64,000 nucleotides of DNA from Flectonema sp. DT1601 (Eukaryota; Euglenozoa; Diplonemea; Diplonemida; Diplonemidae), in NCBI GenBank assembly GCA_964019425.1, contig OZ025799.1, forward strand, positions 124,001 to 188,000, given 5' to 3'. The translations under genes and the position numbers were made by a program. Each line of letters opens with the position of its first letter. Within the stretch, counting starts at the first letter, position 1. This document shows, piece after piece, positions 1 through 64,000 of the stretch. The notes under the pieces were generated by a model. That model was not told the DNA's origin, did not search any database, and worked only from the letters and a program-made list of their open reading frames with translations.

Positions 1-3000
1 AACTTGAGCTGAAATACACCTGCCCTCCAGTACACGATGCAACATTACCAACTGTTGCTAATTCACACGGACCGTGCGGAAACGCAAAGATATCAACGCA
101 GATTTGTCTCTTCGCCAGGTTTGTTGCCAAGTCTGTCCAGAATCCTTGCTGCGGATTGTAAAGGTCTTTCTCCTTATCAGTTCCAAGTAATTTTCTGTCG
201 TCACGTGGTTTCAAGGAACCAACACCAGTTCCAGGTAATTCACTGTAAGTGAGCATCACACGTCCTCCTGTGCTGTCAAGTACGAGACCGGCAGCTTGTA
301 GTGCGGCACCCAAACAACTTCCGTCCTCGCCAATATTCTCCGACATGGCAGAAAGTCTGTCAATAAAGCGGAGGCACGTGTCTAAATGATCACCAATCTT
401 TACCCAGCAAACTTTGTTGAATGGGAGCGGAACGAACATTTCATCAACATCAGAAGCTAAGTAGACTGGTAATGACTGCTTAGTCATGTCGTAGAAGTGA
501 ACAGAGGATGCGTAGGTTAAAAATGCAACTTCACACTCGGGAAATTTCTGCGACATTTCTGTAAGGGCAACATGAAGAGATGCAACAAGAGATTGTACAA
601 CGTGTCCAGACTTCTTGCTGATGTCGAGGACAAAGAGTTGGCGCATAGGAAGAATTGGAGCAGCATTTTTCTGATCCCAGTCATTACCACCAAATGAGAC
701 ACTCTCATCTAACTGGACATCCCATTCTACGGAACCAAATCTTAACTCAGGACGATCATCAATATCTACTCTTACCCCGTCAGCATCCAGGTTTGCAGCA
801 TAATCTTGACTGACATCATTTGGAACTCCACACATGTTACAATTCCATCTGCGACCTTTATCAACAAACTGAACACCACTATTAATAAATGCACGACATC
901 TTTTACATCTGATTGGTCCATTTTCGTCAGTTCCCACAACAGGAACTTTCTGCTCTCCGATCTCCGGCGTTGCCAATGGACAAACAGAAACACCCCACGG
1001 AATGCCGACTCGCTGAAGCATTCCACTATCATAAGGTATGCTGTACATCGACGTCCTCATAAAACGTGGTGAGGCATTCCTCTCGTCAATTGCTACAAAT
1101 TGAGAATCTGCAGCAGGTGGCGCATCTTGTGTGGACGTATCAAATCTCTTTTTCGAAGCGTGAAGTCCTCCACTGACTGGCTGCGGAACGCTTGCGCTGT
1201 CAATTTGATTCTTCTTAGTTTTACTGGGCCTAAAATCCTTTTTACCAAGTCCAGTTGGTAAGTTAGAGTCAGTTGGTGATGTTGCTTGTGGATACCCGCC
1301 TTGTGTGGGTGCTGTTTGTACTTGTGGAGGCCTGTTGTGTCCATATCCATCATTAGTACCATCCGCATCCATTCCCATCTGCGGTGGCATCCCAGGAGAC
1401 TTCTGCGGCATTTGTGGTGGAGCCTTTCCTAGTTGTTGCTGCGGGGGGAGTGGCATTCCAGATCTTTGCATTCCTGGCTGTTGATGTTGTGGAGGCATTC
1501 CAGGCTGTTGCTGCGGCGGCATTCCTGGTCTTTGCTGCGGGGGCATTCCTGGTTGTTGTTGTTGCTGCGGCATTCCAGGCATTTGTTGCTGTGAGGGAAT
1601 CCCTGGTTGTTGTTGCGGGCTAGGTGGCATTCCTGATCTCTGCTGTGTATAACCTCCCGAAGGAAAACCGCCTTGTGCTGAAGGGGCATCACCTTGTTGT
1701 TTTTGTTGGGTTCCAAGAGGTGCAGGCATTCCTCCTTGAACAGGTGGTCGCTGAATAGGGGCAACTGAAGATTGCTGCTGAGGTGGAAGTCCTCCTTGTG
1801 GCTGAGCAGTTGATGGCATTCCACCCTGCGGAGGTACACCCGTCTGCTGCTGTGGCAGTCGTTGAGCAGGAGCGCCAGCATTCATAGGTGGTGGTCCTCC
1901 TCCCTGTGGGGGTGGCATACCTCCCTGCTGTGGCGGTCTCTGTGGCGGTGGCATTCCCCCCTGCCCCGGTGGCGGGCGCTGCGGCACTCCCCCTTGTGGT
2001 GCCGCTTGTTGTTGCTGAGGAGGTCGCTGCATTCCTTGTGCAGATGGCATTCCCTTCGGCATTTCTGCTGCTGATCCAGTGGGACCCGTCGGCATGCCTT
2101 TCGGATGCATTCCTCCCTGTGGCGGTACTCCAGGTGTTGGCATTCCCCCTGATCCTTGAGGTGGTGGTACTCCTCCCTGTGCTCCCTGTGGCGGCATTCC
2201 AGGTCTCTGAGGTCCCCCTTGTGGTGCTCCCTGTGACGACATTCCTCCCTGCGGCGGCATTCCAGGTCTCTGAGTTGTTCCCTGCTGCACAGGCATTGGT
2301 GCTCCTTGTGGCATTCCTCCCTGCGGCGGCATTCCAGGTCTCTGAGGTGTTCCCTGTTGCGCAGGCATAGGTGCTCCTTGAGGTGGCGGCATTCCTCCTT
2401 GTGGCGGCATTCCAGGTCTCTGAGGTGTTCCTTGTTGCGCAGGCACAGATGCTCCTTGTGGTGGCGGCATTCCTCCTTGTGGCGGCATTCCAGGTCTCTG
2501 AGGTGTTCCCTGTTGGGTAGGCATAGGTGCTCCTTGAGGTGGCGGCATTCCTCCTTGTGGTGGCATTCCAGTTCTCTGAGGTGTTCCCTGCTGTGGAGGC
2601 ATTCCGCCTTGTGGTGCTCCTTGTGGTGGCGGCATTCCTCCCTGTGGAGGCATTCCAGGTCTCTGAGGTATTCCCTGCTGTGGAGGCATTCCGCCTTGCG
2701 GTGCTCCTTGTGGTGGCGGCATTCCAGGTCTCTGCGGCATTCCCTGCTGTGGAGGCATTCCACCTTGTGGTGCTCCCTGCGGCGGCGGCATTCCTCCCTG
2801 TGGAGGCATTCCGGGTCTCGGTATTCCTGCTTGCGGTGTTGGCATTCCTCCTTGCGATGCTCCCTGTTGTGGGGGCATTCCAGGTCTCTGCGGCATCCCA
2901 CCCTGCGGTGCTCCTTGTGGTGGTGGCATTCCTCCCTGTGCTCCCTGTGGAGGCATTCCAGGTCTCTGCGGCATTCCCTGCGGCGCTCCTTGTGGTGGCA

Positions 3001-3301
3001 TTCCTCCCGGTGGTGCACCCTGTGGTGGTGGCATTCCAGGTCTCTGCGGCATTCCCCCTTGTGGTGCACTCTGTGGTGGTGGCATTCCTCCCTGTGGAGG
3101 CATTCCAGGTCTCTGCGGCATTCCCTGCGGTGCTCCCTGTGGCGGCATTCCCCCTTGCGGTGCACTCTGTGGTGGTGGCATTCCTCCCTGTGGCGCTCCG
3201 AGTGGTACTTGCATTGGTGGTCTTTGTGGCATTCCCTGCGGTTGCTGACCAACTTGTTGAGGTGGCGGGTGCATGCCTCCAGTCGGGGGGGGCTGATTCA
3301 T
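1..3301 (-). CDS. SEC24: COPII coat subunit Sec24 (3' end outside window)
   Basis: Open frame of about 1100 codons from ATG at 3301 to the window's left edge, with no stop. Sec24 is the cargo-binding subunit of the inner COPII coat, which pairs with Sec23 at ER exit sites. After a very long N-terminal Pro/Gln/Gly/Met repeat region (residues 1 to about 640) comes the Sec23/24 core: the ASPRFMR...[10 protein letters not shown] segment just before the zinc finger, then the finger itself with CKRC and CNMC cysteine pairs (about residues 799-823), then the start of the trunk domain ([12 protein letters not shown], about residue 880 onward). The beta-barrel, helical and gelsolin parts lie beyond the window. 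The start is the first ATG after a splice-acceptor-like CAG 34 nt upstream. The N-terminal tail is longer than the few hundred residues usual for Sec24. Family identity is secure; paralogue class is not assignable. Confidence 0.93.
1381..3290 (-). repeat. PQG-type coding minisatellite in the Sec24 N-terminus
   Basis: Imperfect tandem repeats encode units such as [13 protein letters not shown] and [11 protein letters not shown]. The DNA unit is irregular, with recurrent GGCATTCC and CCAGGTCTCTG blocks on the plus strand. Other frames also stay open across it, giving long Cys/Arg/His- or Val/Ala-rich antisense and shifted ORFs that are not genes. A disordered, proline-rich tail of this kind is typical of Sec24 but unusually extended here. 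Confidence 0.85.
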
Positions 3302-3335
3302 CTTGTATTTACCTCCCTCAACAGTAAACGGGGGT

Positions 3336-3352
3336 CTGTGTAAGGAATAAAA
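3336..3352 (-). promoter_or_regulatory. 3' splice acceptor-like site upstream of Sec24
   Basis: Minus strand reads TTTTATTCCTTACACAG. The AG is followed by a 34-nt leader and then the Sec24 ATG. Interpreted as a trans-splice acceptor; an acceptor of a 5'-UTR cis intron is the alternative. Confidence 0.45.
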
Positions 3353-4307
3353 TAGTTAGTATTTTTTTACCATTAGCTAACAATAGCGGCAGTTATCACA
3401 AAATAAATAAATAAAATCAAATCAAATCAATAAATAGAAAGGACAAATAAAATAATGGTTTACCTTTCAGGGATAAATTAAAAGACTTTTTTTCGCATCG
3501 ACATAGTTATTATTTTACTACTTAACATGGAATTAATTACTTTGGCTCAAACCAGCGCCTACTAGGCAAATAAGACAAAAAAAAAAGAATAATACTCGTT
3601 ACGTACTCCACTTAAATGAACCTGTCCAAAGGAGGCCCGCCAGTTTTTTTTTTTTTTTTTTTTCTCCTTAAAAAATTATTTTAAATCTATTTTATGCTTT
3701 TCCTCTCAATAAAAATTATGCTCATTTTTTTTTTCAATCAGTATAAGCAAACGTTTGGAAAGGGGACACCCTTTTTTTTTTAATTTTTTTGTTTTGCAAT
3801 AAGTAACTTAGAAAACGGTTTTCAGGCTGAACAGAGCTCTCCGCTGATTCCATGAACAACACTGGCGGAGGGAAATGAGGTCAGACAGATTAATAGGGGA
3901 AGAGAGCATCTTAATTGTGATTAATACAAAAAACTAGATAAATTGTTATATGCAGCAATAAACACAACAAGAAAAAACAAATAAATTTCCGTGATTTGCA
4001 AAAAAGTGGGAAGGGAGAAGAAAAAATGAACTTTTTTTTTTTTTTTTTTAAAGAAGAGAGGAGAGAATATTAAAAAAGGGTTAAATATGTAATTTTTCAG
4101 CTTTGCAATCTATTTTATTAAATCATTGCGACAACTTCATTTTTTCAGAGTAGTTGCTGCTACAATACTAAAGAACCTTTAACCAAAAGATGATTTTAAA
4201 AAAAAAAAAAAAATTAGAGACCCACAACGGTGAGCCCGACGACCAAAAAAGATACATGAACAAGCATGCGTGTAATAGTAATAATAATAATAAATAACTC
4301 AAAGGTT
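3353..4307. other. AT-rich intergenic spacer
   Basis: Homopolymer T and A runs (for example 3643-3663, 4029-4049 and 4198-4213) and no credible coding frame. It holds the 3' flank of the ankyrin gene and the upstream region of Sec24. No RNA gene recognised. Confidence 0.7.
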
Positions 4308-7300
4308 TTAGATTGGTGATTGCGGCAAAGGAGGAACAGCGCATTCAAAGTGCATAGTGGGCTGTAGTCTCTGAATGACAGAGCGATCAAAAGCAGTTAT
4401 AATGCAAGCTGACTGATCAACAATATGATGATATGGTAGCTTCCCTGACAAGTCAGAAATATCAGATTTAGCTCCAGCTTCCAGGAGATGATTAGCGAGA
4501 ATCCAGAATGATGAACGAGCTGCTAAATGAAGAGCAGTCATACCTGACTGGTCTTGTGAATCCACGACACCTGACCCTCCTCTGATATCAACCAAAAGAT
4601 TAATAACATCTCTCATCTCTGGATTGTTATAAGAAGAAACACTTGCTGCAAAGTGTAGAGGAGTATTACCACCAGCTGCTTGTAGTGTTAGTGAAGCCCC
4701 ACGTTGTATCAACGCAGAGATAACTCTTTTCCTTCCTGATCTCGCAGCAGCATGCAACGGCGAAACACCATCTCCATTTTGAAGCGCCAATATGGAAGGA
4801 TCTTTCATCAGTCTGTTCACAAGTTCTAACCACTCATCAGTTTCACATTCCTGTAACACAGCATAGTGTAATGCACATTGGTGTCTATTGTCGAGGTGCT
4901 TAGGATCCGCACCAGCATCGAGCAGTATATTGGCCATCTCAATCTTATTCGGTTCCATCGCATAATGAAGCGGTGATGTCATTAATGGAAGTCCCTGCAC
5001 TGCTTCAGGGATTACGAGTCTTTTGTAGAGATCCAAACGTGTTATGAATTCCGGCTGTTATTTGTAATTATAAATATAAAAATACTACACTACTTTATGT
5101 AAAACACAGGTGACAAGAGGTAAACATACCGCAGTAGCGTACATCACTGGCGTTGCTCCGCTGCTGTTACGAATAGCTGGGTTCGCACCCGAATCGAGTA
5201 GCATGTCGATGAATCTTGATTTGGTTTGAATAGCAGCGAAGAGAGGTGTGCTGCCTTCTTTATTAGGTTCGTTGATTGTCGTTGCATCAATTAACTCTTC
5301 AAGTACTCGAGCAGCGTTTGGGTGGTCTTCAAACTTTGGAACAGTTAATGCTGCATGTAGAGGAGTGTATCCAAGTGAGTCTTTAATTGTCTTATCTGCT
5401 CCAAGAGAAAGGAGTAGACTGGCTCGTCCCTTTTTATTCTCTCTTAAAGAACTATGTAATATAGTCATACCACGATGTTCACCAGCATCTGGGATTGTGT
5501 TGAGTGTTGTTGGTGTAGCAAGTTGTGAAGTTAATAAGTTGACGTCTTCGAATGGAATCTCAAGTTCCTGGTGTGGTATTATCGTTGATCTTTTCATTGC
5601 AGCAAATAAAAGAGACAAAGCTGAGGAACCATGTGAGCTCATTATGTTGGGATCGGCACCACTTTCAAGCAACTCTTTCGCCATTAACAAGTGTAGATTC
5701 TTACAACTTCTCATCAGTGGTGTCATTCCATCATTACCAACATCATTAAGGGAAGTCTTTGATAAAAATAATTTCCTCACCGACTGTACTAACTCGTCCT
5801 TTTGCTTAAACTTGTCATTCTTTGCAACTGCTTCAACTAAATCTGGAGTAATAGGTTTAGAACGATAGTGTAGTAGTAATTGTAATAACTTTACTCTGCC
5901 TGTTTCAATAGCGTGAAGAAGTTCTCCGTTATCATCACCGAGTTCAGCTCCCAGTGAGTTTGCATTTTTGAAATTTGATTCGGTGGTATCGACTTCCTCA
6001 AGTAGCATTTTATGTTCCTTGTATCGGGGTAACCAGTATCCATATTCTAGACGAATCCAATTCGGTTCAACTGTTCGTGCGGAGAGGATTTCACCCCTCA
6101 ATGGACCTGCCATCTTTGTCTCAATTGCTGAGTAGTCTTGTTTTGTTCTCAATGCTATTCCCTTTTCTGGAAGCACTCGGAATTGTCTCCTCTGAACAGG
6201 TGGTGTCACTGGATGAGATACTTGTGTTGGTGGAGGATTTAATAGTTGAGGTTGGGAATAATGTTGTGGAACATTTCTTAAATTAGAAGAACTATTTTGT
6301 GGAGTAACAGACATTTCTGACAAAGCTAAAACACATTCTTCTTCATTAGCTAGACCGTATTGTTTTACAACGTCATCAACTATTGCAGCGTCCAGTGTAC
6401 CAAACATCTCTCTCAGTGATCCCAATGAGCTTTCTCTTGTTAGTTCTGACTGTGGAGGAGATATCTTTGTCTTTGTTGTGGTTGCAGCTGCTTGTTGTGG
6501 TACCTGAAGTGGGTTTTCCTCAACAGTTTCATTCTGTTCCTGAGTAGTTAAGATATCAATGGATTGTTCTACAGATCCTCCCGTTAGCTCCCAAACTGTT
6601 CGGATGGCTTCTTCACCAAATCCCATTCCTGTTTTTATTTTATTTTTTTGTTTTCCAACTTTTTTCATGTCGCTTACATCTTTTATAAATTACACACCGA
6701 GAAGCATCGCCATGCCATCGTCCATCGGCTTCGTAGTCTCTTCTATTTTAATTCCAGTGTTTGCGGTGTATTTTCCCTTCTCTTCATCAATTTCGTACCA
6801 AGTTTCGATTGAAAGCGGATTTCGTGATTCATTTTTTGTACTAATTGCGTATGGTGATGAGGAAGTACCAGCATTTTGGTCAATAAATCCCCACTTTGAA
6901 CCATCAGAAAACAGTTTAATTTTAGAGTCAACTCTGCTGTATAATATCTGACCAGTTGGGGAATTATTTCTAATAGAATAAATACCATCAAGATCGTGTA
7001 CTGATCCAGACACTGACAGAGCTTGCGGTGATATGGTGGTGTCAATATTCGTATGAGATGAAGGGTTCGACTCTGGGAGAGAAAGGGCTGGTGCTGTTTT
7101 TACCTTTTCAGTCAATTCGTTGATTGTATTTTCTGCTTCACGCATTCTCCACTCTTCAGCTAGAATTTCTTGTGCTGACCACTCACTTTGAATACCACCT
7201 GAGTCACTACCTACTCCAGCTACTAACTGATCCCTTCGTTGTTTTGCAGAAGCACATTGCTGCTTCGCTGCTACCAGTTTCTCACTATCAAAATTGATAG

Positions 7301-8162
7301 TTGCTGTTGCTGGTGACTCACAGACATCATCACCAGGTAGTGTTGGTGCTGCGTGTATATTTGATCTCAGTTTCTTCTCCCAGTTCTGAAGCATCACACG
7401 AACATTCTCATCCATCCCTGCGGCTTCATCACTAAACATATATTGTAAAGTATTCCTAGCAGCTGACGATGGCATATTAGAAATATAATTATAACCATCT
7501 GGTGCGATTACTTCTTCCATTGGGTCAGTTGGAATTGGTTGTGTTAATGGAACAACTTTAGGAACCAGGTGCATCTTTCGATAATGTTTTTTAACGAATT
7601 CAATAGTATCACATCGATCTCTTGAAGTTCCAGAACTCGATTGCTTGCAACTGTTGTATAGTTCAGTTGCAATGTCGTTGAGAGAATTCGATTGAGAAGG
7701 AGACTGCCCATGTGATGGGACTCCAGTTGACAGAACCGACTTGAGCGATGCCACAGCTGCTGCGCTATCAGTGTGCGTTCGTAAAACATCAAAAAGGTCG
7801 CTAAAGGGAGAATTTGGTGGAGGCACCGTTTGCTGCTGCTGAACTTGCTTTTGCTCACTATGCGCGTTTGAGGACTGCGGAGAACTGCTGAGTGGAATAG
7901 GCGATGAGCTATTACTTACGCTTTCACCAGCTGTCATGGCAGCAATTTCTCCGAGTTGCATGACGCGAGGAGCTTCTTTCTTTTCTTTCGGAGGGTCCAG
8001 TGGTGGTAATCCGTGTTCGCTCCACGTCCCTGCCAGCAGATCTTTAAAATCGTCATCTGAAGACCCTCCAAGTGGTTTCTTTTTTGCCATCGAATCAACG
8101 CGGACAGCTTGCTCTTGAAACCCTCCCATCATTGCTGCTAACATGTCATCCTCACGAGGCAT
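4308..8162 (-). CDS. UBA/CUE and ankyrin-repeat protein, three exons
   Basis: Gene model: exons 8162-6698, 6628-5130 and 5054-4308, introns of 69 nt (phase 1) and 75 nt (phase 0), 1236 residues. The first intron hides a stop, so exons 1 and 2 look like two genes; joining them in frame produces LLGMGFGEEA, the canonical start of a UBA domain (about 487-520). Before it are a Ser/Gln-rich disordered region and, at about 385-480, a small GIYSI...W...W module resembling the NG-Y/W repeats of many protist proteins. A CUE-like helix set follows (SLREMF..., about 557-598), then ankyrin repeats from about 720 to the end (TPLMRSC, TPLHAAL, SPLHAAA, TPLHFAA, TALHLAA). UBA and CUE domains bind ubiquitin, so a ubiquitin adaptor or ligase scaffold is plausible, but no catalytic domain is seen. 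The internal ATG at 6668 has no acceptor-like tract upstream, unlike real gene starts here. Confidence 0.82.
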
Positions 8163-8175
8163 GTTTAGGTATCGT

Positions 8176-8190
8176 CTGATTGAAAGGATT
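8176..8190 (-). promoter_or_regulatory. 3' splice acceptor-like site upstream of the UBA/ankyrin gene
   Basis: Minus strand AATCCTTTCAATCAG, leaving a 13-nt leader before the ATG at 8162. Confidence 0.45.
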
Positions 8191-9682
8191 TTATAATATT
8201 GAAGTTAAGTAAGAATTAATTATAATTGAATCAAATATCACATTGCCAATCCATTTGATCATATTTATTGTTTCCCTTGAAATAATTAAATAATCCAATA
8301 GTCAACTTACTACATAAATAACTTCAGTGAGTACACAGAGACTGGGGTGGGCGACAGTAGTGGAGGGCAGTGAAAACGAAAAGGGATACTAGCGAATCTC
8401 GCCGGGAGAGGGGGTCATGTGCTCGACGTTAACAACTCTGTATTCTACGGTCGATGTACAAGAAACAGATGCAAATGATAACGTGCTGACACAGTTGGTG
8501 GATTTTCTTTTCATTCTTTGTTCTCTTTTCGTTTTGGACTTTTCTTCCTTTTTTTCCCACTCTTTGATTGTGAATATCAATCGCATGTCGCTGACACAAA
8601 AATCAGCAGAAAAAAATAGAACAGAACGGAAATAGATTTCTCTAGATCTGTTCTTTTGTTTTTTTTTTCCCTCTCGTTTTAGAAGTACGTTAAAAGTGTC
8701 TACAACACGGGGGAAGTTTAAATTACTTTTTATACCCAAATCAAGTCATTGGAAAAAACATACTTACACTAAGCAGCCTATTCCAAACTGCTATGTATGA
8801 AAAATCGTAGTTTTGTTTTTTTCTATTGGTTCGTTCATTGCTTTTGCGAGCGTTAACAAGTCAATTTTTTTTTTATTTGTTTTTCTCGCAAGCCGTACAA
8901 ATACAACACAATTATGTTCATCAGTGACCTGTGATACTAATTTGAAAGAAACGAATAAAAAGATAAGGTACGAAATTAAATAGGAAAAAAAATGTTTTAT
9001 TTTTTTATTTATTTTTTTTTTCTTTTTGCATTTTGATTGATTATATTTTTTATTTTGTTTTAAATTCCTTTTTTTTTTTTTTTTTTTTTTGGTTTCTTTA
9101 ATTGTTGTGAAAAAAAATTGAACGCTTGCGAATAAAAAAAAAAAAAAGAAAAGAAAAAATGCATAATTATTTATTTATTAATAACCAAACGAATAAACAA
9201 AGGAATATTAGCTATCCTGAACCACTGTTCTGGTGAATAAAAAGACCTTGTTTCTTTTTTTTTTTTTCCCCCTCAACCTCAATTATATTAGTATCTAACC
9301 CTTAATAATGTTAACTTATGCTTTCATTCCTTCAAGGAAACGAATGAAGTCATTTGAGCTTTAACTTAACTCAACATCGAGTCGTTAATTGTCATTAAAA
9401 GCTTCAGCTACGATTATTTATTACAAGCGAGAACCCAATAAAACAAAATTAGGATTTTTTTTTTTTTTTTTTTTTTTTCTTTTTCCCTGCACTCGTGAAA
9501 ATCGCACCCTTCACTAAAAAAAATAGCTAAGAAAAGCTGATTAAAAAGGTTCGTTTATTTTGATAAGGCTGTTGGTACAGAATTCCAATCAACCCCACCA
9601 AACAGCTTCTACATGACAGTTGGGTGGTTAGAATAACTCATTTTGGCTCGCAACGGTAACTAAAATAATATTTTTTTTTTTT

Positions 9683-9705
9683 CTTTCTTTCTTTCTTTCT
9701 TTCTT
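9683..9705. repeat. CTTT microsatellite
   Basis: About six tandem CTTT units inside a longer pyrimidine tract. Confidence 0.85.
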
Positions 9706-10533
9706 TTCTTTTTTTTTTTTTTTTTTCAATCAAAATAATAACAAAATCCAGCGAAGGCACACTAACCCCCCAATCTCCATCCACAAAATTAAAAAAAAAC
9801 TAAACTTCTTCAAATAAATACCTCACAATCATCAAAGTAGACCCGAGAAAAACACTGTAAGTTTACTGGCAGTAAAGCTAGTGGGCCTACTAATAAAAAG
9901 AAGATTATCTGTTGTTTTATATATAAGTACAACTGCATTGCGGAAGTATTTCTTTCTTTAGATTTGTTGAATTGTTAACAAAACAGATATCGATAAAACT
10001 ATTAACAATTTCTTTATGAGGGAATTTACAAAAAAAGAGTTTTGTATTTTTTTTGATACCACACAATAACAACTATGAAACTTGTTTATTAAAACTAAAT
10101 TAAAAACAAAATCAGTTGAAATACACAAACTTCTCTTAGCGCAATAATAATAGAAAGGCGGTTTGTCCAAAAAAAAAAAACCTGATGTTTTGGCACGCGA
10201 ATGGGTCATAGCTAATGAAAGACTACAGCTCAATATTGTGTCTCGCACGAAGAATAAAATAAATAAAAAATAAAATAAAAAAAACTTATAAAATAAAACG
10301 CGTCTAATGTTTTAGCGAATCTCATTAGATAAGTTTTTCCAAGAAGTCGACCCTACCAACATAGAAAAAAAAAAAAAAAAAAACCGTAAGAAAAGATTCC
10401 TTCACAGAATAACTAAAACAAGAACAGTGCTAAAATCAACCTCAGTCAGCAAAGCCCAGAACTGTTGTGTATTGCAAGAACTCTTATTGCGAAGCCTAGG
10501 AGCCAAAAGTCAGGAAAAGCTCAACAGGGTAAC

Positions 10534-10550
10534 ATCGTCTGTGAGACGAT
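10534..10550. other. Perfect short hairpin in the spacer
   Basis: Arms ATCGTCT and AGACGAT separated by GTG: a 7-bp perfect stem in one of the less AT-biased patches of the spacer. No function assigned. Confidence 0.4.
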
Positions 10551-11727
10551 TAGAGACATATTCGGGCTTCTTTATTGCTTTAGCCTTTTTTTTATTTATT
10601 TTGTTCTCAAAAACAGAATCGTCAGGTAAACGTCACCATGAGGATATAAAGGGTAACAAGCAAAGTTCTCCCAGACCACAAGAGAACAAATAAAAAAAAA
10701 AAAAAAGAAAAAGCAACCCTTCGTTGCTACCTCAGGGAGAAGAAGCGCATTCTTTTTTTATTTAGCCTTCGATGGTGATACAGAAGCTAACGATCGCATC
10801 CGACTGCGGACGTTGTTTTGTGGAAGAAGACGTAAACTGACTATGAACGGATGAAACCTTTTTATTAAAAAGTTTCTTTTTATAAAATTACTCACTTCAT
10901 TTGCTTACAAGTCGGTAAGAACGATAAACAAGTCGCACTATTGTCTACGTCTATTCATGCTTTAGAAAGTTCGCGGGAAAAATAGCACGAAAAAGGAACG
11001 TAGGCTGTGTTCTGTCGTATAACTGTCGATTCGTATTTACATGTGTTTCGTATCAGCAGTTGACAAAAAAAGATTTATTTCATTCCATTCAGTGACCTTG
11101 CATACCACCAGACAAGTTGTTTTGTGTGACGTTTAGCTTACAACTCATTTCAATTCACTCTTGGTTTCAAACGACTGCACAATCGTCACTTCCTTGGCAA
11201 AGGCAAAAAAAAAGGGGAAAGAAAACGGAAAGCCATGTTACAGGTAGTAGTAGTAGAAGGGTACTAAAGATGAAGAAGAGAATACTCACAGAAAAGAAAA
11301 AAAGGGAAAAAGAAAAGATAAAAAAAAACAGCCCATAACTAGCTTCGGTCAGCTATGGAATAAAACGCTCCGGTTAGTGTACTTCCAACACCACTACTTC
11401 CATAACACAAACTTTTCACAATACCAAGGCATGTCTTTTATTATTATCTTGACTTCAGAAGGCTGTTGTTCGAATACGAGAACGGCCGTGAAGAAGCCAA
11501 AAAAAAACTCAATTAAAAAAAAGAAAACTGAAACTCAACACAGCACAAAGAAGAGAAGAATAAACAAATATGGAATAGTGATCCTTAAGAATGACAACAC
11601 ACTTCAATACTTTGAAAAAGCTACCTACATCACTCAAATGTTCGTTTGCAACAAGTCGTTGCTGTGACTGTGACTGAGTATAAAAAACTACAATTTACGG
11701 AACAACTTTTTTAAAAAAAAAAAAAAC

Positions 11728-11760
11728 AATAAATAAATAAATAAAATAAATAAATAAATA
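11728..11760. repeat. AAAT microsatellite
   Basis: Tandem AAAT units with one interruption, following an A run. Confidence 0.8.
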
Positions 11761-12344
11761 ACCAATCGCAACAGCAATACATAATATCAAAAAAAAAAAA
11801 AAAAAAAAGGGAATAAAAATAAAAACTTCTCATAAACTAGATGTTTTTATATTAATTTTTTTATTATGGTGGTTGTTAGAAAAAAAAGATACAAAAAAAA
11901 CATGAGATTTCCCAATCTCATTATTATCACATTCACATACCTTTCCAACTCTGTACTAATTAAAGAGATCAGATATGCCAAGCTGCGACAGATAAAAAGA
12001 GAAACCCGCTTCTATTCCCCCAATCTCTTTAGGCTGAAGATCATCGCTGAAATTTGCGAATGCCACAGCAGGTACTTAGAATGCTGCACACGATCAGTTG
12101 TGAAACTGATTTAAGTGACAGAAAACACATACGCAAAAAAGGAAAAGAAGTCGTACCGTTTTTGGAAAAAAAAGAAAAGAGGGGGTTGGGATCACAAAAA
12201 CGACCAAATCAATTTTGTTCCTTTCAGTCTCTGTCTTTTTTTTCCATACCGACACACAGTACCGTAAGCACGAATCACCGTGTTTTGCGGGTTTTTTCAA
12301 GATCAGTGGACAAAAGGAGGGAAGGAAAAAAACTCAAGACTTAA

Positions 12345-12376
<32 letters not shown>

Positions 12377-12555
12377 ACGAGTAAATTTACGAATGGCCAC
12401 CATAATGAAAGAAAAAAGGGGTCGCTCACAAGACTGCATTTTGTTCACTGCCGAGTGTTGTTACTCCAACTACAACATGCACACTTTGTAGTTACGTACG
12501 AATGCAAGGCCTACAGCACATACTTAGGTTTGCTATAAAAAACCTTCTTCAGGGA

Positions 12556-15500
12556 TTACTGCGGTGTTGGTGATTGATGCACTTTTCCACTTCTCCTCAC
12601 CGATGGGAAAGTAGCAGCCGTCAGAATAGCTGCACAGTGCAGAAGTAGCACAGCACCAATCAAAAGAAATGTTCCAGCCTTTGTAAAGCTGTCGAGGTAA
12701 ATAAAACCCAATGGTGATATACGAGAAGCAGGGATACAATTGTTAAAGACTGATGCGACAGCAGATTTGATTAATTTATCAATCTCTGAATCGATGACGA
12801 CAATTGAAAGAGCGAGGGAGTCCATCATTGAAAACGCATGAACCCATTTCATAAGACCACAAGCCATTTCTGATGTTGCAGGAGGGAGTATAGCTGTTGC
12901 GATTGTTAGAAGTGGTAACAATATTGGGATTGCCACACAAAAGATTATCATCACTAATCCAATGAAAGTACGCTGGTCTCCCTCTGTAATCAAATCAACA
13001 CACATGTCTAATACTGACTTCTCGACGTCTAGGTTTTCTAGAGTCACATCAGCAACACTTCCTTCAATCTCCCACTTGAATGCTGGTAGTGCAGCACCAG
13101 CCACAAGTAGTCCTAACCCAGCTAATGAACATACGATAATAATAATAGTACTCATACCATTAGTTCCATTATACTCTTGAGGAGTCACACTAGTAACGTA
13201 TTCATTCCAACGAGAGCTCATCCAGGCACCCCAAATAACAGTTAGAATCGTACCAACAAATAGAAGATAATCCGCAGAATCTGGTAACACATACAACTTG
13301 AAGTAAACAGCCGTAGCGCTAACACCACTACCTGGAGTCCATACGATCCCAATAGTGGCGAGGATGCCAGCATTTTCGGCATTTTGGAATGATGAGCATT
13401 TGTTGCACAGTACAGGGCAGAGCATCCATCCTTTAATACCAGCACCAACATCAGTAAAATCTTGATCACAGAAAGCATTTCCACGGGAGACCTGTAACTG
13501 TGGACATCCTCCTGTTGGAGTCAATCCCTTTTGATCATCAACACAAACTGGAGGCTGCAATGCCGGAGGTGCTGGTGCATTTGCTAAGTGAGCAAAACCT
13601 CCTCTCGCACTTGCGACGTACCACTCGTCGCACTTACTACAAGTCTCAGGACAAACCATCCAACCAGTTGTGTTACTTCCAGGGATGTGCGAGTAAATTT
13701 GTCCAACTTGTGAAGAGCACAGGCTCGTCAGATCAGAACATTTCTCAGTTACAGTCAGCAGAGAAAACTGATCATCCTTACACAGCGGTGGTTGAATAAA
13801 GCCAGCTAATGCAGTTAGTTGTCCACTTTGAATAGCACCCTGCCAGTTATTACATTGATCAGAGCAGGTTACGGGACAGAGGTGCCACACGTACAGATCC
13901 TTGCCTTTTCTAATGTCGTCAGGAAGTAGCTCCGCACACTTCGATGAATAAGCTGCACAAGTTTGTCCAACTGCTTCTAAGTTACCTCCCAAGTCATCTG
14001 TGCACTCAACTGTCTTGGAGGCAGGTGATGCTGTTGGCGGATGTGTCTTTCCCAAGTGACTCAACTGTCCAGCATTGTATGCGGTCGTGTACCGTTCGCA
14101 TGAATTGCAGGCAAACGGGCAAATCATCCATCCCAGTGCCCCCGCAGGCAGTTCTCTAATAAGTGCGCTCATGTCGTCTTCACATATTCCAGCTGTTATA
14201 AGCCTTCCACAATTACCGTAGGACACTATCAACGTTTCGTCATCAATGCATTCGACAGGTGCAAATGTTGCTTCCGCTGGTTGAGGCGTATCAGCAACTT
14301 GAGGAGGTTCCGTATACGTAAGTCCGATGAATGCGAGATTACCTCCCACTAAAGCTTCAACGTAAGCGTCACATCTGTTACAAGTTACAGGACAAAGCAT
14401 CCATCCGAAAAGTCCGGCTGGGGAAGCAGGGTTCAAGGTGTTGAGATCGATATCGCATGTCGCTTGGAGAACAGCGCATCCTCCTGAGGATGCCGCGAGA
14501 CCCAATATATCATCTAAACAGACAGCTGGAGTTGGAGTAGTTGCTCCACCCTGAGGTTGAGGAGTACCTTGCGGTGGTGTGGGTGTGGAAGCCGGAGGTG
14601 TGGGTGTGGAAGCCGGAGGTGTTGGAGTTGCAGCCGGAGGTGTTGGTGTTGCAACTGCAGGTGTTGGGGTTGAGCCACTTCCAGGCGCAAGTGTCAAACC
14701 AACAAATGCGAGCTCGCCTGCAGCATACGCCGCCTTGAATTCATCACATTTCATACAAGTAACTGGACAGAACATCCATCCAAAACCACCCATTGGGACA
14801 GCATCAGAAACTGTAGACATATCAACCTCACAGAATGTACCGACCAGGGCGCACGAGAATCCTTGAGCTGCTACCAATCCGGTGATGTCGTCAACGCAGT
14901 CGATTTGGCCTCCAGGTGTAGTACCAGCAGGTTGTGGAGTTGCTACAGGAGGCTCTGGTGTTGCTGCAGGAGGTTGAGGAGTGGCTGCAGGAGGTTCAGG
15001 AGTCGCTGCAGGAGGTTCAGGAGTGGCTGCAGGAGGTTCAGGAGTTGGCGGGTCTGTTGGTGCTGGTGGTTCAGGGGTTGCGGCTGCTGCTGCAGGTTGA
15101 ACTCCGATAAACACGAGATCTCCAGCATCTGCAGCAGTTACGAACTCGGTACATTTCATGCACGTTTCCGGGCAGAACATCCATCCCAAACCACCCATCG
15201 GTACAGCGTCACTGATAGTAGACATGTCGATATCACAAAATGAACCAACTAAAGCACATGAGAACCCGTTAGCAGCAACTAGTCCAGTTATATCATCTGT
15301 ACACACCGTAGCGAGAGTTTGTACATCGCGGTTAGTGATAGCCAGCTCCGATGAAAGGAGTTGTGCGCTTCTTGAGTTGGTTCTCGTCGACTGATTGAAA
15401 TCACCGTCAACTTTAATATTAATACCGGCCATTATAATTCCGAGAATAAGTAATTCAACCATCGCAAAGTGGCCCAGCAAATTAGAGGCAGTGAGGAGGG

Positions 15501-15927
15501 CTGAACGCAGGCCTCTTCCCATGGGGACGAACCAACAGGCAATCTGAATGATGCACTTCAGAAATGGCCAAACCATACACCAGAATACAATCCAGATTAC
15601 AGTCGTGTGAAGACCTTCATCCCAAAAGAAGTTTGTGAACTCTTCCATCGTGAAGGATATGATTGTTCCATTGAGCTTGTTAATGCTGCAGTTCTGCTGT
15701 GTTGCTGCTGCCAGTGAGAGTGAGTAACCAGTTTTCGTTTCAATGGTACCTGCAGCTGTTGCATCAGCTGCAATGAACATACTAATTGTCGCTAAGAACA
15801 TTATGACGACAACTAATGTTCCTGTCTGTCCTTCAATCCTCGACATTGGCACTGAGTCATCCTCAACATGTCTCGTCTCACCCGGGGAACCGGGAGATTC
15901 AGGAACTTGGTATGCGGACCCTGTCAT
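12556..15927 (-). CDS. PqiA-like membrane protein with seven ShK-like ectodomain repeats
   Basis: Single-exon frame of 1123 residues starting MTGSAYQVPE. Residues about 37-60 form the first membrane helix. A paraquat-inducible-protein-A-like module follows, ending in helices at about 108-136 and 143-172 with the LLGHFAMVELLILG motif (compare GKWSMLDVF in bacterial PqiA). A second PqiA-like module closes the protein (about 890-1100; WVHAFSMMDSLALSIVVI). Between them sit seven Cys-rich repeats of the form C-x-DD...C...C...GWMxCPxTCxKC (about 209-835), resembling ShK toxin folds, joined by Ala/Thr/Pro linkers (ATPEPPA, STPTPPA). Bacterial PqiA is an inner-membrane part of the PqiABC envelope lipid-transport machinery; the role of eukaryotic relatives is unknown. 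The ShK repeats probably face outside or into a lumen. The PqiA assignment rests on helix pattern and short motifs. Confidence 0.8.
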   Translation of the reverse strand: MTGSAYQVPESPGSPGETRHVEDDSVPMSRIEGQTGTLVVVIMFLATISMFIAADATAAGTIETKTGYSLSLAAATQQNCSINKLNGTIISFTMEEFTNFFWDEGLHTTVIWIVFWCMVWPFLKCIIQIACWFVPMGRGLRSALLTASNLLGHFAMVELLILGIIMAGINIKVDGDFNQSTRTNSRSAQLLSSELAITNRDVQTLATVCTDDITGLVAANGFSCALVGSFCDIDMSTISDAVPMGGLGWMFCPETCMKCTEFVTAADAGDLVFIGVQPAAAAATPEPPAPTDPPTPEPPAATPEPPAATPEPPAATPQPPAATPEPPVATPQPAGTTPGGQIDCVDDITGLVAAQGFSCALVGTFCEVDMSTVSDAVPMGGFGWMFCPVTCMKCDEFKAAYAAGELAFVGLTLAPGSGSTPTPAVATPTPPAATPTPPASTPTPPASTPTPPQGTPQPQGGATTPTPAVCLDDILGLAASSGGCAVLQATCDIDLNTLNPASPAGLFGWMLCPVTCNRCDAYVEALVGGNLAFIGLTYTEPPQVADTPQPAEATFAPVECIDDETLIVSYGNCGRLITAGICEDDMSALIRELPAGALGWMICPFACNSCERYTTAYNAGQLSHLGKTHPPTASPASKTVECTDDLGGNLEAVGQTCAAYSSKCAELLPDDIRKGKDLYVWHLCPVTCSDQCNNWQGAIQSGQLTALAGFIQPPLCKDDQFSLLTVTEKCSDLTSLCSSQVGQIYSHIPGSNTTGWMVCPETCSKCDEWYVASARGGFAHLANAPAPPALQPPVCVDDQKGLTPTGGCPQLQVSRGNAFCDQDFTDVGAGIKGWMLCPVLCNKCSSFQNAENAGILATIGIVWTPGSGVSATAVYFKLYVLPDSADYLLFVGTILTVIWGAWMSSRWNEYVTSVTPQEYNGTNGMSTIIIIVCSLAGLGLLVAGAALPAFKWEIEGSVADVTLENLDVEKSVLDMCVDLITEGDQRTFIGLVMIIFCVAIPILLPLLTIATAILPPATSEMACGLMKWVHAFSMMDSLALSIVVIDSEIDKLIKSAVASVFNNCIPASRISPLGFIYLDSFTKAGTFLLIGAVLLLHCAAILTAATFPSVRRSGKVHQSPTPQ

Positions 15928-15947
15928 TTTCTTATTTAACTTTTGTT

Positions 15948-15960
15948 CTGAAAAGAAATT
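15948..15960 (-). promoter_or_regulatory. 3' splice acceptor-like site upstream of the PqiA-like gene
   Basis: Minus strand AATTTCTTTTCAG with a 20-nt leader to the ATG at 15927; one of the strongest pyrimidine tracts in the set. Confidence 0.5.
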
Positions 15961-16573
15961 ATTTTATTAACAAAGCTTTGTTAACGACAACTACTTAAAA
16001 AGATCCATCCTCGTTTGTACAACACATGATTTAAGCTGGTTCTGCAAGGCAAAATTGCGTCCAGACAGCTAACATGATAAACTCGTTTAGTTTTTTCTTG
16101 ATTTGCCCTTACTCAGTACAGTATCAAAGAAATTTTTATTTTTAGTGACCTTCAAGTTAAGTCAGCAAAGGCTCAAATCTTTCTTTTCTTAAAAAAAATA
16201 AGATAACAATAAATAACAGATAACTGATACTTTTAGAAACAGATTAAAAAAAAAAAAAAAAAAAAACGAGTTGCCTGGCAAAACATTACTACTTTAGTTT
16301 TTATTCCCTTCTTTCCCTTATTCTCATTGAAACCAGGGAGACAGATGAAAAAGAAAGAAAAAAAAAAGTGTCGATTTAGGCTCGACTACCCTCTTGCTAT
16401 GAAATTGCAATACGAACAAATGTATAATCATAAAATAACTCTAACGTAAAATAAAATATTTTACATCTCATAGAATTCTATTAAGTGATCTCACTACACA
16501 AACCCGAGTTCAGTTGAGTTGATTAACAGGAGAAGGTAAACCTCCCACACCAGTTTCCATACGATGAAAAAAT
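15961..16573. other. Intergenic spacer
   Basis: AT-rich with an A run at 16246-16266. No coding frame or structured RNA recognised. Confidence 0.65.
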
Positions 16574-16960
16574 CTACCGAAAAACATTTGACAACATGGT
16601 GAGAGTCGCTCCATGGGTAAGAGATGCGAAACAATAATTTTCGGGTTTTTGAGACTCCAAAACAACGGCACCACGTCTGTCATTTAAAGTGAATGGAGCA
16701 GAAGAAGTGTATACGACACCAAAGGAGTCGATAATCAAATCAATCAATTCCTCAGCAGTGTTATTAATATGTACAGAGAAGCTCTCTCTTCTGAAGGTTA
16801 CCAAGCCTGTTCCTGGTAATTGATATTCATACTCAATCATTATTACTCTCCTTGTAGTGTTATCACCAATACGTTTACCAGCACCTCTTCTATCAATCGC
16901 GTCTGTGACAGTCCCGGCAGACTGTTGATCGCTTACACAACAGAAGTTGCAAAGCTTCAT
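16574..16960 (-). CDS. Small protein of unknown function, possible ubiquitin-like fold
   Basis: 128-residue frame starting MKLCNFCC. I do not recognise the family. The N-terminal Cys pair could be a lipidation or metal site. Residues about 40-128 alternate strand-like and helix-like segments (FRRESFSVHI, TAEELIDLIIDSFG, APFTLNDRRGAVVL, GATLTMLSNVF), and the closing LTHGATLTML resembles the last strand of beta-grasp (ubiquitin-like) domains; this is pattern impression only. Codon choice is ordinary and the start fits an acceptor 13 nt upstream, which supports a real gene. Confidence 0.65.
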   Translation of the reverse strand: MKLCNFCCVSDQQSAGTVTDAIDRRGAGKRIGDNTTRRVIMIEYEYQLPGTGLVTFRRESFSVHINNTAEELIDLIIDSFGVVYTSSAPFTLNDRRGAVVLESQKPENYCFASLTHGATLTMLSNVFR

Positions 16961-16973
16961 CTTTATTTGAAAT

Positions 16974-16990
16974 CTAAAAAAATGAATAAA
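16974..16990 (-). promoter_or_regulatory. 3' splice acceptor-like site upstream of the 128-residue gene
   Basis: Minus strand TTTATTCATTTTTTTAG, 13-nt leader. One of two TAG-ending acceptors in the window. Confidence 0.45.
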
Positions 16991-17514
16991 AAATGATAAC
17001 TACAACATAGTAAAGGCAATCACTCTATGAAATCTAACCCACGACGAGAATCGTGTTGTAAACTGTGAGTTGATAGGAAGGCAATCAAATTTAAGTACTC
17101 AAAATAAAGTCTAGTATGGTGCTTCTAAAACATTAAATTTGATTCACCTGATTCTACACCACAAACGGTTCCGAAAAAAGCGCTCAAACTTTTTTTTAAA
17201 AATATTTCTTGTGTCAGGAACGACACAGCAGTCTGTGTGAGAAATTCTAATTACCATAAAAAAAACACACGTTTTCTTTTTGTTTCTTTTATACGAATTT
17301 GACGGTCTGTAGTAATAATTATAAAAAAAAATAAGCGGAGGGAAAAACTAAGAAATAAAAAAAAAAACAGGTGGAGACAACAGGAAGGAAAATATGGAAT
17401 CAGAGATTTTCCTTGGAACAACGCAGTGATCGCTAGCGATTAGTAGGAATAAATGACTAGAAAGAAAATTCCAATAATAGTTTCAACGGAAACTATTTGG
17501 GGTGAAAACCTCTT
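16991..17514. other. Intergenic spacer
   Basis: AT-rich DNA between the small unknown gene and the 3' end of the HMG-box-like gene. Nothing recognised. Confidence 0.65.
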
Positions 17515-18668
17515 CTATCGTCGTCGTCTTCGGCCAACTACTTTTTTTTCAACAATCGGAATTATAGGATCGTTTGTACTTTGTGCATATCGTAACTCTC
17601 TCCATTTCGCAGCGATATCTGCCATGGTAATTAAATTGACCTCATGGTTAGTTGCTTCTGGGTTTTCACGGATGGCGATAACCTTATGATCGTGGAAAAC
17701 TTCTTTCACGTAATAAGCGTAGTCGTTTGGCCTCTAATTTTTATTAATTATTTAGCTTGCTAACAATGCATAAACGATATTTTACAAAAGGGAAAAAAAT
17801 AGCATACCATTTTTACTGAATTCTTATATATATCACGCCTCACACGATTTTCAATTGCAATTTTATTGTACGCATCCTTTTCCTCGGAAGGCATGTGCTG
17901 TGGGTTTTTTCCCTTTTTTTTTTCTTTTTTTTTTAAATCCCGGAAACAAAACATATGTTAGTATAGAGCTATTTTACTTTTCTTCTGTCAGCTGGATTCT
18001 TCTCGTGTATAAGAACACTATCAAGCTATCTAGACACACTACACCACACAATTTCTTTCCAAGAAAAACTTTCTTCTAATAGAAGTAACGAACATACCGA
18101 CCACTCAAAATCACCGAAAGTTGCAACATCCTTGCTAAGTTGATTAGATCTGAATAATTGATAACCATTGCAAAGTCCAAAGGTGCGTATTGTCGATTGT
18201 AATCCTGCATTACGAGTCGACCTCTTGAGAGCTTGTTGTCCCTCACGACGAGCATCAAGAAATTTTAATTTTTCTCTACGAAATCTAGCTAATGTTGATT
18301 GTTTTACATTGGTTTTGTTCTTCGTTTCTGAGAAAAATTTGGTAACAGCTTCAATACTGTCAAGTCCTTTTGTTGGAGGCTCTTCATAAACTCTAAATGC
18401 AAAGTCGTTGCAGTTTTCAGGCGGGGGCGGTACATATTTACCAACTTGGGTAAATATTCGACCGCGTTCAATTTGTTTTAAAGTCTTTTCAATATGTGCT
18501 AATTGCCGTACATCGTGTCGACGAATTCGTTCCTTTCTATTTTTTTTTAATTATTTATTAACAGCATTAATATCAAACAAAGGTTCGATTAAGAAAAAAA
18601 GAATAGAGAAAAAGTTAAACATACTTACTAGCCCATCTAGTCTGCCTAAATAATTGCTTGAGAATCAT
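17515..18668 (-). CDS. HMG-box-like protein, probably mitochondrial; four exons
   Basis: Gene model: exons 18668-18625, 18536-18098, 17897-17808 and 17733-17515, with introns of 88, 200 and 74 nt (phases 2, 0, 0), 263 residues. All borders are GT-AG and the frame is kept throughout. The 44-nt first exon encodes MILKQLFRQTRWAS, a basic amphipathic start typical of a mitochondrial presequence. The C-terminal half shows two segments resembling HMG boxes: GYQLFRSNQL...SEEKDAYNKIAIENR (spanning the exon 2/3 junction) and RPNDYAYYVKEV...MADIAAKWREL. The protein ends in a run of five Arg. A TFAM-like mitochondrial DNA-binding protein fits, but a mitoribosomal protein cannot be excluded. The first exon and promoter region are included in the adjacent tandem duplication. 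Confidence 0.7.
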
Positions 18669-18687
18669 TTTTAATGATGTACAGGGT

Positions 18688-18706
18688 CTGAGATAACACA
18701 AAAAAA
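18688..18706 (-). promoter_or_regulatory. 3' splice acceptor-like site upstream of the HMG-box-like gene
   Basis: Minus strand TTTTTTTGTGTTATCTCAG, 19-nt leader to the ATG at 18668. Confidence 0.5.
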
Positions 18707-19078
18707 GTTAATATTAATGACGATCAGTTAATTAAGAAAATCAAATGCGTTGGACACATCAAACGAATAATGGTTTGTTTCGGGTTAGAATTAAAAATAA
18801 TATTTTCTTAGAATAATCCATCCAACCTTCCTCGACTATGTTTGACCGAACGTTAACAAATATAAAAGACTACTGCACGCACACAAACCTCTGTGTGTTG
18901 TGTTACATTAGCCTTGGCTTTCATTATTGCATATTTATACAAAAGAAAAAAAAGATTTATTCAAAAAAAAACTAAAACAAGATAACTTTGCGCAACAAAC
19001 TAGTTGGTTTCGGGCTAAGATTAAAAACAATCTTTCTTAGGGCCATTCCCCTTACCCTTCAGCAAAGAAAGCAAGGGG

Positions 19079-19092
19079 GACACTGCAGTGTC
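19079..19092. other. 14-bp perfect palindrome
   Basis: GACACTGCAGTGTC; conserved in copy B at 31691-31704. Confidence 0.6.
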
Positions 19093-19675
19093 AGGCCTGT
19101 CCTACTCATCGCATTTGCATGAGGCTGTAGAAAGAATGAAGTTAGTTAGTGTGAGTTTATTGTAAACAAAATGAACAACATGATAAAACATTAAATTCCT
19201 TGCTCTGGTTATCTCCAGAGTTAGAAAAGATTTTTTTCCCCCCGGACACCTAAAACAATAACCTCCAATCAAGGATATGCTTCTGCGTGTAATAGGGTAA
19301 GGAAACGGGAAAAGAAAGGGAGAGGGAAAAGAAAGGCGGGAGGAACTATTTGGTTGCCTTTTGACATTTGAAAACCAATCCAACAGTTAGATGGTATTAA
19401 TATCAAATCAAAAACATCATCTAAGTAATAGAATACGTAGTTTTCAGGAATAAATCGTATGCGTTGGGCAACATGATAACTATACCAATCTGTAAGGAAC
19501 AGAATCAAAAGAAACTTCAAATGAGACATCAGTTTTGGTCTCAGCTACTCGGACCAAGGTCTTGTGAAAGAAAGAATTTGCGCGTGTTTTGAAATTTGCA
19601 AAAAAAAAAACCAACATTACCTTTTCTCACCTTCATCTTGATAATTACTAATGAAGTCTTTTTGAGCTACGAGAG

Positions 19676-19697
19676 GTCCGGAAGTCAACTTCCGGAC
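19676..19697. other. 22-bp inverted repeat with ETS-like core
   Basis: Perfect 10-bp arms GTCCGGAAGT and ACTTCCGGAC around CA. Preserved unchanged in copy B at 32269-32290. It could form a hairpin or bind a dimeric factor. Confidence 0.6.
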
Positions 19698-20359
19698 TAT
19701 ATCCCAAATTCTTTTAACTATTGTCTTCTTACTGTTTCTGATAGAAGCATCTTCTGTCCATCTTGCCCTGTATGTTTATCTTCAGAGCTAGAACAGAAAA
19801 ATCTTTTATATTTAATATTTTATAATTTTATATTCCTTAGTGTTTCTTCCGACGCGTGAAAACAAACTCCGATTCAAGGACGTTGTTTCTAAGACGTTGG
19901 AGGAGGAGGTAAAAGAAAACGAAGGGAGGAATAACTTTTTTGCGTGTATTGAAGTAATTTATGTTAAAAAAAATTGAAAGATAGAAAGATGAAAGAGGGA
20001 GGAAGAATGATGAATTGTCAAAATACAAAATACATTTTGATCACTAAATCTGCACAACTAATACACAGAGAGCTAAAACGAGTGAAAACTGAAACCAGCA
20101 GGTGCTTCTGTTTGTTAACAACAAGAACACTTCTAAAACTTCACTCCATCCAGAATCGTGAGTCGGCTCATTAATGAATTCAAATGGTAGTAAATAGAAA
20201 TTGAAAATAATTAAAAGAACAGGAAATGCACAATATAATACACCACAACATTTTATCTTCGTTAATTCGTAAACACGCTGACTTGAAAAACGACTCGGCA
20301 ATACTACACCACAGCCAATAATTCAATATAGGCGTTTCAGGACAGCTTTCGTTTTATGT

Positions 20360-23300
20360 CTACGTTTCGTAATCAGGCTCACAGTGTTTAGTTTCGTTGT
20401 TTTCCGCAATTGAAATCACTGCTTCTTTGGTAACCGCGACGTAGATTTTCCCAACAATATAAATAACACCCATAGTGACCAATCCAACAATCAGAACAAT
20501 CTGAACATCATTCGAGTCATTTGGGAATAGGCGTTTAATATTTTCAACTCCGCTCGCCATTTGAGCGATAGCAATTATCACAACTGAAATACCAAACAGA
20601 ACGTGTCCCCATCCCCAGTACTTTCTGTATTGAGATTCCCTGCCTGGCCTGACAAGACCACTCAGTACTTGAATCCACCCAATTACTAATAAAGTAATTC
20701 CAAGTTCTCTATGTCCATAGTCCACTCTGTTATTAAAGTCTGACAAGGCAAAAGAAGCGAAAACAGTAGTAAAACACATCGCCATAACCATCATGAACAT
20801 GTGGATTAATACCGGTATTGGATACCCAAACACTTCTCTCTTACACACCAAAGCCCCAAGAACCTTAATAATAACTGACAAAGGAACCCAGTATGCCCAA
20901 ACCGCCACCATAATTCTACCGTGAGTGTGAGCATCGATAAAGCCATCGTTAACGACAACAACTTGTGGGATGTCAGTAACAACAACAACAACAGCAGCAC
21001 TTCCTTCAACGTATCCAATAACTGCATTGTTTGACAAGACATTCTTTAAAGAACTATCGATAGCTTCTTTTGTGATGCTTCCATTTTCATTATTAATTAT
21101 AATCAAAATCACTTTCCAATTTCCTCTCACCAGTGTAGTAACAGATCTTTGAGTAACAGCAGTGCCATCACATTTCAAACAATTTCTTCCCTGACACAAC
21201 ATATCGCAACGAGCATTTCCACCTAATGATGAAGAAGCGGCAGCTACCAACGTGTCTATCTGAGTTACCAGATCACTCAACTCTGCTACAACTTCAAAAT
21301 TAATGCTGTTTTCAGCAGGACGCGTAACTTTAGGCTCAGGTGGTGGCGTAACTACAGGCTCAGTTGGTGGTGAAACTTCCGGCTCAGTTGGAGGTGAAAC
21401 CACAGGCTCAGTTGGAGGTGAAACTACCGGCTCAGTTGGAGGTGAAACCACAGGCTCAGTTGGAGGTGAAACTACAGGCTCAGTTGGTGGTGAAACTACA
21501 GGCTCAGTTGGAGGTGAAACCACAGGCTCAGTTGGCGGTGACACTACAGGCTCAGTTGGTGGTGAAACCACAGGCTCAGTCGGAGGTGAAACCACAGGCT
21601 CAGTTGGAGGTGAAACTTCCGGCTCAGTTGGAGGTGAAACTACCGGCTCAGTTGGAGGTGAAACCACAGGCTCAGTTGGAGGTGAAACTACAGGCTCAGT
21701 TGGTGGTGAAACTACAGGCTCAGTTGGAGGTGAAACCACAGGCTCAGTTGGCGGTGACACTACAGGCTCAGTTGGTGGTGAAACCACAGGCTCAGTCGGA
21801 GGTGAAACCACAGGCTCAGTTGGAGGTGACACTACAGGCTCAGTTGGAGGTGAAACTACCGGCTCAGTTGGAGGTGAAACCACAGGCTCAGTTGGAGGTG
21901 AAACTTCCGGCTCAGTTGGAGGTGAAACTACCGGCTCAGTTGGAGGTGAAACCACAGGCTCAGTTGGAGGTGAAACCACAGGCTCAGTTGGAGGTGAAAC
22001 TACAGGCTCAGTTGGTGGTGAAACTACAGGCTCAGTTGGAGGTGAAACCACAGGCTCAGTTGGCGGTGACACTACAGGCTCAGTTGGTGGTGAAACCACA
22101 GGCTCAGTCGGAGGTGAAACCACAGGCTCAGTTGGAGGTGACACTACAGGCTCAGTTGGAGGTGAAACTACAGGCTCAGTTGGTGGTGAAACCACAGGCT
22201 CAGTTGGCGGTGACACTACAGGCTCAGTTGGTGGTGAAACCACAGGCTCAGTTGGAGGTGAAACTTCCGGCTCAGTTGGAGGTGAAACTACCGGCTCAGT
22301 TGGAGGTGAAACCACAGGCTCAGTTGGAGGTGAAACTACAGGCTCAGTTGGAGGTGAAACTACAGGCTCAGTTGGAGGTGAAACCACAGGCTCAGTTGGC
22401 GGTGACACTACAGGCTCAGTTGGTGGTGAAACCACAGGCTCAGTTGGAGGTGACACTACAGGCTCAGTTGGAGGTGAAACTACAGGCTCAGTTGGTGGTG
22501 AAACCACAGGCTCAGTTGGCGGTGACACTACAGGCTCAGTTGGTGGTGAAACCACAGGCTCAGTTGGAGGTGAAACTTCCGGCTCAGTTGGAGGTGAAAC
22601 TACCGGCTCAGTTGGAGGTGAAACCACAGGCTCAGTTGGAGGTGAAACTACAGGCTCAGTTGGAGGTGAAACTACAGGCTCAGTTGGAGGTGAAACCACA
22701 GGCTCAGTTGGCGGTGACACTACAGGCTCAGTTGGTGGTGAAACCACAGGCTCAGTCGGAGGTGAAACCACAGGCTCAGTTGGAGGTGAAACTTCCGGCT
22801 CAGTTGGAGGTGAAACTACCGGCTCAGTTGGAGGTGAAACCACAGGCTCAGTTGGAGGTGAAACTACAGGCTCAGTTGGAGGTGAAACTACCGGCTCAGT
22901 TGGTGGTGAAACCACAGGCTCAGTTGGCGGTGACACTACAGGCTCAGTTGGTGGTGAAACCACAGGCTCAGTTGGCGGTGACACTACAGGCTCAGTTGGA
23001 GGTGAAACCACAGGCTCAGTTGGAGGTGAAACTACAGGCTCAGTTGGTGGTGAAACTACAGGCTCAGTTGGAGGTGAAACCACAGGCTCAGTTGGCGGTG
23101 ACACTACAGGTTCAGTTGGTGGTGAAACCACAGGCTCAGTCGGAGGTGAAACCACAGGCTCAGTTGGAGGTGACACTACAGGCTCAGTTGGAGGTGAAAC
23201 TACAGGCTCAGTTGGTGGTGAAACCACAGGCTCAGTTGGCGGTGACACTACAGGCTCAGTTGGTGGTGAAACCACAGGCTCAGTTGGCGGTGACACTACA

Positions 23301-26300
23301 GGCTCAGTTGGTGGTGAAACCACAGGCTCAGTTGGCGGTGACACTACAGGCTCAGTTGGAGGTGAAACTACAGGCTCAGTTGGCGGTGACACTACAGGCT
23401 CAGTTGGAGGTGAAACCACAGGCTCAGTAGGAGGTGAAACTACCGGCTCAGTTGGAGGTGAAACTACAGGCTCAGTCGGAGGTGAAACCACAGGCTCAGT
23501 CGGAGGTGAAACTACCGGCTCAGTTGGAGGTGAAACTACCGGCTCAGTCGGAGGTGAAACCACAGGCTCAGTTGGAGGTGAAACTACCGGCTCAGTCGGA
23601 GGTGAAACTACCGGCTCAGTTGGTGGTGAAACTACAGGCTCAGTTGGAGGTGAAACTACCGGCTCAGTTGGAGGTGAAACTACCGGCTCAGTTGGTGGTG
23701 AAACTACAGGCTCAGTTGGAGGTGAAACCACAGGCTCCGTTGGAGGTGAAACTACAGGCTCCGTTGGAGGTGAAACCACAGGCTCAGTTGGAGGTGAAAC
23801 CACAGGCTCCGTTGGAGGTGAAACTACAGGCTCCGTTGGAGGTGAAACTACAGGCTCAGTCGGAGGTGAAACTACAGGCTCAGTCGGAGGTGAAACTACA
23901 GGCTCCGTTGGAGGTGAAACTACAGGCTCCGTTGGAGGTGAAACTACAGGCTCAGTCGGAGGTGAAACTACAGGCTCAGTCGGAGGTGAAACTACCGGCT
24001 CAGTTGGTGGTGAAACTACAGGCTCAGTTGGAGGTGAAACCACAGGCTCCGTTGGAGGTGAAACTACAGGCTCAGTCGGAGGTGAAACTACAGGCTCAGT
24101 CGGAGGTGAAACCACAGGCTCCGTTGGAGGTGAAACTACAGGCTCCATTGGAGGTGAAACTACAGGCTCCGTTGGAGGTGAAACTACAGGCTCCGTTGGA
24201 GGTGAAACTACAGGCTCAGTTGGCGGTGAAACTACAGGCTCCGTTGGAGGTGAAACTACAGGCTCCATTGGAGGTGAAACTACAGGCTCCGTTGGAGGTG
24301 AAACTACAGGCTCCGTTGGAGGTGAAACTACAGGCTCCGTTGGAGGTGAAACTACAGGCTCAGTCGGAGGTGAAACTACAGGCTCAGTCGGAGGTGAAAC
24401 TACCGGCTCAGTTGGAGGTGAAACCACAGGCTCAGTTGGAGGTGAAACCACAGGCTCAGTTGGAGGTGAAACCACAGGCTCCGTTGGAGGTGAAACTACA
24501 GGCTCCATTGGAGGTGAAACTACAGGCTCCGTTGGAGGTGAAACTACAGGCTCAGTCGGAGGTGAAACTACAGGCTCCGTTGGAGGTGAAACCACAGGCT
24601 CCGTTGGAGGTGAAACTACAGGCTCCATAGGAGGTGAAACTACAGGCTCAGTTGGTGGCAGAACTTGAGGAGGTTCCCTGAAATTCACGATCACACTTCC
24701 TGCCGTAGTATGCTTGCTAACAGGAAATTCCATTTCAGATGAATGGAAAGCAAAGTTCACAGGTGTGGCAGCTATAAGAAACGCTGTGTGGACGTTGAAT
24801 CTCAGAATGCGCATATCGTTTACGATCTCCGTAGACGGACTCTGAATGGTAGAAGTAGTAAACGACTGCCTCGAAATAATTCCACCTGCTGTCCTTTCAT
24901 GGAACGTGTAGATGTTCGCATCAGTGGCACTGGTCGTAGCGACACCAAGTGCTGGGACCATGGACCCCGGAATTTCGGGAAACGACACCGAAAACCATCC
25001 GTTGACAGATGTCGTCGTAGCAGCAACACCTGCTCTCTGGAGATGAAAAGGTAATCCCTGAATTACTTCTACTTGATCCCAGTGGAGGGTTACATCTGGC
25101 GATAAAGCTGACATGCAGTCGTAAGTTGTGCTTTCTGTCTTGAACAGAGTTGAAGCCGTGCAAGTTGGAACAAGGGCTGGTTCTGTAACTACAACACGAG
25201 GTTCCACGAAATAAACAGCCACGCTTCCTACCGAAGTATGCTTGCTAACAGGAAATTCCATTTCAGATGAATGGAAAGCGAAGTTCACTGCAGTGGCAGA
25301 ATACATAAAATCCGAGTTGATGCGGAATCTCAGAAAACGCATCCCGTTCGCAATCTCCGTCGTTGGGTTGTGAAACAACCGAGACGATACCGAAGTGATT
25401 CCAGCTGCTGTCCTTTCACTAAACGAGAAGATGCCCGTTGTAGTGGCACCGGTTGTAGCGACACCAATTGCTGGGAACATGGAACCCAAATTTCTAGGAA
25501 ATGATATTGAAAACCATCCGGTGACCGATGTAGTCGTAGCCACAAATTGCGCTTGGCCAAATATTTCACGAATCCAGTGGATGGTTACTTCCGACGACAA
25601 ATCCATCATGCAGTCGTAAGAGATTCCCGCTTCAACTAAAGTTGAAGGTGTGCAAGTTGTGTCGCGGGTTGGCAGTTGAACAAGAGGCTCAGTTGGTGGC
25701 GAAACCACAGGCTCAGTTGGCGGTGAAACCACAGGCTCCGTTGGAGGTGAAACTACAGGCTCCGTTGGCGGTGAAACTACAGGCTCAGTTGGTGGCAGAA
25801 CTTGAAGAGGTTCCCTGAAATTCACGATCACACTTCCTGCCGTAGTATGCTTGCTAACAGGAAATTCCATTTCAGATGAATGGAAAGCAAAGTTCACAGG
25901 TGTGGCAGCTATAAGAAACGCTGTGTGGACGTTGAATCTCAGAATGCGCATATCGTTTACGATCTCCGTAGACGGACTCTGAATGGTAGAAGTAGAAAAC
26001 GACTGCCTCGAAATAATTCCACCTGCTGTCCTTTCATGGAACGTGTAGATGTTCGCATCAGTGGCACTGGTCGTAGCGACACCAAGTGCTGGGACCATGG
26101 ACCCCGGAATTTCGGGAAACGACACCGAAAACCATCCGTTGACATATGTCGTCGTAGCAGCAACACCTGCTCTCTGGAGATGAAAAGGTAATCCCTGAAT
26201 TACTTCTACTTGATCCCAGTGGAGGGTTACATCTGGCGATAAAGCTGACATGCAGTCGTAAGTTGTGCTTTCTGTCTTGAACAGAGTTGAAGCCGTGCAA

Positions 26301-29300
26301 GTAGGAACAAGGGCTGGTTCTGTAACTACAACACGAGGTTCCACGAAATAAACAGCCACGCTTCCTACCGAAGTATGCTTGCTAACAGGAAATCCCATTT
26401 TAGATGAATGGAAAGCGAAGTTCACTGCAGTGGCAGAATACATAAAATCCGAGTTGATGCGGAATCTCAGAAAACGCATCCCGTTCGCAATCTCCGTCGT
26501 TGGGTTGTGAAACAACCGAGACGATACCGAAGTGATTCCAGCTGCTGTCCTTTCACTAAACGAGAAGATGCCCGTTGTAGTGGCACCGGTTGTAGCGACA
26601 CCAATTGCTGGGAACATGGAACCCAAATTTCTAGGAAATGATATTGAAAACCATCCGGTGACCGATGTAGTCGTAGCCACAAATTGCGCTTGGCCAAATA
26701 TTTCACGAATCCAGTGGATGGTTACTTCCGACGACAAATCCATCATGCAGTCGTAAGAGATTCCCGCTTCAACTAAAGTTGAAGGTGTGCAAGTTGTGCC
26801 GCGGGTTGGCAGTTGAACAAGAGGCTCAGTTGGTGGCGAAACCACAGGCTCAGTTGGCGGTGAAACCACAGGCTCTGTTGGAGGTGAAACTACAGGCTCA
26901 GTTGGTGGCAGAACTTGAGGAGGTTCCCTGAAATTCACGATCACACTTCCTGCCGTAGTATGCTTGCTAACAGGAAATTCCATTTCAGATGAATGGAAAG
27001 CAAAGTTCACAGGTGTGGCAGCTATAAGAAACGCTGTGTGGACGTTGAATCTCAGAATGCGCATATCGTTTACGATCTCCGTAGACGGACTCTGAATGGT
27101 AGAAGTAGTAAACGACTGCCTCGAAATAATTCCACCTGCTGTCCTTTCATGGAACGTGTAGATGTTCGCATCAGTGGCACTGGTCGTAGCGACACCAAGT
27201 GCTGGGACCATGGACCCCGGAATTTCGGGAAACGACACCGAAAACCATCCGTTGACAGATGTCGTCGTAGCAGCAACACCTGCTCTCTGGAGATGAAAAG
27301 GTAATCCCTGAATTACTTCTACTTGATCCCAGTGGAGGGTTACATCTGGCGATAAAGCTGACATGCAGTCGTAAGTTGTGCTTTCTGTCTTGAACAGAGT
27401 TGAAGCCGTGCAAGTTGGAACAAGGGCTGGTTCTGTAACTACAACACGAGGTTCCACGAAAGAAACAGCCACGCTTCCTACCGAAGTATGCTTGCTAACA
27501 GGAAATTCCATTTCAGATGAATGGAAAGCGAAGTTCACTGCAGTGGCAGAATACATAAAATCCGAGTTGATGCGGAATCTCAGAAAACGCATCCCGTTCG
27601 CAATCTCCGTCGTTGGGTTGTGAAACAACCGAGACGATACCGAAGTGATTCCAGCTGCTGTCCTTTCACTAAACGAGAAGATGCCCGTTGTAGTGGCACC
27701 GGTTGTAGCGACACCAATTGCTGGGAACATGGAACCCAAATTTCTAGGAAATGATATTGAAAACCATCCGGTGACCGATGTAGTCGTAGCCACAAATTGC
27801 GCTTGGCCAAATATTTCACGAATCCAGTGGATGGTTACTTCCGACGACAAATCCATCATGCAGTCGTAAGAGATTCCCGCTTCAACTAAAGTTGAAGGTG
27901 TGCAAGTTGTGCCGCGGGTTGGCAGTTGAACAAGAGGCTCAGTTGGTGGCGAAACCACAGGCTCAGTTGGCGGTGAAACCACAGGCTCTGTTGGAGGTGA
28001 AACTACAGGCTCAGTTGGTGGCAGAACTTGAGGAGGTTCCCTGAAATTCACGATCACACTTCCTGCCGTAGTATGCTTGCTAACAGGAAATTCCATTTCA
28101 GATGAATGGAAAGCAAAGTTCACAGGTGTGGCAGCTATAAGAAACGCTGTGTGGACGTTGAATCTCAGAATGCGCATATCGTTTACGATCTCCGTAGACG
28201 GACTCTGAATGGTAGAAGTAGTAAACGACTGCCTCGAAATAATTCCACCTGCTGTCCTTTCATGGAACGTGTAGATGTTCGCATCAGTGGCACTGGTCGT
28301 AGCGACACCAAGTGCTGGGACCATGGACCCCGGAATTTCGGGAAACGACACCGAAAACCATCCGTTGACAGATGTCGTCGTAGCAGCAACACCTGCTCTC
28401 TGGAGATGAAAAGGTAATCCCTGAATTACTTCTACTTGATCCCAGTGGAGGGTTACATCTGGCGATAAAGCTGACATGCAGTCGTAAGTTGTGCTTTCTG
28501 TCTTGAACAGAGTTGAAGCCGTGCAAGTTGGAACAAGGGCTGGTTCTGTAACTACAACACGAGGTTCCACGAAAGAAACAGCCACGCTTCCTACCGAAGT
28601 ATGCTTGCTAACAGGAAATTCCATTTCAGATGAATGGAAAGCGAAGTTCACTGCAGTGGCAGAATACATAAAATCCGAGTTGATGCGGAATCTCAGAAAA
28701 CGCATCCCGTTCGCAATCTCCGTCGTTGGGTTGTGAAACAACCGAGACGATACCGAAGTGATTCCAGCTGCTGTCCTTTCACTAAACGAGAAGATGCCCG
28801 TTGTAGTGGCACCGGTTGTAGCGACACCAATTGCTGGGAACATGGAACCCAAATTTCTAGGAAATGATATTGAAAACCATCCGGTGACCGATGTAGTCGT
28901 AGCCACAAATTGCGCTTGGCCAAATATTTCACGAATCCAGTGGATGGTTACTTCCGACGACAAATCCATCATGCAGTCGTAAGAGATTCCCGCTTCAACT
29001 AAAGTTGAAGGTGTGCAAGTTGTGTCGCGGGTTGGCAGTTGAACAAGAGGCTCAGTTGGTGGCGAAACCACAGGCTCAGTTGGCGGTGAAACCACAGGCT
29101 CCGTTGGAGGTGAAACTACAGGCTCCGTTGGCGGTGAAACTACAGGCTCAGTTGGTGGCAGAACTTGAGGAGGTTCCCTGAAATTCACGATCACACTTCC
29201 TGCCGTAGTATGCTTGCTAACAGGAAATTCCATTTCAGATGAATGGAAAGCAAAGTTCACAGGTGTGGCAGCTATAAGAAACGCTGTGTGGACGTTGAAT

Positions 29301-30211
29301 CTCAGAATGCGCATATCGTTTACGATCTCCGTAGACGGACTCTGAATGGTAGAAGTAGTAAATGACTGCCTCGAAATAATTCCACCTGCTGTCCTTTCAT
29401 GGAACGCGTAGATGCTCGCATCAGTGGCACTGGTCGTAGCGACACCAAGTGCTGGGACCATGGACCCCGGAATTTCGGGAAACGACACCGAAAACCATCC
29501 GTTGACAGATGTCGTCGTAGCAGCAACACCTGCTCTCTGGAGATGAAAAGGTAATCCCTGAATTACTTCTACTTGATCCCAGTGGAGGGTTACATCTGGC
29601 GATAAAGCTGACATGCAATCGTAAGTTGTGCTTTCTGTCTTGAACAGAGTTGAAGCCGTGCAAGTTGGAACAAGGGCTGGTTCTGTAACTACAACACGAG
29701 GTTCCACGAAAGAAACAGCCACGCTTCCTACCGAAGTATGCTTGCTAACAGGAAATTCCATTTCAGATGAATGGAAAGCGAAGTTCACTGCAGTGGCAGA
29801 ATACATAAAATCCGAGTTGATGCGGAATCTCAGAAAACGCATCCCGTTCGCAATCTCCGTCGTTGGGTTGTGAAACAACCGAGACGATACCGAAGTGATT
29901 CCAGCTGCTGTCCTTTCACTAAACGAGAAGATGCCCGTTGTAGTGGCACCGGTTGTAGCGACACCAATTGCTGGGAACATGGAACCCAAATTTCTAGGAA
30001 ATGATATTGAAAACCATCCGGTGACCGATGTAGTCGTAGCCACAAATTGCGCTTGGCCAAATATTTCACGAATCCAGTGGATGGTTACTTCCGACGACAA
30101 ATCCATCATGCAGTCGTAAGGGATTCCCTCTTCAACTAAAGTTGAAGGTGTGCATTGTGAACTAACAACACCCAATAAAGGAAGCAACATAAAGAGACTG
30201 AGTAATCTCAT
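20360..30211 (-). CDS. Giant DOMON-cytochrome b561 protein with ten DOMON domains
   Basis: Uninterrupted 3283-codon frame. Signal peptide MRLLSLFMLLPLLGVVSS, then five pairs of DOMON domains (types A and B alternating, residues about 19-1845), a proline-rich stalk of about 138 PPTEPVVS repeats (about 1850-2953), a juxtamembrane segment with four Cys (CDMLC...CLKC), and a five-helix cytochrome b561 domain (about 3090-3250). The b561 part keeps four His in successive helices (HGRIMVAVW, LIHMFMM, GHRELGI, GWGHVLFG). In each DOMON a Met in GSMFPA or GSMVPA and a His in VSKHT match the heme-ligand positions known in cellobiose dehydrogenase. Known DOMON-b561 proteins move electrons across membranes (ferric or ascorbate-linked reduction), which is the likely role here, with the array outside the membrane. 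Family members usually carry one or two DOMONs, so ten plus a 1100-residue stalk is exceptional. Confidence 0.9.
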   Translation of the reverse strand: MRLLSLFMLLPLLGVVSSQCTPSTLVEEGIPYDCMMDLSSEVTIHWIREIFGQAQFVATTTSVTGWFSISFPRNLGSMFPAIGVATTGATTTGIFSFSERTAAGITSVSSRLFHNPTTEIANGMRFLRFRINSDFMYSATAVNFAFHSSEMEFPVSKHTSVGSVAVSFVEPRVVVTEPALVPTCTASTLFKTESTTYDCMSALSPDVTLHWDQVEVIQGLPFHLQRAGVAATTTSVNGWFSVSFPEIPGSMVPALGVATTSATDASIYAFHERTAGGIISRQSFTTSTIQSPSTEIVNDMRILRFNVHTAFLIAATPVNFAFHSSEMEFPVSKHTTAGSVIVNFREPPQVLPPTEPVVSPPTEPVVSPPTEPVVSPPTEPVVSPPTEPLVQLPTRDTTCTPSTLVEAGISYDCMMDLSSEVTIHWIREIFGQAQFVATTTSVTGWFSISFPRNLGSMFPAIGVATTGATTTGIFSFSERTAAGITSVSSRLFHNPTTEIANGMRFLRFRINSDFMYSATAVNFAFHSSEMEFPVSKHTSVGSVAVSFVEPRVVVTEPALVPTCTASTLFKTESTTYDCMSALSPDVTLHWDQVEVIQGLPFHLQRAGVAATTTSVNGWFSVSFPEIPGSMVPALGVATTSATDANIYTFHERTAGGIISRQSFTTSTIQSPSTEIVNDMRILRFNVHTAFLIAATPVNFAFHSSEMEFPVSKHTTAGSVIVNFREPPQVLPPTEPVVSPPTEPVVSPPTEPVVSPPTEPLVQLPTRGTTCTPSTLVEAGISYDCMMDLSSEVTIHWIREIFGQAQFVATTTSVTGWFSISFPRNLGSMFPAIGVATTGATTTGIFSFSERTAAGITSVSSRLFHNPTTEIANGMRFLRFRINSDFMYSATAVNFAFHSSEMEFPVSKHTSVGSVAVSFVEPRVVVTEPALVPTCTASTLFKTESTTYDCMSALSPDVTLHWDQVEVIQGLPFHLQRAGVAATTTSVNGWFSVSFPEIPGSMVPALGVATTSATDANIYTFHERTAGGIISRQSFTTSTIQSPSTEIVNDMRILRFNVHTAFLIAATPVNFAFHSSEMEFPVSKHTTAGSVIVNFREPPQVLPPTEPVVSPPTEPVVSPPTEPVVSPPTEPLVQLPTRGTTCTPSTLVEAGISYDCMMDLSSEVTIHWIREIFGQAQFVATTTSVTGWFSISFPRNLGSMFPAIGVATTGATTTGIFSFSERTAAGITSVSSRLFHNPTTEIANGMRFLRFRINSDFMYSATAVNFAFHSSKMGFPVSKHTSVGSVAVYFVEPRVVVTEPALVPTCTASTLFKTESTTYDCMSALSPDVTLHWDQVEVIQGLPFHLQRAGVAATTTYVNGWFSVSFPEIPGSMVPALGVATTSATDANIYTFHERTAGGIISRQSFSTSTIQSPSTEIVNDMRILRFNVHTAFLIAATPVNFAFHSSEMEFPVSKHTTAGSVIVNFREPLQVLPPTEPVVSPPTEPVVSPPTEPVVSPPTEPVVSPPTEPLVQLPTRDTTCTPSTLVEAGISYDCMMDLSSEVTIHWIREIFGQAQFVATTTSVTGWFSISFPRNLGSMFPAIGVATTGATTTGIFSFSERTAAGITSVSSRLFHNPTTEIANGMRFLRFRINSDFMYSATAVNFAFHSSEMEFPVSKHTSVGSVAVYFVEPRVVVTEPALVPTCTASTLFKTESTTYDCMSALSPDVTLHWDQVEVIQGLPFHLQRAGVAATTTSVNGWFSVSFPEIPGSMVPALGVATTSATDANIYTFHERTAGGIISRQSFTTSTIQSPSTEIVNDMRILRFNVHTAFLIAATPVNFAFHSSEMEFPVSKHTTAGSVIVNFREPPQVLPPTEPVVSPPMEPVVSPPTEPVVSPPTEPVVSPPTEPVVSPPTEPVVSPPMEPVVSPPTEPVVSPPTEPVVSPPTEPVVSPPTEPVVSPPTEPVVSPPTEPVVSPPTEPVVSPPTEPVVSPPTEPVVSPPMEPVVSPPTEPVVSPPTEPVVSPPTEPVVSPPTEPVVSPPMEPVVSPPTEPVVSPPTEPVVSPPTEPVVSPPTEPVVSPPTEPVVSPPTEPVVSPPTEPVVSPPTEPVVSPPTEPVVSPPTEPVVSPPTEPVVSPPTEPVVSPPTEPVVSPPTEPVVSPPTEPVVSPPTEPVVSPPTEPVVSPPTEPVVSPPTEPVVSPPTEPVVSPPTEPVVSPPTEPVVSPPTEPVVSPPTEPVVSPPTEPVVSPPTEPVVSPPTEPVVSPPTEPVVSPPTEPVVSPPTEPVVSPPTEPVVSPPTEPVVSPPTEPVVSPPTEPVVSPPTEPVVSPPTEPVVSPPTEPVVSPPTEPVVSPPTEPVVSPPTEPVVSPPTEPVVSPPTEPVVSPPTEPVVSPPTEPVVSPPTEPVVSPPTEPVVSPPTEPVVSPPTEPVVSPPTEPVVSPPTEPVVSPPTEPVVSPPTEPVVSPPTEPVVSPPTEPVVSPPTEPVVSPPTEPEVSPPTEPVVSPPTEPVVSPPTEPVVSPPTEPVVSPPTEPVVSPPTEPVVSPPTEPVVSPPTEPVVSPPTEPEVSPPTEPVVSPPTEPVVSPPTEPVVSPPTEPVVSPPTEPVVSPPTEPVVSPPTEPVVSPPTEPVVSPPTEPVVSPPTEPVVSPPTEPVVSPPTEPVVSPPTEPEVSPPTEPVVSPPTEPVVSPPTEPVVSPPTEPVVSPPTEPVVSPPTEPVVSPPTEPVVSPPTEPVVSPPTEPVVSPPTEPVVSPPTEPVVSPPTEPVVSPPTEPVVSPPTEPVVSPPTEPEVSPPTEPVVSPPTEPVVSPPTEPVVSPPTEPVVSPPTEPVVSPPTEPVVSPPTEPVVSPPTEPVVSPPTEPVVSPPTEPVVSPPTEPVVSPPTEPEVSPPTEPVVSPPTEPVVSPPTEPVVSPPTEPVVSPPTEPVVSPPTEPVVSPPTEPVVSPPTEPVVSPPTEPVVSPPTEPEVSPPTEPVVTPPPEPKVTRPAENSINFEVVAELSDLVTQIDTLVAAASSSLGGNARCDMLCQGRNCLKCDGTAVTQRSVTTLVRGNWKVILIIINNENGSITKEAIDSSLKNVLSNNAVIGYVEGSAAVVVVVTDIPQVVVVNDGFIDAHTHGRIMVAVWAYWVPLSVIIKVLGALVCKREVFGYPIPVLIHMFMMVMAMCFTTVFASFALSDFNNRVDYGHRELGITLLVIGWIQVLSGLVRPGRESQYRKYWGWGHVLFGISVVIIAIAQMASGVENIKRLFPNDSNDVQIVLIVGLVTMGVIYIVGKIYVAVTKEAVISIAENNETKHCEPDYET
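21353..24660 (-). repeat. 24-bp coding minisatellite, about 138 copies of PPTEPVVS
   Basis: In-register 24-nt units with only point variants; most change the third codon position, and a few give PPMEPVVS or PPTEPEVS. The unit has no stop in several frames, so long plus-strand frames (GETTGSVG repeats, 1121 codons) arise as by-products. Variant units recur at exact multiples of 24: the CTTCC variant is spaced 240, 288, 360, 312 and 216 nt, indicating block duplications. Confidence 0.95.
24664..30160 (-). repeat. Tandem array of five DOMON-pair units (1113 or 1137 bp)
   Basis: A shared landmark (GGTTGGCAGTTGAAC) recurs every 1137, 1113, 1113 and about 1137 bp; the 24-bp difference equals one PPTEPVVS unit in the inter-pair linker. 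Units 2-5 are almost identical. The N-terminal pair carries the ASIYAFHE variant shared with gene B, while the other four pairs carry ANIYTFHE. Confidence 0.93.
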
Positions 30212-30224
30212 GGTTTATATTTAA

Positions 30225-30240
30225 CTGTTGAATAAATGAA
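30225..30240 (-). promoter_or_regulatory. 3' splice acceptor-like site upstream of DOMON-b561 gene A
   Basis: Minus strand TTCATTTATTCAACAG, 13-nt leader to the ATG at 30211. Identical in gene B. Confidence 0.45.
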
Positions 30241-31236
30241 TTAAAATAAGTGACCTTATAGAAATCTAAATGTACAAAGAATAGGTGAATAGTATTGTAA
30301 CTAAATAGTATGAAGTTAGAAAAAGATTATAGTTCCCGACGAGAAGGATAAAATCAAACTCGTCTAATTTTACTATTTTACTTTTTGAGATCAAAGAACG
30401 TGTAAGGTTATTTAGAATTGAGTTTGTTATAAAGAAGTGAAACCAAATAATGAAAAGAAACACCAAAACAACACTGCCGCCGCTTTTCCAAATTGTTGAT
30501 GCTTGGATCACTGCACATCTTCAATGCGGAATGCCTTCCATCATCTCTTCCACGTCACCACAGATCTCCATCCATCCCCTCGGGCAGCTTCCTCGAACTA
30601 GCGCGGAACATACGCTCTTGCCCCTGCTAGTTCAGCAAGTTTGAACGAGTTCGCAGCAAGAACTGCCCAGCAGCTGAAATCAACTGAATCAAACGCGGCA
30701 ACGAAACAGAAAGCGTCCACTGGTAGAACCCAGCGCATCAAGAGGCCGAAGTAGATAATCACCCACCACATACAGAAGCATTACAAACCTGTAAACGTGG
30801 TTGATGCATTTTCTCCACTGCAACTCCCCATCCCGTAGTTCTTCTCACATTTCTATTTTATTGAAAAGAATGAAATGAACGATAAACTTATTAATACTTA
30901 TTTCCATACCATGGTGGAATTGTCGCACATATTGCAGATAAGTCCGAAAAACCTGTTGTGAATGACTTATAAAATAATTTCAAACGTCACCTACTTTATT
31001 ATGTGTCGCCATTCAGAACAGTACAATGAGCGAAACGTTGACAATGTAGCTCGGCAGAACATTTTAGCTTTAATATAAGTATCTGACAGGGGGTAATTTG
31101 ATACTGTATTTTAAAGCTGCAGGAGGTGAAAAAATAATCTCAAATCAGGACTATAAATTTTTTTTTTTGATAATTTAAAAACTGTGTAAGTATGACTCGA
31201 TTAAGAAAAAAAGAATAGATAAAAAGTTAAACATAC
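30241..31236. other. Spacer with a GC-richer island (duplicated at 35089-36045)
   Basis: AT-rich ends flank an island at about 30450-30850 of distinctly higher complexity and GC. It has short open frames on both strands: plus 30450-30644 (64 codons) and minus about 30762-30592 (MWWVIIYFGLLM..., 57 codons). A minus-strand spliced model using GTTTGT...CTACCAG (69 nt) is also in frame. A donor that would continue that model is GT in this copy but GA in copy B. I cannot decide between a small gene, an RNA and noncoding DNA. Confidence 0.4.
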
Positions 31237-31280
31237 TTACTAGCCCATCTAGTCTGCCTAAATAATTGCTTGAGAATCAT
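31237..31280 (-). pseudogene. Orphan copy of exon 1 of the HMG-box-like gene
   Basis: The 44-nt exon (ATG to ...GCTAGTAA), its GTATGT donor and the upstream CTCAG acceptor-like site are all preserved, but exons 2-4 are absent because the duplication broke inside intron 1. If processed, it could only give a short aberrant transcript: splicing onto the acceptor of DOMON gene A at 30225 would meet an immediate stop. Confidence 0.8.
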
Positions 31281-31318
31281 TTTTAATGATGTACAGGGTC
31301 TGAGTTAACTCAAAAAAA

Positions 31319-32971
31319 GTTAATATTAATGACGATCAGTTAATTAAGAAAATCAAATGCGTTGGACACATCAAACGAATAATGGTTTGTTTCGGGTTAG
31401 AATTAAAAATAATATTTTCTTAGAATAATCCATCCAACCTTCCTCGACTATGTTTGACCGAACGTTAACAAATATAAAAGACTACTGCACGCACACAAAC
31501 CTCTGTGTGTTGTGTTACATTAGCCTTGGCTTTCATTATTGCATATTTATACAAAAGAAAAAAAAGATTTATTCAAAAAAAAACTAAAACAAGATAACTT
31601 TGCGCAACAAACTAGTTGGTTTCGGGCTAAGATTAAAAACAATCTTTCTTAGGGCCATTCCCCTTACCCTTCAGCAAAGAAAGCAAGGGGGACACTGCAG
31701 TGTCAGGCCTGTCCTACTCATCGCATTTGCATGAGGCTGTAGAAAGAATAAAGTTAATTAGTGTGAGTTTATTGTAAACAAAACATGATAAAACATTAAA
31801 TGCCTTGCTCTGGTTATGTTCAGAGTTAGAAAAGACTTTTTTCCCCCCGGACACCTAAAACAATAACCTCCAATCAAGGATATGCTTCTGCGTGTAATAG
31901 GGTAAGGAAACGGGAAAAAAAAGGGAGAGGGAAAAGAAAGGCGGGAGGAACTATTTGGTTGCCTTTTGACATTTGAAAACCAATCCAACAGTTAGATGGT
32001 ATTAATATCAAATCAAAAACATCATCTAAGTAATAGAATACGTAGTTTTCAGGAATAAATCGTATGCGTTGGGCAACATGATAACTATACCAATCTGTAA
32101 GGAACAGAAAAAGAAACTTCAAATGAGACATCAGTTTTGGTCTCAGCTGCTCGGACCAAGGTCTCGCGTGTTTTGAAATTTGCAAAAAAAAAAAACCTGC
32201 AAATCCAACATTACCTTTTCTCACCTTCATCTTGATAATTACTAATGAAGTCTTTTGAGCTACGAGAGGTCCGGAAGTCAACTTCCGGACTATATCCCAA
32301 ATTCTTTTAATTATTGTCTTCTTACTGTTTCTGATAGAAGCATCTTCTGTCCATCTTGCCCTGTAGGTTTATCTTCAGAGCTAGAACAGAAAAATCTTTT
32401 ATATTTAATATTAAATTATTATTATTTTATAATTTTATATTCTTTAGTGTTTCTTCCGTCGTGTGAAAACAAACTCCTCCGATTCAAGGACGTTGTTTCT
32501 AAGACGTTGGAGGAAGAGGCAAAAGAAAACGAAGGGAGGAATAACTTTTTTGCGTGTATTGAAGTAATTTATGTTAAAAAAAAATTGAAAGATAGAAAGA
32601 TGAAAGAGGGAGGAAGAACGATGAATTGTCAAAATACAAAATACATTTTGATCACTAAATCTGCACAACTAATACACAGAGAGCTAAAACGAGTGAAAAC
32701 TGAAACCAGCAGGTGCTTCTGTTTGTTAACAACAAGAACACTTCTAAAACTTCACTCCATCCAGAATCGTGAGTCGGCTCATTAATGAATTCAAATGGTA
32801 GTAAATACAAATTGAAAATAATTAAAAGAACAGGAAATCTATAATATAAATACACCACAACATTTTATCTTCGTTAATTCGTAAACACGCTGACTTGAAA
32901 AACGACTCGGCAATACTACACCACAGCCAATAATTCATTGTACGCGTCTCAGGACAGCTTTCGTGTTATGT
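31319..32971. other. Spacer between orphan exon and gene B (copy of 18707-20359)
   Basis: Same content as its copy-A counterpart, with small indels in A runs. A 135-codon minus frame at 31874-32281 is not matched in copy A and is rejected as a gene. Confidence 0.65.
32269..32290. other. 22-bp inverted repeat, copy B
   Basis: Same perfect 10-bp arms GTCCGGAAGT and ACTTCCGGAC as at 19676-19697. Confidence 0.6.
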
Positions 32972-35059
32972 CTACGTTTCGCAATCAGGCTCACAGTGTT
33001 TAGTTTCGTTGTTTTCCGCAATTGAATTCACTGCTTTTTTGGTAACCGCGACGTAGGTTTTCCCAACAATATAAATAACACCCATAGTGACCAATCCAAC
33101 AATCAGAACAATCTGAACATCATTCGAGTCATTTGGGAATAGGCGTTTAATATTTTCAACTCCGCTCGCCATTTGAGCGATAGCAATTATCACAACTGAA
33201 ATACCAAACAGAACGTGTCCCCATCCCCAGTACTTTCTGTATTGAGATTCCCCGCCTGGCCTGACAAGACCACTCAGTACTTGAATCCACCCAATTACTA
33301 ATAAAGTAATTCCAAGTTCTTTATGTCCATAGTCCACTCTGTTATTAAAGTCTGACAAGGCAAAAGAAGCGAAAACAGTAGTAAAACACATCGCCATAAC
33401 CATCATGAACATGTGGATTAATACCGGTATTGGATACCCAAACACTTCTCTCTTACACACCAAAGCCCCAAGAACCTTAATAATAACTGACAAAGGAACC
33501 CAGTATGCCCAAACCGCCACCATAATGCTACCGTGAGTGTGAGCATCGATAAAGCCATCGTTAACGACAACAACTTGTGGGACGTCAGTAACAACAACAA
33601 CAACAGCAGCACTTCCTTCAACGTATCCAATAACTGCATTGTTTGACAAGACATTCTTTAAAGAACTATCGATAGCTTCTTTTGTGATGCTACCATTTTC
33701 ATTATTAATTATAATCAAAATCACTTTCCAATTTCCTCTCACCAGAGTAGTAACAGATCTTTGAGTAACAGCAGTGCCATCACATTTCAAACAATTACTT
33801 CCCTGACACAACATATCGCAACGAGCATTTCCACCTAATGATGAAGAAGCGGCAGCTACCAACGTTTCTATCTGAGTTACCAGATCACTCAACTCAGCTA
33901 CAACTTCAAAATTAATGCTGTTTTCAGCAGGACGCGTAACTTCAGGCTCAGGTGGTGGCGTAACTACAGGCTCAGTTGGCGGCGAAACTACAGGCTCAGT
34001 TGGTGGCAGAACTTGAGGTGGTTCCCTGAAATTCACGATCACACTTCCTGCCGTAGTATGCTTGCTAACAGGAAATTCCATTTCAGATGAATGGAAAGCA
34101 AAGTTCACAGGTGCGGCAGCTATAAGAAACGCTGTGTGGACGTAGAATCTCAGAATGCGCATATCGTTTACGATCTCCGTAGACGGACTCTGAATGGTAG
34201 AAGGAGTAAATGACTGCCTCGAAATAATTCCACCTGCTGTCCTTTCATGGAACGCGTAGATGCTCGCATCAGTGGCACTGGTCGTAGCGACACCAAGTGC
34301 TGGGACCATGGACCCCGGAATTTCGGGAAACGACACCGAAAACCATCCGTTAACAGATGTCGTCGTAGCAGCAACACCTGCTCTCTGGAGATGAAAAGGT
34401 AATCCCTGAATTACTTCTACTTGATCCCAGTGGAGGGTTACATCTGGCGATAAAGCTGACATGCAGTCGTAAGTTGTGCTTTCTGTCTTGAACAGAGTTG
34501 AAGCCGTGCAAGTTGGAACAAGGGCTGGTTCTGTAACTACAACACGAGGTTCCACGAAAGAAACAGCCACGCTTCCTACCGAAGTATGCTTGCTAACAGG
34601 AAATTCCATTTCAGATGAATGGAAAGCGAAGTTCACTGCAGTGGCAGAATACATAAAATCCGAGTTGATGCGGAATCTCAGAAAACGCATCCCGTTCGCA
34701 ATCTCCGTCGTTGGGTTGTGAAACAACCGAGACGATACCGAAGTGATTCCAGCTGCTGTCCTTTCACTAAACGAGAAGATGCCCGTTGTAGTGGCACCGG
34801 TTGTAGCGACACCAATTGCTGGGAACATGGAACCCAAATTTCTAGGAAATGATATTGAAAACCATCCGGTGACCGATGTAGTCGTAGCCACAAATTGCGC
34901 TTGGCCAAATATTTCACGAATCCAGTGGATGGTTACTTCCGACGACAAATTCATCATGCAGTCGTAAGGGATTCCCGCTTCAACTAAAGTTGAAGGTGTG
35001 CATTGTGAACTAACAACACCCAATAAAGGAAGCAACATAAAGAGACTGAGTAATCTCAT
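32972..35059 (-). CDS. DOMON-cytochrome b561 protein, compact paralogue B
   Basis: 695-codon frame, tandem paralogue of the giant gene to its left. It has the same signal peptide, one A-B DOMON pair (about residues 19-360), only about two PPTEPVV units, the same Cys-containing juxtamembrane segment and the same b561 domain with four helix His (HGSIMVAVW, LIHMFMM, GHKELGI, GWGHVLFG). The C-terminus differs slightly from A (KTYVAVTKKAVNS and CET against KIYVAVTKEAVIS and YET). It shows the likely ancestral size of the protein. Predicted role is transmembrane electron transfer with two extracellular heme b domains. The 5' region, including the acceptor and 13-nt leader, is the same as in A, so both copies are probably expressed in the same way. 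Confidence 0.92.
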   Translation of the reverse strand: MRLLSLFMLLPLLGVVSSQCTPSTLVEAGIPYDCMMNLSSEVTIHWIREIFGQAQFVATTTSVTGWFSISFPRNLGSMFPAIGVATTGATTTGIFSFSERTAAGITSVSSRLFHNPTTEIANGMRFLRFRINSDFMYSATAVNFAFHSSEMEFPVSKHTSVGSVAVSFVEPRVVVTEPALVPTCTASTLFKTESTTYDCMSALSPDVTLHWDQVEVIQGLPFHLQRAGVAATTTSVNGWFSVSFPEIPGSMVPALGVATTSATDASIYAFHERTAGGIISRQSFTPSTIQSPSTEIVNDMRILRFYVHTAFLIAAAPVNFAFHSSEMEFPVSKHTTAGSVIVNFREPPQVLPPTEPVVSPPTEPVVTPPPEPEVTRPAENSINFEVVAELSDLVTQIETLVAAASSSLGGNARCDMLCQGSNCLKCDGTAVTQRSVTTLVRGNWKVILIIINNENGSITKEAIDSSLKNVLSNNAVIGYVEGSAAVVVVVTDVPQVVVVNDGFIDAHTHGSIMVAVWAYWVPLSVIIKVLGALVCKREVFGYPIPVLIHMFMMVMAMCFTTVFASFALSDFNNRVDYGHKELGITLLVIGWIQVLSGLVRPGGESQYRKYWGWGHVLFGISVVIIAIAQMASGVENIKRLFPNDSNDVQIVLIVGLVTMGVIYIVGKTYVAVTKKAVNSIAENNETKHCEPDCET

Positions 35060-35072
35060 GGTTTATATTTAA

Positions 35073-35088
35073 CTGTTGAATAAATGAA
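35073..35088 (-). promoter_or_regulatory. 3' splice acceptor-like site upstream of DOMON-b561 gene B
   Basis: Same tract and spacing as for gene A (13-nt leader). Confidence 0.45.
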
Positions 35089-36088
35089 TTAAAATAAGTG
35101 ACTTTATAGAAATCTAAATGTACAAAGAATAGTTGAATAGTATTGTAACTAAATAGTATGAAGTTAGAAAAAGATTATAGTTCCCGACGAGAAGGATAAA
35201 ATCAAACTCGTCTAATTTTACTATTTTACTTTTTGAGATCAAAGAACGTGTAAAGTTATTTAGAATTGAGTTTGTTATAAAGAAGTGAAACCAAATTATG
35301 AAAAGAAACACCAAAACAACACTGCCGCCGCTTTTCCAAATTGTTGATGCTTGGATCACTGCACATCTTCAATGCGGAATGCCTTCCATCATCTCTTCCA
35401 CGTCACCACAGATCTCCATCCATCCCCTCGGCCAGCTTCCTCGAACTAGCGCGGAACATTCGCTCTTGCCCCTGCTAGTTCAGCAAGTTTGAACGAGTTC
35501 GCAGCAAGAACTGCCCAGCAGCTGAAATCAACTGAATCAAACGCGGCAACGAAACAGAAAGCGTCCACTGGTAGAACCCAGCGCATCAAGAGGCCGAAGT
35601 AGATAATCACCCACCACATTCAGAAGCATTACAAACCTGTAAACGTGGTTGATGCATTTTCTCCACCGCAACTCCCCATCCCGTAGTTCTTCTCACATTT
35701 CTATTTTATTGAAAAGAATGAAATGAACGATAAACTTATTAATACTTATTTCCATACCATGGTGGAATTGTCGCACATATTGCAGATAAGTCCGAAAAAC
35801 CTGTTGTGAATGATTTATAAAATAATTTCAAACGTCACCTACTTTATTATGTGTCGCCATTCAGAACAGTACAATGAGTGAAACGTTGACAATGTAGCTC
35901 GGCAGAACATTTAAGCTTTAATATAAGTATCTGACAGGGGGTAATTTGATACTGTATTTTAAAGCTGCGGGAGGTGAAAAAATGATCTCAAATCAGGACT
36001 ATAATTTTTTTTTTTTGATAATTTAAAAACTGTGTAAGTGTGACTTTACTAGAAAGTATACTCTCATAGAAATGAGGAAAAAAAAAAG
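35089..36088. other. Spacer, copy B of the GC-richer island
   Basis: Counterpart of 30241-31197 with about one substitution per 50-100 nt. The island lies at about 35298-35700. Confidence 0.6.
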
Positions 36089-38308
36089 TTAGTCAGATTT
36101 AATAAATAAAAATCCTCCCCTTGAAAGTAGTACTTCTTCAATCTGTTTTAAAGATGTCAATGGTATGGCGTGGTTGTTATCGATTGAGAGTTTTGATAAA
36201 TTAGCGACAGCGAGTGACACAAGAGGAGTTACCGCTGGTGATTTAATGTCATTTCCTATCAGGTTAATTTCAGATATGGAGGATGAGATTAGAGATGAGA
36301 GAAGACGAGAGAGGTGTTGAGGTCGTAGAGCTAAGTGTTTTAACGACAAACATGTCACCGAATGACATCTCACAATAACTGATGAAACAACAAGAAGATG
36401 TTTCATTCCCAGATACCCGTCTTCTATTGAAACTATTCTAACTTGTGATAACGGACAGTTAACATTCGGAACCACAGCATTCTCTGAAATCAAAATCTTT
36501 GGTATGATTATTTTATTCTTCTTGCATAACATTTCAACCATTTCCCTGTATGTGAGGTTTATTTTCTTATTTGCTGCAAACCCACCTTCGTTTAATTTAA
36601 TATCTTTTGACTTAACAACTCTACCGATCCTCTCCTCAGCTTCTCTGTTATGAATTACTGCTGACTTAAGTTTACCAACAGTTCGACTACCGAATAAGCT
36701 ACTTGGAATATCCATTGGTTGCTGTGGTTGGTTTCTGAAAGGTTCATAGTAAAGAAGAACATTCGTTAGTTGAGTGTTGCTGCAGATTTTTGAGATATCG
36801 ATTGATGTGAAACTATTATTGTTTTGTTTAGTAGGTGTGGCTCCCATCCTTAGCAATGCTTTTACAAGACGCATTTCAAAATCAGGACACTGAGATCTAC
36901 GTGCCGCATAGTGTAATGGAGTATTATGATTTGAATCAAACGCATTCACTTGAAGAACATTAGCAAACTTCACGCAGGTTTCAATCACCCGATCCGCTGT
37001 ACCAAAAGCAGCGGCATGGTGCAGAGGAGTTCTACTGCTGTGGTCTAGTTCGTTTGGGTTTAGGGACATCTTCCCAATTAAAAAATCAAAAAGATCTTCG
37101 AACCCCCCAACCAAAGCACAGTGAACAGCAGTTCCACCTCCATCGTCTCTTTGCATTAAAATAGACCTTCCGTAGATTCCGACTAGTAAGAGTAAAATAT
37201 CTTTTTTCTTAATCATTAATAAGGGATCATCATCACTGCAATACGACCAATGAAATTGACATCTTGGATGAGGTATTTCAATCACTGTACGAACTAAATC
37301 ATCTGGTCTTCTTTGAAACATATCACTCTGATCTCGAGAGGTTCCTTTACGAGGACTCTTCGATGAATTCATGATATAAATTTCTTCTTTAACAATCGCG
37401 CATAAGATTCCAATGACACTCTGACGACCAATCTCTGCCGCATGTAGTATGTACTTGTTTAATGTTTGTATAAACTCTATTGATATATCTTTTTGACAAG
37501 GGTTGAGATCACTGCAATACTTACCTTCAATACCAGATTTTAATAATTTTATTAAGTTTGGAATAGAAGTATCCCAACCACGTGAAATATAATATTCGAC
37601 GATCGATAATTCAAAACCTCCCTCGTCAGAGTAAGGACAAGAAAAGAACTCTTTGTATTGATATTTTATTATTTCTTCAAAATCTTTTACACTGCCTTGT
37701 CCAGACTTTATTTGAAAAAGTATTTGTGAAGCAGACTGGATGGCTTCTTCTGTCGCAACAGTAATTTGTTCTTGTCGCAACTTCTGGTACTTATTTCGAG
37801 CGAGGTGTCCACGAACTAATTTTTGAATTTGAGTGGAGCAGGTTGCTATGTGATGTCGCTTTTCGAGTTGCTTTACTTGGTTGTGGTGACGTTGTTTTCG
37901 AATTCGGAGTTGTTTCCGAGCAAGAAAAGATCGAAAGCAGCGTTGGATAGTTGCGTATTGTGTCATCTTAGTTAGTGAAGAGAACACCTCAAGCATTGGG
38001 ATCACTTCAGACTGGGCATTTTGTTCTAATGATTGTCGTGCTGTCCCTTCTCTCTGAATTATTGCAGTTATCTTGTACTCAATGCACCCGTCAACACCAG
38101 AAACAGAAAATTTTATCGCTTTGATGCTTATTTCACTCTTTTGCTTTATAACTTCAAAGCCGCAGTCTTCATGGTCTTCGATTTCAGACCGTTGGAACTC
38201 TTGTCCAGTCTCAATTCCTTCACCTGTTGCAGATATCAGATTCTGAATTGTATCAAAGTGCTCGCATGACAACGATACAGAAAATAAGTCCTCAAGTACA
38301 GAAGACAT
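36089..38308 (-). CDS. IQ-motif, ankyrin-repeat and leucine-rich-repeat protein
   Basis: Single-exon, 739 residues from ATG at 38308 (MSSVLEDLF). The frame is open a further 23 codons upstream, but only from a TTG, and an acceptor-like CTCAG sits 7 nt before this ATG. Two IQ motifs (IQRCFRSFLARKQLRIRK at about 120 and IQKLVRGHLARNKYQ at about 161) suggest calmodulin binding. Ankyrin repeats follow at about 390-540 (GTAVHCALVGG, TPLHHAAAFG, TPLHYAARRS), and the C-terminus (about 650-735) has leucine-rich-repeat character (CLSLKHLALRPQHLSRLL, ISEINLIGNDI, LSKLSIDNN). A calcium-responsive scaffold, perhaps cytoskeletal or ciliary, fits these modules; no enzyme domain is seen. Its 3' end abuts the duplication breakpoint. 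Confidence 0.85.
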   Translation of the reverse strand: MSSVLEDLFSVSLSCEHFDTIQNLISATGEGIETGQEFQRSEIEDHEDCGFEVIKQKSEISIKAIKFSVSGVDGCIEYKITAIIQREGTARQSLEQNAQSEVIPMLEVFSSLTKMTQYATIQRCFRSFLARKQLRIRKQRHHNQVKQLEKRHHIATCSTQIQKLVRGHLARNKYQKLRQEQITVATEEAIQSASQILFQIKSGQGSVKDFEEIIKYQYKEFFSCPYSDEGGFELSIVEYYISRGWDTSIPNLIKLLKSGIEGKYCSDLNPCQKDISIEFIQTLNKYILHAAEIGRQSVIGILCAIVKEEIYIMNSSKSPRKGTSRDQSDMFQRRPDDLVRTVIEIPHPRCQFHWSYCSDDDPLLMIKKKDILLLLVGIYGRSILMQRDDGGGTAVHCALVGGFEDLFDFLIGKMSLNPNELDHSSRTPLHHAAAFGTADRVIETCVKFANVLQVNAFDSNHNTPLHYAARRSQCPDFEMRLVKALLRMGATPTKQNNNSFTSIDISKICSNTQLTNVLLYYEPFRNQPQQPMDIPSSLFGSRTVGKLKSAVIHNREAEERIGRVVKSKDIKLNEGGFAANKKINLTYREMVEMLCKKNKIIIPKILISENAVVPNVNCPLSQVRIVSIEDGYLGMKHLLVVSSVIVRCHSVTCLSLKHLALRPQHLSRLLSSLISSSISEINLIGNDIKSPAVTPLVSLAVANLSKLSIDNNHAIPLTSLKQIEEVLLSRGGFLFIKSD

Positions 38309-38315
38309 TACTCTA

Positions 38316-38330
38316 CTGAGGGGTAATAAA
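38316..38330 (-). promoter_or_regulatory. 3' splice acceptor-like site upstream of the IQ/ankyrin gene
   Basis: Minus strand TTTATTACCCCTCAG, 7-nt leader; it decides the start at 38308 over the upstream TTG. Confidence 0.5.
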
Positions 38331-38466
38331 TAAATATAACTAAACTTATTAAAGACCCTTCCTTTCCACAGTCTCAAGTGTTAGTGATTATTTGAAGCAA
38401 CTGACTGACTCTAAAGTATTGTTGCGAGCTGGAAAGCAACGCATTACAGAAAATAACCAAATATTC

Positions 38467-39378
38467 TTACAGCTGAGTAAACTTAAGCAATACCAACACG
38501 AATTCAGAGAAGTTTAACTTAACTTCAGCACATTCAGGGGTTGTTGAGCGAAGAGCAGAATCGAATTCGGAATCAAAGAGAGAAAGGTGTCCCTTAAGTA
38601 GTTCAATCTCACTAGAGTTGATGAACCCACTGCCGTCAGTATCTAAAGAATCAAATAATGAACGAAGTACACGTTCGTCAGAACACACTTCGGGAGTCAG
38701 CGTTCCTCGAGGAAGATGCTTCCACTTTACGTCTTCTTTAGGCATCAATAAACCTTCAGAATCGAGACTTAGTGTATAATGTGATTCTTTTGCTTTTTGT
38801 TCTCTATCAAATATCCGACTTGCGAGATACAGAAAGGCAGTCTCACATCCAATCTTCCTCATCGCTGAAGTACTAAACAATCGAATGTTAAAACGCGAGC
38901 ACGTCGATTTTACTTCCTCAAAAAAAGGAAGGTTTTCAATTTCTACCAAATCACACTTTGTATAAACAAGTATAACAGAATCACAAGGAGGTGATTGCAA
39001 ATACCCACACACATATTTAAACGATTCTAAGTCACAGAAACACAAAACTAATCCAGAGAGCATACTTTGATGTTGTGATTGACTGTTAAAGGACTTGGGA
39101 ATCTCTTCGTAAATTACCATTTTAGTCTCTTCTGTGTATTCGTTGTCCTTCATTCTAGATATGTTTGTTTTAGCGAATATAGTTCCAACAGATTCCTTCA
39201 TTGGGATATCTGATACGAAACAATCGATTAAAGATGATTTTCCAACACCATCACCTCCAACCGTAAATATTTGATATGGATACCTTGTAACCTCACCAAC
39301 GTAATCCATTAAGTGATAAAAATGAATACCATGGCTGTGGTATTGTAATGATAAATCCTGTTGATTTGCGAGGGACAT
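38467..39378 (-). CDS. Ras-like GTPase with C-terminal EF-hand
   Basis: 303-residue single exon from MSLANQQDLS. The P-loop GGDGVGKSSL (about 41-50), a TKCD form of the G4 NKxD motif (about 140) and STSA (G5, about 168) mark a small GTPase. The usual DxxG (G3) is absent: the corresponding strand reads MVIYEEIPKS, so hydrolysis or switch II function is probably altered. A canonical EF-hand loop, DTDGSGFINSSE, lies at about 243-254 and suggests calcium control; a second, weaker helix pair follows. The order GTPase then EF-hand is opposite to, or simpler than, Miro proteins (two GTPases around EF-hands), and no C-terminal membrane anchor or prenylation motif is visible. Specific function unknown. 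Confidence 0.85.
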   Translation of the reverse strand: MSLANQQDLSLQYHSHGIHFYHLMDYVGEVTRYPYQIFTVGGDGVGKSSLIDCFVSDIPMKESVGTIFAKTNISRMKDNEYTEETKMVIYEEIPKSFNSQSQHQSMLSGLVLCFCDLESFKYVCGYLQSPPCDSVILVYTKCDLVEIENLPFFEEVKSTCSRFNIRLFSTSAMRKIGCETAFLYLASRIFDREQKAKESHYTLSLDSEGLLMPKEDVKWKHLPRGTLTPEVCSDERVLRSLFDSLDTDGSGFINSSEIELLKGHLSLFDSEFDSALRSTTPECAEVKLNFSEFVLVLLKFTQL

Positions 39379-39393
39379 AGCGGTAGTTACTTC

Positions 39394-39404
39394 CTGTTAA
39401 ACAA
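39394..39404 (-). promoter_or_regulatory. 3' splice acceptor-like site upstream of the GTPase gene
   Basis: Minus strand TTGTTTAACAG, 15-nt leader to the ATG at 39378. Confidence 0.4.
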
Positions 39405-39452
39405 CATAGTCTAAAGGGAACTTTATTTTATCTTTTTCTTATTAGGGAAACT

Positions 39453-39506
39453 ACACATGTCATCAACTGTTTTGAACACAAACTTTTTAGAATTAAGTAT
39501 AGTGTC

Positions 39507-39538
<32 letters not shown>

Positions 39539-39876
39539 TATCTTTCATGCAGAACCAATGCAGTAGATACATCCTGTTGAAAGATAAATAAAATTGAACA
39601 TAATTGTTTTCACACTTGAGGTACATAATTCCATGCAACTAAGATAGTAAATATAAATTCTGACAGAGAAGTCTTTAGTAAGTTAGACATATTTTGATAA
39701 AAATGCAGTAGAATTTCTTAACGTTGATAACTTATGATTTTCTGATGTATTTCGAGAGGGGTCAGTAAAACGCAGATACGTAGCATTCAAGGAAGATCCT
39801 TGACGCAATCAGAAACGTAGAAAGGAAATCCAATAACATCAAGCATGCAAGACTAAATGATTAATACGTTGGATTA
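39453..39876. repeat. Direct repeat, copy 1
   Basis: Starts ACACATGTCATCAACTG and ends AATACGTTGGATTA; matches 40017-40502. It includes a small hairpin (TCAAGGA / TCCTTGA around AGA) at 39787-39803. A long A run lies inside. Confidence 0.9.
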
Positions 39877-40016
39877 ATTTTTTTCCATTTTTTTTTTTTC
39901 ATTTTTTTTTTGCCATTTGATGCCAACCAAAAAAAAAAAGGCAAATTACTGTAGAATCCGTTACAATTTTATTTTTATATTTTTTTTAAAATTAGAGAAA
40001 AAGCCACACTAGCTTG

Positions 40017-40502
40017 ACACATGTCATCAACTGTTTTGAACACAAACTTTTTGGAATTTAGTATAATCTATAATAGTGTCAAAAAAACAAAAAAAATATT
40101 ATCTTTCATGCAGAACCAATGCAGTAGATACATCCTGTTGAAAGATAAATAAAATTGATTATAATTGTTTTCATGCTTGGGATACATAATTCCATGCAAC
40201 TGATAAATAGTAAAATATAAATTCTGACAGATGTCTTTGTAAGATTCACAAAGTTAAAAAGTGTGAATTGTTTACTAATCTATGATGCTTATCAATCACA
40301 AAACTAATCAAGTGACATTTTGATAAAAATGCAGTAGAATTTCTTAACGTTGATAACCTATGATTTTCTGACGTATATCAAGAGGGGTCAGTAAAACGCA
40401 GATACGTAGCATTCAAGGAAGATCCTTGACGCAATCAGAAACGTAGAAAGGAAATCCAATAACATCAAGCATGCAAGACTAAATGATTAATACGTTGGAT
40501 TA
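40017..40502. repeat. Direct repeat, copy 2
   Basis: Near-identical to 39453-39876, with an extra segment of about 70 nt in the middle (around 40235-40315). Spacing is about 560 bp, consistent with a local tandem duplication. Confidence 0.9.
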
Positions 40503-40546
40503 TTTGCCATTAATGTTATGCCAAGTAAACTGATTTCCAAGAAATC

Positions 40547-40572
40547 TAGATAGATAGATAGATAGATAGATA
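40547..40572. repeat. GATA microsatellite
   Basis: Six tandem TAGA/GATA units. Confidence 0.9.
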
Positions 40573-41140
40573 AGGAAATTCATTACATTGCGTACTGCGA
40601 AACGCCGATACAGCAAACTAAGGAGCATCGGGTTAACTCCCCTTGCCCTCTAAGCTACGAGGCAACAGCTACGTAAGTAGACCCTTGTTAGGATTGTTAT
40701 ATGAAAGCTTAAGCTAATGGGGCATCCTGAACACGGTATGCCACTGTTAGCTTTCCTCCTTTTTCCGATTATTGTCAGAAGTTGAAGATGTGAGGAAAAA
40801 TAAAATAAAAAAATTAACTTGGAAAGAAAAAAAATAAATGTGAGAAGAAAATGGGGGAAAAAACCGTCCCAACAAGTAAGCATTTCTCCACACGCACTAT
40901 AATAAATAAACTTTGCTTAAACTTAAGTTAGAGAAACAAAAAAAACAGGGGGTAGGGGGGGGTACATTCACCGATTTTACGGATATTTTGGCACATTTCT
41001 TTTCGGAGAACGAAGTTTTTAGGCAGCCAAATTATGAAAACTGCAACATACCCCCAAAAAAAGGGGATTGCAATCCAAAGAAACAGTTCTTTGGCACTTT
41101 AGAAAAAATCTTTGAAAATCTCAAAAGTGTGGACCGGTGG

Positions 41141-41200
41141 GAAATTTGATACGATACGAAAAGATTTATCTGGGAAGAATACTGCAGGTCTTTGCACAAA
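41141..41200. repeat. 60-bp dispersed repeat, copy 1
   Basis: GAAATTTGATACGATACGAA followed by AAGATTTATCTGGGAAGAAT; recurs in the same orientation at 42301-42361. Confidence 0.85.
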
Positions 41201-42300
41201 AAAAAAAAGTACTGTCACTATGAAACAGAAGGCGTTGAACATTGACTGGTTTCTCTGGTGGAAGGGGTGATAGTTTGCCAATGTAGAAACAGTAATAAAC
41301 CTTAATAGTACTAAAATAAGTATTAAGGTTAAACTGAAGAAATGACATATGATTAAGCTTCATTTTAGAATAGCAGCTAAATATCTCGCGCGTATCTTCC
41401 CCTTGACTGCTGTTGAGTAACTTCAGACACCTCAGTGTTTTCATGTACTCTTCAATGCCCCTCCGCAGAATGACTTTGCACGTTGCCCTGCAGAACGTCG
41501 TTTTCTGCTGCATTATCCTGCTCGTTAACCTCGGCCTCAAGCATTACCACGCGAGAGTGCTCTTTTTCGTGGCATGCACTTAGTGGAAACTGATGTGGAA
41601 ATGGTGTATTGGTGTGCCTGCGAGTCTGCAGGCACATCAATGTCACCTCTTTTCATTGTAAAATTTCTTTTAAAGGCGTAAAGGTACACTTTTTGAGTTT
41701 TTTCATTCCCTTGCCCAAATCAGCCAAAACCAGATTTTTTCGGCCCCTAATCACATGTTGGGGGTTCTGATGGGGTCCTGGGTAATTTTTGCCCCCGGAA
41801 AGGTTATATTTACCGAAATTCGAAAAAAGCACGTTATCGACAGCTTGTACCCACCCTACCCAGTAAATTGATACTGTATTGTCAAGCTCAAAGGAACAAC
41901 AATTTCTCAGACAATATTGACTGTTAGCGGCTGTTAGCGGCATCGCAGTAAATGACTGCAAACAAATAAATAATGCCACTGGAAGCCACTAGCGCCACTT
42001 AAACGTAGTTCAAGATGGCGAAACACGATTTAAAATATTTAAATATACTACTAACAAGAATCCTAAAACAAACAGGAAACGTGATGACCCGCATATACGG
42101 TCAACAGCCGGTAAGTCCCTCGCTACACTCCACTCCCCCCAGCTGTTAAACATAAATCAAAATGCCCTTCATGGCTAGTCACTATAATTAAACTCCCCGG
42201 GGGGCGACGGGATTGGAAATAAAAGAAAAGAAACATTGTCTTCGATCATGCCGCTCCAAAATTAAAAAAGGGTGAGCAGAACATCCTTATAATTCAGGGT

Positions 42301-42361
42301 GAAATTTGATACGATACGAAAAGATATATCTGGGAAGAATACTGCACTTCTTTGAACAAAA
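42301..42361. repeat. 60-bp dispersed repeat, copy 2
   Basis: Same motif as 41141-41200 with a few substitutions. The two copies bound 1.1 kb and could be ends of a decayed element or a dispersed short repeat. Confidence 0.85.
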
Positions 42362-43052
42362 GGGTGAGGGGACACCACGCGGGAGCGGGGGAAAACGTAA
42401 TCAGTAACAAATGAATGTTTTTGGAAAAACGGTAAAACGCACACTTAGTACATCAACCTAAGCATTTGCGAGGGAGGTCGGGATGAGAATTGAATCAGCA
42501 AGCCACTACAAGAAACACCTCGCTTGAGGAAGCCCGATGTAACTTGTATTCTGAAGTCTAAGCTTTTTGATAAGAGAACAGTACAGCTATTGACACATGA
42601 AAATTATAAAATAATACGCGTGTCTGATGCAATTCAGGTTCAAGACTTTCCAAGATATATTCTGTGAGAATCACTTAATGAAACAAGAAAAAAAAAAAAA
42701 AAAAAAAAAAAAAACCGAATCTAAAACAAAAAAAAACCTGACTGCATATATAACAACTATTGGAGTTGAAAATCAACTTCCTTATAATTTTTTATTGATG
42801 TCACTGATGACAGATAGCCACGAGTACCTACAATATGTCAAAGAGATGACCTTTCGAGGAGGTCCGCTGTTTTGTACAATTATTAGTTTCACAAAAAGAT
42901 TGTATCAATGTGTATAAAACTAACTAATCAACAGAATCACTTCTGCAGATACGGGGAAAAGTTTAGTTGTCTTTCTAAGAAAGTATAATAGTTCCAGTGG
43001 TGCCGATCACCAATTTCATTTCATCTGAACTGTTCTCAATTTCTTTTCATAT

Positions 43053-44192
43053 TTATGCCTCTTCTGAATTCGGTCCAAATGATTCATTGTCGCAAACCAA
43101 CAATTTCGTCTCTTTATCACGTATCTTTTTTAATTTCCAAACTCGGTAGTTGTATAGTGAACAACCAATTATTACAATGACAGTTCCTACATTTGCCCAA
43201 ACAGGAGCAAAGTACGCATGGATAATAAGGTCAGCAATAACCGTGAGAGGAACAGTGAGAATGGTACTCACGCTTGTGAAGGTAGGATCAGTCAAACGAA
43301 TACAGATAAGCATGGCACCAGTGAAGATAGCATCAACGAATCCTGAAGAAACAGTCATGTGAGTTACATACTTGCTTGGTACTGTGAACTTCTCCGCACC
43401 TGAAATATGGCCTACAAATACCATAATTGGGCACCAAAAGACTGCCCATAAGCCACACATTCCACATAATCTTAAGCTGTTCATTTGAGGATGAGGATCT
43501 ACCTGAGAAGCGCCGTACTTCTTAACGGCAACTTGAAAAAGTGCGTACGTCAAAACAGATAATAAAAGTTGAAAGTACCCGAAAATATTCTGATCCACTC
43601 CCTTTTCAGATTCCGAGCTGTTGAAAACCGCGACCATCGCAGACCCACCAATCCCAAGAACAAGAGCAGTTATTTTTACGTAATCAATAACTTCCCCAAG
43701 AACACCCAACGAAAATACATAAACCCAAGCAGAACTTGTCTGGAAAATTGCAGAGTTTGCAGCAGCGTTTGTATGAGACAAAGAATAATACCAAGTGGCC
43801 CGACAGGTTATAGAAATTAAAGAAACCCAACCCGTAAGTATGAAGTACGACTTCCAGGAAAATGCTCCTCGATGATCCTTTTCTATATCTTTTGAAGCAG
43901 GTGTTACGAATGACGTGAGCCATTCACGTTCTCTACACACAGCCCATATACCCCAAGGTATAAAGCAATAAGCATAACTCATTGCTACCATGCTTACTAA
44001 TACTAATGTTCCATGGTATTGGTCTTCAACTCCCTGAAGTGCTTCTCCCATAAATACCCACGAAGCATTCATTAAAATAACCATCACGAATACTGATGTC
44101 CATCTCTTTGCTTCATTTGGTGATCGTGGAGATGAAACCGTTGGAGAGGTTGGCGGCATAGCATCTTGAATGTTTGAAGATTCATCAGCCAT
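43053..44192 (-). CDS. Drug/metabolite transporter (DMT, EamA/SLC35F-like)
   Basis: 379-residue single exon with about ten predicted membrane helices after a Ser/Pro-rich cytosolic N-terminus. The two halves show the DMT/EamA pattern: ITCRATWYYSLSHTNAAANSAIFQTSSAWVYVFS and the mirrored LICIRLTDPTFTSVSTILTVPLTVIADL. This arrangement resembles SLC35F-type carriers, the branch with SLC35F5 and fungal/plant homologues. Substrate cannot be told from sequence; relatives sit in Golgi, vacuole or plasma membrane. A short basic segment (YNYRVWKLKKIRDKETK) follows the last helix. Confidence 0.88.
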   Translation of the reverse strand: MADESSNIQDAMPPTSPTVSSPRSPNEAKRWTSVFVMVILMNASWVFMGEALQGVEDQYHGTLVLVSMVAMSYAYCFIPWGIWAVCREREWLTSFVTPASKDIEKDHRGAFSWKSYFILTGWVSLISITCRATWYYSLSHTNAAANSAIFQTSSAWVYVFSLGVLGEVIDYVKITALVLGIGGSAMVAVFNSSESEKGVDQNIFGYFQLLLSVLTYALFQVAVKKYGASQVDPHPQMNSLRLCGMCGLWAVFWCPIMVFVGHISGAEKFTVPSKYVTHMTVSSGFVDAIFTGAMLICIRLTDPTFTSVSTILTVPLTVIADLIIHAYFAPVWANVGTVIVIIGCSLYNYRVWKLKKIRDKETKLLVCDNESFGPNSEEA

Positions 44193-44215
44193 TATGTATA
44201 ATAAAATGCCGCAAA

Positions 44216-44232
44216 CTGAAAAAAGAAATAAA
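44216..44232 (-). promoter_or_regulatory. 3' splice acceptor-like site upstream of the DMT transporter gene
   Basis: Minus strand TTTATTTCTTTTTTCAG, 23-nt leader. Textbook pyrimidine tract. Confidence 0.55.
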
Positions 44233-45202
44233 CATTCATAAAGTAAACAGTACAGTAGACAACATCCTTCCCTACAACAGTCAGTTATTTTAAGTTTGGT
44301 ATCTACAAAAGAAAAAATATTAAGACAAAAAAGAAAACAATATCAAATACCTCAAAGTAGTCGTACGATAAGACACAGTTGTACAGTAAGCGACACACAA
44401 TTGCATTACTGTACAACCAAATAGTAATCATTCAGCCACACGTTTTAGTAGTGTAGATATATAATATAGAGACTTCTTTCCATCGTATTAGTGAAGTCAA
44501 TACAGAAATTGACACGCAACGCGGGTCAACTGCTATAGTGACAAGTGTAGAGGGAACTAGGTCACCTCATTGAGTCAACTGTGTAGTAATTCAACTCAGA
44601 TTAAAGTGCATCATAATATTGTATTTCTTCCGTCAACAGTATCACCCAGACAGAAGAACACACGAACTGGGAATATTCACAGGTTGCGTCAAGTTTTTAT
44701 CGAAAATGTCATCAAATGACTTCGAAAGATGTTGAAGGTATCGTCTTAGCGTCACCTACCAACACACCGCAATACAACAAGAACGGTGAAGGTAATTACT
44801 GCACTGCACAACATCATGTGGGGTAAAGGGTAAAACAGAACGAGTTTCCAGAAATAATTCCGTTCAAATATAACCACCATTCAATCAGTGGTTACACTAA
44901 CAATACATACGGAAGGTTTAATGGAAAAAAACTGAGAACAGGTAGTAAAGGCTGGCTCAACTGAACTGGTGCTATTCAGACAGCATAAAGAACACAAGAA
45001 GTAAGCCCCTTCCTGAAATCAGACAAACGTTATAGTGTGTAAGGAAAATAGATAAAAATAAATAATAACAATCTGTTGATTGGATTTCAATTAGTTAAAA
45101 TAATTTAATAAACGTAAATTACACTACTCACAGGACTGTGTTCTTACGATATAAATTAATCAGTTCTAATAACTTTAAGTCTCCAAATAAAGGATTCATT
45201 CA
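44233..45202. other. Intergenic spacer
   Basis: Moderately complex AT-rich DNA; no coding frame, tRNA or repeat recognised. Confidence 0.65.
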
Positions 45203-48200
45203 TTAGTTTTGGTTATTGACTTGATTTTGTAATGTCTGAGCGGCTTCACTTTTGCTAACTGCGAGAGATTTTGGATTGAGTTCATTACTACTCCCAAAAC
45301 TTGACTCAAAGCTAACAGCTCGTAAGATAGACGACCGTTCTAACAATTGGGTTGCGAGAGATTGTGTTTGCTCATCAGGGTTTACATTAGAGCAGTCAGA
45401 CTCCGATCGAAAAAGCTGAGATCGTCCAGAAAGATTAGTACACGACGAGGCGCACGTAGATTGAGATAGCGCAGGATCAGTTAGAATCTTACGTAAGAAT
45501 GCTACCTGTCTCTTTCCCGATGGACTGAGAGAGCTTGTGCTTCCAGTTGATTCTCCAAATGTATTTATTGGTTTAGATGCTTCTTTTAATATTTCCGATC
45601 TCTGTTTCCCCTTTTCAAGTGTAGTTGAATTGAGAGGATTAGATTTATTCGATGATTCAATACTCAAAGTATGAGGAATACCAGACCCAGATGATAAGTT
45701 AGTGAGTGACGAACCTGACATTGATATCCCAAGTTCCGGTTTCGTATGTTGCATTAATAGTGTTGCTTTCTGCCTACCCTTTGCGAGAACAGCAGGACTG
45801 AGCGGGTTAGAGCTGTCGCTAGTTGACTCTATGCTGACTGCGTGAGGAACTGTTTGAGATAAATTCGTACATAATGGGTTTGTTAATTGCGTAAGAAACG
45901 CTGAGTTCTGTTTTCCTTTCACAAGAGTAGATGCAGTAAGTAGATTAGAACTAACATTTGATGACTCGATGCTAACAGTACGATTTATATCAGACAAGTT
46001 AGTAGATGACGAAGTAGATATCGACATCCCCAACGAAGGACTAAACTGCTTGAGCATCGCATTCTGTCTTCCCCTTTGAAGAACAGGAGGTGGAGTAGAT
46101 CTTCCACTTGTCGAATCCATACTAACAGCACGCATGATACTCAAGGGAGGTGCACTATCCTGACCATCTCTCAACTGCGATAGGAGAGATTTAAACTTCT
46201 CAGTAGAATCTGTATTCGAACTCTCCTGACTATTCATAGAGTGAGTGTTATGAAATGACGCAGCGAAGAAGTCAGCGATGTCTCCACCGCAGCTGTCAAC
46301 AGCACCATGAACAGGTGTTGCAGTTGTACTCGTTGCTGTCTGTATTCGTGGTGTTTTAAGTACTTCAGGGATATCAACCTGTCCAACAGATAATAATCCA
46401 ATCTGTAATTTAGGTATCGAAGAAGTTAGACATCTTCTCTTTGGAGATTCATAAGACTTACAAGACAGTGAAGGAATCTGACTAATCGAACAGCTATCAG
46501 AAAGTTCCATAATATGTTCTGGTGACTCATAAGAAGAATCAGATGTAATGATTTCACGATTCTTATCTTTTGAAAGACGTTTGACGTACGAAGCAAGGGA
46601 AGAAATCGTTGGCACTTCAGGTTCAGTATATGAGTGCGCTAGAGAAGCTGAACTACAACTTGATATTCGTCGCAGCAACTCTGAATGCGATTCATCAGAT
46701 GCCTCAACTGACTCCTCTTCGAGTTCGTCTTCTTCAAAAGAGGATTCTTTTTGCCCAGACTTCTTTGCGAAAAGTTCACTTTCAATACAAGCTTCACCAA
46801 TTGCACCTAACGTAGGAAGTAACCCACCCAAGCTCATCATTGATACTCCAACACTCGTATCGTAATCATTTTGTGATGACAAGATAACAATCAGAGCGAT
46901 AGCAGCATCAAAGAATTGAAAACAAAGAGCATATCGAAAGAAAGACACCAAAGACCAAACTTGACCACGACTTCTGTAGCAGCTGTACGAGATGCAACCG
47001 GTAGCTGAGATTGTCCCGATGAGTAAACAAGCAACAACGACAAATGATGGAACACCTAAAAGGTTAAGCAAACCAGAGAACACAGCAAGAATAAGAGGAG
47101 GGGTTACCGTGAATACTAAGTAATTGCTGCGAATTATTTCACATCCGCGACTGAAAGCGGATGAGTTGCCGGTCGGAACTACTTCTTCTGAAGCAGATTC
47201 ATCATTCTCCTCACGTCGATGATTTCCAAACTTATAAAGTCCATAAAGGATTATTAATACAACAGCAATACCAAGTAATGAAGCTGGGACACTAACAAAA
47301 GGAATCACATTTTCCACAAGCAGAGGTGCAAATAAAGCCAAAAACAGCAACGGACGAGACGGAAATCCGAGGTGTTCACGAACACCATCATACGATAAGT
47401 CACATTCTGGTTTCGTAGAATAATTGTTAGCAGGAATGAAATCTTTTAGTATAGGATGTGGGGCTAAGGGTAGTAGCGGAAGTAATTTTCCACTCTCAAC
47501 GTACACCACGACAAGAGTAGCACTTAATATTAAAATACTTCCCACAACTAATAAAACAAATATTGTAATACCTGGATCTCCACCAGGAGTCTCCCAGGAA
47601 AGTAAATCAGCTGCTAAGGAGTCATCCTTCTTAACAGCGAGATGTGATATAAATAAATGAGTCAATAATATTCCTGTTTTGTAATATTATTATGAAAGAG
47701 TTTCGTTTATCATAATTATCAATTAGATAAATAGCATACCTGGAGAAGTCGACGCGCCAAATAAAGAACTACTAATCCCTACAAAGAAACAACCCTTTGA
47801 GAGAATTCCTTGCCAGGTAGTTGAAGTGGTGTTGGTGTTTTCAATATTAGTGATGTTGGTGTCAAGAACGTCTTCAAGGCTGTTAGGTTCTTCAGGAAAG
47901 ACGTAAATATTGGTTTGGGGAGTAGTACTAATTCGTATCAAACCAGGAACATCACCGCCAATGCTGAATATACCATTACCGAGTTCAAACATAACCCGAC
48001 CTGGTAGTGAAACTTGAATCGCATTTACTACTTCATCAGGAGCAGTTTGTTGAAGTAAAAATGCGACTTTAGAATTTGTTATTGCCGCAGAAGTAATTTT
48101 TGTAGTTCCTTGAAAACTAGAAGTTCTCCTAATAGAACCTGACGTAACATTTGGATAGCCGTCAGTTAGATTAAAGAATATCCATTTAGAACCATCAGCA

Positions 48201-49697
48201 TTGAAAATAAGTCGATTACAAACAAGATTCTCAACATTATAATTTAAATCAACTGTATTGCTACTAAACAGTGACCCAACTGTGTCTGAATTAGAGGTCA
48301 GTATCTCATCGTTTCCCTCACAGTTTGTAATATTATCCCACAAGACTTGTTGTGAAACTGTCGTAACATTTTCGTTTTCATAATCAAAATAAAGTATTTC
48401 ACCACAGTCTGTAACAACATTAATACCTCTTTCATACACAGCAATCGATGTTGTTAGAGAACAATTTTTTAAGTCAACATCAATTGTTTTGATTTTTACT
48501 GTAACAAACATCTCATTTGAGCTAAAGAAAGGAAACACCTCAGCAAATGTAACTGTTGTGGTTCGTACTAAAGCAAATATGTCAGATAAGCCGTCATTGT
48601 AGATGAATTTTGATCCGATTAAGGAACTAATAAAATCAACTTTTTGAGCTTGAACTGGAAAGAATGGATCAGATGTTCGACTAACTTTAATATTTGAAAC
48701 ATCAATTATTAGTGAAAAGATATCACCGGTTGCCATCCCTGTGACTGACTCTATCGAATACCTCAAAACCCTCCAAATATTTAAATACTTCGTCAACTCT
48801 ATAACTCCATATTCTGGATACGTTACTAATATTTTACCGTTGTGTAAAATCTGAATGTCACTACACCCACCGAATCCAAAAGCAGCTTCACGTAATAATA
48901 TTAAATTATCAAGGTGGATGCTATACAGTTTTATATTATGCTGTCCACACGTTGCTAATATTCTTTCAGATGCGACTGCTTGCAACACGTCTTCAAAGAG
49001 AGGTAATTTAATGTGTTTGTCACCGTCTGTTGTTGTTTTTTTTTGGTGAATTTCTATTTCCCACACCTCCCCGAAAAAAAAAAAAAAAAAAACTTCACAA
49101 ACCTAGTATGATCACAGCTGAGTCCGTGACAATCGTTAGCATAAACTCATTGGCGAGAAGAGAGTGTCGAACTGCTTTGATTTCTGAGGATAGTTGCAAG
49201 TCTCTCCGTAGTAAAGGAGAAATCACAAATGAATCGAATTGTATTTCCCAACGCTCTTCAACTTGTTCAATTTTAAAAAAATGATTTTCAGACAAGATTG
49301 TTGATTTTACGACACCATCGACGTCAGTACTGCAAGAAACTGAGAAGGCTTTAAGACTTCGGAATGGGACGTATTCGTGTAGAGGAATTCGCTGTATCTC
49401 TTCAGTCTGGAGATGAATAGTAATAATTCCCGACGAAGTTACAACAATAGCACTTTCAGCGCATAATATTATTCTGCTTTCATCTTGGATAGCTTTTCTA
49501 TCATCATGTGAGAATAAATACTGTTTCAATACTCCATGCACTGTATAAGCTGTAACCCCATGACCATCTAACACAACTGCAGCTGTTGAAGAAACCGCAG
49601 CATTCTTAACAACACCAACTGATACTTCAACACCACCAGCGGCAGTACGACAATAAAAGAAACATAATAACAATACAGTGATGACTGCGTTATTCAT
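45203..49697 (-). CDS. Receptor-like multi-pass membrane protein with repetitive Ser-rich cytosolic tail, three exons
   Basis: Gene model: exons 49697-49103, 49053-47740 and 47673-45203, introns of 49 and 66 nt (both phase 1), 1459 residues. The N-terminus MNNAVITVLLLCFFYC is a signal peptide. The following 600 or so residues are strand-rich with repeated hydrophobic-beta patterns (SGIITIHLQTEE, NIKLYSIHLDNLILL, GKILVTYPEYGVIEL), suggestive of a beta-propeller ectodomain. Membrane helices begin at about 660 (ITIFVLLVVGSILILSATLVVVY), with roughly four to six more up to about 940. The last 500 residues are a Ser-rich tail with at least four diverged repeats of the form R/HxVSIES...SNxL...xKGxQ. 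The 47.7 kb junction is convincing (TSPG joined to ILLTHLF). The 49-nt first intron is shorter than the others and less certain. Function unknown; no enzymatic domain recognised. Confidence 0.75.
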
Positions 49698-49701
49698 TCA
49701 C

Positions 49702-49716
49702 CTATTAGAGAGAGTT
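49702..49716 (-). promoter_or_regulatory. 3' splice acceptor-like site upstream of the receptor-like gene
   Basis: Minus strand AACTCTCTCTAATAG, only 4 nt (GTGA) before the ATG at 49697. Confidence 0.5.
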
Positions 49717-49928
49717 AAGTATAACAAAGTAAATACAACAATCGTATTTAACAAAAGTAACGTCTCCGTCTTTACCATTAACCTGTTGTTGTTGTTCTTG
49801 TTGTACGAAAGTGTTTATTAGAATTCAAACAACTAAATCAGTACAGAAAGCACGAGGATAGCAAAGGTGTAACTAAAGAGAAATATTCAACTGTTGCAAT
49901 AAAGAACAGGAAGATTGGAGTAGCCGGC

Positions 49929-50801
49929 TTAACGTGGTAATTCATACTCCTCATCACTGTCTTCATTATACGGAGCTGATATGGGAAGACACTGCGTCGG
50001 TCTCTCAATAGCGTGGTACATTACATCTGTGCGGAGAACATACTTCTTTAAGTCTTCTTTTGGACTGCCTTCAGTAGGGAGAAGAGGAAGTCCACAATGC
50101 CAGGCACTCTTTTCACCAGTGTGATGAAATATGAGAGCTGATCCAGCAACAGGTGTCACCTTATTGCTGACTTCTGAATACGGATCAGGAAAAAACGCCG
50201 TTTCACCCCCACCTCCTTCCGAAGAAGAAGTTAAATACACCAACACAGTTAACCACGAGATGAATTCGTAGTTTTTCACAGTAGTGTTGTCTCTGTGAAC
50301 AGGAAAGTATTGTCCTGCTCCAGAATACCTGTTTTGTTTATACATAACTCTGACGACCTGTTTATATTCTCTTTGGCGAGAGCCGCTGCTCACTCACGCC
50401 CGAATAAGAATAATACAATTGTTCTATATTATAATATACCTATAAAACCTGTACATATCATTTAGTCCCCAGTACTTCCAGTTTCCATAATGGTCAGCCT
50501 CAATTGTAGGAGGGCAGAATGGCTGTAGTACATCAGATAGACTTTTCTCTTGTTCTGGAGTTACCTTCGTAACGTGACGGTCATTCTTGCGGGTTCTCAT
50601 TTCTTGTTTGTCTAACTTTGCATTTTGGTAGGCTGGATGCGTGCTGTTGTCATATCCCCCGTCTTCTTCTTCTGACATTTTGATCAATTTCTTACATTCT
50701 TCTTCACTAAGGACATTTCTCACTAATACAGCTCCTCGAACGTTTTCAACTTCGGAAGCAGTCGGCTGCTTACAATCAGAAGATACGAGATAATCAGACA
50801 T
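49929..50801 (-). CDS. 2-oxoglutarate/Fe(II) oxygenase, prolyl 4-hydroxylase-like
   Basis: Gene model: exons 50801-50440 and 50328-49929, with a 111-nt intron (phase 2), 253 residues. Splicing restores MYRFYRYSGAGQYFPVHRD, a hallmark of the P4H family. Iron ligands are HRD (His and Asp) and the distal His of WHCG; the 2-oxoglutarate-binding basic residue is probably Arg of KYVLRTDV. These enzymes hydroxylate prolines using O2 and 2-oxoglutarate. The start is ambiguous: ATG at 50870 would add MFLFAVSQIAKG..., a hydrophobic leader, but acceptor-like CTCAG at 50813 and GCAG at 50855 fall between them, so I favour 50801. Whether it is cytosolic or ER-resident depends on that. The C-terminus is acidic (EDSDEEYELPR). 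Proline-rich linkers of the neighbouring surface proteins are possible but unproven substrates. Confidence 0.85.
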
Positions 50802-50812
50802 TTGAGAAAGAC

Positions 50813-50829
50813 CTGAGAATAACGAGATC
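50813..50829 (-). promoter_or_regulatory. 3' splice acceptor-like site upstream of the oxygenase gene
   Basis: Minus strand GATCTCGTTATTCTCAG, 11-nt leader to the ATG at 50801. A second candidate, TTTCTTTTTGCAG, ends at 50855. Confidence 0.45.
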
Positions 50830-53810
50830 AACGTACCTTTTGCTATTTGTGATACTGCAAAAAGAAACATGTAGTAAAGCCGCCTCACATGGAACTAACA
50901 TTTATAGTTTACTGCTATTTGCTATTCCTTTTCAAAAAAAAAAAAATATTTTAGAAGATTCCTTTTTATATTTTTTTTTATGTTTTTTTTTTTTATTCTC
51001 TTTCAATGTGCCTGTACTTTTTTATTTTATTTTTTATGCTACACACTCGGGAATTACGAGTCACTGAAATCCTAAAAAGTAGGTGATCTGTCGCTTTCAT
51101 TAATCTAAGCTACAGACGTACCTGAGCCTTCTTGAAATGATTTTTTTTTTTTTTTTTGCGTTTTTTTTTTCTTCTTTTTTTCTGGGAAAACCTCTAATCC
51201 GAACACAAAAGTTTCCGAAACCACCAACTCTATACAAAAAAAAGTGCCTTGGGACCTGTGGTTAAAAAATCCGCTACAATCGAACCTGCCGAATATAAGC
51301 AATGTAAGGACAGTTAGTGAAGATGCACGTGGGGGTCTTAGCAGACAAATCGGTACAAGCGGTGGAGAAGATTATGCCGCTGAGGCATCTTCATCGAAGT
51401 AAGTTGTTGTTGGAGGATAGTCCGGAAGGTAACCAAACGAATGTAGTCCGATTCAAAGGAGGGGCTTGTTGTTTAGGAGTGCCCTCAAAATCGGAAATTC
51501 AATCTTCACGCCAAAAGTACTGAGGACCGCCTTGTCAGCAAAATGCTTTTTTTTTAATTGAGGTTGGGTTCCCTCTAACATAAAAACGTTGGCGGTTTTC
51601 GGAAATTTTTTTGTGTTGGTTTTCCCCTTTTTTATTTAAAAAACATTCGCAAATCGTTAGTAAGATTAATTCCAAAATTCTTAACAAAAAGAACTTCGCA
51701 GGGAAAAAAAAAAAAAAAAAAAACAAACGCAAAAGTAAACCGAACGGGGGGAAAATACAGCGAAAAAAAAACAAGGCAAAGATAAAAAAGGTATATTACG
51801 CCGGAAACCGGACTGATTCAGTTTGCTGAGTGTTTCTCTGAAAAAAAAGGTGTGGAAACAAATCAAAACTAAAGCTGTCTCTTAAAATCCATAACCCACT
51901 GATGGTGACTACAAGATAACCCTAAACAAAAAACATGAGGAAGTATTTATAAGTTCAGTTCAACGATGCAATGTAACAATAAAGAAATAGGAGAGACGTA
52001 AACCATCAAAGGCATCGAACCCGCTGGAGAAGGAGCAGTTGACCCCAACAAGTTAAAGTCCTGTTCTTATGAACAACAGAGGGATGAAATGTTAAGAAAT
52101 ATTCTGCAGCATCAATCAGATACACTCGTTCACAAAAATGTGAATGACAATGTAGTTAGTTAGCAAATGAACACAAGAAACAGGTACGTGCAACAGCTAG
52201 AGACAAGAAGGGAAATGTGAAGGAGTCAGGAAAATGCCACGCCGCAAATTACGCGGGGGGGGAAACCTTTTATTATTGCTTATATCTTCTGTAAGCATGC
52301 CAAATGAGAAAAGGAGCCCCAGCAGTACTAAGCAAAGAAACAAGAAAGAGTAGTTAGTAATAATAATTATCGTTAGTTATTTAATCCAACATTGCCGTAC
52401 AGCAACTGAGGACCCAATCCGAAGCCGTTTCCGAAGACTCGGTATGGATTATTAGCTTCAACCGAAGAGATGTAATTTAATTTATAAAAAGATTAATAAA
52501 ACACCAATCTTCAGCTTTCCACCCTAGCTTATTAAACTATTGAACTAATGAAAAAAAATAAAAAAAAAAGTTAAGACTTAAGAGTTACATTGTACGTAAA
52601 GGTTCTGATAGGCAGCTCGTACAATGGAAATGATTCGAAAACCATCATCGGTATCAAACAAATCGGTGAAGAGGAGCATTTTCAAAAAAAACAAAAAAAA
52701 AATAACAGAGGGAAAAAAAAAAAAAAAAAAGAATAAACAGAAAACAACAAAATACGAATACAAAAAAAAATGGGAAAAAAAGGGATAGCCAGCAGTGGAA
52801 TAGAAAGGCAAACACAAACTCGACAGCGACAAAATATTTTGTTTTTTTTCTGGACGAACGAATGCTCAAGCGCGCATAGCATCTCGCTTACCCCTTTTTA
52901 CGAAGACATGTGAAGGCATGATACAAGCAATAGACAAGATTAGAGGTTTCTACAATAAAGTCAAACTCGTATTCGCCTTCAGTCTTCTTCTATTTTCATA
53001 GCGCACTCAGGCTGTTAAATCGTCGCGAAATCATACCAAAATATTATTACTACTAACAAAACAAATAAAAAATAAAAAAGAAAAAAGAAAAGAGAGCGGA
53101 AGAGGATACACAACCCAAACCATGATAAGCGTTACAGGGTATAGTAAATGCAGAGACTAAGACAGCTGTGTCATGGAGCTTGCTTAGGCACACAGTTAAT
53201 TTGCCTCGCAAGAAATAAATTAAAAATAATTACCATCGTCTCCCTGGGAGACTCAGGATGACATAATAGTTAAAAAGAGTGTTGCGCTCCCTGAGAATAC
53301 TTCCTTAGAAGTATTCCAAAAGGCGAGGTAAGGTTTCAAAAAAACGAATTTAAACTTTCACACACCTACTGTTTAAACTTCGTTAAGGGAACCAATAATT
53401 TAAAAAAAAAAAAAAAAAAAAACGCAATTTAAGCGATAATAAAATTCAATAATCACAACTACTCAGTATGATTCCAAAAAAAAAAATGATAGGAAGAGCT
53501 TCGTTTATTTATTTTCTTGAGGGAACTCAAAAAGGGGAAAAACTGATCCCGAAACTCAAGTGCCAACCGCGCAAATGTCGTATCCCATTTAGGGTGATCA
53601 AATTGGAGGGCTGGCTTGCGAATGACGGGTTACAGAAAACTACTTATTCCTTTATTATACTTCATTACTACGTAGAATTTATTAGATAGTTTTTTTTTAA
53701 AAAAAAAAAAAAGAGAAAGAAAAAAAAAGTAATTTCATTATTCTGTTCTGAGATCTTTCGCTTTTAAATTTTGAATGAGGTAGTCACGCTTGTGTGTTAA
53801 TTGAAAGTTT
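50830..53810. other. Low-complexity spacer with a possible structured RNA
   Basis: Mostly A/T homopolymers (50938-51010, 51140-51180, 51704-51724, 52709-52729 and 53401-53420) and spurious Phe/Lys-rich frames. The less biased part at 51900-52500 has no recognisable gene. The segment 53201-53331 has unusual secondary-structure potential and is listed separately. Confidence 0.6.
53201..53331 (+). ncRNA. Candidate structured RNA (closing stem plus two hairpins)
   Basis: TTGCCTCGC (53201-53209) pairs with GCGAGGTAA (53323-53331) over nine positions including one G-U. Inside lie a perfect hairpin GTCTCCC-T-GGGAGAC (53238-53252, extended by CATC/GATG) and a perfect 9-bp stem GAATACTTC/GAAGTATTC with a 4-nt loop (53295-53316). 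CTCAGG and CCTGAG between them could also pair. The G-U is a mismatch on the minus strand, favouring a plus-strand RNA. I match it to no known family. Confidence 0.3.
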
Positions 53811-56800
53811 TCACACTTCGGTTTTGGATAAGCTTTGACCACCACCACCACTTTGGTTTCCCATATCGATATCTTCGGGGGAGAGGTCATGGTCATTCAT
53901 ACTAGACATGAATTCAGAATAGTCTAGCTGTTTGTTATTTTGGTGCTTTCTGTATGCCATGTATCCGATACCTCCAATGCATAGCAATGCAACTCCAACA
54001 CCAATAAGAATCCAAATCAAAATATTATTACTGCTTGATGGTGCTTCTGTGATCGACGCTGCACAACCAGTCGACACAGAAACCATACCTTTAGCAGTGT
54101 TATTATGTTTAGTGATTTCACCATTTACAGAACTTCCCCAAGCAATGATAACGTCCTCATTTAAGTCTTTGAAGCTTGCCTTGTCATTTCCTGAAATGGT
54201 TAGCGGTCTATAGAATGATACAGATCTCGTGCTTCCAGTTGTTATTGTTGTCAATACCATATTATTATTATTTGAGGTAAATACAGGTTTCACATTTCCT
54301 GTTGGTTCCGCCTCACGCAACACGTATTCAGAGCCACCCTGTTCAAAGGTAGCAATAACCATGTAGGAGTTTGGCATTCCCTGACTTCCCCACCCAACAC
54401 CAAACCAGTGAGAATCAACGATTGCTAATGGGGTACTAAGGGTAACCTTTATGGCATCAACGTTATTCTGAGTAACTCCCTTCATGAACGTAGCCTCTAA
54501 TTGATTAGGAATATTTAAGGAAGCAATCGTACACCCATTACCACTTGTGAACTCAGAGCTAGGCACACCAGTTGGCGCGTACGTCATTCCAGCAGGAAGC
54601 GGCGTTGGTGGGATTACTGTTGGTACGGCAGTAGGACCGTAAGTCTGACCAGGTGGTAAAGGAGTTGGGGGTACAGCCGTTGGCACTGCAGTTGGTACGG
54701 CAGTAGGACCGTAAGTCTGACCAGGTGGCAAAGGAGTTGGGGGTACAGCCGTTGGCACTGTAGTTGGTACGGCAGTAGGGCCATATGTCTGACCAGCAGG
54801 CAGAGGTGTTGGGGGTACAGCCGTTGGCACTGCAGTTGGTACGGCAGTAGGGCCATATGTCTGACCAGCAGGCAGAGGTGTTGGCGGACTTGGGACCGTC
54901 GTACTTGGTATTACGGTGGGAGTAGCAGTTGGCACTGCAGTTGGACATGACTCCAATACGATATCAGACTGTCCTCTTTGAGCCGTTGTGTGGTAGTTCC
55001 ATCCGTTGTTCACTTCACCACTACCATACGCCCATGCAAAGTTAAGTGCCATTCCCTGAGACAATGTTTTGTCTCCGTTTGAGTCACCGGTATCTAGAAA
55101 GCGATAAAATATACCCTGTGGGTGTGTGTGTTTTGTACGCCTTATGTAGTCGCCAATAACCTTGCGAGAAATAAAAACATACCGCGATAGTTGTTCCAGT
55201 GGTCGTAAGGGAAACCTGGGCAACGTCACCACTCGGGTCGGCAACTGGAGCTACTGATCCGACTGTAATGGCCTGGTCAACTATTCCCCTGGCATCTAAT
55301 GCGACGACGTCAATACCAGTCATTGAACCAGATACTCCATTATCTCTAAATCCAATAGAACCGTATCCTCCCATAGCTGTTGATACAGTGACATCAAACT
55401 GAATAGAATCTCTACCACCAACAGAACCGAATTCATAAGAAACAACTATACTAGGGTTACCAGTGTTAATCGCAAAAGGTCCACAAAACTTCATAAAAGT
55501 ACTCGCTGGAACAGGTGTTGGCGGAACACCAGGAACTGAGGTCGGTACAGCAGTTGGAACAACAGTAGGAACGACTGTTGGAACAACAGTAGGAACAACT
55601 GTTGGAACATCTGTGGTTGGAGCAGCTGTTGGAACAGCAGTAGGCGGCACTCCTGGGGTGTTTGTCGGTACAGTTGTTGGAAGAGCTGTTGGGACTGCAG
55701 TGGGAGGTACACCCGGGGTGTTAGTTGGAACCGCTGTTGGTACTGCAGTTGGAACAGCAGTTACTACACAACTATCCAACGTGATATCTGCCTGTCCTCT
55801 CTGTCCAGGTGTGTGGTTTACCCATCCACCGTCAACGGCACCAGTACCGAATGCCCACACGAAGTTGAGTGCTCCTCCCTTAGTCAGGGTCATATCTCCC
55901 GCGGCATCACCAGTGTTCAGTGAACGATAGAATACAGCCTGTTGTTTTATTTGGATTTATAAAGGATTCGTTTTCTCAATTAGACAACAAAAGATTAGAT
56001 AAAATCACCGCGATTCACTCCGTGACTTGAGTTAGAAAATAAAGTTCATATTCCATACCGTAATCACTCCTCCAGCATTCGTCAGAGACACCTGAGTGAC
56101 GTCTTGGCTTCCGTCAGCTCCAGGTGCTGCAAAACCAGTAGAAATAATTCTGTCAGAAATCTTCGTCGCATCAAATGCAATTGGATCGATCCCAGTCATA
56201 CCTCCTGAAGTAGTAGCAGCTCTGAATCCAATCGCTCCATATCCGGCAGTAGTGGCTGCGACATTGAACTGGATAACATCAACTCCGTTAGCCATCCCGA
56301 TCTCGTAGTTGATAACAATATTAGCATTACCTGTAACAATTGGGAATGGACCACACGAAGAAGTGAATGGTGCTGCTGGTGCAGCTGTTGGCACAGCAGT
56401 AGGGACGGCAGTTGGAGGTACTCCTGGGGTATTAGTCGGGACAGCTGTTGGCACAAGAGTAGGGACCGCAGTTGCCACACAAGCATCGAGAGTAATATCA
56501 GCCTGTCCTCTCTGTCCAGGTGTGTGGTTTACCCATCCACCGTCAACGGCTCCAGTACCGAATGCCCACACGAAGTTGAGTGCTCCTCCCTTAGTCAGAG
56601 TCATATCTCCCGCGGCATCACCAGTGTTCAGTGAACGATAGAATACAGCCTGTTGTTTTATTTGGATTTATAAAGGATTCGTTTTCTCAATTAGACAACA
56701 AAAGATTGACTGTCTTTCCACTTTATTTTTCTTTATTCTGAGCATTCTTGCCCTTCTTATTTTTTGATAAAGTAAACAAGTAAAAACAAGCGCAACTGTC

Positions 56801-59800
56801 CTGAGTCCGTTGGAGGACTTCCCCGGATAGGAATCTCAAGACACAGTTAATATAAAGCGAAGGATCAGTACAGGGACCGTGGCCAAAGACCACTGGGTTA
56901 CCTACGAGCCATGAAGCTCTGCGGATGTCCTCAGTGAAATTAGGGGATGATTAAGGAGTGTCATAAGGGAGAATGATACTAATGAATTAGCTACTACCAG
57001 TCAGTTAAAAGATTAGATAAAATCACCGCGATTCACTCCGTGACTTGAGTTAGAAAATAAAGTTCATATTCCATACCGTAATCACTCCTCCAGCATTCGT
57101 CAGAGACACCTGAGTGACGTCTTGGCTTCCGTCAGCTCCAGGTGCTGCAAAACCAGTAGAAATAATTCTGTCAGAAATCTTCGTCGCATCAAATGCAATT
57201 GGATCGATCCCAGTCATACCTCCCGAAGTAGTAGCAGCTCTGAATCCAATCGCTCCATACCCGGCAGTAGTGGCTGCGACATTGAACTGGATAACATCAA
57301 CTCCGTTAGCCATCCCGATCTCGTAGTTGATAACAACATTAGCATTACCTGTAACAATTGGGAATGGACCACACGAAGAAGTGAATGGTGCTGCTGGTGC
57401 AGCTGTTGGTACAGCAGTAGGGACGGCAGTTGGAGGTACTCCTGGGGTATTAGTCGGGACAGCTGTTGGCACAAGAGTAGGGACTGCAGTTGCCACACAA
57501 GCATCGAGAGTAATATCAGCCTGTCCTCTCTGTCCAGGTGTGTGGTTTACCCATCCACCGTCAACGGCTCCAGTACCGAATGCCCACACGAAGTTGAGTG
57601 CTCCTCCCTTAGTCAGAGTCATATCTCCCGCAGCATCACCAGTGTTCAGTGAACGATAGAATACAGCCTGTTGTTTTATTTGGAGTTATAAAGGATTCGT
57701 TTTCTCAATTAGACAACAAGAGATTAGATAAAATCACCGCGATTCACTCCGTGACTTGAGTTAGAAAATAGAGTTCATATTCCATACCGTAATCACTCCT
57801 CCAGCATTCGTCAGAGACACCTGAGTGACGTCTTGGCTTCCGTCAGCTCCAGGTGCTGCAAAACCAGTAGAAATAATTCTGTCAGAAATCTTCGTAGCAT
57901 CAAATGCGATTGGATCGATCCCAGTCATACCTCCTGAAGTAGTAGCAGCTCTGAATCCAATCGCTCCATATCCGGCAGTAGTGGCTGCGACATTGAACTG
58001 GATAACATCAACTCCGTTAGCCATCCCGATCTCGTAGTTGATAACAATATTAGCATTACCTGTAACAATTGGGAATGGACCACACGAAGAAGTGAATGGT
58101 GCTGCTGGTGCAGCTGTTGGTACAGCAGTAGGGACGGCAGTTGGAGGTACTCCTGGGGTATTAGTCGGGACAGCTGTTGGCACAAGAGTAGGGACCGCAG
58201 TTGCCACACAAGCATCGAGAGTAATATCAGCCTGTCCTCTCTGTCCAGGTGTGTGGTTTACCCATCCACCGTCAACGGCTCCAGTACCGAATGCCCACAC
58301 GAAGTTGAGTGCTCCTCCCTTAGTCAGAGTCATATCTCCCGCAGCATCACCAGTGTTCAGTGAACGATAGAATACAGCCTGTTGTTTTATTTAAATTTAT
58401 AAAGGATTCGTTTTCTTAATTGGACAACAGACAATAAGAAAAACTCACTGCAATTTATTCCGTGGCTCGAGTTAGAAACCCTTCAGATAAACTTTATATT
58501 TCGTTGATCGCACCATAGGGACCACTTACAGATAAATGACAGGAAGAAAAACAAATTGTGAATATTTAGCCAAAAAATTACATTGATAAGGTAAACTAGG
58601 TCCACATCACAACCCTTTGGTTCACCGTGTTTAATCCCTCTGCACGCTAGGACTTGGAATCTACCCAGCTGCAGTTCACTTGCAGATCAGCTGCCCAGCT
58701 GTCTCCACGAGGAGGTGATCCAGGGATTATTCCCTACCCCTCGGAGCATCACATACTCCTGAAAAAAGTACTGGCAGCTCTCCAGGCAGTTCGACTCGCT
58801 ACTGTGAGAACCGGTCACTTGCCGATAACACAGCAGCTGTCCCTTGCGTAGTGTCTTCCTTCGAATCACCCAACATAAAGAAGTCGCCCGCCCAAGCCAC
58901 TCCGTCAAACTCCCGAATCATAACTATCGCCGAGCGATAGGCGCCTAATACACAGCCCACAGCTTCGCTCACTGTGATTCATTCCGTAACTTGAGTTAGA
59001 AACCATTAACATAAACTTTTTATTTTGTTGATCGCAGACAGCATTACCGCCGCACGGGGAAATAGATAACATTACATAATAAAGAATGGCTCCTTTTCTG
59101 AACGGTTTCTCCTCCGACGTCTTCAGTGTAACAAATAAAGCTCACTGCGATTCACTCCGTGACTTGAGTTAGAAAATAAAGTTTATATTCCATACCGTAA
59201 TCACTCCTCCAGCATTCGTCAGAGACACCTGAGTGACGTCTTGGCTTCCGTCAGCTCCAGGTGCTGCAAAACCAGTAGAAATAATTCTGTCAGAAATCTT
59301 CGTCGCATCAAATGCGATTGGATCGATCCCAGTCATACCTCCTGAAGTAGTAGCAGCTCTGAATCCAATCGCTCCATATCCGGCAGTAGTGGCTGCGACA
59401 TTGAACTGGATAACATCAACTCCGTTAGCCATCCCGATCTCGTAGTTGATAACAACATTAGCATTACCTGTAACAATTGGGAATGGACCACACGAAGAAG
59501 TGAATGGTGCTGCTGGTGCAGCTGTTGGCACAGCAGTAGGGACGGCAGTTGGAGGTACTCCTGGGGTATTAGTCGGGACAGCTGTTGGCGCAACTGTTGG
59601 GACTGCAGTTACCACACAAGCATCGAGAGTAATATCAGCCTGTCCTCTCTGTCCAGGTGTGTGGTTTACCCATCCACCGTCAACGGCACCAGTACCGAAT
59701 GCCCACACGAAGTTGAGTGCTCCTCCCTTAGTCAGAGTCATATCTCCCGCAGCATCACCAGTGTTCAGTGAACGATAGAATACAGCCTGTTGTTTTATTT

Positions 59801-62800
59801 GGATTTATAAAGGATTCGTTTTCTCAATTAAACAACAAAAGATTAGATAAAATCACTACGATTCCCTCCGTGACTTGAGTTAGAAAATAAAGTTCATATT
59901 CCATACCGTAATCACTCCTCCAGCATTCGTCAGAGACACCTGAGTGACGTCTTGGCTTCCGTCAGCTCCAGGTGCTGCAAAACCAGTAGAAATAATTCTG
60001 TCAGAAATCTTCGTCGCATCAAATGCGATTGGATCGATCCCAGTCATACCTCCTGAAGTAGTAGCAGCTCTGAATCCAATCGCTCCATATCCGGCAGTAG
60101 TGGCTGCGACATTGAACTGGATAACATCAACTCCGTTAGCCATCCCGATCTCGTAGTTGATAACAACATTAGCATTACCTGTAACAATTGGGAATGGACC
60201 ACACGAAGAAGTGAATGGTGCTGCTGGTGCAGCTGTTGGTACAGCAGTAGGGACGGCAGTTGGAGGTACTCCTGGGGCATTAGTCGGGACAGCTGTTGGC
60301 GCAACTGTTGGGACCGCAGTTACCACACAAGCATCGAGAGTAATATCCGCCTGTCCTCTCTGTCCAGGTGTGTGGTTTACCCATCCACCGTCAACGGCTC
60401 CAGTACCGAATGCCCACACGAAGTTGAGTGCTCCTCCCTTAGTCAGAGTCATATCACCCGCAGCATCACCAGTGTTCAGCGAGCGGAAGAATACAGCCTG
60501 TTGTTTTATTTAAAATTATAGAGGCTACACGTTCTTAATTAGACAACAAAAGATTAGATAAAATTATTATGATTCACTCCGTGACTTGAGTTAGAAAATA
60601 AAGTTCATATTCCATACCGTAATCACTCCTCCAGCATTCGTCAGAGACACCTGAGTGACGTCTTGGCTTCCGTCAGCTCCAGGTGCTGCAAAACCAGTAG
60701 AAATAATTCTGTCAGAAATCTTCGTCGCATCAAATGCAATTGGATCGATCCCAGTCATACCTCCTGAAGTAGTAGCAGCTCTGAATCCAATCGCTCCATA
60801 TCCGGCAGTAGTGGCTGCGACATTGAACTGGATAACATCAACTCCGTTAGCCATCCCGATCTCGTAGTTGATAACAATATTAGCATTACCTGTAACAATT
60901 GGGAATGGACCACACGAAGAAGTGAATGTTGCTGCTGGTGCAGCTGTTGGCACAAGAGTAGGGACAGCTGTTGGGACTGCAGTTGCCACACAAGCATCGA
61001 GAGTAATATCAGCCTGTCCTCTCTGTCCAGGTGTGTGGTTTACCCATCCACCGTCAACGGCTCCAGTACCGAATGCCCACACGAAGTTGAGTGCTCCTCC
61101 CTTAGTCAGAGTCATATCTCCCGCGGCATCACCAGTGTTCAGTGAACGATAGAATACAGCCTGTTGTTTTATTTGGATTTACAAACTACACTACAAATTA
61201 GAATGATATTGATCTCATCACTCTTATGAAAGCTGAGTAACTACACTCACAGGTCTTATAAACTTTCTTGCTAACTTATTTGACAGTTAAACGTCAACAG
61301 AAAAAAGAAGGGGAAGGGGGAAATAAATTAAAAAAAAACTGTTGAGAATGTTAATACTACACGAAATTGATTTTAAACGAAAGCTGGACTTTTAATTATC
61401 TTCGAGGCTCAAGGGATTGATAACTAATTCCAATTAACAACGAACGCTTTGTACAATCCTCATACACCAAACAGGTTTATGTTTACTCAAGAGTCAAGAG
61501 AAGCATATGAAACTTTTCAGCGGGAGGGAAACTCCAGCAACAGGAGTTAGTATTCGGAAGTCGTTAGGCATCCATTCATGAAGCTGAAGGATACCAGGAC
61601 TAGTAGTACACATTAAGGAATTATAAAGGATTCGTTTTCTTAATTAGACAACAAAAGATTAGATAAAATCACTGCGATTCACTCTGTGACTTGAGTTAGA
61701 AAATAAAGTTCATATTCCATACCGTAATCACTCCTCCAGCATTCGTCAGAGACACCTGAGTGACGTCTTGGCTTCCGTCAGCTCCAGGTGCTGCAAAACC
61801 AGTAGAAATAATTCTGTCAGAAATCTTCGTAGCATCAAATGCGATTGGATCGATCCCAGTCATACCTCCTGAAGTAGTAGCAGCTCTGAATCCAATCGCT
61901 CCATATCCGGCAGTAGTGGCTGCGACATTAAACTGGATAACATCAACTCCGCTAGCCATCCCGATCTCGTAGTTGATAACAATATTAGCATTACCTGTAA
62001 CAATTGGGAATGGACCACACGAAGAAGTGAATGCTCCTGCTGGTGCAGCTGTTGGCACAAGAGTAGGGACAGCTGTTGGGACTGCAGTTACTACACAAGC
62101 ATCGAGAGTAATATCAGCCTGTCCTCTCTGTCCAGGTGTGTGGTTTACCCATCCACCGTCAACGGCTCCAGTACCGAATGCCCACACGAAGTTGAGTGCT
62201 CCTCCCTTAGTCAGAGTCATATCACCCGCAGCATCACCAGTGTTCAGTGAACGATAGAATACAGCCTGTTGTTTTATTTAAATTTATAGAGGCTACACGT
62301 TCTTAATTAGACAACAAAAGATTAGATAAAATCATTATGATTCACTCCGTGACTTGAGTTAGAAAATAAAGTTCATATTCCATACCGTAATCACTCCTCC
62401 AGCATTCGTCAGAGACACCTGAGTGACGTCTTGGCTTCCGTCAGCTCCAGGTGCTGCAAAACCAGTAGAAATAATTCTGTCAGAAATCTTCGTCGCATCA
62501 AATGCGATTGGATCGATCCCAGTCATACCTCCTGAAGTAGTAGCAGCTCTGAATCCTATCGCTCCATATCCGGCAGTAGTGGCTGCGACATTGAACTGGA
62601 TAACATCAACTCCGCTAGCCATCCCGATCTCGTAGTTGATAACAATATTAGCATTACCTGTAACAATTGGGAATGGACCACACGAAGAAGTGAATGTTCC
62701 TGCTGGTGCAGCTGTTGGCACAAGAGTAGGGACAGCTGTTGGGACTGCAGTTACCACACAAGCATCGAGAGTAATATCAGCCTGTCCTCTCTGTCCAGGT

Positions 62801-64000
62801 GTGTGGTTTACCCATCCACCGTCAACGGCTCCAGTACCGAATGCCCACACGAAGTTGAGTGCTCCTCCCTTAGTCAGAGTCATATCTCCCGCAGCATCAC
62901 CAGTGTTCAGTGAACGATAGAATACAGCCTGTTGTTTTATTTAAATTTATAGAGGCTACACGTTCTTAATTAGACAACAAAAGATTAGATAAAATCATTA
63001 TGATTCACTCCGTGACTTGAGTTAGAAAATAAAGTTCATATTCCATACCGTAATCACTCCTCCAGCATTCGTCAGAGACACCTGAGTGACGTCTTGGCTT
63101 CCGTCAGCTCCAGGTGCTGCAAAACCAGTAGAAATAATTCTGTCAGAAATCTTCGTCGCATCAAATGCGATTGGATCGATCCCAGTCATACCTCCTGAAG
63201 TAGTAGCAGCTCTGAATCCAATCGCTCCATATCCGGCAGTAGTGGCTGCGACATTGAACTGGATAACATCAACTCCGTTAGCCATCCCGATCTCGTAGTT
63301 GATAACAACATTAGCATTACCTGTAACAATTGGGAATGGACCACACGAAGAAGTGAATGTTGCTGCTGGTGCAGCTGTTGGCACAAGAGTAGGGACAGCT
63401 GTTGGGACTGCAGTTGCCACACAAGCATCGAGAGTAATATCAGCCTGTCCTCTCTGTCCAGGTGTGTGGTTTACCCATCCACCGTCAACGGCTCCAGTAC
63501 CGAATGCCCACACGAAGTTGAGTGCTCCTCCCTTAGTCAGAGTCATATCACCCGCAGCATCACCAGTGTTCAGTGAACGATAGAATACAGCCTGTTGTTT
63601 TATTTAAATTTATAGAGGCTACACGTTCTTAATTAGACAACAAAAGATTAGATAAAATCATTATAATTCACTCCGTGACTTGAGTTAGAAAATAAAGTTC
63701 ATATTCCATACCGTAATCACTCCTCCAGCATTCGTCAAAGACACCTGAGTGACGTCTTGGCTTCCGTCAGCTCCAGGTGCTGCAAAACCAGTAGAAATAA
63801 TTCTGTCAGAAATCTTCGTCGCATCAAATGCGATTGGATCGATCCCAGTCATACCTCCTGAAGTAGTAGCAGCTCTGAATCCAATCGCTCCATATCCGGC
63901 AGTAGTGGCTGCGACATTGAACTGGATAACATCAACTCCGTTAGCCATCCCGATCTCGTAGTTGATAACAATATTAGCATTACCTGTAACAATTGGGAAT
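53811..64000 (-). CDS. Multi-DOMON single-pass membrane protein encoded by tandem symmetric exons (5' end outside window)
   Basis: Exons: over 64000-63712, 63591-63049, 62928-62386, 62265-61723, 61160-60618, 60497-59907, 59786-59196, 58378-57788, 57667-57077, 56649-56059, 55938-55183 and 55115-53811; about 2490 codons in the window. Repeat exons start GCTGTATTCTATCG after CAACAG and end ATTACG|GTATGG, all phase 0, so any number can be joined in frame. Each encodes the second half of one DOMON (AVFYRSLNTGDAAGD...GGWVNHTPGQRG), a VPTAVPT linker and the first half of the next (GYGAIGF...GGMTGIDPIAFDA). Met of GGM and His of VNHT match heme b ligand positions. At least 12 DOMONs result. The last exon adds a more diverged DOMON (WFGVGW...QGMPNSYM, ITKHNNTAKG), one membrane helix (NILIWILIGVGVALLCIGG) and a short cytosolic tail. 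There is no b561 domain. Confidence 0.88.
56700..57014. mobile_element. About 300-nt insertion in a DOMON intron, flanked by AAAAGATT
   Basis: The intron 56650-57076 is the standard 120-nt intron plus 307 nt. AAAAGATT occurs at 56700-56707 and again at 57007-57014, exactly where the standard intron has one copy, as expected for an 8-bp target-site duplication. The insert has TGACTG near its left and CAGTCA near its right end and no coding capacity. A small nonautonomous DNA transposon is the simplest reading; family unknown. Confidence 0.55.
58379..59195. other. Enlarged intron with degenerate intron copies and a foreign segment
   Basis: 817 nt instead of 120. It contains two decayed copies of the usual intron 3' region (near 58446-58510 and 58973-59032, TTCCGT...TTGAGTTAGAAACC) before the functional one. 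Between them is a GC-richer stretch (58620-58960) with short open frames on both strands. That stretch may be the remains of lost repeat units or inserted DNA; no family recognised. Confidence 0.5.
61161..61722. other. Enlarged intron with about 440 nt of unrelated sequence
   Basis: The standard intron sequence is interrupted after TTTGGATTTA and resumes at TTATAAAGGATTCG near 61620. The insert has no long open frame, no clear target duplication and one short hairpin (AACTCC/GGAGTT near 61530). Confidence 0.5.

Follow-up and report, generated by a model that had tools for sequence, protein, structure and literature searches.

Probable spliced-leader addition at gene starts of a diplonemid gene array, with T-rich start acceptors and A-rich cis-intron acceptors

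The window (the whole 64,000-nucleotide stretch analysed, from contig OZ025799.1) carries twelve genes with a visible start, all on the minus strand. At each of the twelve starts, all of which were read, a YAG lies directly before a short leader, and both the leader lengths (34, 13, 20, 13, 19, 13, 13, 7, 15, 23, 4 and 11 nt) and the division into ten CAG and two TAG sites are exactly those of the original prediction, which had taken these sites for acceptors of a trans-spliced leader. The predicted acceptors, together with four predicted cis introns, are as follows.

3302..3337, minus strand: trans-splice acceptor (AG at 3337-3336) and 34-nt leader of a putative Sec24-like gene (name from the original prediction), ATG 3301
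8163..8177, minus strand: acceptor and 13-nt leader of a UBA/ankyrin gene (domain matches), ATG 8162
15928..15949, minus strand: acceptor and 20-nt leader of a 1123-aa ORF lacking a Pfam match, ATG 15927
16961..16975, minus strand: acceptor (TAG) and 13-nt leader, ATG 16960
18669..18689, minus strand: acceptor and 19-nt leader, ATG 18668
30212..30226, minus strand: acceptor and 13-nt leader of a 3283-aa repeat protein gene, ATG 30211
35060..35074, minus strand: acceptor and 13-nt leader of a paralogue of the 3283-aa repeat protein, ATG 35059; not independent of the preceding one
38309..38317, minus strand: acceptor and 7-nt leader of an IQ/ankyrin gene, ATG 38308
39379..39395, minus strand: acceptor and 15-nt leader of a Ras-like/EF-hand gene, ATG 39378
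44193..44217, minus strand: acceptor and 23-nt leader of an EamA/SLC35F5-like transporter gene, ATG 44192
49698..49703, minus strand: acceptor (TAG) and 4-nt leader, ATG 49697
50802..50814, minus strand: acceptor and 11-nt leader of a 2OG oxygenase gene, ATG 50801
5055..5129, minus strand: predicted cis intron of 75 nt with a GTATG donor, in the ankyrin gene
6629..6697, minus strand: predicted cis intron of 69 nt with an A-rich acceptor, containing ATG 6668; a UBA match just below the Pfam cut-off runs across the junction
17734..17807, minus strand: predicted cis intron of 74 nt with a GTATG donor and an A-rich acceptor
18537..18624, minus strand: predicted cis intron of 88 nt with a GTATG donor and an A-rich acceptor

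A pyrimidine-rich tract and acceptor AG close before open reading frames are the arrangement associated with trans-splicing in Euglenozoa. The strength of the tract is uneven, with a pyrimidine fraction of 0.60-0.85 over 20 nt, and further AGs occur inside five of the twelve leaders, the Sec24-like leader holding three. Since the DNA upstream of the paralogous starts 30211 and 35059 is near-identical, there are eleven independent cases. The internal ATG at 6668, put forward originally as a negative control, lacks a start-type tract for the simple reason that it lies inside the predicted cis intron 6697-6629, which has an A-rich acceptor of its own. An Rfam scan of the window returned no match, no tRNAs were found in it, and a piece of the oxygenase matched none of the PDB sequences.

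The genes form a one-way array, 80 of the 81 selected long ORFs across 264 kb lying on one strand, and the start signal recurs in the flanking DNA. An acceptor score was trained on eleven starts, one paralogue being dropped, and applied to the adjoining 200 kb; all twelve starts were scored once, and the comparisons of composition and with shuffles used eleven. Scores above 3 were reached by 43% of 58 flank first ATGs. The share was 2% among 621 internal in-frame ATGs (Mann-Whitney p 1e-19), 4% among 2935 antisense ATGs in the adjoining 200 kb, and 7% among 1708 sense ATGs that lie beyond long ORFs in the 264 kb. The mean of the training starts (4.18) exceeded that of all 300 shuffled sets (maximum 1.74, shuffles lacking an AG being counted as -99). 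Three of the eleven training starts themselves score below 3, and more than half of the 58 flank first ATGs stay under the threshold. The nearest YAG alone separates flank starts from internal ATGs moderately (AUC 0.68), and more A than T precedes it in 16 of 55 flank first ATGs, the other three being dropped for lying below coordinate 65200 or having no YAG within 60 nt. Some of the flank first ATGs probably belong to internal exons or are wrongly called starts, and this may explain part of the failures.

Cis introns are also predicted in this DNA, and their acceptors are of a different composition. Candidate introns were predicted by a home-made Viterbi model and filtered by donor, acceptor composition playing no part in the prediction; 138 were predicted, gene mergers included, 39 were kept (40-130 nt, donor filter), and restriction to GTATG donors with copies of the same 12-nt junction collapsed left 24. 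The tract before their acceptors averages 0.59 A and 0.21 T, with A exceeding T in 21 of 24, as against 0.24 A and 0.56 T at the starts, where A exceeds T in none of eleven; composition separates the two sets with an AUC of 0.97 (p 1e-5, 11 vs 24). GTATG-like donors, CAG ends and an unusual A-rich tract before the cis 3' splice site are likewise described for D. japonicum in the available part of Thakur et al. (2025, PMC12621601). That account, as far as its available text goes, treats cis introns without a contrast to trans acceptors, which are T-rich here. The pairing of T-rich trans with A-rich cis acceptors is possibly new for these signals. A search for the U2AF large-subunit family gave 62 weak matches, all of which fell short of the cut-off.

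An ab initio procedure could itself have produced this difference by its choice of introns. The 24 introns compared come from a home-made prediction, and a simpler scan found 30 sense and 22 antisense donors, so that scan alone fails to separate real introns and reliance was placed on junctions spanned by protein domains and on a retrocopy. In the 15-nt tracts of the four Pfam-spanned introns the counts of A and T are 13/2 (UBA), 10/4 (FAD_binding_6), 11/2 (Kelch) and 11/2 (EF-hand), the last three matches being above the Pfam cut-off and the UBA match across 6697-6629 below it; a kinase intron proven by its absence from a retrocopy gives 9/1. The predicted intron 50448-50350, left out of the supported set for its unusual donor though it is domain-spanning, shows no more than a mild excess of A (6 A, 4 T). 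With acceptor composition unused in the prediction, all five supported introns A-rich and the published D. japonicum tracts (PMC12621601, available text) of the same kind, an artefact of picking is an unlikely account of the split.

The repeated leader RNA gene that was expected is present in the genome, where SL RNA genes and 5S rRNA share tandem units; the contig of the window itself bears one such array. The SL exon is 39 nt long and is followed by a GT donor. Its core has 825 genome matches with up to 3 mismatches, relics included, against 2 for a reversed control. The tandem units are mostly 610 or 623 bp, with some longer steps in the C20 array. In L005, which holds three of the C16 array's SL copies, 5S rRNA (98.7 bits) was the only match at the gathering threshold, no U2 snRNA being found there. 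The fold of the candidate SL RNA beats 200 of 200 shuffles (z -4.15).

The closest protein relatives are diplonemid: in one search the best named match is from D. papillatum (51%), and in another a EukProt protein matches at 98%, then one with the prefix Sspe at 82% and D. papillatum at 80%. The EukProt prefixes Sspe, Hpha and Rhum we take to stand for Sulcionema, Hemistasia and Rhynchopus, and the SL is, we assume, identical to that of D. papillatum. Of Euglenozoa and dinozoans, the two groups originally named for trans-splicing at such sites, the first is the one that applies; a dinoflagellate origin was rejected, a 22-nt DinoSL pattern having no match in the genome with up to 3 mismatches. 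According to the available text of Valach et al. (2023, PMC10161547), D. papillatum shares the 39-nt SL exon, the tandem arrangement of SL and 5S rRNA genes, the one-way gene clusters and the GT-AG cis introns. The same text gives that species U2 snRNA in the unit as well (5S alone was seen here, in L005 from C16, the one array locus scanned), 110 SL copies in place of the 825 core matches counted here with relics, and a genome of about 280 Mb as against 89.5 Mb.

Exact SL cores are followed by something other than GT at 94 sites (reversed controls, 0), and 41 of these were read: all 13 of one list, with the first 20 of another and 8 more there whose next base is C or A, leaving out 53. In 34 of the 41 at least 38 contiguous nt of SL exon abut the junction, the SL there extending to within one nucleotide of its own 5' end. 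The downstream sequences fall into 19 families; at the sites other than L039, L066 and L078 they consist of a leader, frequently with an open frame, in place of the SL intron. A single shared 5' sequence at such AGs had been predicted, and it is found here, attached to the differing leaders of retroposed cDNAs of genes other than the window's twelve. In L057, L058 and L061 leaders are nested: an older SL contains an AG, and another SL is attached immediately behind it. One of the relics is a kinase retrocopy, identical to its parent over the 329 nt compared apart from a 72-nt cis intron, which the copy lacks. Exactly at the copy's SL junction the parent has ...ttttttatcaaattccag, a T-rich CAG acceptor, the parent reading ...gatcaagttttttatcaaattccag and the copy ...ctttattg before the shared CCCCTCC. 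An SL exon is thus fused to an intronless host-gene copy elsewhere in the genome, for one host gene and one intron compared; no poly(A) tail was seen in the copy before a tandem repeat begins. This is the one host-gene parent/copy pair shown; for the other four relics whose relatives were searched (L059, L066, L071 and L078), these are multi-copy families without a single host parent. Pfam gave no family for the long frames of L037, L044 and L045 or the start of L059, so that copy number and the sharing of families are the grounds for taking them as putative mobile elements.

It is very improbable that these dispersed copies are decayed SL RNA genes, uninformative on splicing, rather than mRNAs copied back. 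An 11-nt string that precedes SL genes does stand before L039 and L066, and its last 10 nt before L078, but it is unseen at the other 38 sites read (seven with just 10-11 nt upstream). The near-complete SL and the leader in place of an SL intron also speak against decay, which would neither delete a host cis intron nor set the SL at the parent's AG. L039, L066 and L078 may have arisen by insertion into SL genes or by recombination with them. The kinetoplastid retrotransposons SLACS, CZAR and CRE reside in SL gene arrays and insert inside the SL exon. Putative mobile elements here may resemble them in lying within such arrays; L066, by contrast, follows a complete SL exon. Dinoflagellates offer a counterpart to the genomic SL-tagged retrogenes in their DinoSL relicts or recycled cDNAs (Slamovits and Keeling 2008, as given in the available text of PMC6050394), in which repeated rounds also leave older SLs downstream of newer ones (PMC6050394). 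Those relicts differ in SL and in lineage, the dinoflagellate pattern being absent here. The literature found on SL relicts, in part-text and with most subscription journals outside the search, concerns dinoflagellates and Perkinsus, with none for Euglenozoa.

That each start instead follows a short 5'-UTR cis intron, its 5' exon being encoded locally and the YAG serving as an ordinary cis 3' splice site, is scarcely credible: a standard cis acceptor is also a YAG with a pyrimidine tract and cis introns do occur in this genome, but the acceptors of cis introns in this DNA are A-rich and those of the starts T-rich, a poor fit for this rival, the start acceptor of the kinase parent took the SL, and SL genes and SL-tagged cDNAs are present.

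The reading as SL trans-splicing is therefore supported, from DNA alone, by the SL RNA genes and the SL-tagged retroposed cDNAs, and the window genes very probably receive one shared SL at their starts. Almost certainly, to judge by these signals, the locus is a one-way diplonemid gene array in which the SL from SL-5S units is spliced to T-rich YAGs before the ORFs and cis introns use A-rich acceptors. The array would be transcribed as a polycistron; at the T-rich YAG preceding an ORF the spliceosome would attach the SL exon, so that every mRNA begins with one common capped 5' end and a usually short leader, and it would remove cis introns at the distinct, A-rich type of acceptor. The composition of the tract may contribute to the separation of these two reactions.

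How species that splice both in cis and in trans prevent SL addition at their intron acceptors is, to our knowledge, an open question. Trans-splicing itself is not new, since it is established in diplonemids; in the available text of PMC10161547 it is already described, with the SL reported on essentially all mRNAs of D. papillatum (Valach et al. 2023). More tentatively, and with rather less than even confidence, there may be two opposite acceptor codes, T-rich for SL trans sites and A-rich for cis 3' sites, with the choice between cis and trans written in the acceptor, where different tract-binding factors would probably read it; SL-tagged retroposition would then be a genome-wide fossil record of both codes that needs no RNA. 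The split in acceptor signal matters in that trans and cis sites seem separable by sequence, and the SL-tagged retrocopies, some with nested leaders, offer a DNA-only record of mature mRNAs.

All 12 of the gene starts, which lie on the minus strand, are preceded by a pyrimidine-rich tract with CAG or TAG at its end, and the leader lengths and the division into 10 CAG and 2 TAG ends given in the original prediction were all recovered on re-reading. The starts at 30211 and 35059 belong to paralogues whose upstream DNA is almost alike, which leaves 11 independent cases. A simple acceptor score, trained on these 11, was then applied beyond the window to the following 200 kb of the contig. Of the 58 ATGs that come first in long ORFs there, 43% exceeded a score of 3, compared with 2% of 621 in-frame ATGs at internal positions (p 1e-19) and 4% of 2935 ATGs on the antisense strand; over the full 264 kb, the figure was 7% for 1708 sense ATGs located outside long ORFs. 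The mean score of the window starts, 4.18, is higher than that of every one of 300 shuffled sets (maximum 1.74). Three of the 11 window starts score below 3 and over half of the 58 flank starts fall below the threshold, part of these flank ORFs probably being internal exons or differently started. When the nearest YAG was used as the sole criterion, flank starts and internal ATGs were no more than moderately separated (AUC 0.68).

The main alternative to spliced leader (SL) trans-splicing, that short cis introns lie in the 5'-UTRs of these genes, was weighed against the composition of the 15 nt preceding the YAG. For the cis set, introns with a GTATG donor were taken from ab initio predictions made blind to acceptor composition and were collapsed to 24. 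Their acceptors are A-rich (A 0.59, T 0.21; more A than T in 21 of 24), whereas those of the 11 window starts are T-rich (A 0.24, T 0.56; more A than T in none of the 11), with an AUC of 0.97 (p 1e-5) between the two sets. Nearest-YAG sites of 55 flank starts also differ from the cis set (AUC 0.90; A exceeds T in 16 of 55). This split in composition is evidence against 5'-UTR cis introns. Among the predicted introns, the following have A-rich ends and a domain match running across the junction:

Predicted introns with domain matches across the junction (window coordinates, continued into the right flank where stated)
6697-6629, UBA, below Pfam's cut-off
188499-188434 (right flank), FAD_binding_6, above Pfam's cut-off
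238762-238702 (right flank), Kelch, above Pfam's cut-off
135847-135742 (right flank), EF-hand, above Pfam's cut-off

Another intron candidate with a domain across its junction, 50448-50350, shows only a mild excess of A and an unusual donor. The internal ATG at 6668, proposed earlier as a negative control, fits that role, as it falls within a predicted cis intron whose end is A-rich. For D. japonicum, such A-rich tracts before cis acceptors have been published (PMC12621601), and no statement on a difference between trans and cis acceptors was found in the available part of that source or among the papers listed for the diplonemid polypyrimidine tract.

In the ORF at 20360-30211 (3283 aa), a two-module unit occurs several times, together with a long SPPTEPVV minisatellite; its adjoining paralogue at 32972-35059 (695 aa) has one unit, and a C-terminus with a weak cytochrome b561 match just below Pfam's cut-off. 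From 56032 to 63546, and further to about 65037 in the right flank, there is a series of tandem ORFs of 174-190 aa, spaced mostly at 0.66-0.71 kb. Near-identical 120-nt GTATG introns are predicted between many of them, and the series is apparently a single gene in which an exon/intron unit has been duplicated.

The genome comprises 92 contigs totalling 89.5 Mb, and the window covers positions 124001-188000 of C20. Judged by its protein relationships, the source organism is a diplonemid: the best named relative of the EamA/SLC35F5-like window protein is from Diplonema papillatum (51%), and a kinase encoded elsewhere in the genome shares 98% identity, across its whole length, with a transcriptome protein in EukProt, 80% with a D. 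papillatum protein and 74-82% with further EukProt entries (Sulcionema, Hemistasia and Rhynchopus, as inferred from prefixes). A core of the kinetoplastid/diplonemid SL matched the genome at 330 + 495 places when up to three mismatches were allowed; its reversed control matched at 1 + 1. All but one of the matches listed belong to two tandem arrays, each close to a contig end: one on C16, stepping mostly by 623 bp, the other on C20, the window's own contig, stepping mostly by 610 bp with some steps of 1695 bp or longer among them. The C20 array, a putative SL-5S array, consists of two blocks in opposite directions:

SL core matches in the C20 array
G000:C20:1248666-1292013, plus strand, block 1
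G000:C20 from 1306067 to at least 1318607 among the matches listed, minus strand, block 2

At the start of the C16 array (L005) there are three 5S rRNA genes (Rfam, 98.7 bits), each followed by the 39-nt exon aaccaacgattctaaagctacagtttctgtactttattg and then gtacag, with a T run after about 70 nt. The fold of the candidate SL RNA is more stable than those of 200 of 200 shuffles (z -4.15). For D. papillatum, a 39-nt SL exon, a 75-nt SL intron and an SL copy number of 110 are reported, the units also holding 5S and U2 (PMC10161547). The 39-nt exon and the linkage to 5S are alike; no U2 was found by an Rfam scan of L005.

The exact SL core followed by something other than GT occurs at 81 + 13 = 94 dispersed sites, interpreted here as fossils of spliced mRNAs, and at none for the reversed patterns. 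In the 41 of these relics read in detail, at least 38 contiguous SL nucleotides directly precede the junction in 34, and the string preceding the SL genes was unseen in 38, the upstream stretches being short in the last eight. The sequences beyond the junction form 19 families by shared 12-mers and often begin with a short leader followed by an open reading frame from an ATG, although no such frame was seen within the piece examined in five members of one family and in L065. In 21 of the 41, SL sequence is intact for the 38 nt ahead of the junction and the 39th base differs from the A of the SL gene, perhaps marking the cap end or an untemplated base at integration.

One relic, L062 on C17, copies a protein kinase gene (Pkinase, Pfam) and bears the SL tag. 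Among the matches listed, the sole other locus, on C18, is 100% identical to it in two pieces. The parent reads gatcaagttttttatcaaattccag up to the junction and CCCCTCCCCC beyond it, while the copy reads tttctgtactttattg and then CCCCTCCCCC, placing the SL exactly at the parent's CAG, 33 nt upstream of the ATG. The parent's 72-nt intron (GTATTG...caaaactcacaaacag), whose acceptor is A-rich, is cleanly absent from the copy, with identity extending 99 nt upstream and 230 nt downstream of it. The pair is therefore a single genomic fossil that records trans-splicing at a T-rich acceptor together with cis-splicing at an A-rich one. An extra YAG (ctccacag) between the SL junction and the ATG was bypassed in the copy, and the copy's protein aligns without gaps to its EukProt transcriptome relative. 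In the stretch L070 (G000:C17:649571-651200) the retrocopy meets a GC-rich tandem repeat soon after the stop codon, and up to that repeat no poly(A) tail was seen.

Several relics display repeated rounds. In L057 and L058 an SL (35 and 26 nt intact, respectively) is joined right after an AG inside an older SL (ctacag, then tttctg), in L061 the newer SL is complete and follows an earlier AG of the older one, and L052 retains a short older piece that is absent from L050 and L056 of the same leader. These nested leaders are the product of repeated splicing and copying back, with AGs internal to the SL (aaag, ctacag) used as acceptors; nested SL relicts of a like kind are known from dinoflagellates (PMC6050394). 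At L066, L039 and L078, sequence follows a complete SL exon whose SL-gene upstream sequence is present. The L066 family is found on C33, C69, C22, C71, C68 and C63, with at least 28 full-query matches (self included) among 44, with 40 of 79 candidates having been scored, and is possibly a retroelement resident in SL genes at the exon/intron border.

The DNA contains SL genes, T-rich start acceptors, an SL at such an acceptor in one host gene and cis introns with A-rich ends. The acceptor observation is confirmed, and these features support SL trans-splicing at the 12 starts, a reading that is very probably right. The gene array, with 80 of 81 selected long ORFs sharing a strand over 264 kb, would be transcribed as a polycistron, the SL would be added to all 12 window mRNAs, and the T-rich and A-rich tracts may be recognised by different means. 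For the large subunit of U2AF, a family search of the genome gave 62 weak matches, all of them below the cut-off. Trans-splicing of an SL in diplonemids is already known; the split between acceptors and the SL-tagged retrocopies in a euglenozoan may be new.
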